Assembly (NCBI RefSeq): GCF_021650975.2
Contig: NZ_CP091285.1
Coordinates: 682,001 to 746,000, forward strand
Source: Flavobacterium jumunjinense
GTDB taxonomy: Bacteria > Bacteroidota > Bacteroidia > Flavobacteriales > Flavobacteriaceae
Direction of reading: 5' to 3'
DNA: 64,000 nt
This document shows, piece by piece, positions 1 through 64,000 of this stretch; position 1 is the stretch's first letter; each line of letters begins with the position of its first letter. The position numbers and the translations under genes are program-made. The notes beneath the pieces were generated by a model. The model did not search any database. It was given only the letters and a program-made list of their open reading frames with translations, and was not told the origin of the DNA.

Positions 1-416
1 AAACTACTCTTCTTCGGAACTCCATCTTGAGCCATATTTCTACTTCCAATAAGCAAAACAGTATCATTTAGAGTTATTTCATTTATAAACTTTGGAATAT
101 CCGAAGAAAAATGTTGCCCATCTGAGTCTATAGTAATTGCATATTCATAGCCCAAATCTATTGCTTTTTTAAAACCATTTCTCAATGCAGTTCCTTTTCC
201 TGAATTCTTAGGATGATGAACCTGAATTAAGTTTGAATAAACATTTAAAATAGTTGATGTTTCATCTGTAGAACCATCATTCACTATAATTACTTGATCA
301 GTATATTCTAATATAGAATCTAAAACACGCTTTAAAGTTTTGTCGTTATTATATGTGGGCACAATAACACAAACTTTAAATTTATCGATACTATCTTTTA
401 CGGTCTTAAACTCCAT
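1..416 (-). CDS. Glycosyltransferase family 2 (partial, C-terminus beyond window)
   Basis: The first 138 residues are visible. They begin with the GT-A nucleotide-binding strand VCVIVPTYNN, then VIIVNDGSTDET and the metal-binding region ITIDSDGQH, which is typical of family 2 enzymes of the dolichyl-phosphate-mannose-synthase/undecaprenyl-phosphate type. The gene starts 2 bp after the stop codon of the upstream small secreted protein, so it belongs to the long minus-strand pigment operon. In aryl-polyene and flexirubin clusters a glycosyltransferase (often fused to an acyltransferase) is usual; whether such a fusion exists here lies outside the window. The sugar donor and acceptor cannot be inferred. 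Confidence 0.9.
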   Translation of the reverse strand, partial: MEFKTVKDSIDKFKVCVIVPTYNNDKTLKRVLDSILEYTDQVIIVNDGSTDETSTILNVYSNLIQVHHPKNSGKGTALRNGFKKAIDLGYEYAITIDSDGQHFSSDIPKFINEITLNDTVLLIGSRNMAQDGVPKKSS

Positions 417-418
417 TT

Positions 419-904
419 TTAATTAACAGATTTTTTTTCTTCTTTTGAAAAACTTTTAGATTGAAGTATAAAATTTTTCAAATACTCTCTCAATGTTGCT
501 GATTGAGTAGTATAATTTTCTAAAACAAAACTCTTATCTTCAGTTATGTTTTTGTGGTATTTAACAATTTTGGGCACACTTTCCTGAACACTCAATCGAA
601 TCATTCTCAATTCAATATTTTCAGGTTGAGAAGCAATACTAGATTCAATTAATTTGGCACCTTCTTTAAAAGCCTTGATTTTTTGACCTGCTTTTTTTTC
701 ATACTTTGAAACCATAGCCATTGAAGCTCCTTTATATGCTACTAAAACTAAATCGTTATCTGAAGATATACTTTCTAGTTTCTTAGCAAACTCTTTACTA
801 TTCACTTCTGAATCATACGCTTTTACATATAGTTTTCTAATCTCTTCAATATTTGTATTAACAGAAAACAATAATAAAAAGAAAAATGAGGCTATAATTT
901 TCAT
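419..904 (-). CDS. Small secreted hypothetical protein
   Basis: A 161-residue protein with an N-terminal hydrophobic signal sequence (IIASFFFLLLFS) and a mature part that is mostly charged and predicted helical, rich in Lys and Glu. I do not recognise a domain. It lies between the FabZ-like protein (2 bp gap) and the glycosyltransferase (2 bp gap), so co-transcription with the pigment genes is nearly certain. The location suggests a periplasmic helper of pigment assembly or transport, but that rests on context alone. Confidence 0.75.
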   Translation of the reverse strand: MKIIASFFFLLLFSVNTNIEEIRKLYVKAYDSEVNSKEFAKKLESISSDNDLVLVAYKGASMAMVSKYEKKAGQKIKAFKEGAKLIESSIASQPENIELRMIRLSVQESVPKIVKYHKNITEDKSFVLENYTTQSATLREYLKNFILQSKSFSKEEKKSVN

Positions 905-906
905 TG

Positions 907-1278
907 CTATACCGTTTTATAAACACTCAACAACTTTAAAGCTGTGGTTTCTCCAAAGAAAGTAGTGTTTTTTACTTTTATTAAATCATCTTCTGTCACA
1001 GTGATATCCAATTCTAATTTCAATTCTGGTGTAACAAAAGGATTAATTAATGCCATGAATTTCACATTGGAAAGGCTTTGCATAAAAAGTGAACGTTCTG
1101 TTATTTGCTCTGTTAGCTCTTTAATAATTTGCATCATACAAACACCTGGCATAATTGGATTACCTGGAAAATGTCCTTCAAAAACATTATGGTTTTCATT
1201 TACCAAAATGATGACCACGTACTTGTGATCATCATTTTTAGTTAATGAAATTATTTTATAAAAATCTTTTAAAATCAT
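907..1278 (-). CDS. FabZ-like 3-hydroxyacyl-ACP dehydratase
   Basis: A 123-residue single hot-dog protein. The motif GHFPGNPIMPGVCMMQ at residues 35-50 matches the FabZ active-site segment, with the catalytic His at about residue 36. Unlike the two other hot-dog proteins of this cluster (12353 and 12806), this one keeps the HFPxxPxxPG signature. It would dehydrate 3-hydroxyacyl-ACP intermediates during polyene or resorcinol precursor synthesis. It is somewhat shorter than housekeeping FabZ (about 140-150 residues). Family assignment is firm; its exact step is inferred. Confidence 0.85.
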   Translation of the reverse strand: MILKDFYKIISLTKNDDHKYVVIILVNENHNVFEGHFPGNPIMPGVCMMQIIKELTEQITERSLFMQSLSNVKFMALINPFVTPELKLELDITVTEDDLIKVKNTTFFGETTALKLLSVYKTV

Positions 1279-1283
1279 ATATA

Positions 1284-1901
1284 TTATTTTACATCAAAAG
1301 TATAAGTGGCTCCAATGCTAAAAACTACGTTAGTATGGTTTCCATCTGAATAATAATTATTATCATAGTCATAATCATCCGATAAAACAGGAATAATTCC
1401 TTTTTTTACTCTTGCTTCAATACCAAAATTATCTGTAAACTGATATCCTGCTCCTAAAACAAAAGTTAAATCTACACTATTATACGCTGGAAAGTTCTCC
1501 TCAACTTGAAAATCTAATCCAGGACCAATATGAATATTAAATTTATCTGCAAAAGTAAATTTATTCATTATTTGAACTCCTAAATATGAAATATTAAAAG
1601 TACCTTCTTGAGAACTATTATTGAATTTAAGCTTAGAACCTTGTCTTGAATAATCAATTTCTGGTTGTAATGTGTAATGATTTGTCAATTTTAAAGCCCC
1701 ATAAAAACCTAAATAAAAATCAGTCTTAGAGTTAAACTCTCTTCTATTTGATACACCACCATTACTATTATAAAAATCATCTCCTTTAGTAAAGTGAGAA
1801 AAATTCAAACCTGCTCTAACTCCTGGTTTGAAAGACACTTGAGCCTCAATTTGAGACATTCCAAAAATCGCAAAAATTGCAATAAAAATTTGTTTTTTCA
1901 T
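1284..1901 (-). CDS. Outer-membrane beta-barrel protein (PorT-like)
   Basis: A 205-residue protein with a signal peptide ending near QIEA-Q, followed by alternating amphipathic strands. The start of the mature part (FKPGVRAGLNFSHF) and the closing strand (VVFSIGATYTFDVK) are typical of the small outer-membrane beta-barrel/PorT families common in Bacteroidota. It lies inside the pigment operon, 5 bp from the FabZ-like gene, so a role in placing pigment in the outer membrane is possible. Such barrels are abundant in this phylum and substrate specificity cannot be read from sequence. Confidence 0.8.
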   Translation of the reverse strand: MKKQIFIAIFAIFGMSQIEAQVSFKPGVRAGLNFSHFTKGDDFYNSNGGVSNRREFNSKTDFYLGFYGALKLTNHYTLQPEIDYSRQGSKLKFNNSSQEGTFNISYLGVQIMNKFTFADKFNIHIGPGLDFQVEENFPAYNSVDLTFVLGAGYQFTDNFGIEARVKKGIIPVLSDDYDYDNNYYSDGNHTNVVFSIGATYTFDVK

Positions 1902-1915
1902 AATTCAATCTAAAT

Positions 1916-2551
1916 TTATTTAAAATAACTCAACACAATTTTTAAATCTAAATTGTAATGTTGTATTACAATTTGCTCCGCAAAAGTATTGTTTTTTGCA
2001 CTAAAACTGATATTTATTTTTTGCTTTCTTTTTGATGCATGAATAATATTAGTCAATTTATTATCTGTACTAGAAAGTATAACAAAATTATACTTGTTCT
2101 TATCTAATGATTTTAGAATTAATTCCGTTTTCCCTTTATAACTTTCACTTATTTTAAACTGACTTTTTAATAATAATTTAAAATCGGTTTTTAAAGTATT
2201 AATTAATATCTTTCTATCTAATTCTGGAACTATAGAATTCACTTTGAATTCGTTCTCAGATATTTCAAAATCTAAAAGTTTATTCCCAAATTCGGTTGTA
2301 AAAACTACACGATGTGTTGAATCGCTAATCTTTTTCGCAATGAAAATCCCAGACAACTCATTTCCATAAACCGAAATATTTGCTTTATATACATAATCAA
2401 TCTCTGAATTAGAAAAATAACTCGGATAAAAACTATTGCTTTCTGTTTCAATTACTTTTTGATTTGTAACGACACTATTCGTAGCACAGGACAAGCAAAG
2501 AACAACTAAAAAAAAATTAATTATTAAAAACTGAATCCTCGATTTTCCCAT
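1916..2551 (-). CDS. Lipoprotein of the pigment operon
   Basis: A 211-residue protein whose N-terminus is a lipoprotein signal with lipobox LCLSC (Cys at about residue 22). The mature part contains several beta-strand-like segments and no domain I can name with confidence. The start overlaps the end of the LolA-like gene by 35 bp. A LolA-like protein next to a lipoprotein of similar size suggests a LolA/LolB-like relay for a hydrophobic product, which is an inference from order only. Confidence 0.7.
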   Translation of the reverse strand: MGKSRIQFLIINFFLVVLCLSCATNSVVTNQKVIETESNSFYPSYFSNSEIDYVYKANISVYGNELSGIFIAKKISDSTHRVVFTTEFGNKLLDFEISENEFKVNSIVPELDRKILINTLKTDFKLLLKSQFKISESYKGKTELILKSLDKNKYNFVILSSTDNKLTNIIHASKRKQKINISFSAKNNTFAEQIVIQHYNLDLKIVLSYFK

Positions 2552-3155
2552 TAAGCTTTTTATTATTTAAAACAATTCTTGTGTAATCGTCTGAAGATTC
2601 TATTAATTTCACCTGAATAACTGTAGCATCATCACTATCAAAAGTTAATTCAATTTGTTTGATGTATTTTTTCAATGAAGCATCTTTTGGTAACAACCTT
2701 GTAATGTTATTTGTTTTTGTTTTAAAAAAACTAATAGTAAACTCTTTCTCATCGAACATGTTTCCGCTTACACTTCCTACAATTAGTGTGTTTATTTTTC
2801 CAAATATTTTACTATTTCCAATATCTACTGTATTTTTCTTACCTTCATCATCAATGAAAATTTTATTATTTTTAAACAAGATAGAATAATTATAAGGATT
2901 CTTATATTGCCATTTTAATAGATTTGGAGCAGAGAAATACATCTTTCCTGAAGTTTCAATATCTTTAGAAAGAAAGTCCATGTGTTTATACTGTGTAAAA
3001 TCTGAGGAAAGTGTTTGGATTTTTTTCGCAACTGCATTTACTTTTTGTTTAAAAGCTACAATTTCAGAATTCGTCATTTTTTGCTCTTGAGCAAAACCAA
3101 TCCAACTAATTAAACTAAGAAATACTATTATTACTTTATTACTCTTCATACGCAT
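2517..3155 (-). CDS. LolA-like outer-membrane lipoprotein carrier protein
   Basis: A 212-residue secreted protein with a signal peptide (VIIVFLSLISWIGFAQ). The order of motifs fits the LolA/LppX half-barrel fold: IQTLSSDFTQYKHMDFLS, then GKMYFSAPNLLKWQYKNPY and a lysine-rich C-terminal sheet. LolA-type proteins carry acylated molecules through the periplasm. Dedicated LolA homologues occur in aryl-polyene clusters, so this copy probably moves pigment or an acylated intermediate rather than lipoproteins in general. The start overlaps the upstream deacetylase stop by 17 bp; a Met two codons later is an alternative start. Confidence 0.85.
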   Translation of the reverse strand: MRMKSNKVIIVFLSLISWIGFAQEQKMTNSEIVAFKQKVNAVAKKIQTLSSDFTQYKHMDFLSKDIETSGKMYFSAPNLLKWQYKNPYNYSILFKNNKIFIDDEGKKNTVDIGNSKIFGKINTLIVGSVSGNMFDEKEFTISFFKTKTNNITRLLPKDASLKKYIKQIELTFDSDDATVIQVKLIESSDDYTRIVLNNKKLNGKIEDSVFNN

Positions 3156-3915
3156 TTAAATTTAATAGTTTATCTACAGAAACTACCTTATAATTATTAT
3201 TCTGCAAAAATAGCAATAACTGTTCCAAAACACTAACAGTTACCAATGAAGTATCATGTAAAAGAATAATACTTCCAGGTGAAACTCTCTTGAAAATCCG
3301 ATTTAATATCATTTTTTCATTCTTCACAATCCCATCCATTGATCTTATGTTCCAACCAATTACATTATGATTAGTGATTTTCAAAGCGCGTCCAATAGAA
3401 GGGTTTGTAACACCGTATGGAGGTCTAAAAAAAAGAGGTTTTTTACCTATATTTTTTTTTATAATTTCATCAGTAGCATGCAATTCTCTTATTACTCTTT
3501 TTTTTCTGTAAAAATCAAAAAAATGAGAATGAGAAAATGAATGATTACCAATTAAATGCCCACGCTCGTTAATTTGCTTAAGAATTTCAGGATATGTTTC
3601 AATATTTTTACCAATACAAAAAAAAGTAGCTTTTACATTATACTTTTCTAATATTGCTAAAATTTGTGGTGTAACTAAATGTGGTCCATCATCAAAAGTT
3701 AATGCTATTCTTTTTTCTTTTTCTAATGGGTTTTCACAAAATGCATCGACATGAATACTCAAATGAATAAATGAAGAGCCAATTAATAAAAGTATAAATC
3801 TAAAAATAAAAAGCAGAAAATAACACCACCATTCTACTGTTATAAAAAAACTAGAAACAAACAACAGTAAGAAAAGAGTGAGAAAAAAAATATTTATTTT
3901 TTTATAGCTTAACAT
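3139..3915 (-). CDS. NodB-type polysaccharide deacetylase family protein
   Basis: A 258-residue protein with two hydrophobic segments at the N-terminus (about residues 8-55) and a carbohydrate esterase 4 (NodB) domain. All five motifs are visible: TFDDGP (73-78), HSFSH (H125 and H129 as metal ligands), RPPYG (164-168), the GWNIRSMD region, and LLHD (218-221). The enzyme is membrane-anchored and should be catalytically competent. Members of this family appear in flexirubin clusters, where the substrate is unknown; hydrolysis of an amide or ester on the pigment or an envelope glycan is conceivable. Confidence 0.88.
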   Translation of the reverse strand: MLSYKKINIFFLTLFLLLFVSSFFITVEWWCYFLLFIFRFILLLIGSSFIHLSIHVDAFCENPLEKEKRIALTFDDGPHLVTPQILAILEKYNVKATFFCIGKNIETYPEILKQINERGHLIGNHSFSHSHFFDFYRKKRVIRELHATDEIIKKNIGKKPLFFRPPYGVTNPSIGRALKITNHNVIGWNIRSMDGIVKNEKMILNRIFKRVSPGSIILLHDTSLVTVSVLEQLLLFLQNNNYKVVSVDKLLNLNAYEE

Positions 3916-4973
3916 TTAGAGATTAAAGTAAAGCTATGATCTAACCCTTTGTATTGGTTATATAATAATATTCTTTTATACTCGGGTTTCTCAATTGCAT
4001 TTATTTTTAAAATATCTGGAATCCCTTGTGTTTTGATAATTTTACTTGCTACCCATAATCCAAAAGCTGAAGCTGTATTATATTCACCACTCAAATGCTT
4101 ATAATAAATTTGAGTGGTGTTTTTCAAAACACTTTCAGCCACACTCTTATAATAAATATCATATTCAACATCTCCATTATAACCGAGAACAACAGCATCA
4201 ATATCTTTAATATCTAGATTATTCAGTTTCAAGAATTCTATCATTTTATTTTGAACTTCTTCAACTGTTAAAGTATTAACCATATCGACATCGATAATCT
4301 CAGCATAAGTTGAAGCTGTCTTTTTATTTTCCAAAGTAAAAAAAGTAGCTCCTTCACTATACACAGCTCCTTTTGTTTTAGAATCTAAAACTTGATAAGG
4401 TGCATCATCATCCGCTTTTATAAAGCCGGATAATTTGAATAACCTTGAAGTATATTCGCTCATTTCATCTATACCTCCAACAAGAATTGCAGACGATTCA
4501 TCAGTATCAAATTGCATTTTAGCATCTAAAAGGGCAGATTCAAATGAAACAGCAGCATTGACATAGGTAAAATTATAAGCCTTACATTGAATTCCCAAAG
4601 CAATTTGTGAGCCAACAGTATTATGTGTTGATTGAATAAAAGAGGTAGGAGTTAAAAACTCTTCATTATTATCAATTAAAGCTTTCAGAAACTTATCTGA
4701 ATCCTCAATACACCCCATTCCAGTTCCAGTAATTATTGCATCTAGGTTTTCAACACCTGCTTCTTTCATCGCTAAATTCGCAGCAACGATACCATTCTTT
4801 ACTCCTTTTGCCATACGTCGAATAGCTACAGGTGGAATATAATCTTTATAAACTGGTGTTTTTACAGGGAGAACATTCTCATTTATATTACAATCAAACT
4901 CTTCCAAAAAAACACCTTCAAATGTTTTTTGAGCAGAAATACATCCAAGTCCATTTATATATGTCTTTCCCAT
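3909..4973 (-). CDS. Chain-length-factor-like ketosynthase homologue without catalytic residues
   Basis: A thiolase-fold ketosynthase homologue of 354 residues if started at the Met at 4973. That start gives a one-base TAATG overlap with the upstream ketosynthase stop; a start at 5003 is also open but gives an atypical N-terminus. The active-site Cys region reads YVNAAVSFESALLDA, with no Cys at the nucleophilic elbow. The HGT motif is replaced by GYNGDVEYD, and the GHT motif by SGEYNTASAFG. All three catalytic residues are therefore gone, as in chain-length factors of aryl-polyene systems (ApeC-like). It most likely pairs with the intact ketosynthase encoded just upstream and sets chain length. 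Confidence 0.8.
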   Translation of the reverse strand: MGKTYINGLGCISAQKTFEGVFLEEFDCNINENVLPVKTPVYKDYIPPVAIRRMAKGVKNGIVAANLAMKEAGVENLDAIITGTGMGCIEDSDKFLKALIDNNEEFLTPTSFIQSTHNTVGSQIALGIQCKAYNFTYVNAAVSFESALLDAKMQFDTDESSAILVGGIDEMSEYTSRLFKLSGFIKADDDAPYQVLDSKTKGAVYSEGATFFTLENKKTASTYAEIIDVDMVNTLTVEEVQNKMIEFLKLNNLDIKDIDAVVLGYNGDVEYDIYYKSVAESVLKNTTQIYYKHLSGEYNTASAFGLWVASKIIKTQGIPDILKINAIEKPEYKRILLYNQYKGLDHSFTLISKC

Positions 4974-6169
4974 TAGTTTTTTGAAAAAATTACAGTAGAA
5001 CAATTTCCTCCGAATCCAAAAGAATTAGACAAAACATGATCTATATTTTTATTTTTTAATGTCGTTTGAGGCACCATATTAAATTCGCTCATTGGTGTTT
5101 TAAAATTCAAATTTGGAAAAACCACATTGTTTTGAATTGCTAAAACACTATAAACTGCTTCAATTGCTGCAGCAGCTGCCAAAGTATGCCCTGTAAAAGG
5201 CTTTGTAGAACTAAAATCAGGAACCAAACCTTCTCCAAAAGTCCTAGTAACAGCTCTTCCTTCAGATAAATCATTATTTGGAGTTGCTGTTCCGTGTACG
5301 TTTATGTAATCTATTTGAGATGGTTTTAATCCAGAAACTTGAAACGCCTTTTCCATAGCCAAAAAAGCTCCTTCACCATTTTCAGAAGATGCTGTTTGAT
5401 GAAAAGCATCATTAGCATTCCCATAGCCAGAAACTCTTGCTAACACCTTTTTATTCTCTCTTGCGACCACTTCATCAGATTCTAAAACAAGAAAAGCAGC
5501 AGCTTCTCCTAAATTTAGCCCTTTTCTATCATTATCAAACGGAGTATTGTAGGTATCAGACAAAATCATTAATGTTTTGAATCCATTAATAGTAAACTTT
5601 GCTAAAGCATCTGTTCCACCAACAATTACACGATCTAATTTTCCAGATTTGATTAATCTAGCTCCCATCATTATAGAATTTGCTGCAGAAGAACAAGCTG
5701 TACTTATAGTAGTTACTAATCCTTTCAACCCTAATTGTTCTGCTATTTTTTGCGCAACGTCTCCACCATCATGAGCACTAATATATTTTACTACTTCAGG
5801 GTTCTCAAAATATTCATAATAATACCTCTCTGTCATATCCATTCCACCAACACTTGAAGCAGAAATCAATCCAGTTTTATATTCATTGATTGCAGTTATC
5901 CCTGCATTTTCAACTGCTTGCTTTGCCGCAAGCACTCCAATCATTGCAGTTCTAGAATAATTATTATCTTTCGAAAGATTTAATTCATTAGCAAGCTCTT
6001 CATTGGTTTTTTTAATTTCACCAACTTTTATTACATCCTTATGAATTGTAACAATATTATCAACAGTTGTAATACCGATACGATTATTAAGTAATGACTC
6101 TAAATTTTCTTCTACCGAACTTCCGATAGCTGAAATAATCCCCATTCCTGTTATTGCTACTCCCTTCAT
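4973..6169 (-). CDS. 3-oxoacyl-ACP synthase II (FabF-like ketosynthase)
   Basis: A 398-residue ketosynthase with a complete catalytic triad: Cys159 in STACSSA, His292 in NVHGTATP and His328 in PFTGHTLAA. It would elongate ACP-bound acyl chains with malonyl units. It is translationally coupled to the catalytically dead homologue downstream, which supports a ketosynthase/chain-length-factor heterodimer. A 263-bp gap separates it from the ACP gene upstream, and that gap holds a candidate promoter, so it may head its own transcript. Confidence 0.92.
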   Translation of the reverse strand: MKGVAITGMGIISAIGSSVEENLESLLNNRIGITTVDNIVTIHKDVIKVGEIKKTNEELANELNLSKDNNYSRTAMIGVLAAKQAVENAGITAINEYKTGLISASSVGGMDMTERYYYEYFENPEVVKYISAHDGGDVAQKIAEQLGLKGLVTTISTACSSAANSIMMGARLIKSGKLDRVIVGGTDALAKFTINGFKTLMILSDTYNTPFDNDRKGLNLGEAAAFLVLESDEVVARENKKVLARVSGYGNANDAFHQTASSENGEGAFLAMEKAFQVSGLKPSQIDYINVHGTATPNNDLSEGRAVTRTFGEGLVPDFSSTKPFTGHTLAAAAAIEAVYSVLAIQNNVVFPNLNFKTPMSEFNMVPQTTLKNKNIDHVLSNSFGFGGNCSTVIFSKN

Positions 6170-6328
6170 TTCTATTCTATAATTTAACTTTTCACAATTT
6201 CATGCATTTAATAAGACTGTGAGAACACATTGCTTTTTGATCTAAATACGCTTCTAAATCTACCTATTAGATGTAACTTTCCTTCATTATATTGTGCTAC
6301 AGAATTTTACTAATTATCGACATATTTT

Positions 6329-6336
6329 CAAATGTA
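6329..6336 (-). promoter_or_regulatory. Candidate -7 element upstream of the FabF-like gene
   Basis: Reading the minus strand, TACATTTG matches the Bacteroidota -7 consensus TAnnTTTG. It sits about 160 bp upstream of the ketosynthase start at 6169, in the only sizeable gap in this part of the operon. No clear TTG was found at the expected -33 distance, so this is a weak prediction. Confidence 0.3.
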
Positions 6337-6432
6337 AAACAAGTCCAAATTAGAAAAAAACGACTACACCTAATGAGTTAAATCTATATTAATGACAATA
6401 AATCCTATTGATTGGATTTATTGAGGAATAAG

Positions 6433-6690
6433 TTATTTAGTTCTATGCTCAGTAATATAAGCTGCCATAGTTTCAATAGATTCGAAAATCGTTTTACCTA
6501 ATTTCGGATCTAATAATTTTATTCCATATTCTTTGTCTAACAAAACAATAAGTTCTAAAGCATCTATAGAATCAAGTCCTAATCCATCTCCGAATAAAGG
6601 ATCGTTATCATTAATATCAGCTACATTAATATCTTCTAAGTTTAAGACTTCAATGATTTTTTCTTTCAATTCTTGTTTTAATGCTTCCAT
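6433..6690 (-). CDS. Acyl carrier protein
   Basis: An 85-residue acidic protein with the phosphopantetheine attachment motif GLGLDSIDALEL (Ser41). It carries acyl intermediates for the ketosynthases around it. It is one of two ACPs in the window; the other, at 17917, has DSLD instead of DSID. Two distinct carriers fit separate chains for the aryl polyene and the resorcinol side, but which serves which cannot be told from sequence. It starts 3 bp after the ketosynthase-fragment stop. Confidence 0.93.
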   Translation of the reverse strand: MEALKQELKEKIIEVLNLEDINVADINDNDPLFGDGLGLDSIDALELIVLLDKEYGIKLLDPKLGKTIFESIETMAAYITEHRTK

Positions 6691-6692
6691 AA

Positions 6693-7307
6693 TTATTTAT
6701 TAAATTCTATTTCTATATTATTTTTTGTATGTTCAATTTCTCCTTCATCTGAAACCAAATAAAAGAAACCTTTATATTCTTCATTAAAATATTCTACCCA
6801 ACCACAAAGTACTTTATCTGCTTTCTTAATATTCAAAAGTACGTTTGCATAATTCTCCATAAATGAAGAATTAAAGGTGTCAAATATAAAAAAAGAATTT
6901 TCACTTTTCAATTGATGCTTAATACTAATTTCTCCTAAACAAATATTAGGTAATGTATACACAAAAACTGCTGGACTTGGAAAGTAACTTTCTGATTCAG
7001 AAATAGATTCTTGGTATTTAACATCAGTATCTAAACTTGACGATTTATTAGCGAATAAAAGACCTATATTATTTTCTTTTAAAGGATCGATAATTGGCTT
7101 TAAAAGTAATTCTGCTCCAATAAATGCTAATTTACTTAAACTATCCATTTTAAAAAATTTAGGATAAGCTATTTCAAATTCTTGATAAAACTTCTTTGCG
7201 AAGTCATTAAATCCTTCTATTTCATTAGAAAAAATACTTTCTCCATTCAGAACAATTTTATTTTTCTGAATAACACAGGTAGAATGTATATATGTTTTAT
7301 TTTCCAA
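6693..7307 (-). CDS. Short ketosynthase N-terminal-like protein
   Basis: A 204-residue protein resembling only the N-terminal half of a ketosynthase. The segment YFPSPAVFVYTLPNICLGEI matches the region just before the active site of thiolase-fold ketosynthases, where strands pack at the dimer interface. The catalytic Cys, both His motifs and the C-terminal half are absent. It lies between an intact ketosynthase (2 bp away) and the ACP (2 bp away) and keeps a full reading frame with normal codon use, so it looks maintained rather than decayed. It may act as a scaffold or chain-length partner. Confidence 0.65.
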   Translation of the reverse strand: MENKTYIHSTCVIQKNKIVLNGESIFSNEIEGFNDFAKKFYQEFEIAYPKFFKMDSLSKLAFIGAELLLKPIIDPLKENNIGLLFANKSSSLDTDVKYQESISESESYFPSPAVFVYTLPNICLGEISIKHQLKSENSFFIFDTFNSSFMENYANVLLNIKKADKVLCGWVEYFNEEYKGFFYLVSDEGEIEHTKNNIEIEFNK

Positions 7308-7309
7308 TA

Positions 7310-8443
7310 TTATTTTATTTTTTCAAATATAACCGCTGTATTGCAACCTCCAAAACCTGAGGCTGTTTTTAAGAAACAATTTAATTCTTTATTTTCCGTT
7401 TTTTCTATAATATTAATTGGCTTACTAACACCCATTTCATCAAAACCTAATGAAGCAAACAATTTATTATGTAATAAAGATTGTATACCTATTACTACCT
7501 CTAGTAGTCCCGATGCTCCTAAAGTATGTCCGTAATACCCTTTCAAGCTATTTACAGGTGTGTTTTCTAATCCTATTCTGCTAAATGCAATAGCTTCCAT
7601 CTCATCGTTAAATGGTGTTGCTGTACCATGTGCAGAAATGTAATTAATAGAATTGGAATCAATATTTGCTTCTTTCATTGCACTTTCAATACTTCTAACG
7701 AGTCCTTCTCCTGTTCTTGATGGACCCGAAATATGATTTGCGTCATTTATTGAACCATCACCCAAGATTACAACTTTTGCATTCTCTCGATTAGATGTCA
7801 CCAATACTGCCGCTGTTGCTTCCCCAAGACTTACTCCAGTTCTGTTTTTAGAATATGGCCTACAAGGTTCATTACTCATTGCTTGGAAAGAATTAAATCC
7901 AGAAAGAACAAATTCAGATACTATATCACCTGCAACTACAAATGCATCATTATACATTTCACTCTGAATTAATCTTTTCGCAACCGAAATTGCCAAAACG
8001 CCAGAAACGCATGCATTAGAAACAACTATAGGTTTAGTTTTAAATCCGAAAAAATTAGCAATTCTTTTAGCTAGAGTACCCAAATGTGCTTCTTCAATCG
8101 ATTCATCTGATTTATTTTTCAGAGCCTCGATATTTCCCTTAGTAGTTGAAAGTAAAAACGCTGTTTTATCCGTTATTTCGACTTCATTCACTATAGGAAA
8201 CAAAGCTAAAATCATCATCTTTTCTAACTTTGTAAATTTCCCTTCTGAAGTAACTTTTGCAAAAGCTTCATCTACATCATTTTCATTTACAATTGAAGCA
8301 CAAAATGAATCTTTCATCAAAGATTTATCTTCATGTTTCTGAATTCCTGTAATTCCTTTGGTAATATTATCAATATTAGTTTCTACATCAAACCCCAATG
8401 GAGTGATGCAGTTAACATTAGATATATAAACTTTCTTTAGCAT
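7310..8443 (-). CDS. 3-oxoacyl-ACP synthase (ketosynthase, second copy)
   Basis: A 377-residue ketosynthase with all three catalytic residues: Cys145 in SNACVSG, His272 in SAHGTATP and His306 in GYYGHTLGASG. It is shorter than FabF (about 410 residues) and diverges from the copies at 4973 and 18164, so it probably has a distinct chain or starter preference. It lies between the thioesterase-like gene and the ketosynthase fragment in the same operon. Elongation of the polyene is the expected role. Confidence 0.88.
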   Translation of the reverse strand: MLKKVYISNVNCITPLGFDVETNIDNITKGITGIQKHEDKSLMKDSFCASIVNENDVDEAFAKVTSEGKFTKLEKMMILALFPIVNEVEITDKTAFLLSTTKGNIEALKNKSDESIEEAHLGTLAKRIANFFGFKTKPIVVSNACVSGVLAISVAKRLIQSEMYNDAFVVAGDIVSEFVLSGFNSFQAMSNEPCRPYSKNRTGVSLGEATAAVLVTSNRENAKVVILGDGSINDANHISGPSRTGEGLVRSIESAMKEANIDSNSINYISAHGTATPFNDEMEAIAFSRIGLENTPVNSLKGYYGHTLGASGLLEVVIGIQSLLHNKLFASLGFDEMGVSKPINIIEKTENKELNCFLKTASGFGGCNTAVIFEKIK

Positions 8444-8478
8444 TTATTCTTAATCTTGAATCATTTTATAACAATTCA

Positions 8479-8925
8479 TTATTTTAACAACCCTACTTTT
8501 CTTTTCCATTCTTCAAAAAAAGGTGGATTTGTAAGCATTAAATCCCCTTCTTTATTTAAAAACACTTGAATTGTTTCACCTGTACAAGCAACTTCATTCT
8601 GGGCATTAAATATTTTATATCTGTATATCATTTTTGCCGCAGGAGTATCTACAATAGTTGTTTCAACTCGAAACACATCACCATATTTTAATGGTAATTT
8701 ATGCTCGCAACTGGACTTAACAATCGGTGTTGTATATCCACTTTCAAAAACATCTAAATAAGACAAACCATGTTCTCTACCGAATGCCTCTCTTCCATCT
8801 TCAAAATAGGTAATATAATACCCATGCCATACAATTCCTAAAGGATCTGTTTCATTAAACCGAACCCTCACTTCTTGACTTACAACCAAACCCTCTACTT
8901 CTTTAAACACTTCTTTTCTTCTCAT
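8479..8925 (-). CDS. YbgC/4-hydroxybenzoyl-CoA-type acyl thioesterase
   Basis: A 148-residue hot-dog protein. The segment VRFNETDPLGIVWHGYYITY is the 4HBT signature, with Asp27 as the likely catalytic residue. Its 5' end overlaps the stop of the ABC permease gene by 23 bp. Thioesterases of this type (ApeK-like) occur in aryl-polyene clusters and either release the acyl chain or edit mis-primed carriers. A shorter start near the Val-Ser-Gln segment is possible. Confidence 0.85.
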   Translation of the reverse strand: MRRKEVFKEVEGLVVSQEVRVRFNETDPLGIVWHGYYITYFEDGREAFGREHGLSYLDVFESGYTTPIVKSSCEHKLPLKYGDVFRVETTIVDTPAAKMIYRYKIFNAQNEVACTGETIQVFLNKEGDLMLTNPPFFEEWKRKVGLLK

Positions 8926-10183
8926 CGTATATGATTGCTATTGTAGTTGTAATTATAAAAAATAGAAACAGTAAACCTATTTCTGGCAATATCTCTAAAA
9001 TAGTTGAATTTCGCAAAAGTACATCATAAAAAGCATTTAACCCCCAATTCATTGGCGAACATTTTGCTATTATTTGCATCATTTTTGGCATTGCGAAAAC
9101 AGGCACCCAAACTCCACCAATTGCAGCTAGAACTATAGTCGCAGTTGCTCCAAAAGGTGCTGATTGTTCTTGTGTTTTTGCAATTGTACCTACTAATATT
9201 CCAAAACCAATAGCTGCAAAACCAGAAAACAAGGCTACAATACTCATTAAAAACAAATTACCTTCAACGTTTAATGCTGGCAATCCAATTTGAGGAAACA
9301 AAAAAACTGCAACCACAACCATCATGTAAAACTGTATCATACAAATTACAGCATAGGTTATTGTTTTCCCTAATAAAACCAGTGCATATGGAACTGGATT
9401 AGTTCTGAGTCTGACAAATGTTCCTTGATTTTTTTCTTTAACGATATTAATTGATAATGGAATTACAATAAAAAATATTGCAAAAAGAGTCCAAGCTGGA
9501 ACATTATGTTGTGCAGAATTTGGAATTATTTCTTTATCATTTTTTCTAGGAATTATTTCTTTAAAAGAAATGAAACTATTTTGTTCAAAACTATCAACAC
9601 TTTCCCCTAACTGGTCTTGAAAAGTACTATAGATTGATTGTGTTTCTATTTGAGAAATCATTTTATCTACTGAACTCATGACAGCATTCTTGAAACTCAT
9701 TTGCACAGCTGGATCAAAATAAAGTTTTACTTCTTTTTGTTGTACAATATCTTTTACTTCTTCCTGTATTGTATCTGTTTCGGTGAAACTATTAACTATT
9801 TTCTCAACATTTTGATCAATCTTAGACTGAAGATCATTGCTTAATTCTGAAGGAATTACAATAGCTAATTGATATACTCCTTTAAAAACAGCTTCCTTTG
9901 CTTGAACTTCAGTAATTAACTTCCCATCTATCTTGGTAACTACCGAAAAAGCTTCACTTTTTTGTAGGTTTTCGAGAACAGATTGAGAAACCATACCATT
10001 ATCATTATTGACTAATAATATTGGAATTTTAGCATCGTTTACCTTTTTAAAAGTACTATCTTGAATTAATGTTACTGCAATAATAAGAACAAGAGGCATT
10101 ACAAACAAGATAATTACGCCTCCTAAATCTCTTTTTAGCAATAAAAACTCTTTATAAATGGACATTAAAAGTTTATACATCAT
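8903..10183 (-). CDS. ABC-2 type transporter permease
   Basis: A 426-residue membrane protein with one N-terminal helix (about residues 18-41), a large extracytoplasmic domain (to about 220) and five or six helices at the C-terminus. This is the layout of ABC-2 permeases of the YhhJ/DrrB class that export drugs or hydrophobic products. The ATPase gene lies directly upstream and overlaps it by 11 bp. The pair probably exports the pigment or a precursor from the inner membrane. Confidence 0.88.
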   Translation of the reverse strand: MMYKLLMSIYKEFLLLKRDLGGVIILFVMPLVLIIAVTLIQDSTFKKVNDAKIPILLVNNDNGMVSQSVLENLQKSEAFSVVTKIDGKLITEVQAKEAVFKGVYQLAIVIPSELSNDLQSKIDQNVEKIVNSFTETDTIQEEVKDIVQQKEVKLYFDPAVQMSFKNAVMSSVDKMISQIETQSIYSTFQDQLGESVDSFEQNSFISFKEIIPRKNDKEIIPNSAQHNVPAWTLFAIFFIVIPLSINIVKEKNQGTFVRLRTNPVPYALVLLGKTITYAVICMIQFYMMVVVAVFLFPQIGLPALNVEGNLFLMSIVALFSGFAAIGFGILVGTIAKTQEQSAPFGATATIVLAAIGGVWVPVFAMPKMMQIIAKCSPMNWGLNAFYDVLLRNSTILEILPEIGLLFLFFIITTTIAIIYDEKKRSV

Positions 10184-10925
10184 CGCGCAATTCTTTACCT
10201 GTTAATGCTATAAAAACGTCTTCCAAGTTTCTAGCTTCTTGGGTAGATTTTATTAAACTATCTGGAGTCCCTTGAGCAAATATTTTCCCACGATCTACAA
10301 TTGCTATATCAGTACAAAAATCTTGTGCTTCCTTTAAATGATGCGATGTATAAACAATAGTTGTTCCTTCATCATTAAGTTTCTTCAAATAACCTATGAT
10401 TGCGTTCTTAGACTGCACATCTACACCAACTGTAGGTTCGTCTAAAAATAAAATTTTAGGATTGTGTAAAATTCCAGCAATAAGATTTACTCTTCGTTTC
10501 ATTCCCCCAGAAAAAGTTTCAACTTTTTTATCGGCAAACTTCAATAAACCTAACAAGTCTAAACATTCAGATACCTTATTTTTCAAGTCTCTTCCTTTTA
10601 AACCGTACATACTTCCAAAATAAAGCAGATTTTCTCTTGCTGTTAAAGTTGCATATAATGCATATTCTTGAGGAACTACTCCTATTGTTTTTTTAATCTG
10701 AGTAGCATTATCAGAATACATCAAATTATTTATTGTAAAACTTCCAGAAGTAGGCTTCACTAATCCGCAAAGTATCGAAATAAGTGTAGTTTTTCCAGCT
10801 CCATTTGGCCCAAGTAACCCAAAAATTTGACTTTCATATATGGTCAAAGAAAAATCTGTCAAAGAAAAATTCTCTGCATCTTTATACTTTTTTGACAATG
10901 AAGCTATTTGGATAATTGGTTGCAT
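10173..10925 (-). CDS. ABC transporter ATP-binding protein
   Basis: A 250-residue ATPase. Walker A is GPNGAGKT (39-46), the signature SGGMKRR lies at about 139-145, Walker B LFLDEPT at about 159-165, and the switch His is in TSHH. The sequence belongs with the DrrA/CcmA-type ATPases that pair with ABC-2 permeases, and its gene overlaps the permease gene. It powers the pigment-cluster exporter; the cargo is inferred from context. Confidence 0.92.
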   Translation of the reverse strand: MQPIIQIASLSKKYKDAENFSLTDFSLTIYESQIFGLLGPNGAGKTTLISILCGLVKPTSGSFTINNLMYSDNATQIKKTIGVVPQEYALYATLTARENLLYFGSMYGLKGRDLKNKVSECLDLLGLLKFADKKVETFSGGMKRRVNLIAGILHNPKILFLDEPTVGVDVQSKNAIIGYLKKLNDEGTTIVYTSHHLKEAQDFCTDIAIVDRGKIFAQGTPDSLIKSTQEARNLEDVFIALTGKELRDDV

Positions 10926-11924
10926 TTAACTAATTGCTAATTTTAATTTTTTAAAAAAGACTTCTTCTTTATCTGCAATTGCTAAAAGTTCATTTGCAAT
11001 CGTATTATAAGCATCATCTTGAGTACTTCTATTTTTATATATTCTTGAAGCATTAACAGCAAAATCTCTCCACATATCACCAATAGCAGTCATTTCTGTA
11101 GAAAGTTCATTTAATTTTTCATTCTTTAAAACAACAGAAGCCTCTTGTAAAAATGCAGCATAAATGAATCTAAATCCACCACCTCCTGTACCAATCTCTT
11201 CTTGCATTCTAACTACTTGAGCTAAATAATGATTTGCTTTTTTCGTTCCATGCTTAAGTGGCCATTTTTTTATTTTATTTGCTACAAAACGAATACCTCT
11301 AACGCCAATAATTGGCATAGGAGCAAGCATATCGCGACATGTATTCTTAATTCCTTTAACGATAGCACCTTTTAAGTCTATCACTTCTGGTAAATATACT
11401 GGATAATACATTTGACCACGAGGTGCAAAAGCTCCTTTAGCAAAACGAACTTTATTAAGTTCAGAATGTGTCAATGTAGTTACTGTTTCCATTACTGGGT
11501 CACTAATAAGATAATCCGTTTCTGTTTTTCCGTATACTACTAAATTATGAGCATTAAAATGAAAACGATATTCATCTGGAAAATAAGAAAGATTAAAAAC
11601 ACCAACCTGAAGTCCAGTTGGGATATTATTTTTTAAATTATCATCTAATGCTTTTGAAGCATTTGCTTCACTAGAAAATTTTACTCTTTTTACCTTAAGC
11701 CCTAAACGTTTTGCAAATTTATTAAAAATTGCACCTGGCATTGGCCTATAACTAATTGCTGGAGCATAATTTACTTTTAAAAAAGGCAAATAAACAAAAA
11801 ACAAACCCGATCCAATACCGAAAACCATTGGCTCACTCACATTGAATCCGTTATGTTTTAACAAATTTGAAGCGACTCCATTTTCACAATGTGCTGATTG
11901 ATGATGTGTAAAGTTCGTTTCCAT
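10926..11924 (-). CDS. BtrH-like acyltransferase family protein
   Basis: A 332-residue protein with an N-terminal papain-like BtrH domain. A plausible catalytic triad is visible: Cys13 in AHCENGVA, His126 in FNAHNLVVY and Asp142 in ISDPVME. The C-terminal half matches the DUF4872-type region that follows this domain. BtrH in butirosin biosynthesis moves an acyl group from an acyl carrier protein to an acceptor. In this cluster the same chemistry could form the ester between the aryl-polyene acid and the resorcinol; that role is my inference. The gene ends 1 bp before the ABC ATPase gene and overlaps its upstream neighbour by one base. Confidence 0.75.
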   Translation of the reverse strand: METNFTHHQSAHCENGVASNLLKHNGFNVSEPMVFGIGSGLFFVYLPFLKVNYAPAISYRPMPGAIFNKFAKRLGLKVKRVKFSSEANASKALDDNLKNNIPTGLQVGVFNLSYFPDEYRFHFNAHNLVVYGKTETDYLISDPVMETVTTLTHSELNKVRFAKGAFAPRGQMYYPVYLPEVIDLKGAIVKGIKNTCRDMLAPMPIIGVRGIRFVANKIKKWPLKHGTKKANHYLAQVVRMQEEIGTGGGGFRFIYAAFLQEASVVLKNEKLNELSTEMTAIGDMWRDFAVNASRIYKNRSTQDDAYNTIANELLAIADKEEVFFKKLKLAIS

Positions 11925-12328
11925 TATTCTGATTTAAAATTTTTCAATTCCACAAGGGATATATTAAAAGCATTAGCATATTTATTCAAAATTGAATCGC
12001 TCAAAGCAGCAAAGTTCTTAGGCTTAAAATGTCTTTTCACACGCCATTTCCACATTTCAACATAACTTGAAAGAATACTAATATCCATTCTATTAAGTTC
12101 CATGAAATAATAAATAGGACTCATTTCACCATTTATAACTTGCGTTTTAGCTATTTCAATACGCTCATTTATTTCTTTTAAAGAGTTACTTAACGCAATA
12201 GTTTTGGGTTCCCAACCTGTACTTAATGTTGTAGTATAATTACCGTCTTTATCTGTCGCATAAATCAATTCCTTGATATTGCTTTTACACAAATCACTCT
12301 TATCTTGTGGTACTTCCTCTTCTTTCAT
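11924..12328 (-). CDS. Hypothetical protein of the pigment cluster
   Basis: A 134-residue soluble protein with no signal peptide and no domain I recognise. The central part is helical (EINERIEIAKTQVINGEMSP), and the C-terminus is basic and amphipathic (WKWRVKRHFKPKNF). Its stop codon overlaps the start codon of the BtrH-like gene, so the two products are likely coupled and may work together. Confidence 0.7.
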   Translation of the reverse strand: MKEEEVPQDKSDLCKSNIKELIYATDKDGNYTTTLSTGWEPKTIALSNSLKEINERIEIAKTQVINGEMSPIYYFMELNRMDISILSSYVEMWKWRVKRHFKPKNFAALSDSILNKYANAFNISLVELKNFKSE

Positions 12329-12352
12329 TCAAATTAGGTTTTAAAAGTAAAG

Positions 12353-12805
12353 CTATTTTGTTTCCTGAATAAATAAATTTATTTCTCCTTCGAGAATCAA
12401 ACGTTCTCCAAGGAAAGTTTCACATTTCATAGTACACAATGTGTAATCATCGGTTACAAAAGTGGAAACTAATGCTGCTCTGTTCTTTATTGTATCTCCA
12501 ACTAGTACTAATGCATGAATTTTTAGGCTTTTTAAAGCACTAATAAACCCTACAACATTCACTTCTTCTTTGTCGCAATTATTTTCATCTACATAAAACC
12601 CCTTAGCCACTATAGAAGAGCAAGTCTGAGCTGCATTTTCAATCAAACCAGCCTCTACAAAAAAGCCGTTTTGAACAAAAATATTATCTTCTCTAATCTT
12701 AAAAATGGTTTCTACATATTCAGAATTCATTTCAATAATTTTATCTACCATCAACATCGGTTCTCGATGTGGTAGATAATCGTTCATATTTATAGAAACT
12801 TCCAT
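12353..12805 (-). CDS. Hot-dog dehydratase-like protein (atypical, first of a pair)
   Basis: A 150-residue hot-dog protein that begins in FabZ style (YLPHREPMLMVDKI, residues 10-23). The helix region reads FFVEAGLIENAAQ, keeping an acidic residue at about position 56 as in FabZ. The usual catalytic HFPGxP segment is replaced by FVQNGFF, with no His. It follows the second atypical hot-dog gene directly, with no gap. Aryl-polyene systems use a dehydratase built from two different hot-dog subunits (ApeI/ApeP), and these two genes may encode such a pair. Confidence 0.75.
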   Translation of the reverse strand: MEVSINMNDYLPHREPMLMVDKIIEMNSEYVETIFKIREDNIFVQNGFFVEAGLIENAAQTCSSIVAKGFYVDENNCDKEEVNVVGFISALKSLKIHALVLVGDTIKNRAALVSTFVTDDYTLCTMKCETFLGERLILEGEINLFIQETK

Positions 12806-13231
12806 TTATTTTGCTAAGACCGTTTTCATTTGACTTGTAGCTAATATTTCATCGTTAGATCTTGTGACAATATCTACTAATGTAATTCCTGCAAATTCTT
12901 GAAGAATCACCACTTCTGTTTGAATATTTTCATTCAAAATTGGCAATCTATTAATTTTCACTTCTTTAATCGAACCTATGTATCCCGTTGGAGCATCTTC
13001 CTTTCTTAAATAAAAAGCATATCCAGTATGTAGAGCAACAGACTGAGCCATATGTTCAATTAATCCTGGCTCTAAAAAGAAACCATCATTAAAAAATATA
13101 TTATCGTTAGAAACTGTATATCCAGATACTAATGATGTTTCTGTAAAATTATACATCTTATCAACCATGACAAAAGGAAACTTTTGGGGCAATAATTGTT
13201 CAACTAATTCTTTTTCTAAAATTGTTTCCAT
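12806..13231 (-). CDS. Hot-dog dehydratase-like protein (atypical, second of a pair)
   Basis: A 141-residue hot-dog protein starting with LLPQKFPFVMVDKMYNF. It has FFNDGFFLEPGLIEHMAQ in place of the FabZ active-site helix; the acidic residue is kept but the HFP histidine is absent. It is clearly related to the neighbour at 12353, and the stop and start codons abut. It lies 3 bp from darB. A heteromeric dehydratase for the polyene or resorcinol branch is the likely role. Confidence 0.75.
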   Translation of the reverse strand: METILEKELVEQLLPQKFPFVMVDKMYNFTETSLVSGYTVSNDNIFFNDGFFLEPGLIEHMAQSVALHTGYAFYLRKEDAPTGYIGSIKEVKINRLPILNENIQTEVVILQEFAGITLVDIVTRSNDEILATSQMKTVLAK

Positions 13232-13234
13232 TTT

Positions 13235-14368
13235 TTAATAAACAGTTAAGTATGCATATGCGAATGAAAACCTTCCACTTTCAGGTACTGAAAGCAAAAT
13301 CTTTTCTCCTTTTTTTAATTTTCCAGAATTCATCAATTCATCTAAAGCAAGATAAATAGACGCTGACCCAACATTCCCCACTTTAGATAGATTCATAAAC
13401 CATTTTTCAAAAGGTATATCTATTCCATTTTCAGACAATGATTTTTGTAATCCATCAACAAAGAAATTAGAAGAAACGTGTGGTAAAAAATAATCAATAT
13501 CATCTGAAGAAATGTTATTTTTATCCATAGCATTTTTCATACTCTCTGCTCCCTTAACTAAAATATTTTTATCTAATACTTTAACATCTTGCTTAATTGA
13601 GAAGATAGAATCATTAAATAAAGCTTCAGTACTGTATTCACTCCATGGTTTAATTTCGCCATTTTCTAACTTATCTCCACCTGCATACATACATGCTTCT
13701 AATTCATGAGCGTAAGAATAAGCCTCCATCCACTCCATTTTCAATGAAATTGATCCTCTTGGACTATTTTCCAATAAAAACGCACCAGCACCATCAGACA
13801 ACATCCAACGAAGAAAATCCTTTTTAAAAGCTATAATTGGTTGTTCTTCTAGACGCTTAAGATTTGTTATTTCTTGTTCATATTTATTCGACTTCATCCA
13901 AGTAGAAACTTTTTCTGAACCTGTACAAACTGCATTCTTAGTATTACCCGATTTTACCGAAAGGTAACCGAATTTTAAAGAATTCATTCCTGCACAGCAT
14001 ACTCCTGACGAAGAGTTCAACTCTACAGACTGGTTTTTTAGTAAACCATGAACCATTGCTGCATGTGAAGGTAAAAAAACATCTGGTGTTGATGTCCCGC
14101 AAGATAATAGTTCCATGTCCTTAGACGTGAAATCTTCATCAAACAGACTTGCAACAGCATTTCTTGTTAGTTCTGCATTATTATGCGTACTATTTCCTTC
14201 TTTATCAATCGCGTAATAACGACTTATAATTTTATTATTTCTTAAAATTATCCTTCTTGCTTTTGATGCTGTATCATTAATAAACCCCAAAAAACCTTCC
14301 ATTTCTTCATTAGAAACGGCTTCATTTGGTAAATACTTCCCGGTTTTTGTAATATATACTTCAAACAT
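13235..14368 (-). CDS. darB: Dialkylresorcinol condensing ketosynthase DarB
   Basis: A 377-residue KAS III-like enzyme. The predicted triad is Cys125 (SGVCCAGMNS), His297 (FLPHVSSNFF) and Asn332 (NLSKVGNVGSAS), as in FabH-type enzymes. DarB joins two beta-oxoacyl thioesters to a cyclohexanedione, which DarA aromatises to a 2,5-dialkylresorcinol. It sits next to darA, in the same order as in known dar clusters. The DAR unit is the alcohol part of flexirubins. Confidence 0.88.
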   Translation of the reverse strand: MFEVYITKTGKYLPNEAVSNEEMEGFLGFINDTASKARRIILRNNKIISRYYAIDKEGNSTHNNAELTRNAVASLFDEDFTSKDMELLSCGTSTPDVFLPSHAAMVHGLLKNQSVELNSSSGVCCAGMNSLKFGYLSVKSGNTKNAVCTGSEKVSTWMKSNKYEQEITNLKRLEEQPIIAFKKDFLRWMLSDGAGAFLLENSPRGSISLKMEWMEAYSYAHELEACMYAGGDKLENGEIKPWSEYSTEALFNDSIFSIKQDVKVLDKNILVKGAESMKNAMDKNNISSDDIDYFLPHVSSNFFVDGLQKSLSENGIDIPFEKWFMNLSKVGNVGSASIYLALDELMNSGKLKKGEKILLSVPESGRFSFAYAYLTVY

Positions 14369-14384
14369 AATTCAATTAAATCTG

Positions 14385-15287
14385 CTAAACTCCTTGATAA
14401 TACTGTTTTTCTTTTTGTATTTTATTCCTTTTTAAAGGATATGTAAAAACGTGCAAGATATACACAATTGGTGAGATTAACCAAATTGCAAGCCATAAAT
14501 AAACATTAAATATTTTTAGCCAAAATCTCCTATTTTCTTTCTTTTTATCTATAAGAGTAGACCATTTGCTAAATATTTTATTTGCAGTTTTATCTACCTT
14601 AACTAAATAAGAACTTATCTTTACAGCTCCCTGTGCTACTAATTCTGGTTGTAAAGTAGTATAATCGCTATTAATTACTGCTTTAAGTATAGACGTTCCA
14701 AACTTAGAAGACTCATTAATATCTTTGTCTGAAACACCAGGCATTGGGAAAACACCCAAATACTTTTTCTTAACACCTGAGAACATCCATTCAACAATTG
14801 TTACAACACTTATTAAATTCCCAACTCTATCAACAAGAGCAATATTTCCTTTTAAAATTGCGTTATTCTGTTTCAAAAGTACTTTCACTTTCTCTTGTGC
14901 CATAACCCACATATTCCTTGATCCACTTATAGTTATAACTGGAGTATCTTTCAATACTCTTTCCGCTTCAGGACTCTTTAAAAAAGAATTAATTGGAATT
15001 GAAGGTGACAAATACCAAACTTGATAATGAAACAAAACTAAATCATATTTTTTATTTAAAATTTCATTAGAAATTGGTTCAATATTAGCAGGTTTTTGCA
15101 AAAATGATTCTGGAAAAGCATCAAAAAAAGCATCTTTATTCCACGGAAAAGGAAACTCTTTTTCCATTTTTATCTCATACCAATCAATATTTACTTCTTT
15201 CGAATTCAACATTGGCTTGGTTATATTCTCTGCAATTGACTTCAACTGTCCTGATTGAGAATAATATATAATTAGAATGTTCTTCAT
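14385..15287 (-). CDS. darA: Dialkylresorcinol aromatase DarA
   Basis: A 300-residue protein with an N-terminal flavodoxin-like fold: the FMN-loop motif IIYYSQSGQ lies at residues 5-13, and later ITISGSRNMW is seen. The C-terminal part is basic with hydrophobic segments near residues 255-285 (WLAIWLISPIVYILHVF), suggesting membrane attachment. The length and the position beside darB match DarA, which carries out the aromatisation step of dialkylresorcinol synthesis. The flavin-binding reading is by motif only. Confidence 0.82.
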   Translation of the reverse strand: MKNILIIYYSQSGQLKSIAENITKPMLNSKEVNIDWYEIKMEKEFPFPWNKDAFFDAFPESFLQKPANIEPISNEILNKKYDLVLFHYQVWYLSPSIPINSFLKSPEAERVLKDTPVITISGSRNMWVMAQEKVKVLLKQNNAILKGNIALVDRVGNLISVVTIVEWMFSGVKKKYLGVFPMPGVSDKDINESSKFGTSILKAVINSDYTTLQPELVAQGAVKISSYLVKVDKTANKIFSKWSTLIDKKKENRRFWLKIFNVYLWLAIWLISPIVYILHVFTYPLKRNKIQKEKQYYQGV

Positions 15288-15325
15288 TTTTTTATTACTG
15301 GGATACTAATTTAATAAAAAACATT

Positions 15326-16981
15326 TTAAGATTTTTTAATCTCTTTAAAAGTTCTCACTTTATCTGATCTTTTTACATGAACCCATTCTGGCCATGTAGA
15401 AGCGTCCTCTGCATCATAAATTCTTATTTTTTGATTTGCATCATCAATAATCAAATCCTCTTTCTCGCAATTTAAAATTAATGCTGCTGTAGAAACTCCT
15501 GAATGTGTTGCTCCTGCAACTCCATGCGAAAGCGTACTAGCTCCACAAAGATATAAATTCTCTATTTCTGTTTTGTTTTTAAAAGAAAAAGGACCTACTT
15601 GATTTAGAGTTTTCTCGGTTCCATAAACATTTCCGTTTGTTGAATTAACGTAAAACTCATTCGTTTTTGGCGTTCCTAATTCAGCTTGAACAATATGCTT
15701 TTTTGCATTTGGAATGATTTTTTCCATATTATTCATAAACTTATTAATTACTTTTTCTTTGAATATTTTATACTCATCAGTTTGATACTCAATTTCGTTC
15801 TTGAAATCAGGTAATTTATCATAATCAATATAGGTTACTACTTCAAAATTATGATACCTACCATTAAAACTAACTGGATCTTTTATTGTTGTACAACTAA
15901 TAAACAATGCTGGAAACTCATCCCCTTCCTCAACACCACCTTTAGTCAATTCTTCAAATTGGGAATCCATATCATCATCCTTCATCATCCAAATATTCCC
16001 AGAATCTATCCCAAATTGAGTCACATCGATATCTAATGTCAAAAACAATATCAAAGAGGTAACCGAATATTTAGTTTTACTGATTTTTTTCTGAAGACCT
16101 TTACTCAGGTGTTCTTTACCTATTAAGTCTAAATAGGTAATTGAAGGATCTGCATTTGATATTATATTTTTTGCAAATAGTTTTTCACCATTCTCCAATT
16201 CAACACCCAATGCTTTTTTATTCTCAATAATTATCTTTTTAACACTTTGTTTAACTCTAATTTCACCACCATGTCTTTTAACTCCGTTTGTCATTGCCTT
16301 AACAAGTCCTCCACCTCCTCCCATTGGATAGAAGCCTCCATCAAAATAATGACTCATAACAGAACAATGAACAGGAAAACAAGCCCTACTTGGCGGAAGA
16401 CCATGATCTCCACATTGAATATTTAAAATCGTCTTTAATAATGGATCTTTTATATGCCAACCTATTACTTTCTTTAACGGAAACAAAGCAAATTTTCCAA
16501 AATGTTTCGTTCTGAAAGGAACAGTAATTTTTTGCCACCAACCTCTTAATTTCGGCATTAATTGAAGTTCATAACTCACTTTTTCAACTAATGAAACATA
16601 TTCCTTTATATTCTTCTCTTCTTTAGGAAATTGAGCTATAAGTGTAGATTTAAGATTTTCTACACCTGCGGGTAAATCATAATTTTGATTATTTATCAAA
16701 CAATGCTCATAGGCTTTTTCATTCATTCGAAAAAAAACCATATCATTTGCTATCCCTAATCCTTTATAAAGTTCACTTGTAGATTGCCCTTCATCAATTA
16801 GTCCTACATAATGCACACCCGGACTAAAGCGTTGTCCATTTAATGTAAAACTATGACTCCAACCGCCTGGAACATAATGTTGTTCTAAAACCAAAACTTT
16901 TTGACCTGCTCTAGCTAAACAAATAGCAGTTGCTAATCCACCTACACCAGAACCAATAATAATAGCATCAAATTCTTCCAT
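15326..16981 (-). CDS. CrtI-like FAD-dependent oxidoreductase
   Basis: A 551-residue protein with the dinucleotide-binding motif IIIGSGVGGLATAICLA near the N-terminus and the conserved HYVPGGWSHSF segment. The C-terminal signature LYLCGASTLSHGVAGATHSG is typical of phytoene-desaturase/retinol-saturase-like (CrtI) enzymes. It is probably a flavin-dependent desaturase or isomerase acting on the polyene or on a DAR alkyl chain. Such genes are regular members of flexirubin clusters; the precise reaction is not deducible here. Confidence 0.82.
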   Translation of the reverse strand: MEEFDAIIIGSGVGGLATAICLARAGQKVLVLEQHYVPGGWSHSFTLNGQRFSPGVHYVGLIDEGQSTSELYKGLGIANDMVFFRMNEKAYEHCLINNQNYDLPAGVENLKSTLIAQFPKEEKNIKEYVSLVEKVSYELQLMPKLRGWWQKITVPFRTKHFGKFALFPLKKVIGWHIKDPLLKTILNIQCGDHGLPPSRACFPVHCSVMSHYFDGGFYPMGGGGGLVKAMTNGVKRHGGEIRVKQSVKKIIIENKKALGVELENGEKLFAKNIISNADPSITYLDLIGKEHLSKGLQKKISKTKYSVTSLILFLTLDIDVTQFGIDSGNIWMMKDDDMDSQFEELTKGGVEEGDEFPALFISCTTIKDPVSFNGRYHNFEVVTYIDYDKLPDFKNEIEYQTDEYKIFKEKVINKFMNNMEKIIPNAKKHIVQAELGTPKTNEFYVNSTNGNVYGTEKTLNQVGPFSFKNKTEIENLYLCGASTLSHGVAGATHSGVSTAALILNCEKEDLIIDDANQKIRIYDAEDASTWPEWVHVKRSDKVRTFKEIKKS

Positions 16982-17035
16982 ACTTTATAAAAATCTACTA
17001 AAATACAAAAGAATATATCTAGTATTTATGTTTTA

Positions 17036-17917
17036 TCACTTATTAAATTCGTCCCAAAAATCAAAATAATTAAACCACTGCAAAGGATACTTTTTAACCA
17101 TACCCTCTACACTTTCACAATATGCCTTTAACAATGCCTTTTCATCTCTATGCTTTGCTTTAGATTCTCTTGTATAAAGATGATAATGTAGATTTGGTTC
17201 TTTCATTACATATACAAAAACCACAGGCACTCTTAATCTCGAAGCGATAAGAAAAGGACCCGCAGGAAATTTAGCACCCTGTCCTAATAGTTTTTCGGTC
17301 ATTGATTTTACTCCTTCAAAATATCTATCTCCAGTAAAACAAACCAATTCATTTCTAGCCAAAGCAGCATTTATATCAAATATATGAGATAAATCGTCAG
17401 ATATAATAATAAATTTAATCGTTGGTTTTTGAGTTATACTTTCAAGATATTTTTTAATAGCAGAATGTTCTAAATCTGTAGTAACTAGGTTTATTTGAAA
17501 ATTTACATCAATTTCACTAAAAAAATGCTCTGCAATTTCAAAATTCCCCATATGAGCACTAATTAGCACCCCCCCTTTTTTCTCCTCTAATAATTTAACA
17601 ATAATTTCACCTCCATCATGTTCATAAGTAAACTTATTTTTCATTCCGGCTCCAATTGCAATTTTATCAATTATTGTTTGTCCAAAAGTATAATAACTTT
17701 TGAAAACCATTATTTTAGATTTTAAAAACGAAAATCCGCATCTTTTATTAAAATAATAGAATATAGCTTTATTACTTGATTTAAGAAAAATGAAGTAATA
17801 AGTAGCTACAAAATATAAAATAAAATATGCAGATTTAACTCCTAATTTTTTTATGCAAAAAACGAAGATTTTATAACCTAGAACAGTTCCTTTTGATTTA
17901 CCATCCCATTTACTCAT
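17036..17917 (-). CDS. LpxL/HtrB-family acyltransferase
   Basis: A 293-residue membrane-associated acyltransferase. The HX4E catalytic motif is H122-MGNF-E127 in ISAHMGNFEIAE. A further conserved block lies around CFTGDRYFEGV and the segment KFPAGPFLIASRLRVPVVFV. Enzymes of this family transfer acyl chains from ACP to lipid or sugar alcohols. In aryl-polyene clusters a homologue attaches the polyene acid to its carrier; here it is a candidate for esterifying the resorcinol, in competition with the BtrH-like protein. The gene overlaps the ACP stop by one base. Confidence 0.85.
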   Translation of the reverse strand: MSKWDGKSKGTVLGYKIFVFCIKKLGVKSAYFILYFVATYYFIFLKSSNKAIFYYFNKRCGFSFLKSKIMVFKSYYTFGQTIIDKIAIGAGMKNKFTYEHDGGEIIVKLLEEKKGGVLISAHMGNFEIAEHFFSEIDVNFQINLVTTDLEHSAIKKYLESITQKPTIKFIIISDDLSHIFDINAALARNELVCFTGDRYFEGVKSMTEKLLGQGAKFPAGPFLIASRLRVPVVFVYVMKEPNLHYHLYTRESKAKHRDEKALLKAYCESVEGMVKKYPLQWFNYFDFWDEFNK

Positions 17918-18174
17918 TAAACAGTCTTAAGCTTAATTTTGTTTTCAATTAAATCATAAAAATTCTGAAAAGTAGAAATACCAACAAAATCAACTTCGAC
18001 TAACTTAACACCGAAAATTGACTCAATAGAAACCACTAAATCTACATAATCTAAACTATCTAAACCTAATGTATCTTTTAAAATAGCGTCTGGTTGAACA
18101 TCTTCTACTTCTACCTCAAATTCATCAACTAAGAACTCTTTAATTTTATCTATTATTTCTGTTTTATTCATCAT
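17917..18174 (-). CDS. Acyl carrier protein (second copy)
   Basis: An 85-residue acidic carrier with the motif DTLGLDSLDYVDL and modified Ser40. Its start overlaps the upstream ketosynthase gene by 11 bp and its stop overlaps the acyltransferase start, so the three form a tightly coupled set. That arrangement suggests this ACP serves the ketosynthase at 18164 and hands chains to the acyltransferase at 17036. Confidence 0.93.
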   Translation of the reverse strand: MMNKTEIIDKIKEFLVDEFEVEVEDVQPDAILKDTLGLDSLDYVDLVVSIESIFGVKLVEVDFVGISTFQNFYDLIENKIKLKTV

Positions 18175-19399
18175 CTCTTTTATACTTTTTTACTACTAAT
18201 GCTGAGTTTGTTCCTCCAAACCCAAAAGAATTCGACAAAAATATGTCAAATTTTTTATTTAATGTAGATTTAACAAGATTTAATTTTGCTGAATCCTCAT
18301 CTGGATTTTCGATATTAATATTAGGTGCAATAAAATCATTTTGCATCATCAATATCGAATAAATTACCTCACTTGCACCTGCCATCCAACACTCATGCCC
18401 CGTCATCGATTTAGTCGAACTAACGTAAGGATTATTTTTACCAAAAACCTCAAAAATAGCTTTTGCTTCATTTGCATCTCCAACAGGAGTTGAAGTTGCA
18501 TGTGCATTAATATACTCAATTTGTTCCGGACTTAAACCTGCTTCTTCTAACGCTCTTTGCATAGCAATAGCTGGCCCTTCCATATTTGGAGTTGAAATAT
18601 GACCTCCATTTGATGAAAACCCATACCCAACAACTTCTGCAACAATATTAGCTCCTCTTTTTACAGCAGATTCGTAACTCTCTAAAATTAATGTTGCGCC
18701 ACCACCACTTGGTACCAAACCATCTCTCGCAGCGTCAAAAGGTCTTGATGATTTACTTGGCTCTTCTTCGCGGTTAGAGAAAACACCTAAGCCATCAAAA
18801 CTACTCATTGCATATTTATTAATTTCCTGTGCACCACCACAAATAATCATATCTTGAAATCCATTCTTGATTAAGAAATAACTCAATCCAATTGCATGTG
18901 AACCACTTGCGCAAGCTGCACTAATTGTTAAATTGACACCTCTTAATCTAAAAATTGTTGAAAGATTCATTGTTACTGTTGAATTCATAGACTTAAAAAT
19001 AGCCCCTGATCCAATTAATGAAGTATCTTTTTTCTCTCTAATAATATCTGTTGCTTCAATGATTGCTTTAGAAACACTATCGTTTCCATACATAATACCA
19101 ACTTCATTATCATCAAAAAAAGCATCTTCTATATTAGCATTCTTCAAGGCTTCGATAGTCGCTAAGTAAGCATACTCACTTTCCTCTCCCATGCTAATTC
19201 TTTGCCTACGAGACAATAAGTTTTTTAAATCCGGTTTAGGCACCATACCTGTCAAAGAAGATTTAAATCCGAATTCTTTTCTTTCTTCATCAATCTGTAT
19301 CCCTGATTTCCCTTGGTATAATGACTCTTTAACTTCGTCTAAAGATGTACCTATGCATGAGTAAATACCCATACCAGTTATAACAACTCTTCTACTCAT
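18164..19399 (-). CDS. 3-oxoacyl-ACP synthase (ketosynthase, third copy)
   Basis: A 411-residue ketosynthase with an intact triad: Cys163 (SAACASGSH), His300 (NAHATSTPVGD) and His335 (SMTGHECWMAG). The NAHATSTP wording and GHEC instead of GHTL place it near the FabB-like ketosynthases of aryl-polyene clusters (ApeO/ApeR types). It lies between the FabG-type reductase and the ACP, so these three probably run the core elongation and ketoreduction cycle. Confidence 0.9.
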   Translation of the reverse strand: MSRRVVITGMGIYSCIGTSLDEVKESLYQGKSGIQIDEERKEFGFKSSLTGMVPKPDLKNLLSRRQRISMGEESEYAYLATIEALKNANIEDAFFDDNEVGIMYGNDSVSKAIIEATDIIREKKDTSLIGSGAIFKSMNSTVTMNLSTIFRLRGVNLTISAACASGSHAIGLSYFLIKNGFQDMIICGGAQEINKYAMSSFDGLGVFSNREEEPSKSSRPFDAARDGLVPSGGGATLILESYESAVKRGANIVAEVVGYGFSSNGGHISTPNMEGPAIAMQRALEEAGLSPEQIEYINAHATSTPVGDANEAKAIFEVFGKNNPYVSSTKSMTGHECWMAGASEVIYSILMMQNDFIAPNINIENPDEDSAKLNLVKSTLNKKFDIFLSNSFGFGGTNSALVVKKYKRDDE

Positions 19400-19414
19400 T
19401 ATATAAAAGTAATT

Positions 19415-20146
19415 TTATGAATAAATTCCTCCGTTTATATTAATAATTTCTCCAGTAATATAGCTCGCTTTCTTTGACACTAAAAAAGAAACCAAATCCG
19501 CAACCTCTTCCGCTTCTCCGAAACGATTCATAGGCACTAACTTAATCAATTCTTTCTCGTCTAATTGACTTGTCATATCTGTTTTAATAAACCCAGGTGC
19601 TACAGCATTTACTGTAATATTTCTTTTAGCAACTTCTTGTGCTAATGCTTTTGTTGCAGCAACTATTGCTCCTTTAGCAGCAGAATAATTTGTTTGTCCT
19701 GCTGTTCCTTTTAATCCTGAAACAGAAACCATATTAACAATCCTACCATACTTGTTACGCAACATCTTCTGAATAAAAAAGTTAGTTACATTAAAGAATC
19801 CGTTTAAACTTGTATTTACAACACTTGTCCAATCTTCATTACTCATCCACATAAACAAACCGTCCTTAGTAATCCCAGCATTATTTACTATTGCTTCCAC
19901 AATAGCATCTGGATTTGCCTCTTGCCAAGTTGTTAAAACAGATTTTACTTCTTCATAATTAGCAACATCGAATTGAATAATTTCACCAGTCGCACCATTT
20001 TTCACAATCTCTTCCAGAGTCTTTTCAGCTGCAACTTTATTTGATTGATAATTAATTAAAATATGGTAATTAGACTCTAACGCTAATTTTTTACAAATTT
20101 CGCTACCAATTCCTCTTGAACCACCTGTTACTAATACACACTTCAT
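19415..20146 (-). CDS. FabG-type 3-oxoacyl-ACP reductase
   Basis: A 243-residue short-chain dehydrogenase. The cofactor motif TGGSRGIG lies at 7-14, NNAG at about 88-91, and the catalytic Ser141, Tyr154 and Lys158 are in SVSG and NYSAAK. It would reduce the 3-oxo group formed by the adjacent ketosynthase, as ApeQ does in aryl-polyene synthesis. The TGGSR start and GxxNGG-type end (IININGGIYS) suggest NADPH use. Housekeeping FabG is also possible, but the location argues for a dedicated pathway enzyme. Confidence 0.9.
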   Translation of the reverse strand: MKCVLVTGGSRGIGSEICKKLALESNYHILINYQSNKVAAEKTLEEIVKNGATGEIIQFDVANYEEVKSVLTTWQEANPDAIVEAIVNNAGITKDGLFMWMSNEDWTSVVNTSLNGFFNVTNFFIQKMLRNKYGRIVNMVSVSGLKGTAGQTNYSAAKGAIVAATKALAQEVAKRNITVNAVAPGFIKTDMTSQLDEKELIKLVPMNRFGEAEEVADLVSFLVSKKASYITGEIININGGIYS

Positions 20147-20167
20147 ATTAAAAATTATATATTTTAT

Positions 20168-21280
20168 TTATTTTAAAAAAGGTTCAGCGTTATCAAACCA
20201 TTGTCCGCCAATTGCGTTTCCTTCTTTATTTATAAAGCCCCATTTTTTATCTTTTTTCACTCTTGCAAGTCCATCTATAAAACCTTTATCTTGATTTTTA
20301 AAAATGGACAACATTCCTCCTGCTGAAATTTCATAGAGATTTGGTATAACTAATTTACCTGTAAGATCTATAAAACCCCACTTTTCATTCTTCACTGGTG
20401 CTAATCCATCATTACTAAAAACTTCTGCATCATCATAAACAGGCTCAACAACCATTTTTCCACTTTTATTGATATAACCCCATTTTTTATCAACAAATAC
20501 TGGTGCCATATTGTTTGAAAAAGCTTTCACTTTATCATATTTTGGTTCAATTACCCATTCTCCTTTCAAATCTATAAAACCTATTTTTTTATCTTTTCTT
20601 GCATAGGTTAAATCCTGAGATGAAAAATCCCAGATTTTATCTACTCCTTCAATAACTTTAAAGTTACCTGCAATAATTAGACCAAAAGACTCTCCACTTC
20701 TCGCCCATACAATTTCTTTATGATAATCACCAATTTCGTTATATTCGGTTTTAACAACAATCTTTCCTGTTTTGTCAATTATACCCCACATTCCGTTATT
20801 CCTTACTCTTGCAAAATCACCTTCAAAGGATTTAATAACATCATAACTAGGTTCAACAACGACTTTAAGATGAGCATCAATTAATCCGACTTTCTTTTCT
20901 TTTCTTATAAACGCAATACCGTTTTCAAAATCGTAAATCTTATCCGAATCTGGAGACTTTAACTCTTCTCCCTTTTTATCTATATAGAACCATCTTTTAT
21001 CTTTTGCAACTACACAAATACCGCTGTCGAAATATTTTACATCATCGAAAGTTGCAGGAATAACGATTTCACCTTTAGTATTGATAAAACCCCATTTCTT
21101 ATTCTCTTCAAAAGCAGCTAAACCATTAGAAAAGTTTTTTGCAACTTTAAACTTTGGTTCGATTGCAAAATTTCCTGATTTTAAGATATAACCAAATTTG
21201 CCATCAATTTTGACTAACGCTAATTCTTGAGCATTTACAAATTGCATCAAAAACAACAATATAAACAAATACTTCTTCAT
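20168..21280 (-). CDS. Secreted WG-repeat protein
   Basis: A 370-residue secreted protein with an N-terminal signal peptide (YLFILLFLMQFVNAQ). The rest is made of about eight to nine WG repeats of roughly 35-40 residues, recognisable by the recurring phrase KWGFIN or KxGLID followed by G-K and a VxEPxYD segment. WG repeats form beta-rich scaffolds in Bacteroidota and their ligands are mostly unknown. It lies between the ammonia-lyase and the fabG-like gene, 21 bp from the latter, so it is likely co-expressed with the pigment genes. Confidence 0.85.
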   Translation of the reverse strand: MKKYLFILLFLMQFVNAQELALVKIDGKFGYILKSGNFAIEPKFKVAKNFSNGLAAFEENKKWGFINTKGEIVIPATFDDVKYFDSGICVVAKDKRWFYIDKKGEELKSPDSDKIYDFENGIAFIRKEKKVGLIDAHLKVVVEPSYDVIKSFEGDFARVRNNGMWGIIDKTGKIVVKTEYNEIGDYHKEIVWARSGESFGLIIAGNFKVIEGVDKIWDFSSQDLTYARKDKKIGFIDLKGEWVIEPKYDKVKAFSNNMAPVFVDKKWGYINKSGKMVVEPVYDDAEVFSNDGLAPVKNEKWGFIDLTGKLVIPNLYEISAGGMLSIFKNQDKGFIDGLARVKKDKKWGFINKEGNAIGGQWFDNAEPFLK

Positions 21281-21405
21281 GTTATTGATATTTTATACAA
21301 TTATAAGCATATTTTATACAATTATACAGCTATTTATATAAAAATACAATTTACCAACAATTATACATTATTATAATATAAACTAATAACACCCTACTTA
21401 GGTAA

Positions 21406-22926
21406 TTATTTATTCATCAAATAAGCCTTCACATTCTGAACAAAAGGATACATAACTTGATCATCTTTAAATTCAGCAATTATAGCTCTAACATCATCAT
21501 ATATCTTTCTAGTTACTGATGAAATTTGATCTTTTTGTTCTAAATAATCAATAGCTTGAACAATTGTAATAAGCTCAATACTCAATACTTCAAAAGCATT
21601 TTCAATAACTTTAGAAGTAATTACTGCAGAATTAGTACCCATACTAACAATATCTTGGTTATCATTATTATTTGGTATACTATGAACATACATAGGATTA
21701 GACAACATCTGACTCTCTGCAGTTGTTGATGTAGCAGTAAATTGCACACCTTGCATCCCAAAATTAAATCCTAACTTACCTAAATTCACAAATGGAGGAA
21801 GAATTTCATTAATTTTAGAATTCATCAAGTAATTTAATTGTCGTTCTGCTAACATTGTCAATTTAGTAATAACTATTTTCAGTTTATCCATTTCTAACGA
21901 AATGTAGTCACCATGAAAATTACCACCATGATATACATGTTTATTTTTAACGTCTATAATTGGATTATCGTTCGCAGAATTAAACTCGTCTTCTAAGACT
22001 GTTGAAACATTATTTATTGTTTCCAAAACAGGTCCTAAAATTTGCGGAACGCATCGTATTGAATAATATTCCTGAACTTTTTCTTTAAAAACACTTTCGT
22101 TGTTTGAACCAGAATATAAATGTTCTTCACGCTTTCTTACTAAAGCACTATCAGAAAGATTATCTCTCATTCTTTTAGCCACTTCTTGTTGTCCTTTATG
22201 CCTTTTTGCTCCATTAAGTTCTTCCGACAAATGATCATCGTATGCTTTTACTAACTCGTTAATTGCACATGAACATTTAATAGACCAATCTAATAATTTA
22301 TTTGCATTATGAACATTAACAACGCCAATACCTGTCATTACAGAAGTACCATTCATTAATGCTAATCCTTCTCTAATTTCAACTTGAATTGGTTTTAAGT
22401 TTTCTATTTCGAAAACTTCTTTTGTCAATTTACGTTCCCCTTTATAAAAAACTTCTCCTTCACCAATTAACACCAATGCTAAATGTGCCAATTGAACAAG
22501 ATCTCCACTAGCACCAACACCACCATGTTCGAAGATCAACGGTGTAATGTCACGATTAATTAACTCTTTCATTAGGTGAATCACAGAAGGATGAACACCT
22601 GAACACCCTAAAGAAAGTGTATTTAATCTAGCTAAAATTGCGGACTTCACAAATAAAGGACTTAAAGGTTTCCCTACTCCTGAAGAGTGACTTCTTATTA
22701 AGTTATATTGTAATTGATTTCTATCTTCGTCTTTTATTCTATATTGAGCCATTGGTCCAAAACCAGTATTGACCCCATAAATAATTTTGTTTTCTGAGAA
22801 ATCTTTCAAGAAATTAAAACTCTCATTAACTTTATTCAAAACAACTTCGCTAATTTCTATTTTATCAGTTCCGAATATTATTGATTCAAATTCTTTTAAA
22901 CTTAAAAATTCATTAATTGTATTCAT
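21406..22926 (-). CDS. Aromatic amino acid ammonia-lyase, probably tyrosine ammonia-lyase
   Basis: A 506-residue enzyme of the HAL/PAL/TAL family. The Ala139-Ser140-Gly141 triplet in GGVGASGDLVQL forms the MIO cofactor. Tyr50 in IIYGVNTGFG and the segment QDIVSMGTNSA are other hallmarks. It closely resembles the tyrosine ammonia-lyase of F. johnsoniae as I recall it, including the RSHSSG substrate-pocket motif, which looks histidase-like although that enzyme prefers tyrosine. The product 4-coumarate would be the aryl starter of the flexirubin polyene. No coumarate-activating ligase is in the window. Histidine ammonia-lyase is the main alternative, but no hut genes are nearby. Confidence 0.85.
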   Translation of the reverse strand: MNTINEFLSLKEFESIIFGTDKIEISEVVLNKVNESFNFLKDFSENKIIYGVNTGFGPMAQYRIKDEDRNQLQYNLIRSHSSGVGKPLSPLFVKSAILARLNTLSLGCSGVHPSVIHLMKELINRDITPLIFEHGGVGASGDLVQLAHLALVLIGEGEVFYKGERKLTKEVFEIENLKPIQVEIREGLALMNGTSVMTGIGVVNVHNANKLLDWSIKCSCAINELVKAYDDHLSEELNGAKRHKGQQEVAKRMRDNLSDSALVRKREEHLYSGSNNESVFKEKVQEYYSIRCVPQILGPVLETINNVSTVLEDEFNSANDNPIIDVKNKHVYHGGNFHGDYISLEMDKLKIVITKLTMLAERQLNYLMNSKINEILPPFVNLGKLGFNFGMQGVQFTATSTTAESQMLSNPMYVHSIPNNNDNQDIVSMGTNSAVITSKVIENAFEVLSIELITIVQAIDYLEQKDQISSVTRKIYDDVRAIIAEFKDDQVMYPFVQNVKAYLMNK

Positions 22927-23001
22927 TCTAATTTGTATTGTTTACACAATAAATTAAAAAATAATTTTTATTTAGAATATATTGTGGTTAATTTGACGGA
23001 T

Positions 23002-23010
23002 GCAAATGTA
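23002..23010 (-). promoter_or_regulatory. Candidate -7 promoter element of the ammonia-lyase gene
   Basis: On the minus strand TACATTTGC is a full match to the Bacteroidota -7 consensus TAnnTTTG. It lies about 76 bp before the start codon at 22926, in the 212-bp divergent region shared with the methyltransferase gene. No good TTG is present at the -33 distance. It probably drives the ammonia-lyase and perhaps the long minus-strand operon. Confidence 0.4.
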
Positions 23011-23138
23011 GTATAATATCATTTATTAAATGTACATTAAATCCTCTTTTTAAAAAGAATTTACTTTTTTATGCAAAAACTACATTTTCAGCCACTTGCA
23101 AACAATGGCGAAACAATATTATAACAAAATAAAAAATA

Positions 23139-24206
23139 ATGAAAGATTTTGGTTCCGACAAAAAGAATGTCGTTCAAGCAAATTTAGACGCACAAAAGAT
23201 TGCTTTTGCCCCAATTATGTTTCAAGCTGCAAAATCTTTACGCAATTTAGGGATTTTAAAATACTTATTTGACAATAACAGAGGAAGTATCGAAACCATT
23301 TCAGAAGCTTTAGATTTATCTATTTATGGTGTAAAAGTTTTACTTGAAGCAGGATTAAGCTTAGAAATGGTGTATTTGAAAGACAACGAATTCATTTTAA
23401 CAAAAACTGGTTATTTCATTTTAAGAGACAAAATGACCAATATCAATATGGATTTTACTCAAGATGTAAATTATCTTGCAATAAATCATCTTGAAGAAGC
23501 CATTGTGAGTGGAAAGCCTTCTGGCTTAAAAGAATTAGGAGATTGGGACACTGTCTATATTGGACTATCTGAATTACCCGAAAAAACAAAGAAAAGCTGG
23601 TTTGATTTTGATCATTTTTATTCAGATTACACTTTCCCAGAAATAATGCCTATTTTATTTGGCAATAATCCTAAATCCTTTTTGGATGTAGGTGGTAATA
23701 CTGGAAAATTCTCTATGCAATGTGCAAAATACAATCCTACTGTAAATATTACAATTTTAGATTTACCTGGTCAAGCCAATGTTGCAAGAAAAAACATAGC
23801 TGAAGCTGGATTTGAAGATAGAATTTCCGCAATTGACACTAATCTATTAGACAACTCTATCCCTTTTCCGAAAGGAAATGACATTATTTGGATGAGTCAA
23901 TTTATAGATTGTTTCTCTCTTGAAGAAATTTATGGACTTTTTAGAAGAGCCTATGAGGCAATGAATGATGACACATGTTTTTACATTTTAGAAACATTCT
24001 GGGATTTACAAAAATTTCAAGCATCTACATACAGTCTACATGCTACTTCGCTTTATTTCACAGCAGTTGCCAATGGAAATAGCCAAATGTTCCATTCAGA
24101 AGATATTCTAAAAGTAATTGAAAAAGCAGGATTAGTCGTTGACGAAATTCATGAAATCATAGGAATGAGTCATACACTCATTAAATGTAAAAAAAGAGCT
24201 GTATAA
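23139..24206 (+). CDS. SAM-dependent O-methyltransferase
   Basis: A 355-residue protein with a winged-helix dimerisation region at the N-terminus (about residues 20-100). A class I methyltransferase domain follows, with the SAM-binding motif FLDVGGNTGKFS at 181-192 and ITILDLPGQ after it. This layout is that of plant-like and polyketide O-methyltransferases. It is divergent from the ammonia-lyase and followed by the halogenase-like gene, so methylation of the aryl ring or a phenol of the flexirubin is the likely job. The acceptor atom is inferred. Confidence 0.85.
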   Translation: MKDFGSDKKNVVQANLDAQKIAFAPIMFQAAKSLRNLGILKYLFDNNRGSIETISEALDLSIYGVKVLLEAGLSLEMVYLKDNEFILTKTGYFILRDKMTNINMDFTQDVNYLAINHLEEAIVSGKPSGLKELGDWDTVYIGLSELPEKTKKSWFDFDHFYSDYTFPEIMPILFGNNPKSFLDVGGNTGKFSMQCAKYNPTVNITILDLPGQANVARKNIAEAGFEDRISAIDTNLLDNSIPFPKGNDIIWMSQFIDCFSLEEIYGLFRRAYEAMNDDTCFYILETFWDLQKFQASTYSLHATSLYFTAVANGNSQMFHSEDILKVIEKAGLVVDEIHEIIGMSHTLIKCKKRAV

Positions 24207-24247
24207 ACATATCTTCTTTTCACTATTAAGTACCTAGATTATATTTT

Positions 24248-24277
24248 AAAGTTTATTTTTGCTCCAAAATAAACTTT
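24248..24277 (+). terminator. Weak hairpin between methyltransferase and halogenase-like genes
   Basis: AAAGTTTATTTT and AAAATAAACTTT form a 12-bp stem around a 6-base loop. The stem is AT-rich and only a few T residues follow, so termination would be partial at best. It could tune the ratio of the two tailoring enzymes. Confidence 0.4.
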
Positions 24278-24310
24278 TACCCGTTACAAAAAAATTAAAT
24301 TAAATAAGAA

Positions 24311-25570
24311 ATGTTACAAGAATTCGTAGATGTTTTAATTATTGGAGCAGGTCCATCTGGATGTGTATCTGCTTCTTTTCTTCATAAAAATGGTATAAAA
24401 GTGAAAGTAGTTGAGAAAACTAAATTCCCAAGACTTGTTGTTGGAGAGAGTCTAATTCCTCGTGTTATGGACCACTTTGAAGAAGCTGAATTATTCGATT
24501 CGTTAAACGCTATGAATTTTGAAAAAAAACTTGGTGCTCGCTTTATCAGAAACGAAGAAGTTTGTGTCTTTGATTTTAGTAAGAAACATGGTGATGGTTG
24601 GAATTGGACATGGCAAGTACCTAGAGCTGATTTCGACAATACAATGGCCCAAGAAATAATCAAAAAAGGTATTGACTTAGAATTTGAGTCTGAAGTAACA
24701 GCAATATCGTTTAATGGTAAAAAATCGATCACAATTGTAAAAGAGAGTAATGGAAGTTTAAAAGAAGTACATGCTAATTTTGTCATTGACTCAAGCGGAT
24801 ATGGTAGAGTTTTGCCAAGACTTTTAGACCTTGACACTCCTTCACAATTAGCGCCACATTCTGCAATTTTTACTCACGTAGAAGACATTAATAGACCCGA
24901 AGGAGAAGAAGGCACTTTAATATCATTCGACATACTTGAAACAGAGGTTTGGCTTTGGGTTATACCATTTTCTAACGGAAAAACAAGCTTAGGAGTTGTT
25001 GGACCGACTGAATTTATAAACAATCTTTCAAAGGACAACAATACCACCGAAGCTTTAAACAAAGCAATTAGCAGGTCTGATCATTACATAAAAAGATTTG
25101 GTAATGTTCCTTTTAGCTTCGAACCTATAAAACTTGAAAACTATTCTCGCTCTGTAAAACAAATGTATGGAGATGGGTTTGCGTTAACTGGAAATAGCTC
25201 GGAATTTCTTGACCCTGTTTTTTCATCTGGTGTTGCTTTTGCAACTGAGTCTGGAATACTAGCTGCTAAATTATATTTAAAAGAATCGCAAGGAACAACG
25301 GTAGATTGGGAATCTGAATTTACAGGATATATGAAAAACGGAATTAATGTATTCTCTACCTATGTAAAAGAATGGTATACTGGAAATTTACAAACTTTAT
25401 TTTTTCATCAACCAGAGAACCCTGAAGTTAAAGAAAAAATATGCGCCGTTTTAGCTGGATATGTTTGGGATCAAACCAATCCGTTTGTTAAAAAACACAA
25501 TAACATTGTAAAAAACATGGCATATGTTATTAACATGGAAAAAGCATTACAACAAAATAAAGAAGCCTAG
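24311..25570 (+). CDS. FAD-dependent halogenase-like oxidoreductase
   Basis: A 419-residue flavoprotein. FAD binding is shown by GAGPSG (12-17). The segment FPRLVVGESLIP (39-50) and the WxWxIP motif WLWVIP (214-219) are hallmarks of flavin-dependent halogenases, and FLDPVFSSG (299-307) fits the Fx.Px.Sx.G motif. A Lys at about 72-73 before LGA aligns with the catalytic lysine of phenol-type halogenases. Chlorination of the flexirubin aromatic ring is the best guess. A hydroxylase or geranylgeranyl-reductase-like enzyme remains possible because these families share most motifs. A bidirectional terminator overlaps its stop codon. Confidence 0.72.
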   Translation: MLQEFVDVLIIGAGPSGCVSASFLHKNGIKVKVVEKTKFPRLVVGESLIPRVMDHFEEAELFDSLNAMNFEKKLGARFIRNEEVCVFDFSKKHGDGWNWTWQVPRADFDNTMAQEIIKKGIDLEFESEVTAISFNGKKSITIVKESNGSLKEVHANFVIDSSGYGRVLPRLLDLDTPSQLAPHSAIFTHVEDINRPEGEEGTLISFDILETEVWLWVIPFSNGKTSLGVVGPTEFINNLSKDNNTTEALNKAISRSDHYIKRFGNVPFSFEPIKLENYSRSVKQMYGDGFALTGNSSEFLDPVFSSGVAFATESGILAAKLYLKESQGTTVDWESEFTGYMKNGINVFSTYVKEWYTGNLQTLFFHQPENPEVKEKICAVLAGYVWDQTNPFVKKHNNIVKNMAYVINMEKALQQNKEA

Positions 25571-25584
25571 ATATCTAGGCTTCT
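25561..25584. terminator. Bidirectional terminator between convergent genes
   Basis: A perfect palindrome AGAAGCCTAG/CTAGGCTTCT with a short AT centre spans the stop codon of the halogenase-like gene and ends one base before the stop of the convergent secreted-protein gene. A T-run follows on the plus strand. It marks the right border of the pigment cluster. Confidence 0.8.
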
Positions 25585-25585
25585 T

Positions 25586-26170
25586 TTACAATCTCTTCAA
25601 TTGCATAACTATATTTTTCGCTAATTTCTCATAAGCTCCCGCAATCCTATTACCTTGATCGTAAGTTAACTCTTTAGAGATACCTATAACCTTATTGTAT
25701 TCAATTTGAAAAAGTATATTTTCTGGTTTTTGAGTTTCAAAAAAAGTTAATACCGCACTAATTTTAGCAGGTTCAACAGCTGCAAGAGTATACCCTGGGT
25801 AAATCCAAATAGTTTTAACACTTATAGTAAACTGCAGTGTTTCGTTTTTTTCTACTTTCATTTCTCCATTTTTAAATCTTTCATTAAAATAAGAAATAAA
25901 ACTTGGCTCATATTTATTTACCCTATCTAAATACCAATCTTCTTTAAATTTTTCTGCCTTACTTTCCTCATTACTTCTTTTATCCATCTTTTCAGCCAAG
26001 TACTCTTCTTCAGATTCATATCCATGAACCACTAAATCAGAATAATCGAATGTGATGTTATATTCTGAAATTTCTTTTAAATTCTTCAAATCACCCGACA
26101 AAACTTTAAACCTTTGAGAAAAGGTAATCATTGAGCTAAACAATAAAAAAACCAATATTATTCTTTTCAT
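25586..26170 (-). CDS. Secreted hypothetical protein, paralogue A
   Basis: A 194-residue protein with a signal peptide (IILVFLLFSSMITFSQ). The mature part shares its layout with the neighbour at 26241: a K-V-x-x-G-D start, an NITFDYSDLVV/NVEFVYDNLKV strand, an acidic helical stretch EEEYLAEK/DEEYVKER, and IWIYPGYTLA/VWVYPGYNVM. I recognise no named domain. The pair looks like an old local duplication of a small periplasmic protein. The gene is convergent with the halogenase-like gene. Confidence 0.78.
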   Translation of the reverse strand: MKRIILVFLLFSSMITFSQRFKVLSGDLKNLKEISEYNITFDYSDLVVHGYESEEEYLAEKMDKRSNEESKAEKFKEDWYLDRVNKYEPSFISYFNERFKNGEMKVEKNETLQFTISVKTIWIYPGYTLAAVEPAKISAVLTFFETQKPENILFQIEYNKVIGISKELTYDQGNRIAGAYEKLAKNIVMQLKRL

Positions 26171-26190
26171 TTTAAATTAAATTAAATTAA

Positions 26191-26216
26191 AAAAACCCTA
26201 GCGAACTAGGGTTTTA
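26191..26216 (-). terminator. Terminator of paralogue B
   Basis: An inverted repeat AACCCTAG/CTAGGGTT with a four-base loop lies just downstream of the gene at 26241. On the minus strand it is followed by a run of T residues, as expected of an intrinsic terminator. It separates the two paralogues, which are therefore probably transcribed separately. Confidence 0.75.
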
Positions 26217-26240
26217 CTTATAACTTTTATAAAGCTATTA

Positions 26241-26852
26241 TTACATTTTTTTCAAAGCTTTAGCTATGTTTACAGCTAATGTTTTACCTGTTTTTGCATA
26301 ACCTTCTGCAATACGATCTTCATTACTAAAAGAACCTCCAAAAACATCACCAGGTGCGTTTTCACTTGTCATTTCTAAAACTACATTCTCTCTATTTGCA
26401 GTTTCAACAAATTTCAAAACTGTAGATACTTTTGCACCTTTTTTAGAAACCATAACATTATAACCAGGATAAACCCATACTAAGTCAACTATCAAAGTAT
26501 ATTTTGCATCTGTTAGTCCTTCTTGAAAATCAATTTCTCTCTTTTGCTTAACCAAAACCACATTTATTAATTCAATAAATTTTGGTTCAAAAGCATTATC
26601 TCTACTAGAATACCATTTTTTCGCCCAAGTATCTCCTTTTCCTTTTGATTTTTCGTTTAACTCACTACTTCTTTCTTTAACGTACTCTTCGTCAGTAAGA
26701 TTTTCTTTCATTACTTTCAAATTATCGTAAACAAACTCAACATTAACTGCAGTTTGTCCTTTAAGAAAACCATAATCTCCTTTTACTACTTTAACTTTCT
26801 GAGCTGACATTGCAATAGATACAAACATCAAAACGAATAACACTTTTTTCAT
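26241..26852 (-). CDS. Secreted hypothetical protein, paralogue B
   Basis: A 203-residue secreted protein with signal peptide VLFVLMFVSIAMSAQ, paralogous to the protein at 25586 along most of its length. The conserved tryptophans (WAKKWYSSRD here, FKEDWYLDRV there) and the VYPGY motif are shared. The C-terminal part has FGGSFSNEDRIAEGYAK, matching GNRIAGAYEKLAK in the paralogue. No function can be assigned. A full TATATTTGC -7 element lies shortly upstream. Confidence 0.78.
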   Translation of the reverse strand: MKKVLFVLMFVSIAMSAQKVKVVKGDYGFLKGQTAVNVEFVYDNLKVMKENLTDEEYVKERSSELNEKSKGKGDTWAKKWYSSRDNAFEPKFIELINVVLVKQKREIDFQEGLTDAKYTLIVDLVWVYPGYNVMVSKKGAKVSTVLKFVETANRENVVLEMTSENAPGDVFGGSFSNEDRIAEGYAKTGKTLAVNIAKALKKM

Positions 26853-27238
26853 ATTTATTATATTTAATTTAATACTGGCAAATATATTAATTTAGATTCG
26901 CTTTTTTTAAAATATTTAACGAAATAAAAATCTTACAAATTCAACTTAAAAACACAATGTAATTTAAACACTATTTTCAAGCTAAAAACCCATTACATTA
27001 CCCTAATTAGCAAGTTAAAACATCAAATAATCAAATTATTTTATATTCATTCTACAATTCTCTAAATAACAATCGTTAATCTTAATTCGACAATCCAAAA
27101 CTTTAATTTATATTTGCAAATTATATGGTTACTTATTGAATAAATTTGACATTTAAAACTAGCGCTTTACTATAGCATTTAGGTTTTACAGTCCAAAAAA
27201 TAACGAAGAAAAAGTAACAACCTAACAAGAAAACTAGA
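26853..27238. other. Divergent intergenic region before lepA
   Basis: A 386-bp AT-rich gap between divergent genes. It holds -7-like elements on both sides: TATATTTGC reading minus at 26878-26886 for the secreted paralogue, and TATATTTGC reading plus at 27109-27117 for lepA. No open frame, repeat or RNA structure of note was seen between them. Confidence 0.6.
27109..27117 (+). promoter_or_regulatory. Candidate -7 promoter element of lepA
   Basis: TATATTTGC is a full match to TAnnTTTG with the preferred pyrimidine after it. An imperfect TTC lies 20 bases upstream where TTG is expected. The 5' leader would be about 115 bases. Confidence 0.45.
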
Positions 27239-29035
27239 ATGAAGAAAATTAGAAACTTTTGTATTATAGCTCACATTGACCATGGTAAAAGTACTTTAGC
27301 AGACCGATTACTTGCTGCTACACAAACTGTAACAGCTCGTGAAGAAAAAGCACAATTACTAGACAATATGGATCTTGAACGTGAACGTGGAATAACAATC
27401 AAGAGTCATGCAATCCAAATGAATTACAATCACAATGGGGAAGATTATATTTTAAATTTGATTGATACACCTGGTCACGTAGATTTTTCATACGAAGTTT
27501 CTCGTTCTATTGCTGCTTGTGAAGGTGCACTTTTAATAGTTGATGCTGCACAAAGTATCCAAGCACAAACAATTTCTAATTTATATTTAGCTTTAGAAAA
27601 TGACTTGGAAATTATTCCGGTTTTGAATAAAGTAGATTTACCAAGTGCTAATCCAGAAGAAGTTAGTGATGATATTATTGATTTATTAGGTTGTAAATTA
27701 GAAGACATTATTCATGCGTCTGGAAAAACAGGTTTTGGTGTAGATAAAATTTTGGAAGCTATTATTGAAAAAGTACCTGCTCCAAAAGGAAATGTTGACG
27801 AACCTCTACAAGCCTTGATTTTTGATTCACACTACAATCCTTTTAGAGGTATTGAAGTAATTTTCCGTGTTAAAAATGGTGAAATAAAGAAAGGTCAGAA
27901 AATTAAATTCATGGCTACTGGTAATGAATATTTTGCTGATGAAGTAGGAACCTTAAAACTAAACCAAGTCCCTAAAAATGTAATATCTACAGGAGATGTA
28001 GGCTATTTAATTTCTGGAATCAAAGAAGCAAAAGAAGTAAAAGTTGGTGATACCCTTACTGATGCAAAAACGCCAACAACTAATATGATTACTGGTTTTG
28101 AAGATGTAAAACCAATGGTATTTGCTGGTATTTACCCCGTAGATACTGAAGATTTTGAAGACTTACGTGCTTCAATGGAAAAACTACAACTAAACGATGC
28201 TTCTTTAGTATTTACTGCTGAAAGTTCTGCTGCATTAGGTTTCGGTTTCCGATGTGGATTCTTAGGAATGCTACACATGGAAATTATCCAAGAACGTTTA
28301 GAACGTGAGTTTGACATGACTGTAATTACTACGGTTCCTAACGTTTCGTATCATGCTTATACAAAAAAAGAGCCTGATACTATTTTAATTGTAAACAACC
28401 CTACCGACTTACCTGAGCCATCAAAATTAGATCGTGTAGAAGAACCATATATAAAAGCAACAATTATTACAAAATCTGATTTTGTGGGTAATGTAATGAG
28501 TTTATGTATTGAAAAGCGTGGAGTTATAACAAATCAAACCTATTTAACTACGGAACGTGTTGAATTAAATTTCGACATGCCATTAGCTGAAATAGTCTTT
28601 GATTTCTACGATAGATTAAAAACAGTTTCAAAAGGATATGCTTCATTTGATTATTCACCTATTGGAATGCGCGAATCTAAATTAGTAAAATTAGATGTCT
28701 TATTAAATGCGCAATCTGTAGATGCACTTTCTGCATTAATTCACGAAAGTAACGCTTACTACATTGGTAAAAAAATGTGTGAAAAGTTAAAAGAATTAAT
28801 TCCAAGACAACAATTTGACATTCCTATTCAAGCTGCGATTGGAGCAAAAGTTATTGCTCGTGAAACTATTAAAGCGTTGAGAAAAGATGTAACTGCAAAA
28901 TGTTATGGTGGAGATATTTCTCGTAAACGTAAATTATTAGAAAAACAGAAAAAAGGTAAAAAACGTATGCGTCAAGTAGGAAATGTTGAAATTCCTCAAG
29001 AAGCGTTTATGGCGGTATTAAAACTGAACGATTAA
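27239..29035 (+). CDS. lepA: Elongation factor 4 (LepA)
   Basis: A 598-residue translational GTPase, the usual length for LepA. The G1 motif is [10 protein letters not shown]3 DTPGHVDF, G4 NKVDLPSA and the effector region RERGITIKS. The C-terminus [17 protein letters not shown] followed by [13 protein letters not shown] is the LepA-specific tail. It back-translocates or remodels stalled ribosomes in the cytoplasm. It is a single-gene unit with its own terminator. Confidence 0.98.
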
Positions 29036-29052
29036 TAAAAAGAATAGATAGA

Positions 29053-29098
29053 AAAAAGAGAAACCCGATAACTTTCATTATCGGGTTTCTCTTTTTTT
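29053..29098. terminator. Strong bidirectional terminator after lepA
   Basis: A long stem (AGAGAAACCCGATAA paired with TTATCGGGTTTCTCT) with a six-base loop, flanked by A-runs on the left and T-runs on the right. It can end lepA on the plus strand and the M1-peptidase gene on the minus strand. Confidence 0.88.
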
Positions 29099-29133
29099 AT
29101 TGTGTCTAGAAATTCAAAAGACTCTTTTTCAAG

Positions 29134-32100
29134 TTATAAATCGATACGATTATCATTGGAATTCACATCAATTAATTTATTGAGTGGATCAATTCCTACT
29201 TGACTTGGAACTTCATCTACTATCACTGTTATTTTATTATTTATTTCCGTTATTTTATGCTTTTTCAAATAGAGTTCTTTATCCGTTTTCTTTCCGTTTT
29301 TTTCAACTTTAGAAAACACTCCTACATCTATATAATCAGCTAAAGGATATGATTCCGTTTCGTATTTATCATCTTTACCCTTATGTTTTAATGTCTTCCC
29401 TGATTTATCTTTATAAACTCTTTCTCCTAAATCATCCGCCTTATATTTTACTACTTCTAGTTCCATATCAACTTGATACTTCCCGTTAGGCAATTTTTTA
29501 TACGTTGCGCTTTTTACACGATTTTCATACAAGGTAATCGTTTCAAACATATCATTAATTACATATTGTAGTGAATCTGGTGTTACATCTCTTAACTCTT
29601 TAACCATCTCTAATGAGTTTGTATAAGGTGCTTCTTGGAAAGCAACTTTACTTACATATTTCTTCAATGCATTATTCATGTTCTTTTCTCCAATATAATC
29701 ACTCAAAGCATACAAAACCATAGATCCTTTGTAATAATGAATATACTGTTGATTTTCATTATACATTAAAGGTTTTTCTTTTTTATTCTCAAAACTTCTT
29801 CCTGTTAAATAAGTATCTAAAGACTCTTTAAGGAATTTTCTCATTTGCGATTTTCCATATTCTTTTTCTAGAACCATTAGAGAACTATATTCCGACAAAC
29901 TCTCCGATAACAATGTTGCTCCTTGAACATTAGCTCCTATAACTTGATGTGCCCACCATTGATGTGCAACTTCATGTGCTGTTACAGAAAAAGGGTAATC
30001 TACTGATTTCTCATCTTCATCATCTACCGCAGCAATGAAACCGATACTTTCTGAAAAAGGAATTGTATTTGCAAACGATTGTGCAAACCCTCCTCCTGTT
30101 CTTGGAAATTCAATAATTCGAACTTGTTTATGTTGGTACGGACTGAAATTTTCTGTGTAATAATCTAACGACTTTTTTACTCCTTTAATCATTCTGTCCA
30201 AATTATACTCATGCCCTTTATGGTAATAGATTTCAATATTAACATCGTTCCATTTGTCTTTTTTAACTTCATATTTAGCAGACTGAAAAGCATAGAAATT
30301 TAGCATCTTCTTATCCATCTTATAATGAAAAAAGTTTCTCCCATCTTTCTCCCATTTCTTTGTCAAATATCCTGGAGCAATTGCTGTTTGATCATTAGAT
30401 GTACTAATTGTTGTTTCAAATGTAATCCAATCTGAGTCTGAACTAATATAGGTGTTTTTTCTAGCAATTGAATCGGTAGGACTTGCCATTCGTTCTTTTG
30501 GTTTCAAACCATATTTCTCTCTTATTTCGTCATCTGAAATCTCTCCTCCATCGGAATATCCAATAGAAGGAAACGCTCCGTTATTTATAAAAGTACCATT
30601 ATTTATTATAGGTGAATTATCTTTAAATAAAGTATTTGGCTTGTTTTTAATTGCAAATGTCATTGTTATAGAATCACCTGCTAATAGTGGTTTGTCTAAT
30701 TTGTAAATATCAAAATTAAAAACTGTATCCTTTGACACCACTTTATAAGCTACATTAAAATCAATTTTCGCTTCTTCTGATCGATTTATAAAAATTGTAT
30801 CTATTGCACTATTTGTTTTGTTTTTTAAAACATAAGTACCATTTACATTATAATTTCTTTCATCTGGAAAAATATCCAAATCGATTTTTACATCTGTAAT
30901 TCTTGGTTGCAATCTGTTTTCATACTTTTTATACTTCTTCTCCCATTCAACTCTTTCTTTTTCAGCATCATTTGAAGATTTATAAGTATTTACTATATTG
31001 TCTTGATAATATATCGTACTTCCTAATGCAATAAAACCAAGAAAAGATAATGTTAAAGGAATTGCGGTTCTTTTATTCAATCTTGAAAACGCTTCTTTTA
31101 TTCTTTCTTTTGCTGGTTTTCCCATTCCTCTTTTAAAGAACAATAACCCTAGGAAGAAAAAAACAATACCTAGCAACAACCAATATAATTTATATACAAA
31201 ATACAATCCTAAAGTGTGTCCATAACCATTCATATCAGAATAACGATAACCAGTATCACTATTAAATTGAAAAACATCTTGTTCTATTCCCATTACTGAT
31301 AAATAATTCAATCCAATAGACAGCATCAGTAATACAAAAAAACCAAGTAAATAATTTTTGAATAATGACTGAATGACAATAGCTAAAAATGCCCAAATAA
31401 CATAATGAATCAAACTAATCGTATATAATTCTTTTAAATAGTGTCCAATTTCGAAATTAAAATACCCTTTATACATTTGAAAGAGTATTCCTGAAATCAT
31501 TATTACCGCCAATAAAACTATTTGCATTTTAACAATTGCGATGAATTTAGACAACAACAAAACCCAATTTGGTGTTGGTGTTACATCAACTAAATGATTC
31601 ATTCTTGTAGTTGCTCCTCTATGAATCAACAAGCCTGTAAATAGAAAAGTAAGCATATTAATGAACAAACCAAAAATATTTCCTGGTACTGCTAGCATTT
31701 GCCAAGTAGTTGGATATGTTTCGGTACCATAGAATTCTCCCGATGATACTGCCATTAATAAAATAAAAATCATTCCTACTAATAGAATACTAATAAAAAT
31801 CCAGTTTTTAACAATGAATTTAAAATCTACTTTAGCTAAACTCCAAGTGGTTTTTAATTTTTGTAGTATTGAATAATCATAGGTTACTTTAGTTAGATTA
31901 ATCTTAGTGATTCCACCAAAATTATTCTTCACCATTCTATCACTACTCTTACTTTTTCTAAATGTTAATGCGTTTTGAGTAAAAGAGAAGTATTTATAAA
32001 TAAATCCTAAAATAAGTACAGAAATGGAAAGCCATAGAATACGATTATAGATTAAGACTCCTTTAAAAGGGAGTACGTTATTATTTTTTTCAAAAACGGT

Positions 32101-32781
32101 CCAATATTTAGTATAATACTTCAAAGCATCACTTCCAAAAGGTTCGAATAATGCTACCAAAAACTTATTGTCTACATTTTGTGTAAAATTACTTACTATC
32201 TCCTGTAGAAAAAACAATATTAATACTGTAATGAATCCAATTGAAATGTTTCTAAAGATAGTAACTACCGCAAAAACAATTACTCCATAAGTAAACAAGT
32301 TTGGGATAATAAAAATCAAATAAGTTTGTATATATGCTGTAAAGCTATGTTCGCCTAATAAATTTGGGTTTACTCCTGGCAAGAAAGAAGCCAAAAAAGC
32401 AGCTATTCCAATAAAAACAGTAATAAGTATAACTATTGAAAAAGAGCTTAAGAACTTCCCCATTAAATAATCCCACTTCCTAAAAGGATAGGAAAATAAA
32501 ATAGAATGCATATTATATTTAAAATCACGATATACAGATGCTCCTACAATTGAAGGCAGTAAGAAGTAAATAAATACCGAAAGACTGTTCAACATTTGAT
32601 TAATAGCTATTGGAGAGTTTGCCAATGCTCTTGAAGAAGTTGTTGATGAAAAACTATCAAAAATTCCTAAGCTACTTCCCATTATCAATAATGAAATCAC
32701 AAAAAAGATAGCTATGTATATGTATAAAAGTGGACTTTTCAGCCATCTTTTAATTTCGAAAGTAAAAATTGTTTTAAACAT
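29134..32781 (-). CDS. ABC permease fused to M1-family aminopeptidase
   Basis: A 1215-residue fusion. The first half (about residues 1-580) has two sets of ABC-2-like transmembrane helices. After a further helix near residue 585 comes an extracytoplasmic M1 metallopeptidase region with HEVAHQWW (zinc ligands H936 and H940, catalytic E937) and downstream SESLSEYSSL. Fused permease/M1 proteins with a separate ATPase are widespread in Bacteroidota. The ATPase gene is 2 bp upstream. Peptide import, processing or envelope homeostasis is possible; the substrate is not known. Confidence 0.88.
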   Translation of the reverse strand: MFKTIFTFEIKRWLKSPLLYIYIAIFFVISLLIMGSSLGIFDSFSSTTSSRALANSPIAINQMLNSLSVFIYFLLPSIVGASVYRDFKYNMHSILFSYPFRKWDYLMGKFLSSFSIVILITVFIGIAAFLASFLPGVNPNLLGEHSFTAYIQTYLIFIIPNLFTYGVIVFAVVTIFRNISIGFITVLILFFLQEIVSNFTQNVDNKFLVALFEPFGSDALKYYTKYWTVFEKNNNVLPFKGVLIYNRILWLSISVLILGFIYKYFSFTQNALTFRKSKSSDRMVKNNFGGITKINLTKVTYDYSILQKLKTTWSLAKVDFKFIVKNWIFISILLVGMIFILLMAVSSGEFYGTETYPTTWQMLAVPGNIFGLFINMLTFLFTGLLIHRGATTRMNHLVDVTPTPNWVLLLSKFIAIVKMQIVLLAVIMISGILFQMYKGYFNFEIGHYLKELYTISLIHYVIWAFLAIVIQSLFKNYLLGFFVLLMLSIGLNYLSVMGIEQDVFQFNSDTGYRYSDMNGYGHTLGLYFVYKLYWLLLGIVFFFLGLLFFKRGMGKPAKERIKEAFSRLNKRTAIPLTLSFLGFIALGSTIYYQDNIVNTYKSSNDAEKERVEWEKKYKKYENRLQPRITDVKIDLDIFPDERNYNVNGTYVLKNKTNSAIDTIFINRSEEAKIDFNVAYKVVSKDTVFNFDIYKLDKPLLAGDSITMTFAIKNKPNTLFKDNSPIINNGTFINNGAFPSIGYSDGGEISDDEIREKYGLKPKERMASPTDSIARKNTYISSDSDWITFETTISTSNDQTAIAPGYLTKKWEKDGRNFFHYKMDKKMLNFYAFQSAKYEVKKDKWNDVNIEIYYHKGHEYNLDRMIKGVKKSLDYYTENFSPYQHKQVRIIEFPRTGGGFAQSFANTIPFSESIGFIAAVDDEDEKSVDYPFSVTAHEVAHQWWAHQVIGANVQGATLLSESLSEYSSLMVLEKEYGKSQMRKFLKESLDTYLTGRSFENKKEKPLMYNENQQYIHYYKGSMVLYALSDYIGEKNMNNALKKYVSKVAFQEAPYTNSLEMVKELRDVTPDSLQYVINDMFETITLYENRVKSATYKKLPNGKYQVDMELEVVKYKADDLGERVYKDKSGKTLKHKGKDDKYETESYPLADYIDVGVFSKVEKNGKKTDKELYLKKHKITEINNKITVIVDEVPSQVGIDPLNKLIDVNSNDNRIDL

Positions 32782-32783
32782 AA

Positions 32784-33659
32784 TTAATTATCGTTTTTTA
32801 GAGTCACAAAATATACATCTTCTAAAACAGGAGTAGCTTTAGAAAAGGTTTCATTCGGTTGTTCATTACTAAACACTCTTATGTTTAATGTATTATCTTC
32901 ATTATAGTTTGATGAAATTACAGAGAAGTCTTTTTCATACTTTTCTAATTCTTGTCTATCTACAATCTTTGTCCAAATTTGCCCTTCTAACTTTTGAGTT
33001 GCTTCTTTTGGAGTACCTTTACTCAGTATTTTACCTCCATTTAAAATTGCCATTTCATTACATAATTCTTTAACATCCTCTACAATATGTGTAGAAAAGA
33101 TAACTGTATTATTAGTTCCTATTTCTCTCAATACATTTAGAAAACGATTCCTTTCGGCAGGATCTAAACCAGCAGTAGGTTCATCAACAATAATTAACTT
33201 TGGATTGTTAAGCAACAATTGAGCAATTCCAAAACGTTGTTTCATTCCTCCAGAGTAACCATTCACATGTTTCTTTCTTACTTCATATAAATTAGTTACT
33301 TCTAAAACTTCTTTTACAATAGTTTCTCGTTCTTTCTTTGAAGCAATTCCTTTCAAACGCGCAAAATAGTCTAATAAATCTTCTGCTGACATACTTGGAT
33401 ATACTCCAAATTCTTGAGGTAAATAGCCTAATATTTTTCTTAATTCAATTTGATCTTTTAGTATATCAATTCCATCAAACTCTATAGTTCCTGAATCTGG
33501 TTGTTGAAGCGTAGCTATTGTTCTCATCAAACTTGATTTCCCTGCTCCATTAGGTCCTAATAAACCAAACATTCCAGCACCAATTTCTAAATTTAAGCCA
33601 TCAAGTGCTTTAACCCCATTACCGTAAGTCTTACTTAAGTTATTTATCTTTAGCTTCAT
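32784..33659 (-). CDS. ABC transporter ATP-binding protein
   Basis: A 291-residue ATPase with Walker A GPNGAGKSS, signature GYSGGMKQR, Walker B LIIVDEPTAGLD and switch His in FSTHIV. The C-terminal extension of about 70 residues is typical of ATPases that pair with large ABC-2 permeases. It is the energy subunit of the permease/M1 fusion encoded immediately downstream. Confidence 0.92.
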   Translation of the reverse strand: MKLKINNLSKTYGNGVKALDGLNLEIGAGMFGLLGPNGAGKSSLMRTIATLQQPDSGTIEFDGIDILKDQIELRKILGYLPQEFGVYPSMSAEDLLDYFARLKGIASKKERETIVKEVLEVTNLYEVRKKHVNGYSGGMKQRFGIAQLLLNNPKLIIVDEPTAGLDPAERNRFLNVLREIGTNNTVIFSTHIVEDVKELCNEMAILNGGKILSKGTPKEATQKLEGQIWTKIVDRQELEKYEKDFSVISSNYNEDNTLNIRVFSNEQPNETFSKATPVLEDVYFVTLKNDN

Positions 33660-33955
33660 AATCTACTATTTGTTTATTTTTTTAATATACTTTTGCCGTC
33701 CATTTTATGCATTATGCATTACAAACCGTTCTTTATTTTAATTCTATTTTTCATTAATTAACTCCTTTATATGTAAACAAACCTTCATAAAAGTTACAGT
33801 TTTCTCTAAATTCTTTAACATTTTTTTCACAAATTGGAATAGAAACACATTATTAACCAATAGTAAAACCAACATTTTTTCTTTTAAACAAGATATACTT
33901 AAAAAAAATCCTTAACTTTATTATAATCAATTGATTTTCAAACCCCAAAGATATC

Positions 33956-36900
33956 ATGATAAAAAAACTACTCCTACTAGTATGGCTTTTGCCATTAACC
34001 GCCTATTCCCAAACAATTACAGTAGATGACACAAGCAATACGCCTACTGATTTAGTCAATTTACTACTTGGGAACTCTTGTACAGACGTGTCGAATATTC
34101 AAATTTCTTCTAGTCAATCTGTTGCTTACTTCAACAATAACGCTTCTGTTTTTCCTATAAATGAGGGAATAATAATACGAAGTGGAATTGCGAGACATTC
34201 CGAAGGAGCTTATACCGGAAACAATCTAGATAGTCAACAAAATACTCAAGGTGATCCTGGTTTACAAAACATCATCAACAATCTTGGACAATCTGGAAAT
34301 ATAACAGATGTTGCTTTCCTGCAATTCGATTTCATTCCGTTATCTTCTAACTTTAGTTTTGATTTTCTATTTGCTTCCAATGAATATGGACAATGGCAAT
34401 GTGCGTCTTTCGATACTTTTGCCTTTTTCTTGACAGATTTAGCAACGAACACAACAACAAACTTAGCTGTTATTCCAAACACAAACACACCTGTCTCTGT
34501 CTTAAACATTAGAGACCAAGCCTTCAATGGTAATTGTTTGTCTTCAAACCAAAGCTTATTTAGCACATACAACGTTAGTAACCCAAGTGCTTCAACCCTT
34601 AATATGAGAGGCCATACTAATGTAATGAATGCTTCGGCTGCCGTTGTTCCAAATAACACGTATCGAATTAGACTTGTAATTGGTGACTACCAAGATTTCA
34701 GGTATGATTCTGCTGTATTTTTAGCTTCTGGAAGTTTTATTACTACGCTTGATTTAGGACCCGATACCACAATTTGTTCTGGTGACAGTACTACCATAAC
34801 AACAGGCTTAAGCAATACCGACTTTAATCATAGCTGGACAAGAAATGGTAATCCATTAACAGAAACGAGCAATACATTAACCGTTACTCAAAACGGAATT
34901 TACGAAGTAACCGCAACTAAAATTGGTACTAGCTGTATAATTACGGATCAAATTGAATTTACCGATCTTTCAGTTTCTAATCCTACAGACTTAATTGCGT
35001 GTAATTCTGGAAGCGCAAATTATAATTATGAGTTATCTAGAAATAATGAGTTAGCACTTGGCATCGACGATGTTGTTTATGATATTGAATACTATACTTC
35101 TATTGCTGATGCAACAGCACACATAAATGCTATTCCACAAGCACAGTGGAACAATTATTCAAGCTCTGGAAACGAAACTATTTATTTAGCATTATTAAAT
35201 ACTAATTCTGGAATTTTTTGTGATGCCATTTATTCCTTCGATTTATTAATCGATACACCAATTACAATTAATCCAATTGGCACTATAGAGAATTGTGATT
35301 CTCCATCTGGACTTACAGTAGACTTAGTTAATCATATATTAACCAGCAATCCTCAGCTTTCTCCGAACTACAACCTCCTTTTTTATGCGACACAGACAGA
35401 AGCACAAACTGGTGGAAGCGGAAACTTCTCAAATCCGAACAATTATGCAGTAACTACAGGTGTTGGAACACAGACTATTTGGGTGAGAGCAGAATCTTCA
35501 GCGAATTCGCTTTGTTTTGAAGTTGCTAATTTTGACATAACGATACATCCGTTACCTTTAATTGACACTCTTGCAGATGTAATTGAATGTCAAGACTACA
35601 CGCTACCTGTTATTACTAATGGAAATTATTTTTCTGGTCCAAGTGGTACTGGCACAGCTTATAATGCGGGAGACATAATAGATATTGGTGGCACTTACTT
35701 TATTTTTAACGGCCCTGATGTTAACGGATGTTCAAATGAGTCTTCTTTCCAAATTACATTGATTGACGATTATGCTATACCTTTAGAACATTGTGGTGAA
35801 TTCATCGTTCCAGCCCCACCAGCTGGAGCCTTCTACGAACAAACTGGAGGACCGACAAACGCATCAAACATTGTAATACCTAGCGGAACTATTATTACTT
35901 CTAACCAAACTATCTATTTTTATGCTGATGTAAACGGGTCATTTTGTAAAGAAGAAGCCTTTCCTCTTATCATTCATCCTTTACCTCCAGTTGATACATT
36001 AACAGACGTTACAACTTGTGTAAGCTACAATTTACAGCCTTTAACTAACGGAAGTTATTTTGATGCATCTGGTAACCCACTCAACGTGGGTGATGCTATT
36101 ACTTCAACACAAGTAATTACTATTATGAATGGCCCAGATATTAATGGTTGTACCGATCAAAGTACGTTTACCATTTTTATAATCAATAATGTTGGGAATC
36201 AAATTTCATGCGGAAGCTATACTTTACCAAATCTTGATGCTGGAAATTATTACACTGGCCCAACTGGAACAGGAACATTAATTCCCGCTCAAACCGTTAT
36301 TACAACATCTCAAACGATCTACATATATGCAAATACTAGTACAGCACCAAACTGCACAGACAATATGTCTTTCATTGTAGACATTCTACCTGTACCTCCA
36401 GTTGACACTTTAGCAGATGTGACCGAATGTGAACTTTTTATTTTACCTACCTTAACGAATGGTAATTATTTTACAGCTCCTAATGGTGGTGGGACGATGT
36501 TAAACGCTGGTGACATAATCGATCTAAACGGAGCCAATCTTCCTGGTACCTATTATATTTATACCCCAGCCAATAGTGTTGGTTGCGACAATCAATCTTC
36601 ATTCAATGTAACAATAAACCCCCTTCCGTTGGTTGATACTGTTGGTGACTTATATTTCTGCGCCCCTTATTCGCTACCAGACCCTATTAATGGCGACTAT
36701 TTTACAGAACCAAATGGAGCAGGTACATTAGTAACACCGTCGATGGTATTTGATGAAACACAAATGTTCTATATTTATAATATTGAACCGAGTACTGGTT
36801 GTTTTGTGAATATTCCATTTACAGCCTACTACAACTTCATTGGACTACCAGATTATGACAATGAAATTGGATGTGATTCTTTTACTTTACAAACTTTAAC

Positions 36901-38125
36901 ACATTCTGCACCATATCCAGATAATTATACAATAAATTATTATTCTCAATCAGGTGGAAATGCTGTTGATTTAATTAGTCCAAGTAATTATACACTTACC
37001 AACACACAAACCGTTTATGTTTTTGCAAGTAATGGAGATCGTTTCCCATGTACAGAAGAAAAGAGTTTTACAGTGACTATTTCGGAAACACCCGATTTAA
37101 ATAGTTATGCAGTAAATTTCGCGTCACTTGATGGGACAAATCATTGCGGGTCGTTTACATTACCCACTTTGACACCTACTACCTATACTCTAAACTATTA
37201 TAGTCAAGCAGGTGGAAACGCCTCTGATATTATAAATCCGAGTAATTATACATATTCTGTATCTCCTGGTACAACGAGTCAGACTTTTACAGTATGGGTA
37301 TATGCTACAGCAACCGACAATACTAATTGTTCAGATGAGACACAGTTTCAATTTACCGTTTATCCACTTTCAACATTCAATGTTGAAGATGGTATAATTT
37401 GTGTGCATCCCCAGACTGGAGTTGTTGAAAACACAACTACATTACAGATAATACAAAATGGGAATTTCAATCCTACAAATTACAATATCGAATGGTATTT
37501 AAATAACATATTAATGGGTAACGGTTTCCAATATGTTGCAGACCAAATTGGTACTTATACAATAGTTCCAATTCGTTTAACTCCTGAAAACGCACCCGAT
37601 TGTTCTTATGCACCAACAACTGCAACAGTTACACAATCTAGTGTTGCAGTTGCAGAAGTTGTACTAACGGACTCATTTGAAGAAGTAGCCATCGCGACAC
37701 TGGTTATTAATAATGGTTTTGGAACTTACGAGTATCAATTAGATGATGGAAATTTTCAATCTAATAATCAATTCTACAATGTAAGTTCTGGAGATCATAC
37801 TATTACTGTAAATGACATTAATGGAAATTGTGGAGATACTGTAATTTCATTTACTGTAATTAAGTACCCTAAATTCTTTACACCTAATGGAGATGGCTAT
37901 AATGACAGGTGGAATATTTTCGACTTAGAAGATGATGGAACAGCAAACATTTCTATATTTGATCGCTATGGAAAATTAATAAAACAAATTAGTCCAAGCG
38001 GAAGCGGTTGGGACGGAACGTTTAATGGGACCCCTTTACCGTCAACCGATTATTGGTTTGTTGTAGATTACACCTATAATAATCAAAAAAGAAAATTTAG
38101 AGCTCATTTTACCATGAAAAGATAG
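33956..38125 (+). CDS. T9SS type B secreted protein with choice-of-anchor L domain
   Basis: A 1389-residue cell-surface or secreted protein. A signal peptide (LLLLVWLLPLTAYSQ) is followed by a choice-of-anchor L-like domain (VAFLQFDFIPLSSNFSFDFL, FASNEYG; about residues 25-265). Next come many Ig-like or adhesin-like repeats of about 90-110 residues, marked by phrases such as PLPLVDTLADVTECE and TNGNYF. The last 85 residues (KYPKFFTPNGDGYNDRWNIF onward) are the type B sorting domain of type IX secretion. Adhesion to surfaces or polymers is likely. It is monocistronic, with a strong terminator after it. Confidence 0.92.
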   Translation: MIKKLLLLVWLLPLTAYSQTITVDDTSNTPTDLVNLLLGNSCTDVSNIQISSSQSVAYFNNNASVFPINEGIIIRSGIARHSEGAYTGNNLDSQQNTQGDPGLQNIINNLGQSGNITDVAFLQFDFIPLSSNFSFDFLFASNEYGQWQCASFDTFAFFLTDLATNTTTNLAVIPNTNTPVSVLNIRDQAFNGNCLSSNQSLFSTYNVSNPSASTLNMRGHTNVMNASAAVVPNNTYRIRLVIGDYQDFRYDSAVFLASGSFITTLDLGPDTTICSGDSTTITTGLSNTDFNHSWTRNGNPLTETSNTLTVTQNGIYEVTATKIGTSCIITDQIEFTDLSVSNPTDLIACNSGSANYNYELSRNNELALGIDDVVYDIEYYTSIADATAHINAIPQAQWNNYSSSGNETIYLALLNTNSGIFCDAIYSFDLLIDTPITINPIGTIENCDSPSGLTVDLVNHILTSNPQLSPNYNLLFYATQTEAQTGGSGNFSNPNNYAVTTGVGTQTIWVRAESSANSLCFEVANFDITIHPLPLIDTLADVIECQDYTLPVITNGNYFSGPSGTGTAYNAGDIIDIGGTYFIFNGPDVNGCSNESSFQITLIDDYAIPLEHCGEFIVPAPPAGAFYEQTGGPTNASNIVIPSGTIITSNQTIYFYADVNGSFCKEEAFPLIIHPLPPVDTLTDVTTCVSYNLQPLTNGSYFDASGNPLNVGDAITSTQVITIMNGPDINGCTDQSTFTIFIINNVGNQISCGSYTLPNLDAGNYYTGPTGTGTLIPAQTVITTSQTIYIYANTSTAPNCTDNMSFIVDILPVPPVDTLADVTECELFILPTLTNGNYFTAPNGGGTMLNAGDIIDLNGANLPGTYYIYTPANSVGCDNQSSFNVTINPLPLVDTVGDLYFCAPYSLPDPINGDYFTEPNGAGTLVTPSMVFDETQMFYIYNIEPSTGCFVNIPFTAYYNFIGLPDYDNEIGCDSFTLQTLTHSAPYPDNYTINYYSQSGGNAVDLISPSNYTLTNTQTVYVFASNGDRFPCTEEKSFTVTISETPDLNSYAVNFASLDGTNHCGSFTLPTLTPTTYTLNYYSQAGGNASDIINPSNYTYSVSPGTTSQTFTVWVYATATDNTNCSDETQFQFTVYPLSTFNVEDGIICVHPQTGVVENTTTLQIIQNGNFNPTNYNIEWYLNNILMGNGFQYVADQIGTYTIVPIRLTPENAPDCSYAPTTATVTQSSVAVAEVVLTDSFEEVAIATLVINNGFGTYEYQLDDGNFQSNNQFYNVSSGDHTITVNDINGNCGDTVISFTVIKYPKFFTPNGDGYNDRWNIFDLEDDGTANISIFDRYGKLIKQISPSGSGWDGTFNGTPLPSTDYWFVVDYTYNNQKRKFRAHFTMKR

Positions 38126-38128
38126 ATC

Positions 38129-38164
38129 AAAAAAACGCTTAGTGTTTCACTAAGCGTTTTTTTC
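38129..38164. terminator. Bidirectional terminator after the T9SS protein
   Basis: AAAACGCTTAGTG pairs with CACTAAGCGTTTT around a three-base loop, with an A-run before and a T-run after. It serves the plus-strand gene and the convergent FtsX-type permease. Confidence 0.88.
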
Positions 38165-38184
38165 TTTTATACTTTTAATCCTAA

Positions 38185-39435
38185 CTACATTCCAGTTCTA
38201 ATTGCCTCCACAGGATCTAATTTTGATGCAGAAATCGCTGGAACAATTCCTGAAATTAAACCAATGAGGGCAGACAAACCTGTTCCTAACATCATATTTT
38301 GTGTACTCAAAACAAATTCAAAATCTAGAGCTGCACTTAAACCAACTGCACAGAGCCAGACAAGCAGCATTCCAAATAGACCACCAATGATCGCAAGAAT
38401 GACCGCTTCAAAAAGAAACTGAAAAAGAATGAATTTATTTTTTGCGCCAAGCGCTTTTTGAATACCTATTAAATTGGTTCTTTCTTTTACAGAAACAAAC
38501 ATAATATTTGCAATACCAAAACCACCAACTAATAATGAAAAACCACTAATTAGCCAGCCTACAAAATTCATTTGACCAACAATATTATCGATAAAATCGG
38601 TAAAACCAGAAAGCACATTAATAAAAAAATTGTTAATATCTCCAGATTTTATACTTCTAAAGAGTCTCATTTTTTGTATTAACTCTGCTTTAAACTCTTC
38701 AATATCGACACCTTTTTCTGGTTTAATCAATATAGCTGGTGTAAGCGTTTTATTGTTATCGCCATACATTCGTCTCAAAAAATTAACTGGAAAAAAAACA
38801 GCTACGTCATTACTATCTCCAAAAGTAGATTCCCCTTGCTTTTTCAACACACCAATAACAGCAAATTTTTGTCCATATAGTCTTATTTTTTTTCCAATAG
38901 GATTAGTCTCTCCAAAAAGTCCAGTAGCTACTTCACTTCCGATTACTATTACTGCAGAACCAGAATTGGATTCAGACTCATTAAAATACCTACCTGTTTC
39001 TATTTTTATTGGCTCAATATCTATAAACTCTCCCGTTGAAGGCTTCACGCGTATGGAATTTACTGTTTTACCTTCGTATTTTATACTTTCATTTCTTGTA
39101 AAAAGATTAAAAGACATTTTATCAACACCATTTAACGTACGTCTTAAATGTTCATATTCTTCATACGTTACATCAGGAAACTGTTCTCTTTTCCATCTAG
39201 GCACATCGGATGGACCAAATGAAAAACGCATTAAGTAAACGGTATTTAGATCCATATCACTTAAATCTTCCTTTATTTTTTTATCCATCGAATCTACCGC
39301 TGCCAGTACCGCTATGATAGAAAAAATCCCTACCGTAACCCCTAACAATGACAATAGCGTGCGTAGTTTATTGTTTCGCAAAGCACTCAATGCAAAACTC
39401 AAACTTTCTTTAAGTAATCTAAAATATAACAACAT
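38185..39435 (-). CDS. MacB/FtsX-type ABC transporter permease
   Basis: A 416-residue protein with one N-terminal helix (about 20-45), a large periplasmic MacB_PCD domain, and three C-terminal FtsX helices (starting near 285, 335 and 375). The first segment LRNNKLRTLLSLLGVTVGIF is the classic signature of MacB-like permeases. Such proteins are mechanotransducers in tripartite efflux or lipoprotein release. No ATPase gene is adjacent here, so its partner must be encoded elsewhere. Confidence 0.9.
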   Translation of the reverse strand: MLLYFRLLKESLSFALSALRNNKLRTLLSLLGVTVGIFSIIAVLAAVDSMDKKIKEDLSDMDLNTVYLMRFSFGPSDVPRWKREQFPDVTYEEYEHLRRTLNGVDKMSFNLFTRNESIKYEGKTVNSIRVKPSTGEFIDIEPIKIETGRYFNESESNSGSAVIVIGSEVATGLFGETNPIGKKIRLYGQKFAVIGVLKKQGESTFGDSNDVAVFFPVNFLRRMYGDNNKTLTPAILIKPEKGVDIEEFKAELIQKMRLFRSIKSGDINNFFINVLSGFTDFIDNIVGQMNFVGWLISGFSLLVGGFGIANIMFVSVKERTNLIGIQKALGAKNKFILFQFLFEAVILAIIGGLFGMLLVWLCAVGLSAALDFEFVLSTQNMMLGTGLSALIGLISGIVPAISASKLDPVEAIRTGM

Positions 39436-39570
39436 AATACAAAACTAATTGTCTTATTAGTAGAATAAAGAAAGAGATTGTTACAAAAAAAGAATAGAAT
39501 TGTAGTTACACTCTTTATATCCCTATTTTCTAGTCTGCTTATTACTTCTTTTTAATTCCCTAATACTTCT

Positions 39571-39636
39571 TCGACTTACATTCGACTTATATACGGCTTT
39601 GATATGGCTTTGATACGGCTTTAATACGGCTTAGTA
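39571..39636 (+). repeat. 11-bp tandem repeat, six units
   Basis: Six head-to-tail units of exactly 11 bp occur: TCGACTTACAT, TCGACTTATAT, ACGGCTTTGAT, ATGGCTTTGAT, ACGGCTTTAAT and ACGGCTTAGTA. The period is close to one helical turn. The array lies in the 397-bp gap between the FtsX-type permease and purH, about 110 bp before the purH promoter. The rest of that gap shows only AT-rich sequence and the promoter. No open frame covers the array. Confidence 0.85.
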
Positions 39637-39742
39637 ACTTTTAAATTCATTGCCTACAAATAGTTTATTTCTAAATAATCAAATTAAAAAATACAGTTCT
39701 ACATCACTAATAAAAAAAATGCATTAACTATTAAAAATATCT

Positions 39743-39773
39743 TTGAATCTTTTAATAACTATAACTACTTTTG
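39743..39773 (+). promoter_or_regulatory. purH promoter
   Basis: TTG at 39743-39745, a 20-base spacer and TACTTTTG at 39766-39773 match the Bacteroidota housekeeping promoter (TTG, about 17-23 bases, TAnnTTTG). The predicted leader is about 50 bases. No purine-riboswitch-like structure was recognised in it. Confidence 0.65.
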
Positions 39774-39832
39774 CAAAACTAAAAAACAATTCAATCTAAG
39801 TGATACACATTTAGATTAAACAACACAACACA

Positions 39833-41359
39833 ATGAACTCATCAAAAAGCATTCAATCTGCATTAATTTCGGTATTTGATAAAACAGGATTAGAACCTAT
39901 TGTTAAAGCTCTTCACAAAAATAATGTTACTATTTATTCTACAGGAGGAACAGAATCTTTTATAAAAGATTTGGGTATTCCCGTAGTAGCAGTAGAAGAT
40001 GTAACGTCTTACCCTTCTATCTTAGGCGGGCGTGTAAAAACACTTCACCCTAAAGTATTTGGTGGAATTTTAAACAGACAAGACAATCCAACAGATGTTG
40101 CTCAAATGGAAGAATTTGAAATTCCACAAATTGATTTGGTTATTGTTGATTTATATCCTTTTGAAAAAACAGTTGCAAGTGGTGCTGTCGAAGCTGATAT
40201 TATTGAAAAAATTGATATTGGTGGCATTTCTTTAATTAGAGCAGCTGCAAAAAACTTCAAAGACACTGTTATTGTGGCTTCTGTTGATGAGTATGCCACT
40301 TTTTTAAAGTATTACACAGAAGGAAATGGAGCTACAACAATTGAAGAAAGAAAATTATTAGCTACAAAAGCCTTTCATACTTCTTCTCACTATGATACTG
40401 CTATTTTTAACTACTTTAACACAGAGGATACTTATTTAAAAATGAGCATTGATAACGCTCAAGTATTACGTTATGGAGAAAATCCACATCAAAAAGGATT
40501 ATTTTTTGGAGATTTCGACAAAATGTTCACTAAATTAAACGGAAAAGAGTTATCTTACAATAATTTACTAGACGTTGACGCTGCTGTTAATTTAATGAGT
40601 GAATTTAAACATGACCAACCTACGTTTGCAATATTAAAACACAATAATGCATGCGGAATTGCAACTAGAAACACAATGAAAGAAGCTTATGTTGATGCTT
40701 TAGCAGGCGACCCAACATCTGCATTCGGTGGCGTTTTAATTGCAAATGGAAATATTGACCTTGCTACAGCAGAAGAAATTCACAATTTATTTTGTGAAGT
40801 TGTAATTGCTCCGTCTTATGACAAAGAAGCTATTGACCTATTAGAAGAGAAAAAAAACAGAATTGTATTAGTAATAAACGAAATTGCTTTACCAGAGAAA
40901 CAAGTAAGAACTTGTTTGAATGGCATTTTAGTTCAAGATAAAAATAACATCACTGATACTAAACAGCAACTAAAAAACGTTACTACTACCGAACCAACAG
41001 AAGAAGAGATCGACGATTTAATTTTTGCCTCTAAAATATGCAAACACACAAAGTCGAATACAATTGTCTTAGCAAAAAACAAACAACTTTGTGCGTCTGG
41101 AACAGGACAAACATCAAGAGTTGATGCTTTGAGACAAGCTATTGAAAAAGCGACCTCTTTCGAATTTGATTTAACAGGAGCTGTTATGGCTAGCGATGCA
41201 TTCTTCCCTTTCCCTGATTGCGTGGAGATTGCAAACAAAGCAGGAGTTACTGCTGTTATTCAACCTGGAGGCTCAATAAAAGACGAATTAAGTATTAATT
41301 ATTGTAATGAAAACAATGTGTCCATGGTATTTACAGGAACACGTCATTTTAAACATTAA
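39833..41359 (+). CDS. purH: Bifunctional AICAR transformylase/IMP cyclohydrolase PurH
   Basis: A 508-residue enzyme of usual length. The N-terminal MGS-like cyclohydrolase domain has ISVFDKTGLEPIVKAL and STGGTESFIKDLGI with GGRVKTLHPKVFGGIL. The C-terminal transformylase domain has LRYGENPHQKG, LKHNNACGIA and the final FTGTRHFKH. It carries out the last two steps of purine synthesis, from AICAR to IMP, in the cytoplasm. It precedes the mre operon but has its own promoter. Confidence 0.98.
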   Translation: MNSSKSIQSALISVFDKTGLEPIVKALHKNNVTIYSTGGTESFIKDLGIPVVAVEDVTSYPSILGGRVKTLHPKVFGGILNRQDNPTDVAQMEEFEIPQIDLVIVDLYPFEKTVASGAVEADIIEKIDIGGISLIRAAAKNFKDTVIVASVDEYATFLKYYTEGNGATTIEERKLLATKAFHTSSHYDTAIFNYFNTEDTYLKMSIDNAQVLRYGENPHQKGLFFGDFDKMFTKLNGKELSYNNLLDVDAAVNLMSEFKHDQPTFAILKHNNACGIATRNTMKEAYVDALAGDPTSAFGGVLIANGNIDLATAEEIHNLFCEVVIAPSYDKEAIDLLEEKKNRIVLVINEIALPEKQVRTCLNGILVQDKNNITDTKQQLKNVTTTEPTEEEIDDLIFASKICKHTKSNTIVLAKNKQLCASGTGQTSRVDALRQAIEKATSFEFDLTGAVMASDAFFPFPDCVEIANKAGVTAVIQPGGSIKDELSINYCNENNVSMVFTGTRHFKH

Positions 41360-41365
41360 TTTTAT

Positions 41366-41373
41366 TACATTTG
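41366..41373 (+). promoter_or_regulatory. Candidate -7 promoter element of the mre operon
   Basis: TACATTTG lies 43 bp before the mreB start codon, just after the purH stop. It matches TAnnTTTG fully. The -33 region has TTT instead of TTG. It would let the cell-shape operon be expressed independently of purH. Confidence 0.5.
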
Positions 41374-41415
41374 TAGAAACCGAACATTTACTAACACAAA
41401 ACCCTAAAAAAGCAT

Positions 41416-42444
41416 ATGGGATTTTTTGATTTCATGACCGAGGACATCGCAATTGACCTTGGAACCGCAAATACCTTAATCATTCACAACGATAAAGTTG
41501 TCATAGATAGTCCATCTATTGTAGCAAGAGACCGAATAACTGGAAAAATTATTGCAGTTGGTAAAGAAGCCAATATGATGCAAGGGAAAACGCATGAAAA
41601 CATCAAAACCATACGTCCTTTGAAAGATGGTGTAATTGCTGATTTCGATGCGTCTGAAAAAATGATAAGCATGCTTATTAAAAGTATTCCTGCACTAAAG
41701 AAAAAACTTTTCACGCCTGCATTAAGAATGGTAATTTGTATTCCATCTGGAATTACAGAAGTGGAAATGCGTGCCGTTAAGGAATCTGCAGAAAGGGTAA
41801 ATGGTAAAGAAGTATATCTAATTCACGAACCGATGGCTGCAGCAATTGGTATTGGTGTAGATATTATGCAACCGAAAGGAAACATGATTGTTGATATAGG
41901 TGGTGGTACTACCGAAATTGCAGTAATTGCATTGGGAGGTATTGTTTGCGATAAATCTGTTAAAATTGCGGGTGATGTTTTCACCAATGATATCATATAC
42001 TACATGAGAACCCAACACAATTTATTTGTTGGAGAAACGACTGCTGAAAAAATTAAAATTCAGATTGGTGCAGCTACTGAAGATTTAGATAGTCCACCTG
42101 AAGAAATGTCTGTTCAAGGTCGTGACTTATTAACAGGAAAGCCTAAACAGGTAGATGTATCCTATAGAGAAATTGCAAAAGCATTAGACAAATCTATACA
42201 AAGGATTGAGGATGCTGTAATGGAAACACTTTCACAAACACCTCCAGAATTAGCAGCCGATATTTATAATACTGGAATTTATTTAGCAGGTGGTGGTTCG
42301 ATGCTTAGAGGATTAGACAAACGAATATCAATGAAAACAGACTTACCTGTTTATATTGCGGAAGATCCGTTAAGGGCAGTAGTTCGAGGAACAGGAATAG
42401 CATTAAAAAACTTAAACAAATACAAAAGCATCCTTATAAAATAA
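41416..42444 (+). CDS. mreB: Rod shape-determining protein MreB
   Basis: A 342-residue actin homologue. The phosphate-1 motif IAIDLGTANTLI, phosphate-2 MIVDIGGGTTEIAVI and the adenosine motif GIYLAGGGSMLRG are visible. It polymerises under the inner membrane and guides the elongasome. It is first in the conserved operon mreB-mreC-mreD-mrdA-rodA. Confidence 0.97.
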   Translation: MGFFDFMTEDIAIDLGTANTLIIHNDKVVIDSPSIVARDRITGKIIAVGKEANMMQGKTHENIKTIRPLKDGVIADFDASEKMISMLIKSIPALKKKLFTPALRMVICIPSGITEVEMRAVKESAERVNGKEVYLIHEPMAAAIGIGVDIMQPKGNMIVDIGGGTTEIAVIALGGIVCDKSVKIAGDVFTNDIIYYMRTQHNLFVGETTAEKIKIQIGAATEDLDSPPEEMSVQGRDLLTGKPKQVDVSYREIAKALDKSIQRIEDAVMETLSQTPPELAADIYNTGIYLAGGGSMLRGLDKRISMKTDLPVYIAEDPLRAVVRGTGIALKNLNKYKSILIK

Positions 42445-42452
42445 AATAACAC

Positions 42453-43280
42453 ATGCAGCATATAATATATTTATTCATAAAAAACAGCCATCGATTGCTG
42501 TTTTTGCTGCTTTTGGGTATTTCATTTGTGTTAATTATAAAATCACATTCCTACCACAGGAGTAAGTATATAAATAGCGCAAATAGCATTACTGGAAGTT
42601 TTTATGAAAAGGTTAATTCCGCAGAAGAATATTTAAGTTTAAAAGAAAAAAACGCTATTCTTGCTGAAGAAAATGCAAGACTAAAGCAATTACTTTTTAA
42701 TAAAAAAGACACACTGCTTAATTTCAAAAACATTTCTTATAATGATGCCGAATTTTTCAGTGTAACTAAAGCTAAAGTAATTAAAAACACCTTTAACACT
42801 AGACAAAATTATTTAACCATAAATGCTGGAACCAAAAACAATGTGAAAGAAAATATGGGTGTTATAAATGAGCGTGGAATTGTTGGAGTAGTTGAACACA
42901 CATCAAACAAATATGCAACCATTATAAGTATACTAAATATAAATCAAAAAATAAACGCAAAAATCAAGAACTCTGATCATTTTGGGACTTTAACATGGGA
43001 CGGAACAAATGCAGGATATGTTCAACTTGTTGATGTACCACGATTGGCTTCTATAAAAAAAGGAGATTCTATTGTTACTGGATCTGAATCGGTTTTCTTT
43101 CCTGAGAATATTCCAATTGGGAAGATTGACAAAGTTTTTATCGATAAAAAAACAAATTATTACACTATTAATGTTAGACTTTTTAATGACATGACGGCAT
43201 TAGGCTATGTATATATCATTGAAAACAAAAACAAGGAGGAACAAGAAAGTTTAGATAAAGAAACTACAATAACAAAATAA
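42453..43280 (+). CDS. mreC: Rod shape-determining protein MreC
   Basis: A 275-residue protein with one N-terminal transmembrane helix (LLFLLLLGISFVLII), a coiled-coil segment (EEYLSLKEKNAILAEENARL) and a periplasmic double beta-barrel domain (NVKENMGVINERGIVGVVEH). It bridges MreB/MreD to PBP2. It starts 8 bp after mreB. The C-terminal tail is acidic and probably disordered. Confidence 0.95.
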   Translation: MQHIIYLFIKNSHRLLFLLLLGISFVLIIKSHSYHRSKYINSANSITGSFYEKVNSAEEYLSLKEKNAILAEENARLKQLLFNKKDTLLNFKNISYNDAEFFSVTKAKVIKNTFNTRQNYLTINAGTKNNVKENMGVINERGIVGVVEHTSNKYATIISILNINQKINAKIKNSDHFGTLTWDGTNAGYVQLVDVPRLASIKKGDSIVTGSESVFFPENIPIGKIDKVFIDKKTNYYTINVRLFNDMTALGYVYIIENKNKEEQESLDKETTITK

Positions 43281-43281
43281 A

Positions 43282-43785
43282 TTGAATACTACAGTTTTAA
43301 ATATAATACGTTTTATACTACTACTTTTTTCACAAGTACTACTATTCAATCGTTTCGATTCTTTCGGATATATAGACCCTTTGCCTTATATTCTATTTAT
43401 TCTTTTATACCCTGTTAATGGAAACAAAAACTTACTCCTTATTAGTAGTTTTCTTTTAGGTCTTTTATTAGATATGTTTTGCAATTCTGGTGGAATTCAC
43501 GCTTTAGCCTCTTTAGTACTTGCATTTATCAGGCCTAGCATGTTTCGTTTTTCATTCGGATTAAGTTACGAATATCAAACTGTTAAAATCGCTGATAAAA
43601 TATCTACAGAAAGAATAACCTTTATACTGCTTTCTATTTTTATTCACCATTTATTGCTATTTACTTTTGAATTATTTAGTATCGAATTAGTTTTTGATAT
43701 TATAAAGCGAACATTAATAACAACACTGTACACATTTGTTTTTTGTTTACTAATTATTTATTTAATAAAGCCAAGTAAGCGATGA
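43282..43785 (+). CDS. mreD: Rod shape-determining protein MreD
   Basis: A 167-residue polytopic membrane protein with about five hydrophobic helices. Its position between mreC and mrdA identifies it as MreD. The start is TTG (TTG-AAT-ACT), one base after the mreC stop; there is no in-frame ATG until well inside the protein, so a TTG start is the best choice. The 3' end overlaps mrdA by the four bases ATGA, implying translational coupling. Confidence 0.88.
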   Translation: MNTTVLNIIRFILLLFSQVLLFNRFDSFGYIDPLPYILFILLYPVNGNKNLLLISSFLLGLLLDMFCNSGGIHALASLVLAFIRPSMFRFSFGLSYEYQTVKIADKISTERITFILLSIFIHHLLLFTFELFSIELVFDIIKRTLITTLYTFVFCLLIIYLIKPSKR

Positions 43786-45698
43786 GAAAGTTAGTTTTAC
43801 CAATCATAATTATAATTACATCAATTATATTAATTGCTCGCATTTTTTATTTACAAGTAATCGATGAAACTTTAAAATTGAAATCTGAAAACAACGCAAT
43901 AAAAAAAGTTTTCGATTTCCCTGAAAGAGGTTATATCTATGACAGAAATGGCAAATTATTAGTTGCAAACCAACCGTCCTATGATATCATGGTTATTCCT
44001 AGAGAGATAAAAAACATTGACACACTAGAACTTTGCAACCTGCTTAAAATTAAAAAAGAATATTTTATAAAGAAAATAAAAAAAGCAATTGTTTATAGTC
44101 CAAGACTTCCGTCTGTTTTCATGTCGCAATTAAACAAAAGAGAATATGCTTCTTTTCAAGAAAAAGAGCGAAAGTTTGAAGGTTTTTATGCCCAAAAACG
44201 TGCTTTAAGAGATTATCAAATACAAGAAGGAGCAAATGTCTTTGGATTCATTACACAAGTTAACGAAGCGATAATTAACCAAAATCCATACTATAATAGT
44301 GGGGACTTAATTGGAAAACAAGGTGTTGAACAAGAATACGAAGAAGTATTAAGAGGCGTTAAAGGAATAAAATACCTACTGAGAGACAAACACAATAAAA
44401 TCATTGGTCCTTACAAGGAAGGAAAATTCGATACACTATCTAAACAAGGAAACGACCTAACATTGACTTTAGATTACGAACTCCAAAAATATGGAACAGA
44501 TCTAATGATTAATAAACGAGGTGGAATTGTAGCTTTAGAACCAAAAACAGGAGAAATTTTAGCATTGGTTTCTGCTCCAACTTATGACCCTGCTCTTTTG
44601 GTAGGAAGGCAACGTTCAAAAAACTATACAAATCTATATAGAGATTCTATTGCCAATCCTCTTTTCGACAGAGGTCTTTTAGCACAATATCCTCCAGGTT
44701 CTCCTTTTAAAATAATAACGGGATTAATTGGTTTGCAAGAAGAGGTGATTACTGAAGAAACCGGTTTTTCTTGCAACCATGGTTTTTCCTATGGAGGTGG
44801 TCGTTTCATGAAATGTCATGATGCTGGTTACTCTAGATTTAACAACGGAATCTATCTTTCATGCAACACTTACTTTTGTAGTGTTTACAGAAATACTATT
44901 GATAAATTTAAAAACTCTTCCAAAGGTGTAGATGTTTGGGCCAACCACGTAAAAAGTTTTGGCTTAGGAGATTACATGGGCACTGACTTACCAACTGGAA
45001 AAAAAGGAAATATTCCAACATCTAAAACCTATGAACGAATTTATCCGAATGGCGGATGGAAAGGATCAACAATAATTTCTAACGGAATTGGTCAAGGTGA
45101 AGTTCTAACAACTCCACTTCAATTAGCAAATATGATGGCCGTTGTTGCAAACAAAGGTTATTTTTACACACCGCACATTGTAAAAAAAATCAAAGGAAAA
45201 ACTTTAGATAAAAAATTCACAACAAAGCATATATCTACAATAGATACTAAATACTTTGACCCTATGATACAAGGTCTAGCAGATGTATATAGAATTGGCA
45301 CAGCTAAATCATTACAAGTAAAAGACTTGGAAATTTGTGGAAAAACAGGTACTGCTGAAAATAAAATAAGAGTTGGAGGAAAAACATATCAATTAAAGGA
45401 TCATTCCATATTTGTTGCTTTTGCTCCAAAGGAAAACCCAACTATTGCAATCGCTGTTTTTGTTGAAAACGGATATTGGGGAAATAGATATGCGGGTCCA
45501 ATTGCTACATTGATGGTTGAAAAATACATTAATGGTGAGATTACAAGAAAAGATCTTGAAAAAAGAATGTTTACTGAATCATTAGAGAGTGAATATAAAA
45601 AAATAGAAAACATTATTTATCAACGTTTTCCACAGCAGCAAAAAGCAAAAGATTCATTAACAACTAATATAGCTCGAAAAGAGGAGGAAGTCAATTAA
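43782..45698 (+). CDS. mrdA: Penicillin-binding protein 2 (peptidoglycan transpeptidase)
   Basis: A 638-residue class B PBP. It has one N-terminal helix, a PBP dimerisation domain with RGYIYDRNGKLLVANQPSYD, and the transpeptidase domain. The active-site motifs are PPGSPFKI (SxxK), SCNT (SxN) and GKTGTAEN (KTG). It cross-links lateral-wall peptidoglycan together with RodA, whose gene follows after 2 bp. The last 60 residues are charged and less conserved. Confidence 0.95.
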   Translation: MRKLVLPIIIIITSIILIARIFYLQVIDETLKLKSENNAIKKVFDFPERGYIYDRNGKLLVANQPSYDIMVIPREIKNIDTLELCNLLKIKKEYFIKKIKKAIVYSPRLPSVFMSQLNKREYASFQEKERKFEGFYAQKRALRDYQIQEGANVFGFITQVNEAIINQNPYYNSGDLIGKQGVEQEYEEVLRGVKGIKYLLRDKHNKIIGPYKEGKFDTLSKQGNDLTLTLDYELQKYGTDLMINKRGGIVALEPKTGEILALVSAPTYDPALLVGRQRSKNYTNLYRDSIANPLFDRGLLAQYPPGSPFKIITGLIGLQEEVITEETGFSCNHGFSYGGGRFMKCHDAGYSRFNNGIYLSCNTYFCSVYRNTIDKFKNSSKGVDVWANHVKSFGLGDYMGTDLPTGKKGNIPTSKTYERIYPNGGWKGSTIISNGIGQGEVLTTPLQLANMMAVVANKGYFYTPHIVKKIKGKTLDKKFTTKHISTIDTKYFDPMIQGLADVYRIGTAKSLQVKDLEICGKTGTAENKIRVGGKTYQLKDHSIFVAFAPKENPTIAIAVFVENGYWGNRYAGPIATLMVEKYINGEITRKDLEKRMFTESLESEYKKIENIIYQRFPQQQKAKDSLTTNIARKEEEVN

Positions 45699-45700
45699 AA

Positions 45701-46957
45701 ATGAAAAATCAAAGCATTGGAATTAGCATAGATTGGTTTACCGTATTTCTATATTTTGCACTTGTAATTATGGGCTGGATGACTATTTATTCTGCTTCAT
45801 TGCCCCTTGAAGAGACTTCATTATTTGATACTAGTCAAATATATGGTCGTCAAATGCTTTTTATATTTTTTAGTATTCCTTTAATTTTTGTTTTACTATT
45901 TATTGACGCAAAGATTTTCGAACGCTTTTCATTTGTTTTTTATGGGCTAGGTATTGCACTTCTTTTAGGTTTATTTGCCTTTGGGACAACAATTAAAGGC
46001 CAGACAAATTGGTACAAAATAGGTGGCTTTGGTTTTCAACCTTCTGAGTTTGTCAAAACCGGAACAGCTTTACTTTTGGCAAAATACTTGAGTTTTTCTC
46101 AAATTAATTTAAAGAACACCCAGCATCAACTAATTGGTTTTGCAATTATATTTTTACCTGTATTTCTAATCATGCTGCAACCCGATGCAGGAAGTGCTAT
46201 GATATTCCTATCATTGATATTTGTTCTAAACAGAGAAGGACTACCGAGTTGGTATTTGGCTTCTGGCTTTGCTGCAATTGTACTTTTCTTTGTGGCTCTA
46301 AAAATTGAACCTAAATATATTGCTCTCGTTATTCTAGGAATAATGACAATACACTTCTTTAAAAACAGAAGAATTAGTAGAAACCCAATTTTATATATCG
46401 TATTATTTCTAATTATTTCTGGTTACATATTTTCCACTAATTATGTATATAACAACATACTAGAACCTCATCAAAAGGACAGAATTGATGTATTGCTTGG
46501 CGACAATGTAGACGTAAAAGATGAAGGATACAATCTTAATCAAGCCATGATTGCTATTGGATCTGGTGGGCTTACAGGAAAAGGATATTTAGAAGGCACA
46601 CAAACAAAAGGAGGCTTTGTTCCTGAACAACATACCGATTATATTTACACTACCGTTGGTGAAGAATGGGGCTTTGTTGGATCGGTTATCGTTATTGTTT
46701 TCTTTGTTGCATTGTTCTTACGAATTCTTGTACTTGCTGAAAAACAAAAAACGAAGTTTAGCCGTGTTTATGGTTATTGCGTTGCCACTTATCTTTTTAC
46801 ACATTTCTTTGTAAACATAGCCATGCTTATTCGACTTTTTCCAACAATTGGGGTACCATTACCTTTCTTTTCATATGGTGGCTCTAGCTTATGGGCTTTT
46901 ACTATTATGCTTTTTATTTTTATTAAATTAGATGCTAATAAAGTGAATGAGTGGTAA
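45701..46957 (+). CDS. rodA: Peptidoglycan glycosyltransferase RodA
   Basis: A 418-residue SEDS-family membrane protein with about ten helices. Family landmarks are GFGFQPSEFVKTGTALLLAK, MLQPDAGSAMIF, GGLTGKGYLEGTQ with FVPEQHTDYIYTTVGEEWG, and PFFSYGGSSLWA. It polymerises glycan strands in the elongasome with PBP2. It is last in the operon and convergent with the HlyD gene only 4 bp away; no terminator is visible between them. Confidence 0.96.
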   Translation: MKNQSIGISIDWFTVFLYFALVIMGWMTIYSASLPLEETSLFDTSQIYGRQMLFIFFSIPLIFVLLFIDAKIFERFSFVFYGLGIALLLGLFAFGTTIKGQTNWYKIGGFGFQPSEFVKTGTALLLAKYLSFSQINLKNTQHQLIGFAIIFLPVFLIMLQPDAGSAMIFLSLIFVLNREGLPSWYLASGFAAIVLFFVALKIEPKYIALVILGIMTIHFFKNRRISRNPILYIVLFLIISGYIFSTNYVYNNILEPHQKDRIDVLLGDNVDVKDEGYNLNQAMIAIGSGGLTGKGYLEGTQTKGGFVPEQHTDYIYTTVGEEWGFVGSVIVIVFFVALFLRILVLAEKQKTKFSRVYGYCVATYLFTHFFVNIAMLIRLFPTIGVPLPFFSYGGSSLWAFTIMLFIFIKLDANKVNEW

Positions 46958-46961
46958 ATAA

Positions 46962-48308
46962 TTACTTCGCTTTCTCTGTCTTAGATTTTCTACTGAACAT
47001 ACTTTTAAACTGATAAAAGAAACGTTCAATCAAACGTAAATCTTCTGTTATTATATCTGCCGAACCAATCATTTCTTGTTGGAATATAATTTTCTTGTCG
47101 TAAGAAGTATCTAATCCGTTTGGTAAACTAACATCAATTAACAGATTACCATCTTTATCTGGTGTTGCCGAAATATTTTTCACTATCCCTTTAATAATTC
47201 CAAATTCTGTATCTGGGAAATTTGCTAATCGAATATTTACACTTTGACCCGCTTTTAACTTTCCAGAGTTTTGAGCTACTGCTTTCACTTTTCCTACATA
47301 GACTTCATTATCGATTGGAACTACCGAAAAAACTTGGTCACCTGCGCTCACCGTTTGATTTTCCGCCCACAACTGCATAAAAGACACCTTTCCTCGCATT
47401 GCAGTTCTTAGAACAAAATTTAACTCCCAATCTTTTACCGCTTTTTTCAATTGAAAAAAAGCTTGAATAACATTACGTTCTAAATTAATTGCATCTTTTG
47501 TGGAATTAATTTTTGTTGTTTTACTACTTCTGTTAAGCTCATTTAATGAAGATTTTAATTGTGATATTGAACTTAATAAGTTTTTATAATTCTTCTGAGA
47601 TTGTAAATAAGACATTTTTTGCTTCTCAAATTCTTGATCTGCAATTACTCCATTTTTATATAAAGTTTCATATCTATTCAAATCATTCTTTTGAAGCTCT
47701 AACTCTGTCAAGTTTATACTCTTTTGCGATTCTAACAAAGACAAACGCTCACTGATTTGTCTTGCTTCAAAACCTTGTGCAATAGTTTCTACTTGATAGG
47801 GTTTTAATTGTTTTTGCAATTCTTCTGCACTATATTCTTTTTGAAAAATCGCAAATTGACTTTCTACATCGCCAAATTGTGTATACTGCAACTTTTCAAA
47901 CGGAAAAGGTGTTCTACTTAAATTAATTGTATCTAAAATACTTTTCAATAAGAATACATCTTTATAATTTGCAGAATTTTCTATAACCGCAAGAGGCGTA
48001 CCTTTTTCAATAACCTGATTATCTTCAATTAAAATAGTTTCTATTCTACCAGAAGTCCTAGCTGTTAATTTTTCTGGGGGAACAAGAGTCGTTATGGTTA
48101 TTTGCGTTGAGTTGACATCTGGATACTTAATAAAATAGGAAAAAAGCAATACTAATAATACTATTATGAGTATCAATAAATTTCCCCATCGAATCATCCA
48201 ATGCGGAATTTTAGTTAGTATTTCTTGAACTTGCTCACTTCTTAGCTCTATATTGATGGCCGCTGAAGTTTCTGTATTTGTAGACGGAATATTATCGTTT
48301 GTTGGCAT
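46962..48308 (-). CDS. HlyD-family secretion adaptor
   Basis: A 448-residue membrane-fusion protein. It has one helix at about residues 42-65 (NLLILIIVLLVLLFSYFI), a lipoyl-like half (ARTSGRIETILIEDNQVIEKG), a long coiled coil (about 130-270) and a beta-barrel part. It pairs with the C39-type ABC exporter encoded 129 bp upstream and would link it to an outer-membrane channel. No TolC-like gene is in the window. Its cargo should be the double-glycine peptides of this locus. Confidence 0.92.
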   Translation of the reverse strand: MPTNDNIPSTNTETSAAINIELRSEQVQEILTKIPHWMIRWGNLLILIIVLLVLLFSYFIKYPDVNSTQITITTLVPPEKLTARTSGRIETILIEDNQVIEKGTPLAVIENSANYKDVFLLKSILDTINLSRTPFPFEKLQYTQFGDVESQFAIFQKEYSAEELQKQLKPYQVETIAQGFEARQISERLSLLESQKSINLTELELQKNDLNRYETLYKNGVIADQEFEKQKMSYLQSQKNYKNLLSSISQLKSSLNELNRSSKTTKINSTKDAINLERNVIQAFFQLKKAVKDWELNFVLRTAMRGKVSFMQLWAENQTVSAGDQVFSVVPIDNEVYVGKVKAVAQNSGKLKAGQSVNIRLANFPDTEFGIIKGIVKNISATPDKDGNLLIDVSLPNGLDTSYDKKIIFQQEMIGSADIITEDLRLIERFFYQFKSMFSRKSKTEKAK

Positions 48309-48437
48309 TTTCTTTCTTTGTAGATTATGTTACAGTTATTATAAATTAGTTCTTTTTCTGAAAAAGTATTGAATTTCTGGTTACTCAAAAAGAACTTCCA
48401 TAATTTCAAAGTACTTCATCAGGAGTACAAATTTCGG

Positions 48438-50630
48438 CTAAGTTCCGAGCTGTAATTGATTCTTTACTAATTCATAATAACTTCCTTTTTTCTCTATTAA
48501 TTCCGTATGAGTACCTGTCTCTATAATTTTTCCTTTTTCTAGAACTACTATTTGATCCGCATTAATCACCGTACTTAATCGATGTGCAATAACCAAAACT
48601 GTTTTGTCTTTGAAAAATACATTTAGCTTTTCCATAATTTCTTTTTCGTTATTAGAATCTAAAGCACTTGTTGCTTCATCAAAAAAGAGCATTTCTGGAT
48701 TTTTATAAACCGATCTTGCAATTAAAAGTCTTTGTTTTTGCCCTGTACTAATCCCTACACCTTCTGAACCAATTTTAGTATTATATCGTAAAGGATAATC
48801 ATCAATAAAATCTTTAATATTGGCAACATTGGCAGCATAATCTAATCTTTCTTTATCAATTACATCTACTCCAATAGCAATATTATTAGCAATTGAATCG
48901 CTAAATATAAATCCTTCTTGCATTACACAACCAACATGATTTCTCCATGCTTTTTGTGATAAATTACTTAATGACGATTTTCCTAAGGAAACATCGCCTT
49001 CACTAGGTTCGTAGAATTTCAACAACAACTTCATTAATGTTGTTTTTCCACTTCCACTTGTTCCTACAATTGCAGTAATTTTCTTAGCTGGAATTACCAT
49101 ATTAAGTTCTTTCAAAACATTTGTATCGGAACCTAAATATCGAAAAGATAAATCTTTAATAATTATATCTTCATCACAAGGAATTTCTGTTAACTTATCT
49201 TTTTCTCCTTGAACTTCATCATCCATTTCATGAATTTCAGACAATCTAGCCAATGATATTTTAGCGTCTTGCAATTCTCTAATGAATCCAATTAATTGTA
49301 CAATAGGACCATTTAAAGTCCCTACAATACTTGTAATTGCCATCATTTCTCCAATCGTTAACTCACCGTTAATTACAGAAAGTGCAGAAACAAAAATGAT
49401 GAATATATTTTTAAGTTCATTTATAAAGTTAGAACCGATACTTTGAGTTTGCTCTAGCACTAAACCTTTTAAAGAAACCTTAAACAATCGTGCTTGAATA
49501 TATTCCCAGCCCCATCGTTTTTGTTTCTCTGCATTGTGCAACTTTATTTCTTGCATTCCATTTATCAATTCAATTACCTTACTTTGTTCTTTACTGACTT
49601 CTGAAAAGCGTTTATAATCTAAGACCTCTCTTCTCTTTAAAAATAGAATAACCCATAAAAAATAGAGAAAACTACCTACAAAAAATATAGCAAATATACT
49701 TAGGTTATAGTAGGCTAAAACTCCACCCATGATAATCATATTAATAAAAGAGAACAACACACTTAACGACGATGTTGTTAAAATTCGTTCTATTCTATGA
49801 TGGTCATTTATTCTTTGCATTATATCTCCTGTCATTTTCACATCGAAATAGGAAATTGGCAAGCTCATTAGTTTAATAAAGAAATCGGATATTAATGAAA
49901 TATTAATTCTAGTAGAAAGGTGTAATAAAATCCAACTACGAATTAATTCGAGTCCTGTACGTCCAAAAAACAAAAACAATTGCGCAATCAAGACAAGATA
50001 AATGAAATGTATATTTTGATTATGTATTCCAACATCAACAACGCTTTGTGTTAAGAAAGGAGTTATTAATTGCAACAGACTGACTGCAAAAAGTCCAATT
50101 GCTAATTGTATTATAAATGCTTTGTATTTAAAAACATATTGCGAAAGAATTCCAAAACCGTATACCTTTTTTTCTTCAAGATCTGATTCAGATTCATGAA
50201 AATTCGGAGTCGTTTCTAATAATAAAGCAATTCCTTCTTCTGTTGTTTTATCTGCGTTGTTACCTATCCAAAACTTCAAAAACTCAGTTTCAGTATATTC
50301 TATCAAACCAATAGCAGGGTCAGACACATAATAAGTCCCTTTTTTAATTTTATACAAAACCACATAATGATTGTGATTCCAATGTAGAATACAAGGTAAG
50401 GGAGCTTCTTCAAGCTTTTCTAAAGACAATTTAACACCTAAAGAACGAAAACCAATCTGTTCTGCAGCATCACTTAGAGTAAGTAAGTTACTACCTTCTC
50501 TAGTTGTCTCCGAAAGCTCTCTTAACTTTTGAGTGTTAAGCAGTCTCCCATAATGCTTAGCTATAATTTTTAAACAAGTAGGACCGCAGTCTTTACTCTC
50601 TGTTTGTGTATAATGAGGAAATTTTTTCAA
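48438..50630 (-). CDS. C39-peptidase-containing ABC transporter (PCAT)
   Basis: A 730-residue transporter with three parts. The N-terminal C39 peptidase has Cys15 in SKDCGPTC, His88 in NHNHYVVL and Asp104 in VSDPA. A six-helix membrane domain spans about residues 160-440. The ATPase has Walker A GTSGSGKTT, signature STGQKQR and Walker B MLFFDEATSALD. Such exporters cut leaders after a double glycine and export the core. At least nine peptides with such leaders lie within 11 kb, so this is their processing and export pump. Confidence 0.95.
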   Translation of the reverse strand: MKKFPHYTQTESKDCGPTCLKIIAKHYGRLLNTQKLRELSETTREGSNLLTLSDAAEQIGFRSLGVKLSLEKLEEAPLPCILHWNHNHYVVLYKIKKGTYYVSDPAIGLIEYTETEFLKFWIGNNADKTTEEGIALLLETTPNFHESESDLEEKKVYGFGILSQYVFKYKAFIIQLAIGLFAVSLLQLITPFLTQSVVDVGIHNQNIHFIYLVLIAQLFLFFGRTGLELIRSWILLHLSTRINISLISDFFIKLMSLPISYFDVKMTGDIMQRINDHHRIERILTTSSLSVLFSFINMIIMGGVLAYYNLSIFAIFFVGSFLYFLWVILFLKRREVLDYKRFSEVSKEQSKVIELINGMQEIKLHNAEKQKRWGWEYIQARLFKVSLKGLVLEQTQSIGSNFINELKNIFIIFVSALSVINGELTIGEMMAITSIVGTLNGPIVQLIGFIRELQDAKISLARLSEIHEMDDEVQGEKDKLTEIPCDEDIIIKDLSFRYLGSDTNVLKELNMVIPAKKITAIVGTSGSGKTTLMKLLLKFYEPSEGDVSLGKSSLSNLSQKAWRNHVGCVMQEGFIFSDSIANNIAIGVDVIDKERLDYAANVANIKDFIDDYPLRYNTKIGSEGVGISTGQKQRLLIARSVYKNPEMLFFDEATSALDSNNEKEIMEKLNVFFKDKTVLVIAHRLSTVINADQIVVLEKGKIIETGTHTELIEKKGSYYELVKNQLQLGT

Positions 50631-50678
50631 AATTTGTTTATAGTTTGTTCAAAAATAACGCAAAAAAATTAAAAAAAC

Positions 50679-52328
50679 TTAATTGACGTTTATATCTTTT
50701 AACAATAATTCGTTATTATCTTTATCCTTAATAGTCAGAAAAAAATTACCTTTAGGTATTTCTAAAGTAATTTTAAAGTCAACTACTTTTTTAATTCTAC
50801 TTATAATCGGAATACTTCTTGAGTTATACTTTACATACTTTTTTGTTTCATAAAAACTAACAAGTACTTCTTGCCCTTCTATTTCTTTAAGAATAGGATC
50901 ATTAATTGTAAATTTAGTTACATCGAAAAACTCAGAAAATGAAGGCTTTATATTATTAATCAAAAAGTAATCAACATTACAATTTACTTTTTCGACACCA
51001 GCAAACTCCTTTGATTCAAAAAACAATAGTTCTTTAGAAACATCTGAGACAATTTCAACTTGATCAATAGTTAAAGGATCTAACCCTGTTTTTTCCTTAA
51101 ATAATTCTGCCATTCTTTTATTTGAAACATTATCTGCCTTTTCTAAAATATGATCTATTCCAGCATATACAAAAATTTTTGCCGAAGAATCTTTATCAAT
51201 TATATACTTCAAATTTTCTGCTTGTACTTCTTCTCTATTTGTACTATCAAAATCATCATATCCAATTATTTCAAAGCCTAAGCTACATGCTTCTTTAATA
51301 AGGTTATTAAAAAAAGGCTCTCTGGTATAATAGCCCGATGTTTTGATTGGAAATTTTCTGCTGTTTATTAAACTATCTTGTCCTTTCTCTAATGCTTCAA
51401 TAGCTAAATACTTATATCCTTTCTCTCTTAAAGGCTTTAACAATCTATATGCTAAAACTCTATGCTCTGGTTTCCAATGCATCTCATTCAACATTAAAAC
51501 CTTATGATTCTTTGAAATTTCAGCTATCTTATGTACTATAGAATCTTCAATCTGATTACTCTCTAATAAATTCGCTTTTTGACTACTCAATAAATCGTTA
51601 AAGTAACTTCTGCGTTTGTTTTCAAACTTTTTTATTAATTCTTTATATCTATAATATTCAGTGTCGAATGATAAAACCGTTGTTAGTAATTGAAATTTTG
51701 TCCATTCATTCTTTTCATCTTTATCGATTGGAGCATTGTCAAATTTATTCATTATAAATAAATGATTGTCTTCATTTTTATATGAATTAAATATATCCAT
51801 ATAACTTAAGGCATTCTTCTTAACAATATTAAATTCCATTGAATTGATTATACTTTTTGCATCTTGCAAGATAGACGAATTTGATTTATGTTTTCCTATA
51901 CTTTTAATTAGCACATAAAAAGATTGAATACCATCCGTTTTCTCATATAAAACTAAATTACTTATTGTATCATTAACTAACATTTTGGTAGTTACATCTA
52001 ACTTTTTCTTTGATAATTTAAATTTCTTTTTTTTTAGAAAAAGAAATAATTCATAAAATGGAATTTCAGTTGTCTTTCCATAAACTAATAAATCCTTATT
52101 ACAAAACTTATAAAAATCTAAAACAGAAGAGCCCTTACTCAATTCATTAATTCCATAATACTTAACATCACCAAAGAAACTGCCACTTACATTTAAAGGA
52201 TAATTATAAAATTCTGAGCCATTAAAATAATTAAATTTCCTGTTTTTTTTGACAGTATTACAAGATATTATCGAAAAACACACAATAAAGGTGAGTACAT
52301 TATTTCCAATTATTTGTTTTAGGGTCAT
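50679..52328 (-). CDS. Tiki/EreA-like lipoprotein of the RiPP locus
   Basis: A lipoprotein of about 549 residues. I chose the Met at 52328, which gives a standard lipobox (CFSIISC); Met at 52346 and a longer frame to 52427 are also open but overlap the SPASM gene more. The middle part has LNEMHWKPEHR, YLAIEALEKG and FVYAGIDHIL, a pattern of paired Glu and His residues seen in the TraB/Tiki/ChaN/erythromycin-esterase-like superfamily. Enzymatic activity is plausible but unproven. It starts inside the SPASM gene end, so it belongs to the maturation operon and might process, modify or protect against the peptide. Confidence 0.65.
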   Translation of the reverse strand: MTLKQIIGNNVLTFIVCFSIISCNTVKKNRKFNYFNGSEFYNYPLNVSGSFFGDVKYYGINELSKGSSVLDFYKFCNKDLLVYGKTTEIPFYELFLFLKKKKFKLSKKKLDVTTKMLVNDTISNLVLYEKTDGIQSFYVLIKSIGKHKSNSSILQDAKSIINSMEFNIVKKNALSYMDIFNSYKNEDNHLFIMNKFDNAPIDKDEKNEWTKFQLLTTVLSFDTEYYRYKELIKKFENKRRSYFNDLLSSQKANLLESNQIEDSIVHKIAEISKNHKVLMLNEMHWKPEHRVLAYRLLKPLREKGYKYLAIEALEKGQDSLINSRKFPIKTSGYYTREPFFNNLIKEACSLGFEIIGYDDFDSTNREEVQAENLKYIIDKDSSAKIFVYAGIDHILEKADNVSNKRMAELFKEKTGLDPLTIDQVEIVSDVSKELLFFESKEFAGVEKVNCNVDYFLINNIKPSFSEFFDVTKFTINDPILKEIEGQEVLVSFYETKKYVKYNSRSIPIISRIKKVVDFKITLEIPKGNFFLTIKDKDNNELLLKDINVN

Positions 52329-53289
52329 AATTACATGTGTTTTCATGAAAATATTTTTTGTTCTTTTGAATAGGAATTCTATTATCAGGACAAATATATC
52401 TGAATTCACAAACGTTACAAACTTCAATCATATCTTTATTAATTTTCCATAATTCTTGAAAGGAATTTGAAGCGATAATTTCAGATATTACGTCTTTTTC
52501 AATATTCCCAAAAACCTTTTCATGATTAATATAATTCTTAACGTCTCCTTTATTATTTATGTAGACTTTTCTATTAAAAAACAAATTATAATTCTTAGCT
52601 TCCATGAACGCATCAAGATTTGGGACTAAATCATTTATACCACTAATCTGTTTTGATAAAAATTCATTACAACTACCTGGATAAAAATTAATCCATTGAT
52701 TATTGGAGACTATATCATTAGGAGCGTTAAAGAAATTGACATCTCTTAGCCTAGGAAACCTAGCAAAAAAATGCTCTATATCTAAACTATCTTTTGAATA
52801 TTCGGAAATAAGACTTACTACATTTAATTTAGATTTCTTTAAAATTTCAAGTACTTGTTCAATCACATCGAATTTCATATTTGATTTTGACAGCAAAACC
52901 AATTGTATACATCCTAAATTATCAATTTCATTTAATAATTTAATCTTAAAATCCTGTAAATCGTCAATTTCTAAAAAAACAATATCACTTAAAAACAAAT
53001 AATCCTTTTCTAAATCTAAATCTAAAAAGTGATTGGGTTCATCAGTAAGAAAAATAAGCTCATTTTCGATTAAATAGTTTAGATTCCTTGTAACTAACTC
53101 TTCATAATCTAAATAATCTTCATATATAACTTCTATTTTTTTATCAAAATAATCTTGTAACATATCTGTCAAAGAATTGGAAATAAAATATAGTTCCGAC
53201 CTTTGAAGGTCATATATAGCAGTTCTATTAAATCCTTTCACAGGAATACAAGAATTGTAAAATTTAAAATATTTATCTTTATCAATCAT
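52300..53289 (-). CDS. SPASM-domain peptide maturase of a grasp-with-spasm system
   Basis: A 329-residue protein with a C-terminal SPASM-like cysteine cluster: CNVCEFRYICPDNR followed by HENTCNYDP. The N-terminal two thirds look like a degenerate radical-SAM barrel, but no CxxxCxxC motif for the SAM iron-sulfur cluster is present; only Cys14 and a few scattered cysteines occur. This matches what is known of the SPASM partner in grasp-with-spasm systems. Its gene overlaps the 61-residue gene upstream by ATGA. It probably helps the ATP-grasp enzyme recognise or modify the precursor. Confidence 0.8.
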   Translation of the reverse strand: MIDKDKYFKFYNSCIPVKGFNRTAIYDLQRSELYFISNSLTDMLQDYFDKKIEVIYEDYLDYEELVTRNLNYLIENELIFLTDEPNHFLDLDLEKDYLFLSDIVFLEIDDLQDFKIKLLNEIDNLGCIQLVLLSKSNMKFDVIEQVLEILKKSKLNVVSLISEYSKDSLDIEHFFARFPRLRDVNFFNAPNDIVSNNQWINFYPGSCNEFLSKQISGINDLVPNLDAFMEAKNYNLFFNRKVYINNKGDVKNYINHEKVFGNIEKDVISEIIASNSFQELWKINKDMIEVCNVCEFRYICPDNRIPIQKNKKYFHENTCNYDPKTNNWK

Positions 53290-53471
53290 ATGAATGCAGG
53301 TTTGTAAAAGGAATTACACCTCATTTTTTGAGTTTGATGAAAATCTGAAGCTACAAAAGCCAAATCAATATTTTTTATTGGTTGATTTTCCTTTCCTTCA
53401 ACAAAAAAAACATTAATGGGTAACTTATCTATAAATTCACTATCAATATGATTTATTAATTTATTTTTCAT
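53286..53471 (-). CDS. Small protein between ATP-grasp and SPASM genes
   Basis: A 61-residue protein whose start overlaps the ATP-grasp stop by 11 bp and whose stop overlaps the SPASM start by four bases. The double overlap argues that it is translated. It has no signal sequence, no double-glycine leader and no clear core. The only notable features are the central FFVEGKENQPIKNIDLAFVA and a basic C-terminal CNSFYKPAF. It may be a subunit or recognition element of the maturase, or a remnant of a larger protein. Confidence 0.6.
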   Translation of the reverse strand: MKNKLINHIDSEFIDKLPINVFFVEGKENQPIKNIDLAFVASDFHQTQKMRCNSFYKPAFI

Positions 53472-54426
53472 TATTATCTATTAAATAGTTAGACACTTTT
53501 TGATGTAGATTAAAATTACATGGAATGCTTGTCATTCCAAATTGTCCTGATGGATTAACCTCTAAAAAATAATATTCATTATTTACAGATTTAATAATAT
53601 CAATTGAACCAGTATTTAACCCCATTTTATTCATCAATTTAATTATTTTTTCTTCAATTACTAAAGGTAATTGATACCTACCAACTCTATTTGGCTTATC
53701 AATATCATAATTTCGAAAATCAATTTTAGTTTTTTCATTGTTTTGTGAAAAAATTACCATTGTATAGAGCTTATCATCAAGAAAAAAAGTTCTTAATTCA
53801 TATTTTTTATTTATATACTCTTGAAACAATGATGGACTAAAGCTATCAGGAAGACCGTCAAGTGATTTTATTATCTGTGTAAAAAAAGGGTAATTCTTAT
53901 TATTAAATTCAATATGCTTTCCCTCTCCTATTGACTTAGAAATAATTAAATTATTATTCTCCTTAAAAAAAAAATCTAACTGTTTTAAACTAGAAGTAAT
54001 CAAACTGTTTGGTGTTTTTAAACCTATATCACTAGCATGTTTTAAAATTTCTATTTTTGTTAACATGTTAGATCTTTTAAATAGCCATTTTTTTTCTTCT
54101 AATAATTTAAAAATTAAGTTTCTAATAACTGAAAATTCAGAATATATATATCGAGTTAAATCATCTTTTTTACCAAAAAAATCTTCATACGTTTTAAAAA
54201 AACCAAATTTCCTCATCCATACAACTTTAACGTCCGAGAAATAGATCTTCTTGTTGTCCCTAACTAAGTAACTTTTGTCAAGGTCATTTGGCGCTAAGTT
54301 AAGTGTAACTAATCCAGACATTATGTCCTCGTCGTTTAATCGAAAAAAATCAGCATTACGAGATTGTAAATTTTCAACGACTATCTGTGTATCAGTATCC
54401 CTAGGAGTACTTAATATTAATATCAT
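53461..54426 (-). CDS. ATP-grasp peptide maturase (grasp-with-spasm type)
   Basis: A 321-residue ATP-grasp ligase. The N-terminus ILILSTPRDTDTQIVVENL and the early FRLNDED, the lysine-containing segment LIISKSIGEGKHIEF and the metal-binding EVNPSGQFG near the C-terminus define the family. Enzymes of this group (graspetide synthetases and relatives) form ester or amide bonds between Asp/Glu and Thr/Ser/Lys side chains of a precursor. A candidate precursor lies 68 bp upstream with a terminator between. The SPASM partner follows directly. Confidence 0.88.
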   Translation of the reverse strand: MILILSTPRDTDTQIVVENLQSRNADFFRLNDEDIMSGLVTLNLAPNDLDKSYLVRDNKKIYFSDVKVVWMRKFGFFKTYEDFFGKKDDLTRYIYSEFSVIRNLIFKLLEEKKWLFKRSNMLTKIEILKHASDIGLKTPNSLITSSLKQLDFFFKENNNLIISKSIGEGKHIEFNNKNYPFFTQIIKSLDGLPDSFSPSLFQEYINKKYELRTFFLDDKLYTMVIFSQNNEKTKIDFRNYDIDKPNRVGRYQLPLVIEEKIIKLMNKMGLNTGSIDIIKSVNNEYYFLEVNPSGQFGMTSIPCNFNLHQKVSNYLIDNNEK

Positions 54427-54444
54427 AATTTATTATTAATATTT

Positions 54445-54471
54445 AAAAAGTGCAGGAAACTCCTGCACTTT
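54445..54471 (-). terminator. Attenuator-like terminator between precursor and ATP-grasp gene
   Basis: GTGCAGGA and TCCTGCAC form a GC-rich 8-bp stem with a three-base loop, flanked by A and T runs; on the minus strand a T-run follows. It sits between the precursor stop (54494) and the ATP-grasp start (54426). Partial read-through would give much precursor mRNA and less enzyme mRNA. Confidence 0.8.
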
Positions 54472-54493
54472 CTAAACAGATTACTTGTTTTAC

Positions 54494-54658
54494 CTACAGA
54501 TCATCCCATTCTTCATCAGAACCGTCATCACCATTACTTGGAGCACCAGGCCCAACTGTAACTGTGTTTTGACTAAATGTGTTTGCAGCTAATCTACGTC
54601 CTCCGTAAACCGAATTAACCTCAACTTTATGAGATTGAAAATCTTCTAATTTTTTCAT
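54494..54658 (-). CDS. Candidate graspetide-like precursor peptide (LEDF leader)
   Basis: A 54-residue peptide. The leader has KKLEDFQSHKVEV followed by a YGG-RR junction at about residues 18-22. The C-terminal part has Thr/Ser residues (ANTFSQNTVTV, then a GPGAPS turn) and ends in a run of acids (DDGSDEEWDD). Hydroxyl residues plus clustered Asp/Glu are the raw material for ATP-grasp ester cross-links. It lies just upstream of the ATP-grasp gene, with a terminator between, and about 41 bp downstream of the shared promoter block. Its leader differs from the neighbouring GG peptides but matches the peptide at 58090 in the motif LEDFxxHK. Confidence 0.8.
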   Translation of the reverse strand: MKKLEDFQSHKVEVNSVYGGRRLAANTFSQNTVTVGPGAPSNGDDGSDEEWDDL

Positions 54659-54698
54659 AATAATAAAATTTGTTTTTAGTAAATACTCAAAAAATTTT

Positions 54699-54739
54699 AA
54701 GTCAATTGAGACCTTGACTATCGTTGCAACAATATTTTG
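54699..54739 (-). promoter_or_regulatory. Shared promoter/operator block, copy 1
   Basis: The plus-strand sequence AAGTCAATTG, then TTGACTAT and GTTGCAACAATAT, reproduces the block seen before three other peptide units. It ends 41 bp before the 54658 start codon. Read on the minus strand, a TTG lies 17 bases before TCTCAATTG, a degenerate -33/-7 pair. The rest of the 327-bp gap (to 54985) is AT-rich, with nothing else recognised. Confidence 0.65.
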
Positions 54740-54985
54740 ATTGTGAATTTAAAATTCTAAAATATAAATTTGGAACGCCTCTACTTTACTTTACAAAAAA
54801 TACAAGAAAGACAATAATACAAAAAATACTTTTTCTTGCATTACAGTTTTATTGCCGTTATTGTTAAAAAAGTTTTAATTAACCAAACAAACACACGTTA
54901 TACCTCTTTTAAAAAGGTAATTAAAGAATATAAAAATAAATTCACAATTATATTAAAGACCTATATAATTTTAAATACCTGCAAT

Positions 54986-55147
54986 TTAATCGCAAAACAT
55001 TGTACATCTTCCAAAAGCATTTCTACATTGTCTCCATGGACATGGTTTTGGTTCATCATCCATAAAAATATAACCTCCTGAAATACTTTTCTGCTCACCT
55101 TTCGATAATTCTTGAGCACCTTTTAATTTTAAAATTGAATTTTTCAT
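54986..55147 (-). CDS. Double-glycine cysteine peptide, CRNxFGRC type (peptide A)
   Basis: A 53-residue precursor. The leader MKNSILKLKG...LSKGEQ ends in SISGG at residue 25. The 28-residue core has four cysteines in CPWRQCRNAFGRC and FCD (spacing C-x4-C-x6-C-x3-C). It is nearly identical in its core to the peptide at 60748 and shares CRNxFGRC with the peptide at 55167. Few Ser/Thr are present, so disulfides rather than lanthionines are expected. It is probably co-transcribed with the peptide just upstream (19 bp gap). Confidence 0.85.
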   Translation of the reverse strand: MKNSILKLKGAQELSKGEQKSISGGYIFMDDEPKPCPWRQCRNAFGRCTMFCD

Positions 55148-55166
55148 AATCTTTTCTATTTAAATA

Positions 55167-55355
55167 TTAATATCCTCTATCACAAGCTGACCAACTACAT
55201 CTTCCAAATTTATTTCTACATGTGTTAAAACCACATCCATCTTCTCCTGGACCATTTCCTCCTCCTGGATTGAAAACTAATCCTCCAGCAGTTTCTTTAA
55301 GTTCATTCTTAGATAATTGTTGAACTCCTTTTAAATTTAAAATTGATTTTTTCAT
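55167..55355 (-). CDS. Double-glycine cysteine peptide, CRNxFGRC type (peptide B)
   Basis: A 62-residue precursor with leader MKKSILNLKG...LSKNEL and cleavage site ETAGG at residue 25. The core begins with a glycine-rich linker (PGGGNGPGEDG) and then CGFNTCRNKFGRC and SACDRGY: four cysteines spaced C-x4-C-x6-C-x4-C. The Arg-Asn and Phe-Gly-Arg positions are shared with peptides at 54986 and 60748. Export by the C39 transporter is expected. The shared promoter block lies 39 bp upstream of its start. Confidence 0.88.
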   Translation of the reverse strand: MKKSILNLKGVQQLSKNELKETAGGLVFNPGGGNGPGEDGCGFNTCRNKFGRCSWSACDRGY

Positions 55356-55393
55356 AATTAAAATAGTATTGTTTGTTTACTACAAAACGCTTA

Positions 55394-55425
55394 AAGTCAA
55401 TTGTAGCTTTTGACTATCTATTTTG
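55394..55425 (-). promoter_or_regulatory. Shared promoter/operator block, copy 2
   Basis: AAGTCAATTGTAGCTTTTGA followed by CTAT; the inverted halves AGTCAA and TTGACT flank a nine-base centre. Read on the minus strand it contains TACAATTG, one mismatch from TAnnTTTG. It ends 39 bp before the 55355 start codon. The extension with GTTGCAAC seen in copies 1 and 3 is absent here. Confidence 0.65.
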
Positions 55426-55435
55426 TAAATGCAAA

Positions 55436-55633
55436 TTAGAATTCTAATCTACACCAGATTCTATTTGAACCTCCGCAACCTCTTACCCATCCTATACCAG
55501 GAGAAGCACTAGACATTACACAACCTCTTGACAAACAAGCTGCCATTTCTTGAGTAATACCACCAACAACCGTTTTTTGCTCTCTTTTAGATAATTCTTG
55601 AGCACCGCTTAATTTTAAAATTGAATTTTTCAT
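55436..55633 (-). CDS. Double-glycine cysteine peptide (peptide C)
   Basis: A 65-residue precursor starting at the Met of MKNSILKLSG; the longer upstream frame belongs to the neighbouring peptide read out of phase. The leader ends in VVGG at residue 25. The 40-residue core (ITQEMAACLSRGC..., then GWVRGCGGSN and WCRLEF) has four cysteines. Its first 20 core residues recur in the fused frame at 55636-55968, where the rest was replaced by the tandem duplication. This is therefore the only complete copy. Confidence 0.85.
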   Translation of the reverse strand: MKNSILKLSGAQELSKREQKTVVGGITQEMAACLSRGCVMSSASPGIGWVRGCGGSNRIWCRLEF

Positions 55634-55635
55634 AA

Positions 55636-55824
55636 TTAAAATTCTGGATAATAAGTACATAAATGACCTGGTGTTCCATAAGGATAACAAACACCGCTTG
55701 AACAACATTGACCAGCACCACATGAATTATTTGAGTTACATGATCTTCTTCCTCCATTAAGGCTTTTTTGCTCTCCTTTAGATAATTCTTGAGCACCGCT
55801 TAACTTTAAAATTGAATTTTTCAT
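55636..55824 (-). CDS. Six-cysteine knottin-like GG peptide, copy 1 (peptide D1)
   Basis: A 62-residue precursor with a leader ending in SLNGG (residue 25). The 37-residue core RRSCNSNNSCGAGQCC, then SSGVCYPYGTPGHLC, has six cysteines in the order C-x5-C-x4-CC-x4-C-x9-C. That framework is typical of small disulfide knots, and CGAGxCC with a following CxPxGxxG recalls the AVIT/prokineticin and colipase-like toxins. It is identical to the copy at 55971. It can be made alone from its own Met or as the C-terminal half of the fused frame that starts at 55968. Confidence 0.88.
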   Translation of the reverse strand: MKNSILKLSGAQELSKGEQKSLNGGRRSCNSNNSCGAGQCCSSGVCYPYGTPGHLCTYYPEF

Positions 55825-55968
55825 AATTAAAATAGGAGAAGCACTAGACATTACACAACCTCTTGACAAACAAGCTGCCATTTCTTGAGTAATACCACCA
55901 ACAACCGTTTTTTGCTCTCTTTTAGATAATTCTTGAGCACCGCTTAATTTTAAAATTGAATTTTTCAT
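55636..55968 (-). CDS. Fused two-leader precursor created by the duplication
   Basis: An open frame of 110 residues starting at the Met at 55968. It carries leader 1 (ending VVGG), a shortened peptide C core of 20 residues (ITQEMAACLSRGC then VMSSASP), the join ILI, and then a whole second precursor (leader 2 ending LNGG plus the six-cysteine core). The distance between the two Met codons is 144 bp, so the frames are in phase. If translated whole it would hold two C39 cleavage sites. It may be an accident of the duplication. Confidence 0.65.
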   Translation of the reverse strand: MKNSILKLSGAQELSKREQKTVVGGITQEMAACLSRGCVMSSASPILIMKNSILKLSGAQELSKGEQKSLNGGRRSCNSNNSCGAGQCCSSGVCYPYGTPGHLCTYYPEF

Positions 55969-55970
55969 AA

Positions 55971-56159
55971 TTAAAATTCTGGATAATAAGTACATAAATG
56001 ACCTGGTGTTCCATAAGGATAACAAACACCGCTTGAACAACATTGACCAGCACCACATGAATTATTTGAGTTACATGATCTTCTTCCTCCATTAAGGCTT
56101 TTTTGCTCTCCTTTAGATAATTCTTGAGCACCGCTTAACTTTAAAATTGAATTTTTCAT
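55971..56159 (-). CDS. Six-cysteine knottin-like GG peptide, copy 2 (peptide D2)
   Basis: The same 62-residue precursor as at 55636, including the CGAGQCC core centre. It is first in its transcription unit, 42 bp downstream of shared promoter block copy 3. It is the ancestral position if the duplication grew downstream. The VKOR/thioredoxin gene lies just upstream, suited to forming its three disulfides. Confidence 0.88.
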   Translation of the reverse strand: MKNSILKLSGAQELSKGEQKSLNGGRRSCNSNNSCGAGQCCSSGVCYPYGTPGHLCTYYPEF

Positions 56160-56200
56160 AATTAAAATATTAGTATTTATTTGTTTACTACAAACCTTTT

Positions 56201-56240
56201 AAGTCAATTGTAGTTTTTGACTATCGTTGCAACAATATCT
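56201..56240 (-). promoter_or_regulatory. Shared promoter/operator block, copy 3
   Basis: AAGTCAATTG, TTTTTGACTAT and GTTGCAACAATAT in order, nearly identical to copy 1. On the minus strand TTG, a 17-base spacer and TACAATTG fit a -33/-7 pair. It directly abuts the 3' end of the VKOR gene and lies 42 bp before the first six-cysteine precursor, allowing the peptides to be expressed apart from the VKOR gene. Confidence 0.7.
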
Positions 56241-57770
56241 TTACACCAAAACTGGTTGTCCTTCTTCTAAGTCGGAAAGGAAATACCTTAATTCTTTAAT
56301 TTCATATTCATTGGGTATAATTTTATTATTTACCAATTTTACTGGCGTATAATTAAAATCATTACTTAAGCACCATTCGTATTGGCTCCTTAAATTATCA
56401 CCCACTGATAACGAAATAAGCTTTTGACTCCATTTTTCTGTCCAATCCTCTAAACTCATATTTTGAATATGCCAATCGGAAATAGCTTCTTCTATTTTAT
56501 CTGGTAAATCTTGATCTATTTGAAAGAGGTTTTCAGCAATTGTATAAAAAGGATTTTCCTTATTATCTGGATTCAAATTAAAAAAGATAGCCAGCTTAAC
56601 TCTTTCTTTATTTGCTTTCATTAGATCGATTGCCTCCTTAAAAGCAGTATGACAATGACCACAACTTGGACTCAAAATGAGAGTAACTACTACTGGAGCA
56701 GATTGAAGTCCTAATTCTATTTTAGAAATTGTAGTAAGTTCTTCTACGTTTACCACTTCTTTTTGAAGTGCATTAAAGACCGTAAATCTTCGTTTAAATT
56801 TCGTTAATTCTAAAGTTTCCTTCTTACGCTTTTCTAAGTCGAAAAAATATGGTTTAATAAAAAACCAGATTGGAACAACTACAACAAAAGACAGTAGAAA
56901 TACCTCGTAATTAAAATCGATAACACTTTCATATAAAAGAAACAAACTAGATTGAGCAATCAATAAGACTGAAATTGCCAAACACAGAACGCACCATTTC
57001 TTTAATTTTATTTTCTGTAACCAAAGCGAATAGAGGATTAATGGAATAGAAAGAACACTTATAAAGCTTAATGCTATTAGTGCTTTCTCGTTGATGAGTG
57101 CTATCAGGATACCGAAACTAAAAAAAAGAATAGGTAAATCTGAAAAATCAAGCCAGGTTGTAATGGCTGCAGATTCTGATTTTATAACAGAATCGCACGA
57201 TGTGTTTTTAGATAAAGTGCATATTTTAGAAGCTATTCCGTCTGTTTTATGCAGTTTTTCATCTATAATTAATACACTAACAAAAAAACCAATTAGAAGT
57301 ATTGCTAAATGAATAGACGAAAAGAACGTTAATAATTGCATTTCGATTATAAACAACAGAAGCAAAGTGATACCTAATAAAACGATTTTATTATTAAACA
57401 AATTGATTTTTTCAGGAACAGCCTCGAGATTAGGTTCAATGGCTACAACAATTCCATTCCAATTGTTTAAAAATTCATCCGTCGTTATTTTTTGCTTGCT
57501 TTTGCCTTCCGTTTCAACAGCAATGCTATTCTGTTCTTTTTTTACGAGTGTAACCTCGTCCTTAAATAGCGCTAAAAAAGATTCTGGCAATTCTAAGAAT
57601 TGTTCCTTTGGCACTTTAGCAGCTATATTCTCAATAGACAATAAATCGAACGTATCGGTTATAGCAAAAAGACTAGGATAATTTGGATGAGATAAAAATA
57701 AATTTTCAAAATCATTACTTTCTTTATTATAATTATTATTGTATAAATACTTCTCAATTATTGCTTTCAT
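56241..57770 (-). CDS. VKOR-thioredoxin fusion with C39-like N-domain
   Basis: A 509-residue membrane protein. Residues 1-115 resemble a C39-like fold (NYPSLFAITDTFDLLSIENI, NNWNGIVVAIEP) but lack the catalytic Cys. Residues 125-320 form a VKOR domain of about five helices with Cys184, Cys192 and the redox pair WCVLC (Cys260 and Cys263). Residues 345-509 are a thioredoxin/DsbA-like domain with CGHC (Cys370 and Cys373). Such fusions drive disulfide formation in the periplasm. Its position upstream of cysteine-rich precursors strongly suggests it oxidises them on export. The N-domain may bind leaders. Confidence 0.9.
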   Translation of the reverse strand: MKAIIEKYLYNNNYNKESNDFENLFLSHPNYPSLFAITDTFDLLSIENIAAKVPKEQFLELPESFLALFKDEVTLVKKEQNSIAVETEGKSKQKITTDEFLNNWNGIVVAIEPNLEAVPEKINLFNNKIVLLGITLLLLFIIEMQLLTFFSSIHLAILLIGFFVSVLIIDEKLHKTDGIASKICTLSKNTSCDSVIKSESAAITTWLDFSDLPILFFSFGILIALINEKALIALSFISVLSIPLILYSLWLQKIKLKKWCVLCLAISVLLIAQSSLFLLYESVIDFNYEVFLLSFVVVVPIWFFIKPYFFDLEKRKKETLELTKFKRRFTVFNALQKEVVNVEELTTISKIELGLQSAPVVVTLILSPSCGHCHTAFKEAIDLMKANKERVKLAIFFNLNPDNKENPFYTIAENLFQIDQDLPDKIEEAISDWHIQNMSLEDWTEKWSQKLISLSVGDNLRSQYEWCLSNDFNYTPVKLVNNKIIPNEYEIKELRYFLSDLEEGQPVLV

Positions 57771-57907
57771 TTTATACTTTTATTAGCGCTCAACTATTTT
57801 ATATTTTTCAAATTCAGCTTCTAATTTTGGTTTAAAAAAAGAAGCTTAGTCCATACATTCGACTAAACAAATATGAGCGTAAAAAAAGGAAAACAAAAAG
57901 AGTTTCC

Positions 57908-57948
57908 TTGACAATTTATAAATTATACATTGACAATTTATAAATTAT
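57908..57948 (+). repeat. 22-bp direct repeat before a putative small peptide
   Basis: TTGACAATTTATAAATTAT occurs twice, separated by ACA (57908-57926 and 57930-57948). It lies in the gap between the VKOR gene and the peptide at 58090. Each copy has a TTGACA-like start and an AT-rich dyad, so it could be a promoter duplication or a regulator site. Confidence 0.6.
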
Positions 57949-58060
57949 GGCTAACAAAAAAAGACCTAAAGAACTACAAAACAAGGGATTAATTAAAAAA
58001 AAAAGCAAAACTATAAAACCGAAGTATGAAATCTGTTTATATATCTCAAAATTGAAGTAA
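57947..58060 (+). CDS. Putative 37-residue basic peptide
   Basis: An open frame ATG to TAA of 37 codons giving a very basic peptide (MANKKRPKEL then GLIKKKSK). It begins at the end of the second direct-repeat copy and ends inside a hairpin. No homologue or motif is recognised. It could be a leader peptide controlling the downstream precursor, or chance. Confidence 0.3.
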   Translation: MANKKRPKELQNKGLIKKKSKTIKPKYEICLYISKLK

Positions 58061-58071
58061 TTTTGAGATAT
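58041..58071 (+). promoter_or_regulatory. 13-bp-stem hairpin upstream of the second LEDF-leader peptide
   Basis: ATATCTCAAAATT and AATTTTGAGATAT form a perfect 13-bp stem around a five-base loop, ending 18 bp before the start codon at 58090. It has no T-run, so it is more likely an operator or an mRNA structure than a terminator. Confidence 0.55.
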
Positions 58072-58089
58072 AACTATAAAACAAAATTT

Positions 58090-58287
58090 ATGAAAACTAA
58101 CATTTTTGCTTTAGAAGATTTTTTCAACCATAAAATGGGGAACAAACAAATGACTAAAATAGTAGGTATGATTGATCCTAAAAAGCCAAAACCAAAACCT
58201 GAATTAAATGATACGGTTAGTAGCGAAGATAATGGTGATGGAAAACCAAACGATCCAAAACCTACAATAGCGGTGATAATTCTTTAA
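58090..58287 (+). CDS. Candidate graspetide-like precursor peptide, second copy (LEDF leader)
   Basis: A 65-residue peptide started at the second Met (MKTNIFALEDF); an upstream Met at 58063 would give 74 residues. The segment ALEDFFNHKM matches KLEDFQSHKV of the peptide at 54494, so the two share a leader type. The rest contains Pro/Lys repeats (KKPKPKPEL), then NDTVSSEDNGDG and PNDPKPT, giving hydroxyl and acidic residues as possible cross-link partners. It is on the opposite strand to the ATP-grasp gene, 3.6 kb away, and converges with the AraC/TPR regulator gene with a 4-bp overlap of stop ends. Confidence 0.65.
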   Translation: MKTNIFALEDFFNHKMGNKQMTKIVGMIDPKKPKPKPELNDTVSSEDNGDGKPNDPKPTIAVIIL

Positions 58288-60023
58288 AGAACCGTAGTAT
58301 CTTTTTCAATTTTTTTTATAAACTGAACAGGTGTAACGCCTGTTCTTTTATTAAAAGACTTTGCAAAAGACACAGCGTTTTTAAAACCTACAGTTTCTGC
58401 AATTGCCTGGGTTGAATATTTCCTAAATGTCGGATTGGTAATCATTTCCTCAATAGCGTAATTAATTTTCAACTCATTTGAATATTCGCTAAATGATTTT
58501 TCAAATCTTTTATTCACTACATAAGACAAGTAAGTCGTATTTGTTTTTATTTTTTTTGCGGTGTTTTGCAAATTAAAATCTTCTCGTAAAAAATAATTCG
58601 ATTTTTCTAGCTGTATCAATTTCTCTACTATCTCATTTTCCTTTTCTTCATCGATGCTTAAAGAAGTATCGTTCACTACAGATTCATTTCTAACTTGTTG
58701 TTTTACTTCTGGTTCTATAACAGTTTCTTTCTTCTGTTTAAATTCTTCTATCAGTTTATTCACTCTACTATTTGCCTGTTTCTTTCCAATATAATTTTTA
58801 TATAAAAAATACACAAGACTCAAAAAAACAATACCGATTAAAATTTGAATTAACAATCGAATTACAACTCTAATTCTCACTTCCTTTTTAAGGAATTCAA
58901 CATCTTCTTTTACTTCTTTATTGGCTATAAACAAATTAACATTTAATGTTTCTTCTACTATTAAGTTTTCGCTTTTTTTAAATTTAGCATTATATAACTC
59001 TAGATAGCGTTCTGCTTCTCTATAGTTTTCATATTGATTATGGATTTTAGCCAAATAATACATGGTGTTTATTTGTTCTAGTCTATTTGTCTCAAAGCTA
59101 GAAATTGAATCTACTTTATTAAAATAAACCAATGCTTTTTCATATTTTTTTTGACCATAATTAACATACCCTAAATTATAATAAAGCGTAGTCATTTGAA
59201 TCATTAAGTCATTTTGTTTTGCTAAAACTAAAGATGCCAGATATTGTTTTTCTGCATTTTTCAACTGCCCTTTTTTTACATAAATATTGGCCAGATTTGT
59301 TTGTGCTTTTAATTTTCTATCAAATAAATTCTTCGAGTAAACAATTGCTCTATTATAGTAAAATTCAGAGGAGTCAAGCAGCTTTTCATTCTTTTTTACA
59401 TTGTAATAATTTTCATAAAAAGTTGCTAATCTAATATAGATACTACTTTTTGCTTTTAAAAAATTCTCTTTAGTATATAAATATTCTGTTTTATCTAATA
59501 ATCTATCAGATTCTCTTACAGAATAAATAGCCAATTCATAATTTCCTACTTCTGCCAAAATAAGAGCCATATTATTAGAGCATTTTACAGCCAAAATCTT
59601 GTCGTCTACTTCAATTGCTATTTTTTTTGCTTCTTCATAATTTCGAATTGCATCTCCTAACTTTTTTCGTTTCCAATTAATTAATCCTTTAAAATTATAA
59701 ACCTTACTGCTTATTTTTTTCTTCTCTAATGAATTCGCTATTTTGTTAAGATGAATAATTGCTCTTTCTAATGACTTATTACTATCTAATGTGTCTGGGT
59801 ATTTTTTTAATTGATACAAATAGGCCTCTGCTGCAAAAGCATAGGCCAGTTGCGCGTTGCTTTTTGAAGGTTTTATTTTGTCTACATAATAAAACGCACT
59901 ATCTAATTTTCCATTAATATGAAAACTAACATTATCTTGATATTTTATAAAATCTTTCTCGCTTAAGGTCTGAGAAAAAAGGATTTGAGAAAAGAAAAAA
60001 AATAGCAGGGAAATATTTTTCAT
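58284..60023 (-). CDS. Membrane-bound TPR protein with AraC-type DNA-binding domain
   Basis: About 579 residues when started at the Met at 60023, which gives a normal signal sequence (MKNISLLFFFFSQILFSQ). A periplasmic array of TPR-like helices (about residues 20-370) is followed by one transmembrane helix (LLIQILIGIVFLSLVYFLY) and a cytoplasmic AraC-family helix-turn-helix at the C-terminus (STQAIAETVGFKNAVSFAKS, FNKRTGVTPVQF). Such one-component regulators are common in Bacteroidota. It may sense peptides or envelope state and control the peptide promoters; that link is by position only. Confidence 0.88.
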   Translation of the reverse strand: MKNISLLFFFFSQILFSQTLSEKDFIKYQDNVSFHINGKLDSAFYYVDKIKPSKSNAQLAYAFAAEAYLYQLKKYPDTLDSNKSLERAIIHLNKIANSLEKKKISSKVYNFKGLINWKRKKLGDAIRNYEEAKKIAIEVDDKILAVKCSNNMALILAEVGNYELAIYSVRESDRLLDKTEYLYTKENFLKAKSSIYIRLATFYENYYNVKKNEKLLDSSEFYYNRAIVYSKNLFDRKLKAQTNLANIYVKKGQLKNAEKQYLASLVLAKQNDLMIQMTTLYYNLGYVNYGQKKYEKALVYFNKVDSISSFETNRLEQINTMYYLAKIHNQYENYREAERYLELYNAKFKKSENLIVEETLNVNLFIANKEVKEDVEFLKKEVRIRVVIRLLIQILIGIVFLSLVYFLYKNYIGKKQANSRVNKLIEEFKQKKETVIEPEVKQQVRNESVVNDTSLSIDEEKENEIVEKLIQLEKSNYFLREDFNLQNTAKKIKTNTTYLSYVVNKRFEKSFSEYSNELKINYAIEEMITNPTFRKYSTQAIAETVGFKNAVSFAKSFNKRTGVTPVQFIKKIEKDTTVL

Positions 60024-60240
60024 GTTTTTAATATATACTCCCAAAGGTATAACATAATTAAAAGCAAAAAAATAGGTGTCATAAAATAATCAAAAAGACC
60101 ATTTATAAACACCTATATACTCAAAATAAAATAAGTCCACTGTTCCTAATAATTACATTATTATTCCCAAAATGAATTATATATTTTATCAAAAAAAAAA
60201 ACACAAATACAGGATTTCCCATCACAAGAAAATCTATTTT

Positions 60241-60405
60241 TTATGCCCAACCTGGGTCTAATTTACATGCTGTTCCTGCACAATAATAACCGTTAGCACA
60301 ACCGTCGCTTGCACAGTCATGATGATTCTTCCCGCCTTTAATAACTTTTCGTTCTTTACTGGTTAGTATTTGAACGCCTTCTAAACTTCTGATTGCATTT
60401 TTCAT
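60241..60405 (-). CDS. Double-glycine cysteine peptide (peptide F)
   Basis: A 54-residue precursor. The leader MKNAIRSLEGVQ then LTSKERKVIKGG is more diverged than the others but keeps the GG at residues 24-25. The 29-residue core KNHHDCASDGCANGYYC, then AGTACKLDPGWA, has four cysteines (C-x4-C-x5-C-x4-C) and two adjacent His. It lies 100 bp downstream of the 68-residue peptide at 60505 and may be last in the operon. Confidence 0.8.
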   Translation of the reverse strand: MKNAIRSLEGVQILTSKERKVIKGGKNHHDCASDGCANGYYCAGTACKLDPGWA

Positions 60406-60504
60406 AATAAATAATTTTAATGGTTAGTAACGTCTTTTTTATAGCTTACGATTTTTTAACTATTCCATATAATTACTTAAAATACACAATTAAATATAAT
60501 TTAT

Positions 60505-60711
60505 TTAGAAGCAAACACAAGTTCCAGAATGTGGTCTATATAGCCCTCCTGAATGAGGACCAACTCCACATTGCCATTGTGCAGAACCACAACAAATTGG
60601 ATCAGAAAGATAATAACATCGTATTAATTCTCTTATTGCACCTTCTATATTTTTTTGCTCTCCTTTAGTTAACTCTTGAGCTCCCTTTAAATTTAAAATT
60701 GATTTCTTCAT
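60505..60711 (-). CDS. Cysteine peptide with Gly-Ala cleavage site (peptide G)
   Basis: A 68-residue precursor with the shared leader (MKKSILNLKGAQELTKGEQK) but ending NIEGA, that is Gly-Ala in place of Gly-Gly; C39 peptidases also accept GA. The core has six cysteines: IRCYYL, then PICCGSAQWQC and SGTCVCF, with glycine/His-rich GPHSGGLYRPHSG between. It lies 36 bp downstream of the peptide at 60748, likely in one operon. Confidence 0.82.
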   Translation of the reverse strand: MKKSILNLKGAQELTKGEQKNIEGAIRELIRCYYLSDPICCGSAQWQCGVGPHSGGLYRPHSGTCVCF

Positions 60712-60747
60712 TTTTATTATTTATTAGTTACAAAAAAACATTCCTAT

Positions 60748-60903
60748 TTAATCACAAAATAGGGAACATCTACCAAATGCATTTCTACATTGTCTCCATG
60801 GACATGGCTCTGGCTCAACCTCAATGAAACCTCCTGAAATACTTTTTTGTTCTCCTTTAGATAACTCTTGAGCGCCACTTAGTTTTAAAATTGATTTTTT
60901 CAT
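60748..60903 (-). CDS. Double-glycine cysteine peptide, CRNxFGRC type (peptide H)
   Basis: A 51-residue precursor started at MKKSILKLSG (60903), because that Met aligns with the other leaders. The leader ends SISGG. The core FIEVEPEPCPWRQCRNAF then GRCSLFCD is nearly the same as peptide A at 54986 (CPWRQCRNAFGRC in both), with four cysteines. The two copies sit about 5.7 kb apart in different units. Lack of Thr and a single Ser argue against lanthionines. Confidence 0.87.
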   Translation of the reverse strand: MKKSILKLSGAQELSKGEQKSISGGFIEVEPEPCPWRQCRNAFGRCSLFCD

Positions 60904-60914
60904 TTTATTATAAT

Positions 60915-61100
60915 TTATTGTTGAATTACTAAACCACATGCACTTGTACAACAAACAATACTATCACAGTTTTTCTTAAAAACTCCGTTACAATAGCATG
61001 GAAACGACGTCCCAATTTCTTTGAGACCACCTACAATTTCTTTTTGTGAATTTTTAGATAATTCTTGAGCTCCTTTTAAATTTAAAATTGATTTCTTCAT
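60915..61100 (-). CDS. Double-glycine cysteine peptide (peptide I)
   Basis: A 61-residue precursor started at MKKSILNLKG (61100). The leader ends EIVGG. The 36-residue core LKEIGTSFPCYCNGVF then KKNCDSIVCCTSACG has six cysteines (C-x-C-x7-C-x4-CC-x3-C). It is first in the right-hand peptide unit, 38 bp after shared promoter block copy 4, followed by peptides H, G and F. Confidence 0.85.
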   Translation of the reverse strand: MKKSILNLKGAQELSKNSQKEIVGGLKEIGTSFPCYCNGVFKKNCDSIVCCTSACGLVIQQ

Positions 61101-61137
61101 TTTATTATAATTTAATCGATTACATCTCAAATTATTT

Positions 61138-61179
61138 AAAGTCAATTGAAACTTTTGACTGGTTATTCACAATAATTCA
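61138..61179 (-). promoter_or_regulatory. Shared promoter/operator block, copy 4
   Basis: AAAGTCAATTGAAACTTTTG followed by ACTGG, with TTATTCACAATAATTC after it. On the minus strand TTG, 18 bases and TTCAATTG give a -33/-7-like pair within the AGTCAA/TTGACT dyad. It ends 38 bp before the 61100 start codon. Confidence 0.65.
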
Positions 61180-61200
61180 ATAGTATCTCAATAAAAAAAT

Positions 61201-61407
61201 TTAAGAACAAGCTTCTGTTGTTAAAACACAACACGAATATATAGACGGAATCGTCAAATACTGTTCACAGGTAACAAGAAATCCATAAGGGTAATCATAG
61301 TTTTCGCAAGTAGCACCATTACAAGTACCTCTACCTCCAGAGATCGATTGTTGCATCTTTTTAGACAATTTTTGGGTTCCTTTTAAAGTTAAAATAGATT
61401 TTTTCAT
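61201..61407 (-). CDS. Double-glycine cysteine peptide (peptide J)
   Basis: A 68-residue precursor. The leader MKKSILTLKGTQKLSKKMQQ ends SISGG. The 43-residue core has six cysteines (RGTCNGATCENYDYPYG, then VTCEQYL, YSCCVLTTEACS). It is richer in Thr and Tyr than the others, so it is the peptide most compatible with LanB dehydration. No shared promoter block precedes it; it may be read from the LanB side. Confidence 0.83.
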   Translation of the reverse strand: MKKSILTLKGTQKLSKKMQQSISGGRGTCNGATCENYDYPYGFLVTCEQYLTIPSIYSCCVLTTEACS

Positions 61408-61749
61408 TACTTAGGCTTTTATAAGATTAAATGTTACTAATTCAAAACACTATCAAACAATAAAAACTAAACAAACAACAATCGCCTTAATTTTCTAATA
61501 TTAAAAAGATTATGGCTTAATCTCGTATTTTCAGCATCCTTAAAAGTAAGTTTATCTGTAATGAAATTCTCATTTACTTTATTTTGGGGTGCACTATTAT
61601 TAAACTCTCTTAAAAACATGTTTGTGTATTTTCTCTAGTATTTTGTTAAAAAATTTACAATACAATACTACAAAATCTAAAAGTTAATTACTTACAATTT
61701 TATTGCCGAAAAAGTTAAAAATTAAAACAAAACACTAACCAACAACCAC
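61408..61749. other. Gap between peptide J and the LanB elimination gene
   Basis: A 342-bp AT-rich stretch. The only sizeable open frame is 50 codons on the minus strand (61467-61619, MFLREFNNSA to LRRLLFV), which lacks a double-glycine leader and has no cysteine. It may be chance or a diverged peptide; I do not call it a gene. No promoter block or hairpin of note was seen. Confidence 0.4.
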
Positions 61750-62601
61750 TTAACGGTTATTTTTGTAAAACATCGTCTTATAGAAACGAAACAAATGATC
61801 ATAAACTAATAATTCATATTGTCGTTGTCTTGAAGTAAACTGACGGTTCATCATCATGTGAATATGACTGTTCAAAAAAGAAGATAAAGAAACATCTAAA
61901 TCATTCAAAATTACTTGAGCTGCATTCGCAATAGCACTGCTCTTTACAGCAACAGCATTATACACAGGTTCAAATTGAGTTACATCTTGATTCAAGAAAG
62001 GTGCTATTTCCTTTTCTATTTCCCTGTATTGTTTATCTAACTCTTTCTTTAATACTTTGTCTGCATTAAATTCCAGTTTGAAAGAAGTTTGTAGACGATC
62101 TAACAATTTCAGTTTTTCTTCAAGAGTAAGCGAAAAACTAATCAGGAAACGATCAATACTTAAAAAACTAAATAATAAAGGAGTTGAGTCATGCTCAAAT
62201 TGATTTTTAAAAGTTACATAGTGCAACACCAATTCGCTATCGGCTTGAAAAATCGTTTCAGAAAGTGGGTAGGTCGATTCTCCATAGCGTTCAATTTCTC
62301 GCATATACGTATCGGTTTGTATCTTCCAAACCAAATTTTGTTCCTTCACTAAAGAAAATACTTCATTAAAAATAGCTACTACTTCTCCTAAATATTCTGG
62401 CTTTGCAATTTTAAAACGCAAACGCAAATGAGATTCAGGATCGTTATAGCGAATAAAAAACCAAGAAACGATTAATTCATTCTCAATTAAATATGCAATT
62501 TTCTCTTGTAAATAATCTTGCAATACTACATCGGCAGTTCTAACACCACAATAGATTTTATAATACAACCATTCGCTACCAATACTAAATTCCCTTTTCA
62601 T
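61750..62601 (-). CDS. LanB C-terminal-type elimination protein (SpaB_C domain)
   Basis: A 283-residue protein of the thiopeptide-type bacteriocin biosynthesis family. EWLYYKIYCGVRTADVVL opens the domain, YNDPESHLRLRFKI carries the paired arginines of the glutamate-elimination site, and NSHIHMMMNRQF near the C-terminus matches the conserved HxHxNR-like motif. In class I lanthipeptide synthesis this domain removes the glutamyl group to leave dehydroamino acids. Here it is a separate gene, 47 bp after the LanB N-part, as in split dehydratases of thiopeptide systems. Confidence 0.88.
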   Translation of the reverse strand: MKREFSIGSEWLYYKIYCGVRTADVVLQDYLQEKIAYLIENELIVSWFFIRYNDPESHLRLRFKIAKPEYLGEVVAIFNEVFSLVKEQNLVWKIQTDTYMREIERYGESTYPLSETIFQADSELVLHYVTFKNQFEHDSTPLLFSFLSIDRFLISFSLTLEEKLKLLDRLQTSFKLEFNADKVLKKELDKQYREIEKEIAPFLNQDVTQFEPVYNAVAVKSSAIANAAQVILNDLDVSLSSFLNSHIHMMMNRQFTSRQRQYELLVYDHLFRFYKTMFYKNNR

Positions 62602-62648
62602 CTTTTTTTAGTTTAAATCAATACAACATTCAAAATAGTACCCCTCAG

Positions 62649-64000
62649 CTATTCTCTTCCAAAAGAAAACACGAATTGATTGGCATAATGTTTTTTGCTA
62701 CTATCATGAACCACCGAATTTGTTGCAAACAAAAACTCTTCAATTACTACTTTTTGGTTCTTTTTTATAGTTCTCATCAAAATATCAAAACAAATTTCGG
62801 TTTCCAAATCGAGTAACAACGTATTATCACCACTTACAATATTTACATATTTTGGAAGTTTCATTTTTTCTTTCCATAAAACAAACGATGCTCCAAACTG
62901 AACACCTTTCACTTCTTCTGTATAAATATACCATCTTGCCTTAGCCAATATAACCTCCTTATAAACAACTCTCGGAAAACAATTATAATGTTGTTTTAAA
63001 ACGCCCCAATCAAAACGATATACGGGTGCGCTATTTTGTCCTTGTAAATCACATAAAAATTGATAAATAGGCAACGCATTACTACTATAATTATGCGCAT
63101 TCGACAAACAAGGTACAATCTCTTTGTTGAGTCGTTTCGATTTTAAAACAATTGTATTGCGTTCTACAGTAATCCACAAATCATCAATTAGAATTTGATT
63201 TTCGTTTGGCACTACACTGTTCGACAAATACGGAATTTCATACGGTCGCAAAACAGGTCGTCGCAAAATATTTCCCGTTCTCGATTCTGGAATATGTGCT
63301 ACTTCTGCTAAAATAACATCTGGAGCACAAGACGCTTCATGCTGTACAATTTCTTTTGCCAACGCATGAATAGTTGCATCCCCGTTACAAAAACGACCAA
63401 TTAATTTAGCTGCACTATAACTTCCTAACGATTCTAAAACTAGAATTTCGTTGTCTTCTTCTTTAATAATTTCTACCATTGCAGAAAAAGTTGCAGGCAA
63501 ATTAGGTACGGTTTCATTGCTTTTTTTAAAATCGGATTCTTTTAATTCTAAAACAGTTTCATTATTGGCTAATGCTTCTTGCAGTTTTCTTTCTAACACA
63601 TAATCAAAAGAGGTCCAGTTTTCAGTTTCACTAGTAGCATGAGCGCTGTTTATAGGAAGTTTATCCAAAAGTGGGTGCGAATCGTTCATCCTTGAATTTT
63701 GAAGATAACCAATACCAATTTCCGCATCTAAAACCACCGACAAAGGCATCGATTTGGTTTCGTATCGATTAAAAAATGCCTTTCGAAAAGCTTCCAAGTT
63801 TCCGTTTACAGCAGTTTTTTGCACTTGCGATAAAAAACCTATAGCTTGTTTTAGTTTTCTAACGTTAGCTGTATTTATTGTTGCTATTGTTGTAGCACTA
63901 TACAAATCCGTTTGTAATAAATACTTCGGTTCAAAAGCAACATGTAGCTGTTCTATTTTTGAAACAATTGCTTTTGACTGTTCATGATACTGCTGAAAAT
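62649..64000 (-). CDS. Lantibiotic dehydratase, glutamylation part (LanB N-domain, 5' end beyond window)
   Basis: 450 residues are visible and the frame stays open to the right edge, so the true start is outside. LLQTDLYS near the edge and later blocks (IGYLQNSRMNDSHPLLDKL, FCNGDATIHALAKEIVQHE, RPVLRPYEIPYLSNS, CFPRVVYKEVILAKARWYI) are typical of the lantibiotic dehydratase N-terminal domain. It transfers Glu from glutamyl-tRNA to Ser/Thr of a precursor. It ends without the elimination domain, which is encoded separately just downstream. No LanC cyclase is seen in the window. Confidence 0.9.
   Translation of the reverse strand, partial: FQQYHEQSKAIVSKIEQLHVAFEPKYLLQTDLYSATTIATINTANVRKLKQAIGFLSQVQKTAVNGNLEAFRKAFFNRYETKSMPLSVVLDAEIGIGYLQNSRMNDSHPLLDKLPINSAHATSETENWTSFDYVLERKLQEALANNETVLELKESDFKKSNETVPNLPATFSAMVEIIKEEDNEILVLESLGSYSAAKLIGRFCNGDATIHALAKEIVQHEASCAPDVILAEVAHIPESRTGNILRRPVLRPYEIPYLSNSVVPNENQILIDDLWITVERNTIVLKSKRLNKEIVPCLSNAHNYSSNALPIYQFLCDLQGQNSAPVYRFDWGVLKQHYNCFPRVVYKEVILAKARWYIYTEEVKGVQFGASFVLWKEKMKLPKYVNIVSGDNTLLLDLETEICFDILMRTIKKNQKVVIEEFLFATNSVVHDSSKKHYANQFVFSFGRE

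Follow-up and report, generated by a model that had tools for sequence, protein, structure and literature searches.

A candidate export-and-oxidation hub for a dispersed set of double-glycine peptides in Flavobacterium jumunjinense

The systems closest to the locus considered here belong to two described groups. The Branch 5 graspetide clusters of Bacteroidetes combine an ATP-grasp enzyme, a SPASM protein, a C39 peptidase-ABC exporter and an HlyD adaptor with a small protein encoded upstream of SPASM and several diverse double-glycine (GG) precursors per locus (PMC8939145). The bacteroidetocins, on the other hand, are antibacterial, disulfide-bearing GG bacteriocins encoded with a C39 ABC exporter and a thiol oxidoreductase, deletion of which attenuates their activity (PMC6671954). 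The locus, situated in a window of 64,000 nucleotides (the whole stretch of DNA that was analysed), shares with the former all of the features just listed and with the latter the GG leader, the four cysteines, a predicted thiol oxidoreductase and the C39 ABC exporter. To the Branch 5 clusters as presented in PMC8939145, whose main text uses none of the words VKOR, thioredoxin or disulfide, it adds a VKOR fusion and a large cysteine-rich array, as well as LanB and a shared RNA element. Unlike the four-gene bacteroidetocin regions, with their one peptide, five-TM protein and 15-residue leaders, and with HlyD, AraC-TPR, arrays, grasp and LanB absent from the passages of PMC6671954 that describe them, it encodes ten GG peptides with 25-residue leaders and four or six cysteines, which places it outside the class IIf (bacteroidetocin) leader definition. 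No bacteroidetocin-like five-TM partner was recognised in the gene list.

An earlier note, made from the sequence alone, had named an HlyD protein, a C39 ABC exporter, a VKOR fusion, a grasp-with-spasm pair, a split LanB and an AraC-TPR regulator, and all of these are present. The HlyD-family periplasmic adaptor (46962..48308, minus strand; HlyD_3, 54.7 bits) is followed by the C39 peptidase-ABC exporter (48438..50630, minus; Peptidase_C39, 118.6 bits, with ABC_membrane and ABC_tran), in which the cysteine motif DCGPTC is intact by eye; a C39 domain fused to an ABC module with GG-leader peptides nearby identifies it as a GG-peptide (PCAT) exporter. Further C39 ABC exporters are encoded in the same genome. 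Beside the exporter lies a Tiki/ChaN-like predicted envelope protein of unassigned role (50679..52427, minus), an ORF of uncertain start (first ATGs at 52346 and 52328) that scored only 15.6 bits against Cofac_haem_bdg, below the cut-off of 27.7; a relative scoring 46.5 bits is present in the second grasp locus of the genome. The SPASM_w_grasp peptide maturase (52300..53289, minus; TIGR04193, 186.2 bits, cut-off 175) and the GRASP_w_spasm ATP-grasp maturase (53461..54426, minus; TIGR04192, 275.3 bits, cut-off 230) are adjacent and both above their curated cut-offs, which makes them a grasp-with-spasm pair, a term that was not found in the open-licence PMC literature. Directly upstream of SPASM is a small ORF overlapping both of its neighbours (53286..53471, minus); NCBIfam and Pfam gave no match to it, and its position is that of the LPL family of PMC8939145. 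We designate as graspA the ORF 67 nt upstream of GRASP (54494..54658, minus), which has an LEDF leader, a GG and a core rich in Thr, Asp and Glu, and its place beside the maturases makes it a candidate graspetide precursor. No immunity gene was recognised, and a megablast search of the plasmid collection gave no match. A scan of genome_contigs with the VKOR fusion likewise yielded no relative, and the best protein match (98%) bears the name Flavobacterium sp.

VKOR-thioredoxin fusions carry four VKOR cysteines and a CxxC thioredoxin site. The fusion protein of the locus (56241..57770, minus; VKOR, 49.9 bits) retains all of these, with cysteines 184, 192, 260, 263, 370 and 373, which are those of the VKOR and CGHC sites, invariant among 25 sequences. 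It differs in its association with peptide arrays and in an N-terminal C39-like domain, an addition to the earlier VKOR/thioredoxin description, which lacks the catalytic cysteine and has no conserved cysteine among the same 25 sequences. The open-licence PMC literature yielded nothing combining VKOR, Bacteroidetes, disulfide bond and fusion, and, among the papers listed, none on a C39-like/VKOR/thioredoxin fusion as judged by title or the start of the abstract.

The GG peptides of the locus are all encoded on the minus strand. Those with four cysteines lie at 54986..55147, 55167..55355, 55436..55633, 60241..60405 and 60748..60903, the last with a core closely resembling that of the first; those with six lie at 55636..55824, 55971..56159, 60505..60711 (which has GA instead of GG), 60915..61100 and 61201..61407. 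The ORF at 55636..55824, preceded by a truncated, fused leader copy, is a repeat of 55971..56159, and a 336-bp perfect tandem duplication (offset 335) accounts for the identity of these two peptides; the others are ORFs matched by a peptide profile, their low E-values being a matter of construction because the profile was built from the same copies. The nine distinct peptides display eight cysteine spacings, so that the earlier expectation of at least nine GG peptides, with four or six cysteines in at least five spacings, is borne out, as is that of two LEDF peptides (graspA and a plus-strand ORF discussed below). That these peptides stand above chance follows from the gap between leader and core identity (means of 66% and 30% over 36 pairs) and from the fact that relatives, too, have such peptides next to these export genes. 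None of 20 small ORFs passed the cut-offs of leader_Chryseo or TIGR04149 (best scores 17.1 against 23.5 and 17.4 against 25 bits). Outside the locus, the same genome encodes thirteen more cysteine-rich GG peptides at ten places.

Gene content, synteny, co-occurrence, RNA covariation and residue conservation were all computed, and the reading of them that we favour, with a probability of about 0.6, is that the locus serves as a hub for the oxidation and export of a dispersed GG arsenal of bacteriocin-like type, probably under the control of the AraC-TPR regulator together with a cysteine-free peptide encoded antisense to it. Cysteine-rich and graspetide precursors would be supplied both by the hub and by loci elsewhere in the genome, the latter also using this exporter, and part of their mRNAs would probably carry a pseudoknot just before the start codon as a common means of controlling translation or stability. 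The grasp-with-spasm enzymes are predicted to close ester or amide rings on graspA-type cores, and LanB to dehydrate its neighbouring precursor. In the membrane fusion protein, the catalytically dead C39-like domain may hold the GG leaders while the VKOR and thioredoxin (CGHC) sites oxidise the cysteine cores, after which the C39 ABC exporter and HlyD, possibly with a TolC-type channel encoded elsewhere, would cleave at the GG and export the products, most likely narrow-spectrum bacteriocins. If one hub indeed matures and exports three chemistries, it would constitute a natural multi-chemistry production line.

The regulator (58284..60023, minus; TPR_12 and HTH_18) occupies an ORF that extends to 60044, with an ATG at 60023, and has a single strong TM region at about residues 387-405. 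It may act as a one-piece sensor-regulator, with a periplasmic TPR part, one TM segment and a cytoplasmic AraC domain, that activates the hub. The probable trigger is the antisense LEDF peptide encoded between it and VKOR (58090..58287, plus). This candidate signal peptide, whose cleavage site is degenerate (GM instead of GG), matched the profile of antisense EDF-type peptides, of which it is itself a member, with E 2.5e-11. Of the 14 main same-genus loci that have AraC-TPR, 12 encode such peptides in the interval from this gene to VKOR, and over 60 genomes 18 of the 19 profile matches fall in this interval, the nineteenth being graspA; the profile contains peptides from four of the eight genomes matched. 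Their relatives carry the NCBI name "rSAM-modified peptide", which counts against the favoured reading. In Gram-positive class II bacteriocin regulons, a GG pheromone leaves through the same exporter as the bacteriocins, and its sensor drives the operon. The hub would be similar in its single exporter for bacteriocins and a GG peptide of putative signal function, and in its predicted operon-driving sensor, but here the sensor would be a one-piece TPR-TM-AraC protein. To our knowledge, peptide sensing in Bacteroidota has few worked examples, and these pairs of regulator and antisense peptide would make it directly testable.

The presence of such sensors also lends itself to the reading that the peptides as a whole form a signalling or developmental set and not toxins, which we consider unlikely. 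AraC-TPR sensors stand beside peptide genes at 381 and 634 kb; by eye, there is a TPR-LuxR type at 2.90 Mb, a TPR kinase at 2.32 Mb, about 1.6 kb from the peptide gene, and a TPR kinase with a response regulator in the relative G004; and cysteine-free acidic GG peptides are found in up to seven repeats in another, G042. However, most of the products are diverse cysteine-rich cores of variable spacing behind a conserved leader, which is the usual look of bacteriocins, and one locus of G004 holds up to 21 peptide ORFs, 20 of them distinct. On the choice between killing and signalling, we lean towards antibacterial products, with a single peptide as a candidate signal.

Across relatives, the VKOR fusion, cysteine-bearing GG peptides, C39 ABC exporter and HlyD occur together in all 16 main same-genus loci examined, with HlyD adjoining the ABC gene in each and AraC-TPR present in 14, which supports the earlier proposal of a mixed arsenal served by one export pair. 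The conservation of peptide genes with modifying genes, proposed in the earlier note as a check, is likewise seen: a set of 60 genomes comprises 12 with the VKOR fusion, of which 11 yielded peptides, and 48 without it, of which none did (Fisher p 3.5e-11), with a profile that includes peptides of five of those 11 genomes and with two other matches near the E limit of 0.001. The note had further called the combination unusual. This stands for the three-way mix, all three chemistries lying within 20 kb in only 4 of 296 genomes of the order, but not for the partial combinations: grasp-with-spasm with C39 ABC, HlyD and several diverse precursors already figures in PMC8939145, and GG bacteriocins with disulfides, encoded beside a C39 ABC and a thiol oxidoreductase, in PMC6671954.

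It could be argued that three independent clusters, for a disulfide bacteriocin, a graspetide and a lanthipeptide, are merely neighbours in a chromosomal hot spot, each with its own control and export. The LanB side speaks for this. Its C-terminal (elimination) protein (61750..62601, minus; Lant_dehydr_C, 216 bits; TIGR03891, 201.6 bits) and N-terminal (glutamylation) protein (62649..64000, minus, running beyond the window; Lant_dehydr_N, 286.3 bits; 737 aa in all when the complete ORF is read past the edge) together supply the LanB part of a class I lanthipeptide cluster. Beyond the window, this side also has a separate AraC-TPR, a GG precursor of its own and an S8 protease. This precursor (L009:7858-8046) has one cysteine and scored 11.1 bits against lant_leader_L1a (cut-off 22); no LanC was recognised by eye among the ORFs beside this LanB, LanC-like ORFs being seen, again by eye, at 1.49 Mb. 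There is no RNA element match at the LanB cassette, so LanB may be a mere neighbour. Moreover, neither grasp nor LanB genes were found in the stretch examined at the 16 main same-genus loci, and grasp loci also stand apart in the same genome, at 1.57 and 4.43 Mb. Against this, no C39 match was found within 70 kb of these two grasp loci; in G333 and G108, grasp, SPASM, VKOR, ABC and HlyD follow one another head to tail on a single strand; and in G004 a LanB pair lies beside a second, more distant copy of VKOR. Co-location within 20 kb also exceeds the expectation for independent genomes and uniform placement, with 11 genomes against 1.7 for grasp and fusion, 7 (6 excluding one weak LanB) against 0.9 for LanB and fusion, and 8 against 1.6 for LanB and grasp. 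Finally, in the genome itself one and the same RNA element stands before disulfide-type peptides, before graspA and before a graspetide-type precursor at a second grasp locus. Three unconnected clusters seem to us quite improbable, and the same element before a number of the peptide genes suggests that the arsenal is coordinated and that its genes did not come together by accident.

This element, 36 nt long and ending about 25 nt upstream of the ATG, is found before 4 of the window's 11 precursors, graspA among them. Its copies lie, all on the minus strand, at 54685..54719 (before graspA; 32.5 bits, E 1.1e-5), 55379..55415 (41.3 bits, E 1.1e-7), 56187..56222 (48.4 bits, E 2.4e-9) and 61124..61160 (43.5 bits, E 3.2e-8), as scored by a model (R1) whose training set contains all four. 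The earlier claim of one promoter motif thus does not hold; what the copies share is most readily interpreted as an RNA pseudoknot of the H type, both of whose stems covary. A reading as a -33/-7 promoter box was dropped, because where TTGAC becomes CTGAC the opposite arm changes to match. Over the alignment, 95.4% of cells are paired, against 20-51% in slid registers, and both sides have changed in 109 cells, compared with 37 in shuffles (0/500). When copies were selected without regard to the second stem (S2), its arms were 88% paired, against 75% when permuted (0/2000). Smaller alignments were weaker on one covariation measure (further pair types reached in 15/500 and 18/500 shuffles), and the first stem (S1) covaries weakly inside single genomes.

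The conserved dyads might instead be DNA operator sites for a transcription factor. An AraC-TPR regulator is at hand, and at 21 of the 40 copies that were examined an extra palindrome of at least 8 nt lies upstream, compared with 14% in mononucleotide shuffles; for 16 of these 21 its centre is 7-9 nt ahead of the element, as expected of a dimer-binding site. However, the S2 arms change together inside one genome, both in G004 and in the genome itself (9/2000 permutations each; not significant in G056, 383/2000), and include G-U pairs, so that one protein would need to read many words. In addition, the interlocked stems and A-rich linker have the layout of an H-type pseudoknot, the strand and the distance to the start codon are fixed, and the element also precedes internal cistrons of arrays. 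These features make an operator distinctly unlikely and favour a pseudoknot in the RNA. PreQ1-I type H-type pseudoknots are small, with two interlocked stems and an A-rich linker, and lie upstream of a start codon. The element is like them in each of these respects but has no Rfam match in the stretches scanned: Rfam 15, up to E 1, gave no family at the element in window positions 46000-64000 or in L059 and L061, the only matches above the gathering score being S16-Flavobacteria leaders elsewhere in the latter two. Nothing combining Flavobacterium, pseudoknot and bacteriocin was found in the open-licence PMC literature.

R1 matches occur in 18 of the 296 genomes of the order, 16 of which carry the VKOR fusion (p 1.7e-12). 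Under the strict filters used, 31 of the 47 fusion genomes in this set and 7 of the 12 in the set of 60 have no match, and 8 of the 16 main same-genus loci have no copy. We tentatively put forward, as a possibility and no stronger, that scattered genes for disulfide and graspetide precursors, together with a few for secreted proteins or lipoproteins, form one regulon marked by a new cis-acting pseudoknot family. A single hub would oxidise and export the peptides, its dead C39 domain recruiting the GG leaders, and control would lie with a new kind of peptide sensing in which a TPR-TM-AraC protein has a cognate antisense GG pheromone encoded next to it. Scattered small ORFs of Flavobacterium and its kin would become a defined system, and following the element brings out precursors, those of graspetide type included, that stayed below cut-off with the NCBIfam models. 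A position-free scan for interlocked stems gave no separation (1198 matches, against 1037-1134 in three simulated sequences). When the scan was anchored at the start codon, 26 of 97 regions upstream of cysteine-bearing peptides scored at least 11, against 1.0% of shuffles, and 20 of these have the layout of the motif; none of 22 control regions upstream of cysteine-free or EDF-type peptides reached a score of 9.

On the minus strand of the window (positions 682001-746000 of contig 1, in a 4.68-Mb genome of two contigs), an AraC-TPR regulator is followed in transcription order by a C39-like/VKOR/thioredoxin fusion (56241..57770), five ORFs for Cys-rich GG peptides, a graspetide-type precursor (54494..54658), an ATP-grasp protein, a 61-residue protein, a SPASM protein, a Tiki/ChaN-like protein of uncertain start, a C39 ABC protein and HlyD. 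Between the fusion and HlyD, no gap exceeds 327 nt and several genes overlap. A plus-strand LEDF peptide sits between the regulator and the fusion, and upstream of the regulator lie five further GG peptides and then a split LanB. Outside the window, the series continues with genes for a mycothiol-transferase-like protein, an S8 protease and a GG precursor, then a further AraC-TPR protein. Another of the stretches read (L178:2962-6694) has an AraC-TPR protein, a GG peptide rich in Pro, Asn and Asp, and an S8 protease as a cassette without LanB; the GG precursor next to the window's LanB may thus go with the regulator and protease instead of with LanB.

The earlier note had proposed at least nine double-glycine peptides with a common leader and four- or six-Cys cores in at least five spacings. 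This is borne out by ten GG ORFs (one with GA), nine of them distinct, with eight spacings and a mean identity over 36 pairs of 66% for leaders versus 30% for cores. A perfect 336-bp tandem repeat (55499-56169) gives two identical peptides and a truncated leader fused to the next peptide. Thus, the arrays seem to evolve via tandem repeats; alternatively, this duplication could be a matter of assembly. Although they belong to separate arrays, the peptides at 54986 and 60748 have closely similar cores.

The nearest protein match of the fusion is 98% identical and named Flavobacterium sp. Across 25 sequences, the VKOR cysteines (184, 192, 260, and 263) and those of the thioredoxin CGHC motif (370 and 373) are invariant; no Cys is conserved in the C39-like part, although a few members have one; the window's protein has none there. 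The match to the C39 profile does not begin until position 24 or 33; going by the ABC protein's match to that profile, this lies beyond the catalytic Cys. Degenerate C39 domains of type I exporters have a leader-binding role, and by analogy we infer that the C39-like part of the fusion might likewise bind leaders.

The fusion is present in 22 of 100 relatives. At the main loci of 16 same-genus genomes (best copy at least 36% identical; about 20 kb read per side, less at contig ends), it is invariably found together with one or more GG peptides, the C39 ABC protein and HlyD, and in 14 with the AraC-TPR regulator. A fusion with 30% identity (G014) is accompanied by ABC, HlyD and weak peptides. 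Second copies are more varied: one has ABC and HlyD with no peptide match (G053), and one a peptide but neither ABC nor HlyD (G042), while the copy in G004, whose main locus has 21 peptide ORFs (20 distinct), is joined by ABC, HlyD, a LanB pair and a weak peptide. The peptide genes are conserved with the modifying genes: in a set of 60 genomes, a profile of the Cys-rich GG peptides, built partly from the genomes searched, matched 11 of the 12 with a fusion (G014 and G064 near the E limit of 0.001) and none of the other 48. G229 shows an alternation of genes for Cys-containing GG peptides and for Porph_ging-like proteins (48.6 bits for the one scanned); the latter are candidate immunity or partner proteins.

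In an even sample of 296 genomes from the order, ATP-grasp was found in 46 (29 over cut-off), the fusion in 47 and LanB-C in 45. Within 20 kb, counted by eye, grasp and fusion are linked in 11 genomes (G088 adds a grasp remnant), LanB and fusion in seven (one weak LanB), and LanB and grasp in eight, against 1.7, 0.9 and 1.6 expected under uniform placement, the figures tested being 11, 6 and 8. The earlier note suggested looking in relatives for co-occurrence of exporter, fusion, grasp pair and LanB. All three chemistries meet in G000, G096, G229 and G333 only; grasp/SPASM or LanB stands beside the fusion in none of the 16 main same-genus loci, within the roughly 20 kb read per side. In G333, the GRASP, SPASM, VKOR, ABC and HlyD genes are arranged head to tail; the opposite strand carries AraC-TPR, a GG precursor and LanB.

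Reading the regions upstream of the peptide genes revealed two interlocked inverted repeats, S1 (AGACAx/xTGTCT; AGTCAA/TTGACT in the window's own genome; then AA) and S2 (about ACTCCAA/TTGGAGT), with the linker TTAAAATGA. What had been taken for one promoter motif is, in our reading, instead a 36-nt pseudoknotted RNA element, as suggested by covariation, wobble pairs, strand and spacing. It was searched for with a model of sequence plus S2 in the 60 and 296 genomes under strict filters. In the resulting 46 distinct aligned matches, which take in training copies and were fitted to S2, 95.4% of cells are paired, 10 of 13 pairs show changes on both sides, none of five covariation measures was reached in 500 shuffles, and sliding the partner registers lowers pairing to 20-51%. 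S1 is paired in 92.9% of cells, although modelled as sequence only. Hand-chosen alignments agree, with two exceptions: 15 and 18 of 500 shuffles attained the observed number of pair types, and in one of the alignments 2 of 500 attained the number of pairs with changes on both sides. Selection by the S1 3' arm and linker only (29 rows) gave 88% versus 75% pairing for S2 and 72% versus 65% for S1 (0/2000 each). Within single genomes, S2 covariation holds in G004 and the own genome (9/2000 each) and is not significant in G056 (383/2000), and that of S1 is weak. No Rfam match falls at the element in the window and two relative stretches scanned. Extra palindromes differing in letters, mostly centered 7-9 nt upstream, accompany many copies; examples from the preceding 24 nt are GTTGCAAC, TTCGCGAA, CCTGTACAGG and TCCTGGCCAGGA, and some internal cistrons have none.

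Half of the main same-genus loci (8 of 16) have copies, the other half none. By the script's rule, 37 of 43 matches read downstream precede within 75 nt a short ORF with GG, GA or GS, its ATG 17-32 nt past the element; in G174 and G198 the script picked the wrong ORF, and the right one was identified separately. Three of the remaining six look genuine (two in G248, one in G133) and precede lipoprotein or secreted protein genes; the others (G004 C7:34574, G172, and G062) look like chance matches. All eight in the own genome precede GG precursors, including the window's graspetide precursor and that of a grasp locus at 4.43 Mb. The fusion is present in 16 of the 18 genomes with element matches versus 47 of 296 overall; under the strict filters, 31 of those 47 have no match. 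One copy in G004 (C7) precedes the gene for an acidic GG peptide lacking Cys, which is flanked by a TPR kinase and a response regulator (both by eye). The G133 copy has a new S2 sequence and a 114-residue secreted-looking protein downstream, in a genome with no VKOR fusion at E 1e-20.

The AraC-TPR protein combines a signal-like N-terminus (by eye), TPRs, a single strong TM segment (~387-405) and a C-terminal AraC domain. In 12 of 14 relatives having the regulator-VKOR pair (all except G038 and G057), Cys-free EDF-leader peptides, in up to seven copies, lie antisense between the two; the cleavage site of the window's copy is degenerate. A profile of these peptides gave 19 matches in the 60 genomes, 18 of them in this interval and one being the window's graspetide precursor; half of the eight genomes matched had supplied sequences to it. 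In G248, two regulator ends (by eye) together with an antisense peptide are found ahead of the RNA element and a lipoprotein gene, so regulator and peptide may form a reusable module. Of the six long AraC-TPR matches in the own genome, four have a GG or LEDF peptide as neighbor.

The products of the locus may act as toxins or signals. Its graspetide part belongs to the grasp-with-spasm kind, for which diverse multiple precursors have been described (PMC8939145). GG bacteriocins that have disulfides and an oxidoreductase partner are likewise known (PMC6671954), and TPR proteins near Bacteroidales RiPP loci, with their pheromone-linked role elsewhere, have been noted (PMC10352776). The combination of this setting with a C39-like VKOR fusion, an RNA element and an antisense peptide was not found in the literature searched or in the passages of these three papers that were consulted.

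Beyond the locus, profile searches of the own genome found one peptide at a second VKOR locus and 13 at ten further sites, with four to six Cys each; the 336-kb pair has syntenic counterparts in G009 and G011. Two more grasp-with-spasm loci over cut-off (1.57 and 4.43 Mb) come with separate precursors, and nothing within 70 kb of them matches C39. The dispersed peptides and grasp loci may use the window's locus as a hub. At 4.07 Mb there is a stand-alone C39 peptidase domain without ABC (L012:8550-9092; 120.6 bits; lipoprotein-like start by eye), possibly a periplasmic GG protease. At 1.49 Mb, a separate full-length LanB has its own C39 ABC protein, three similar four-Cys GG precursors and, by eye, two LanC-like ORFs.
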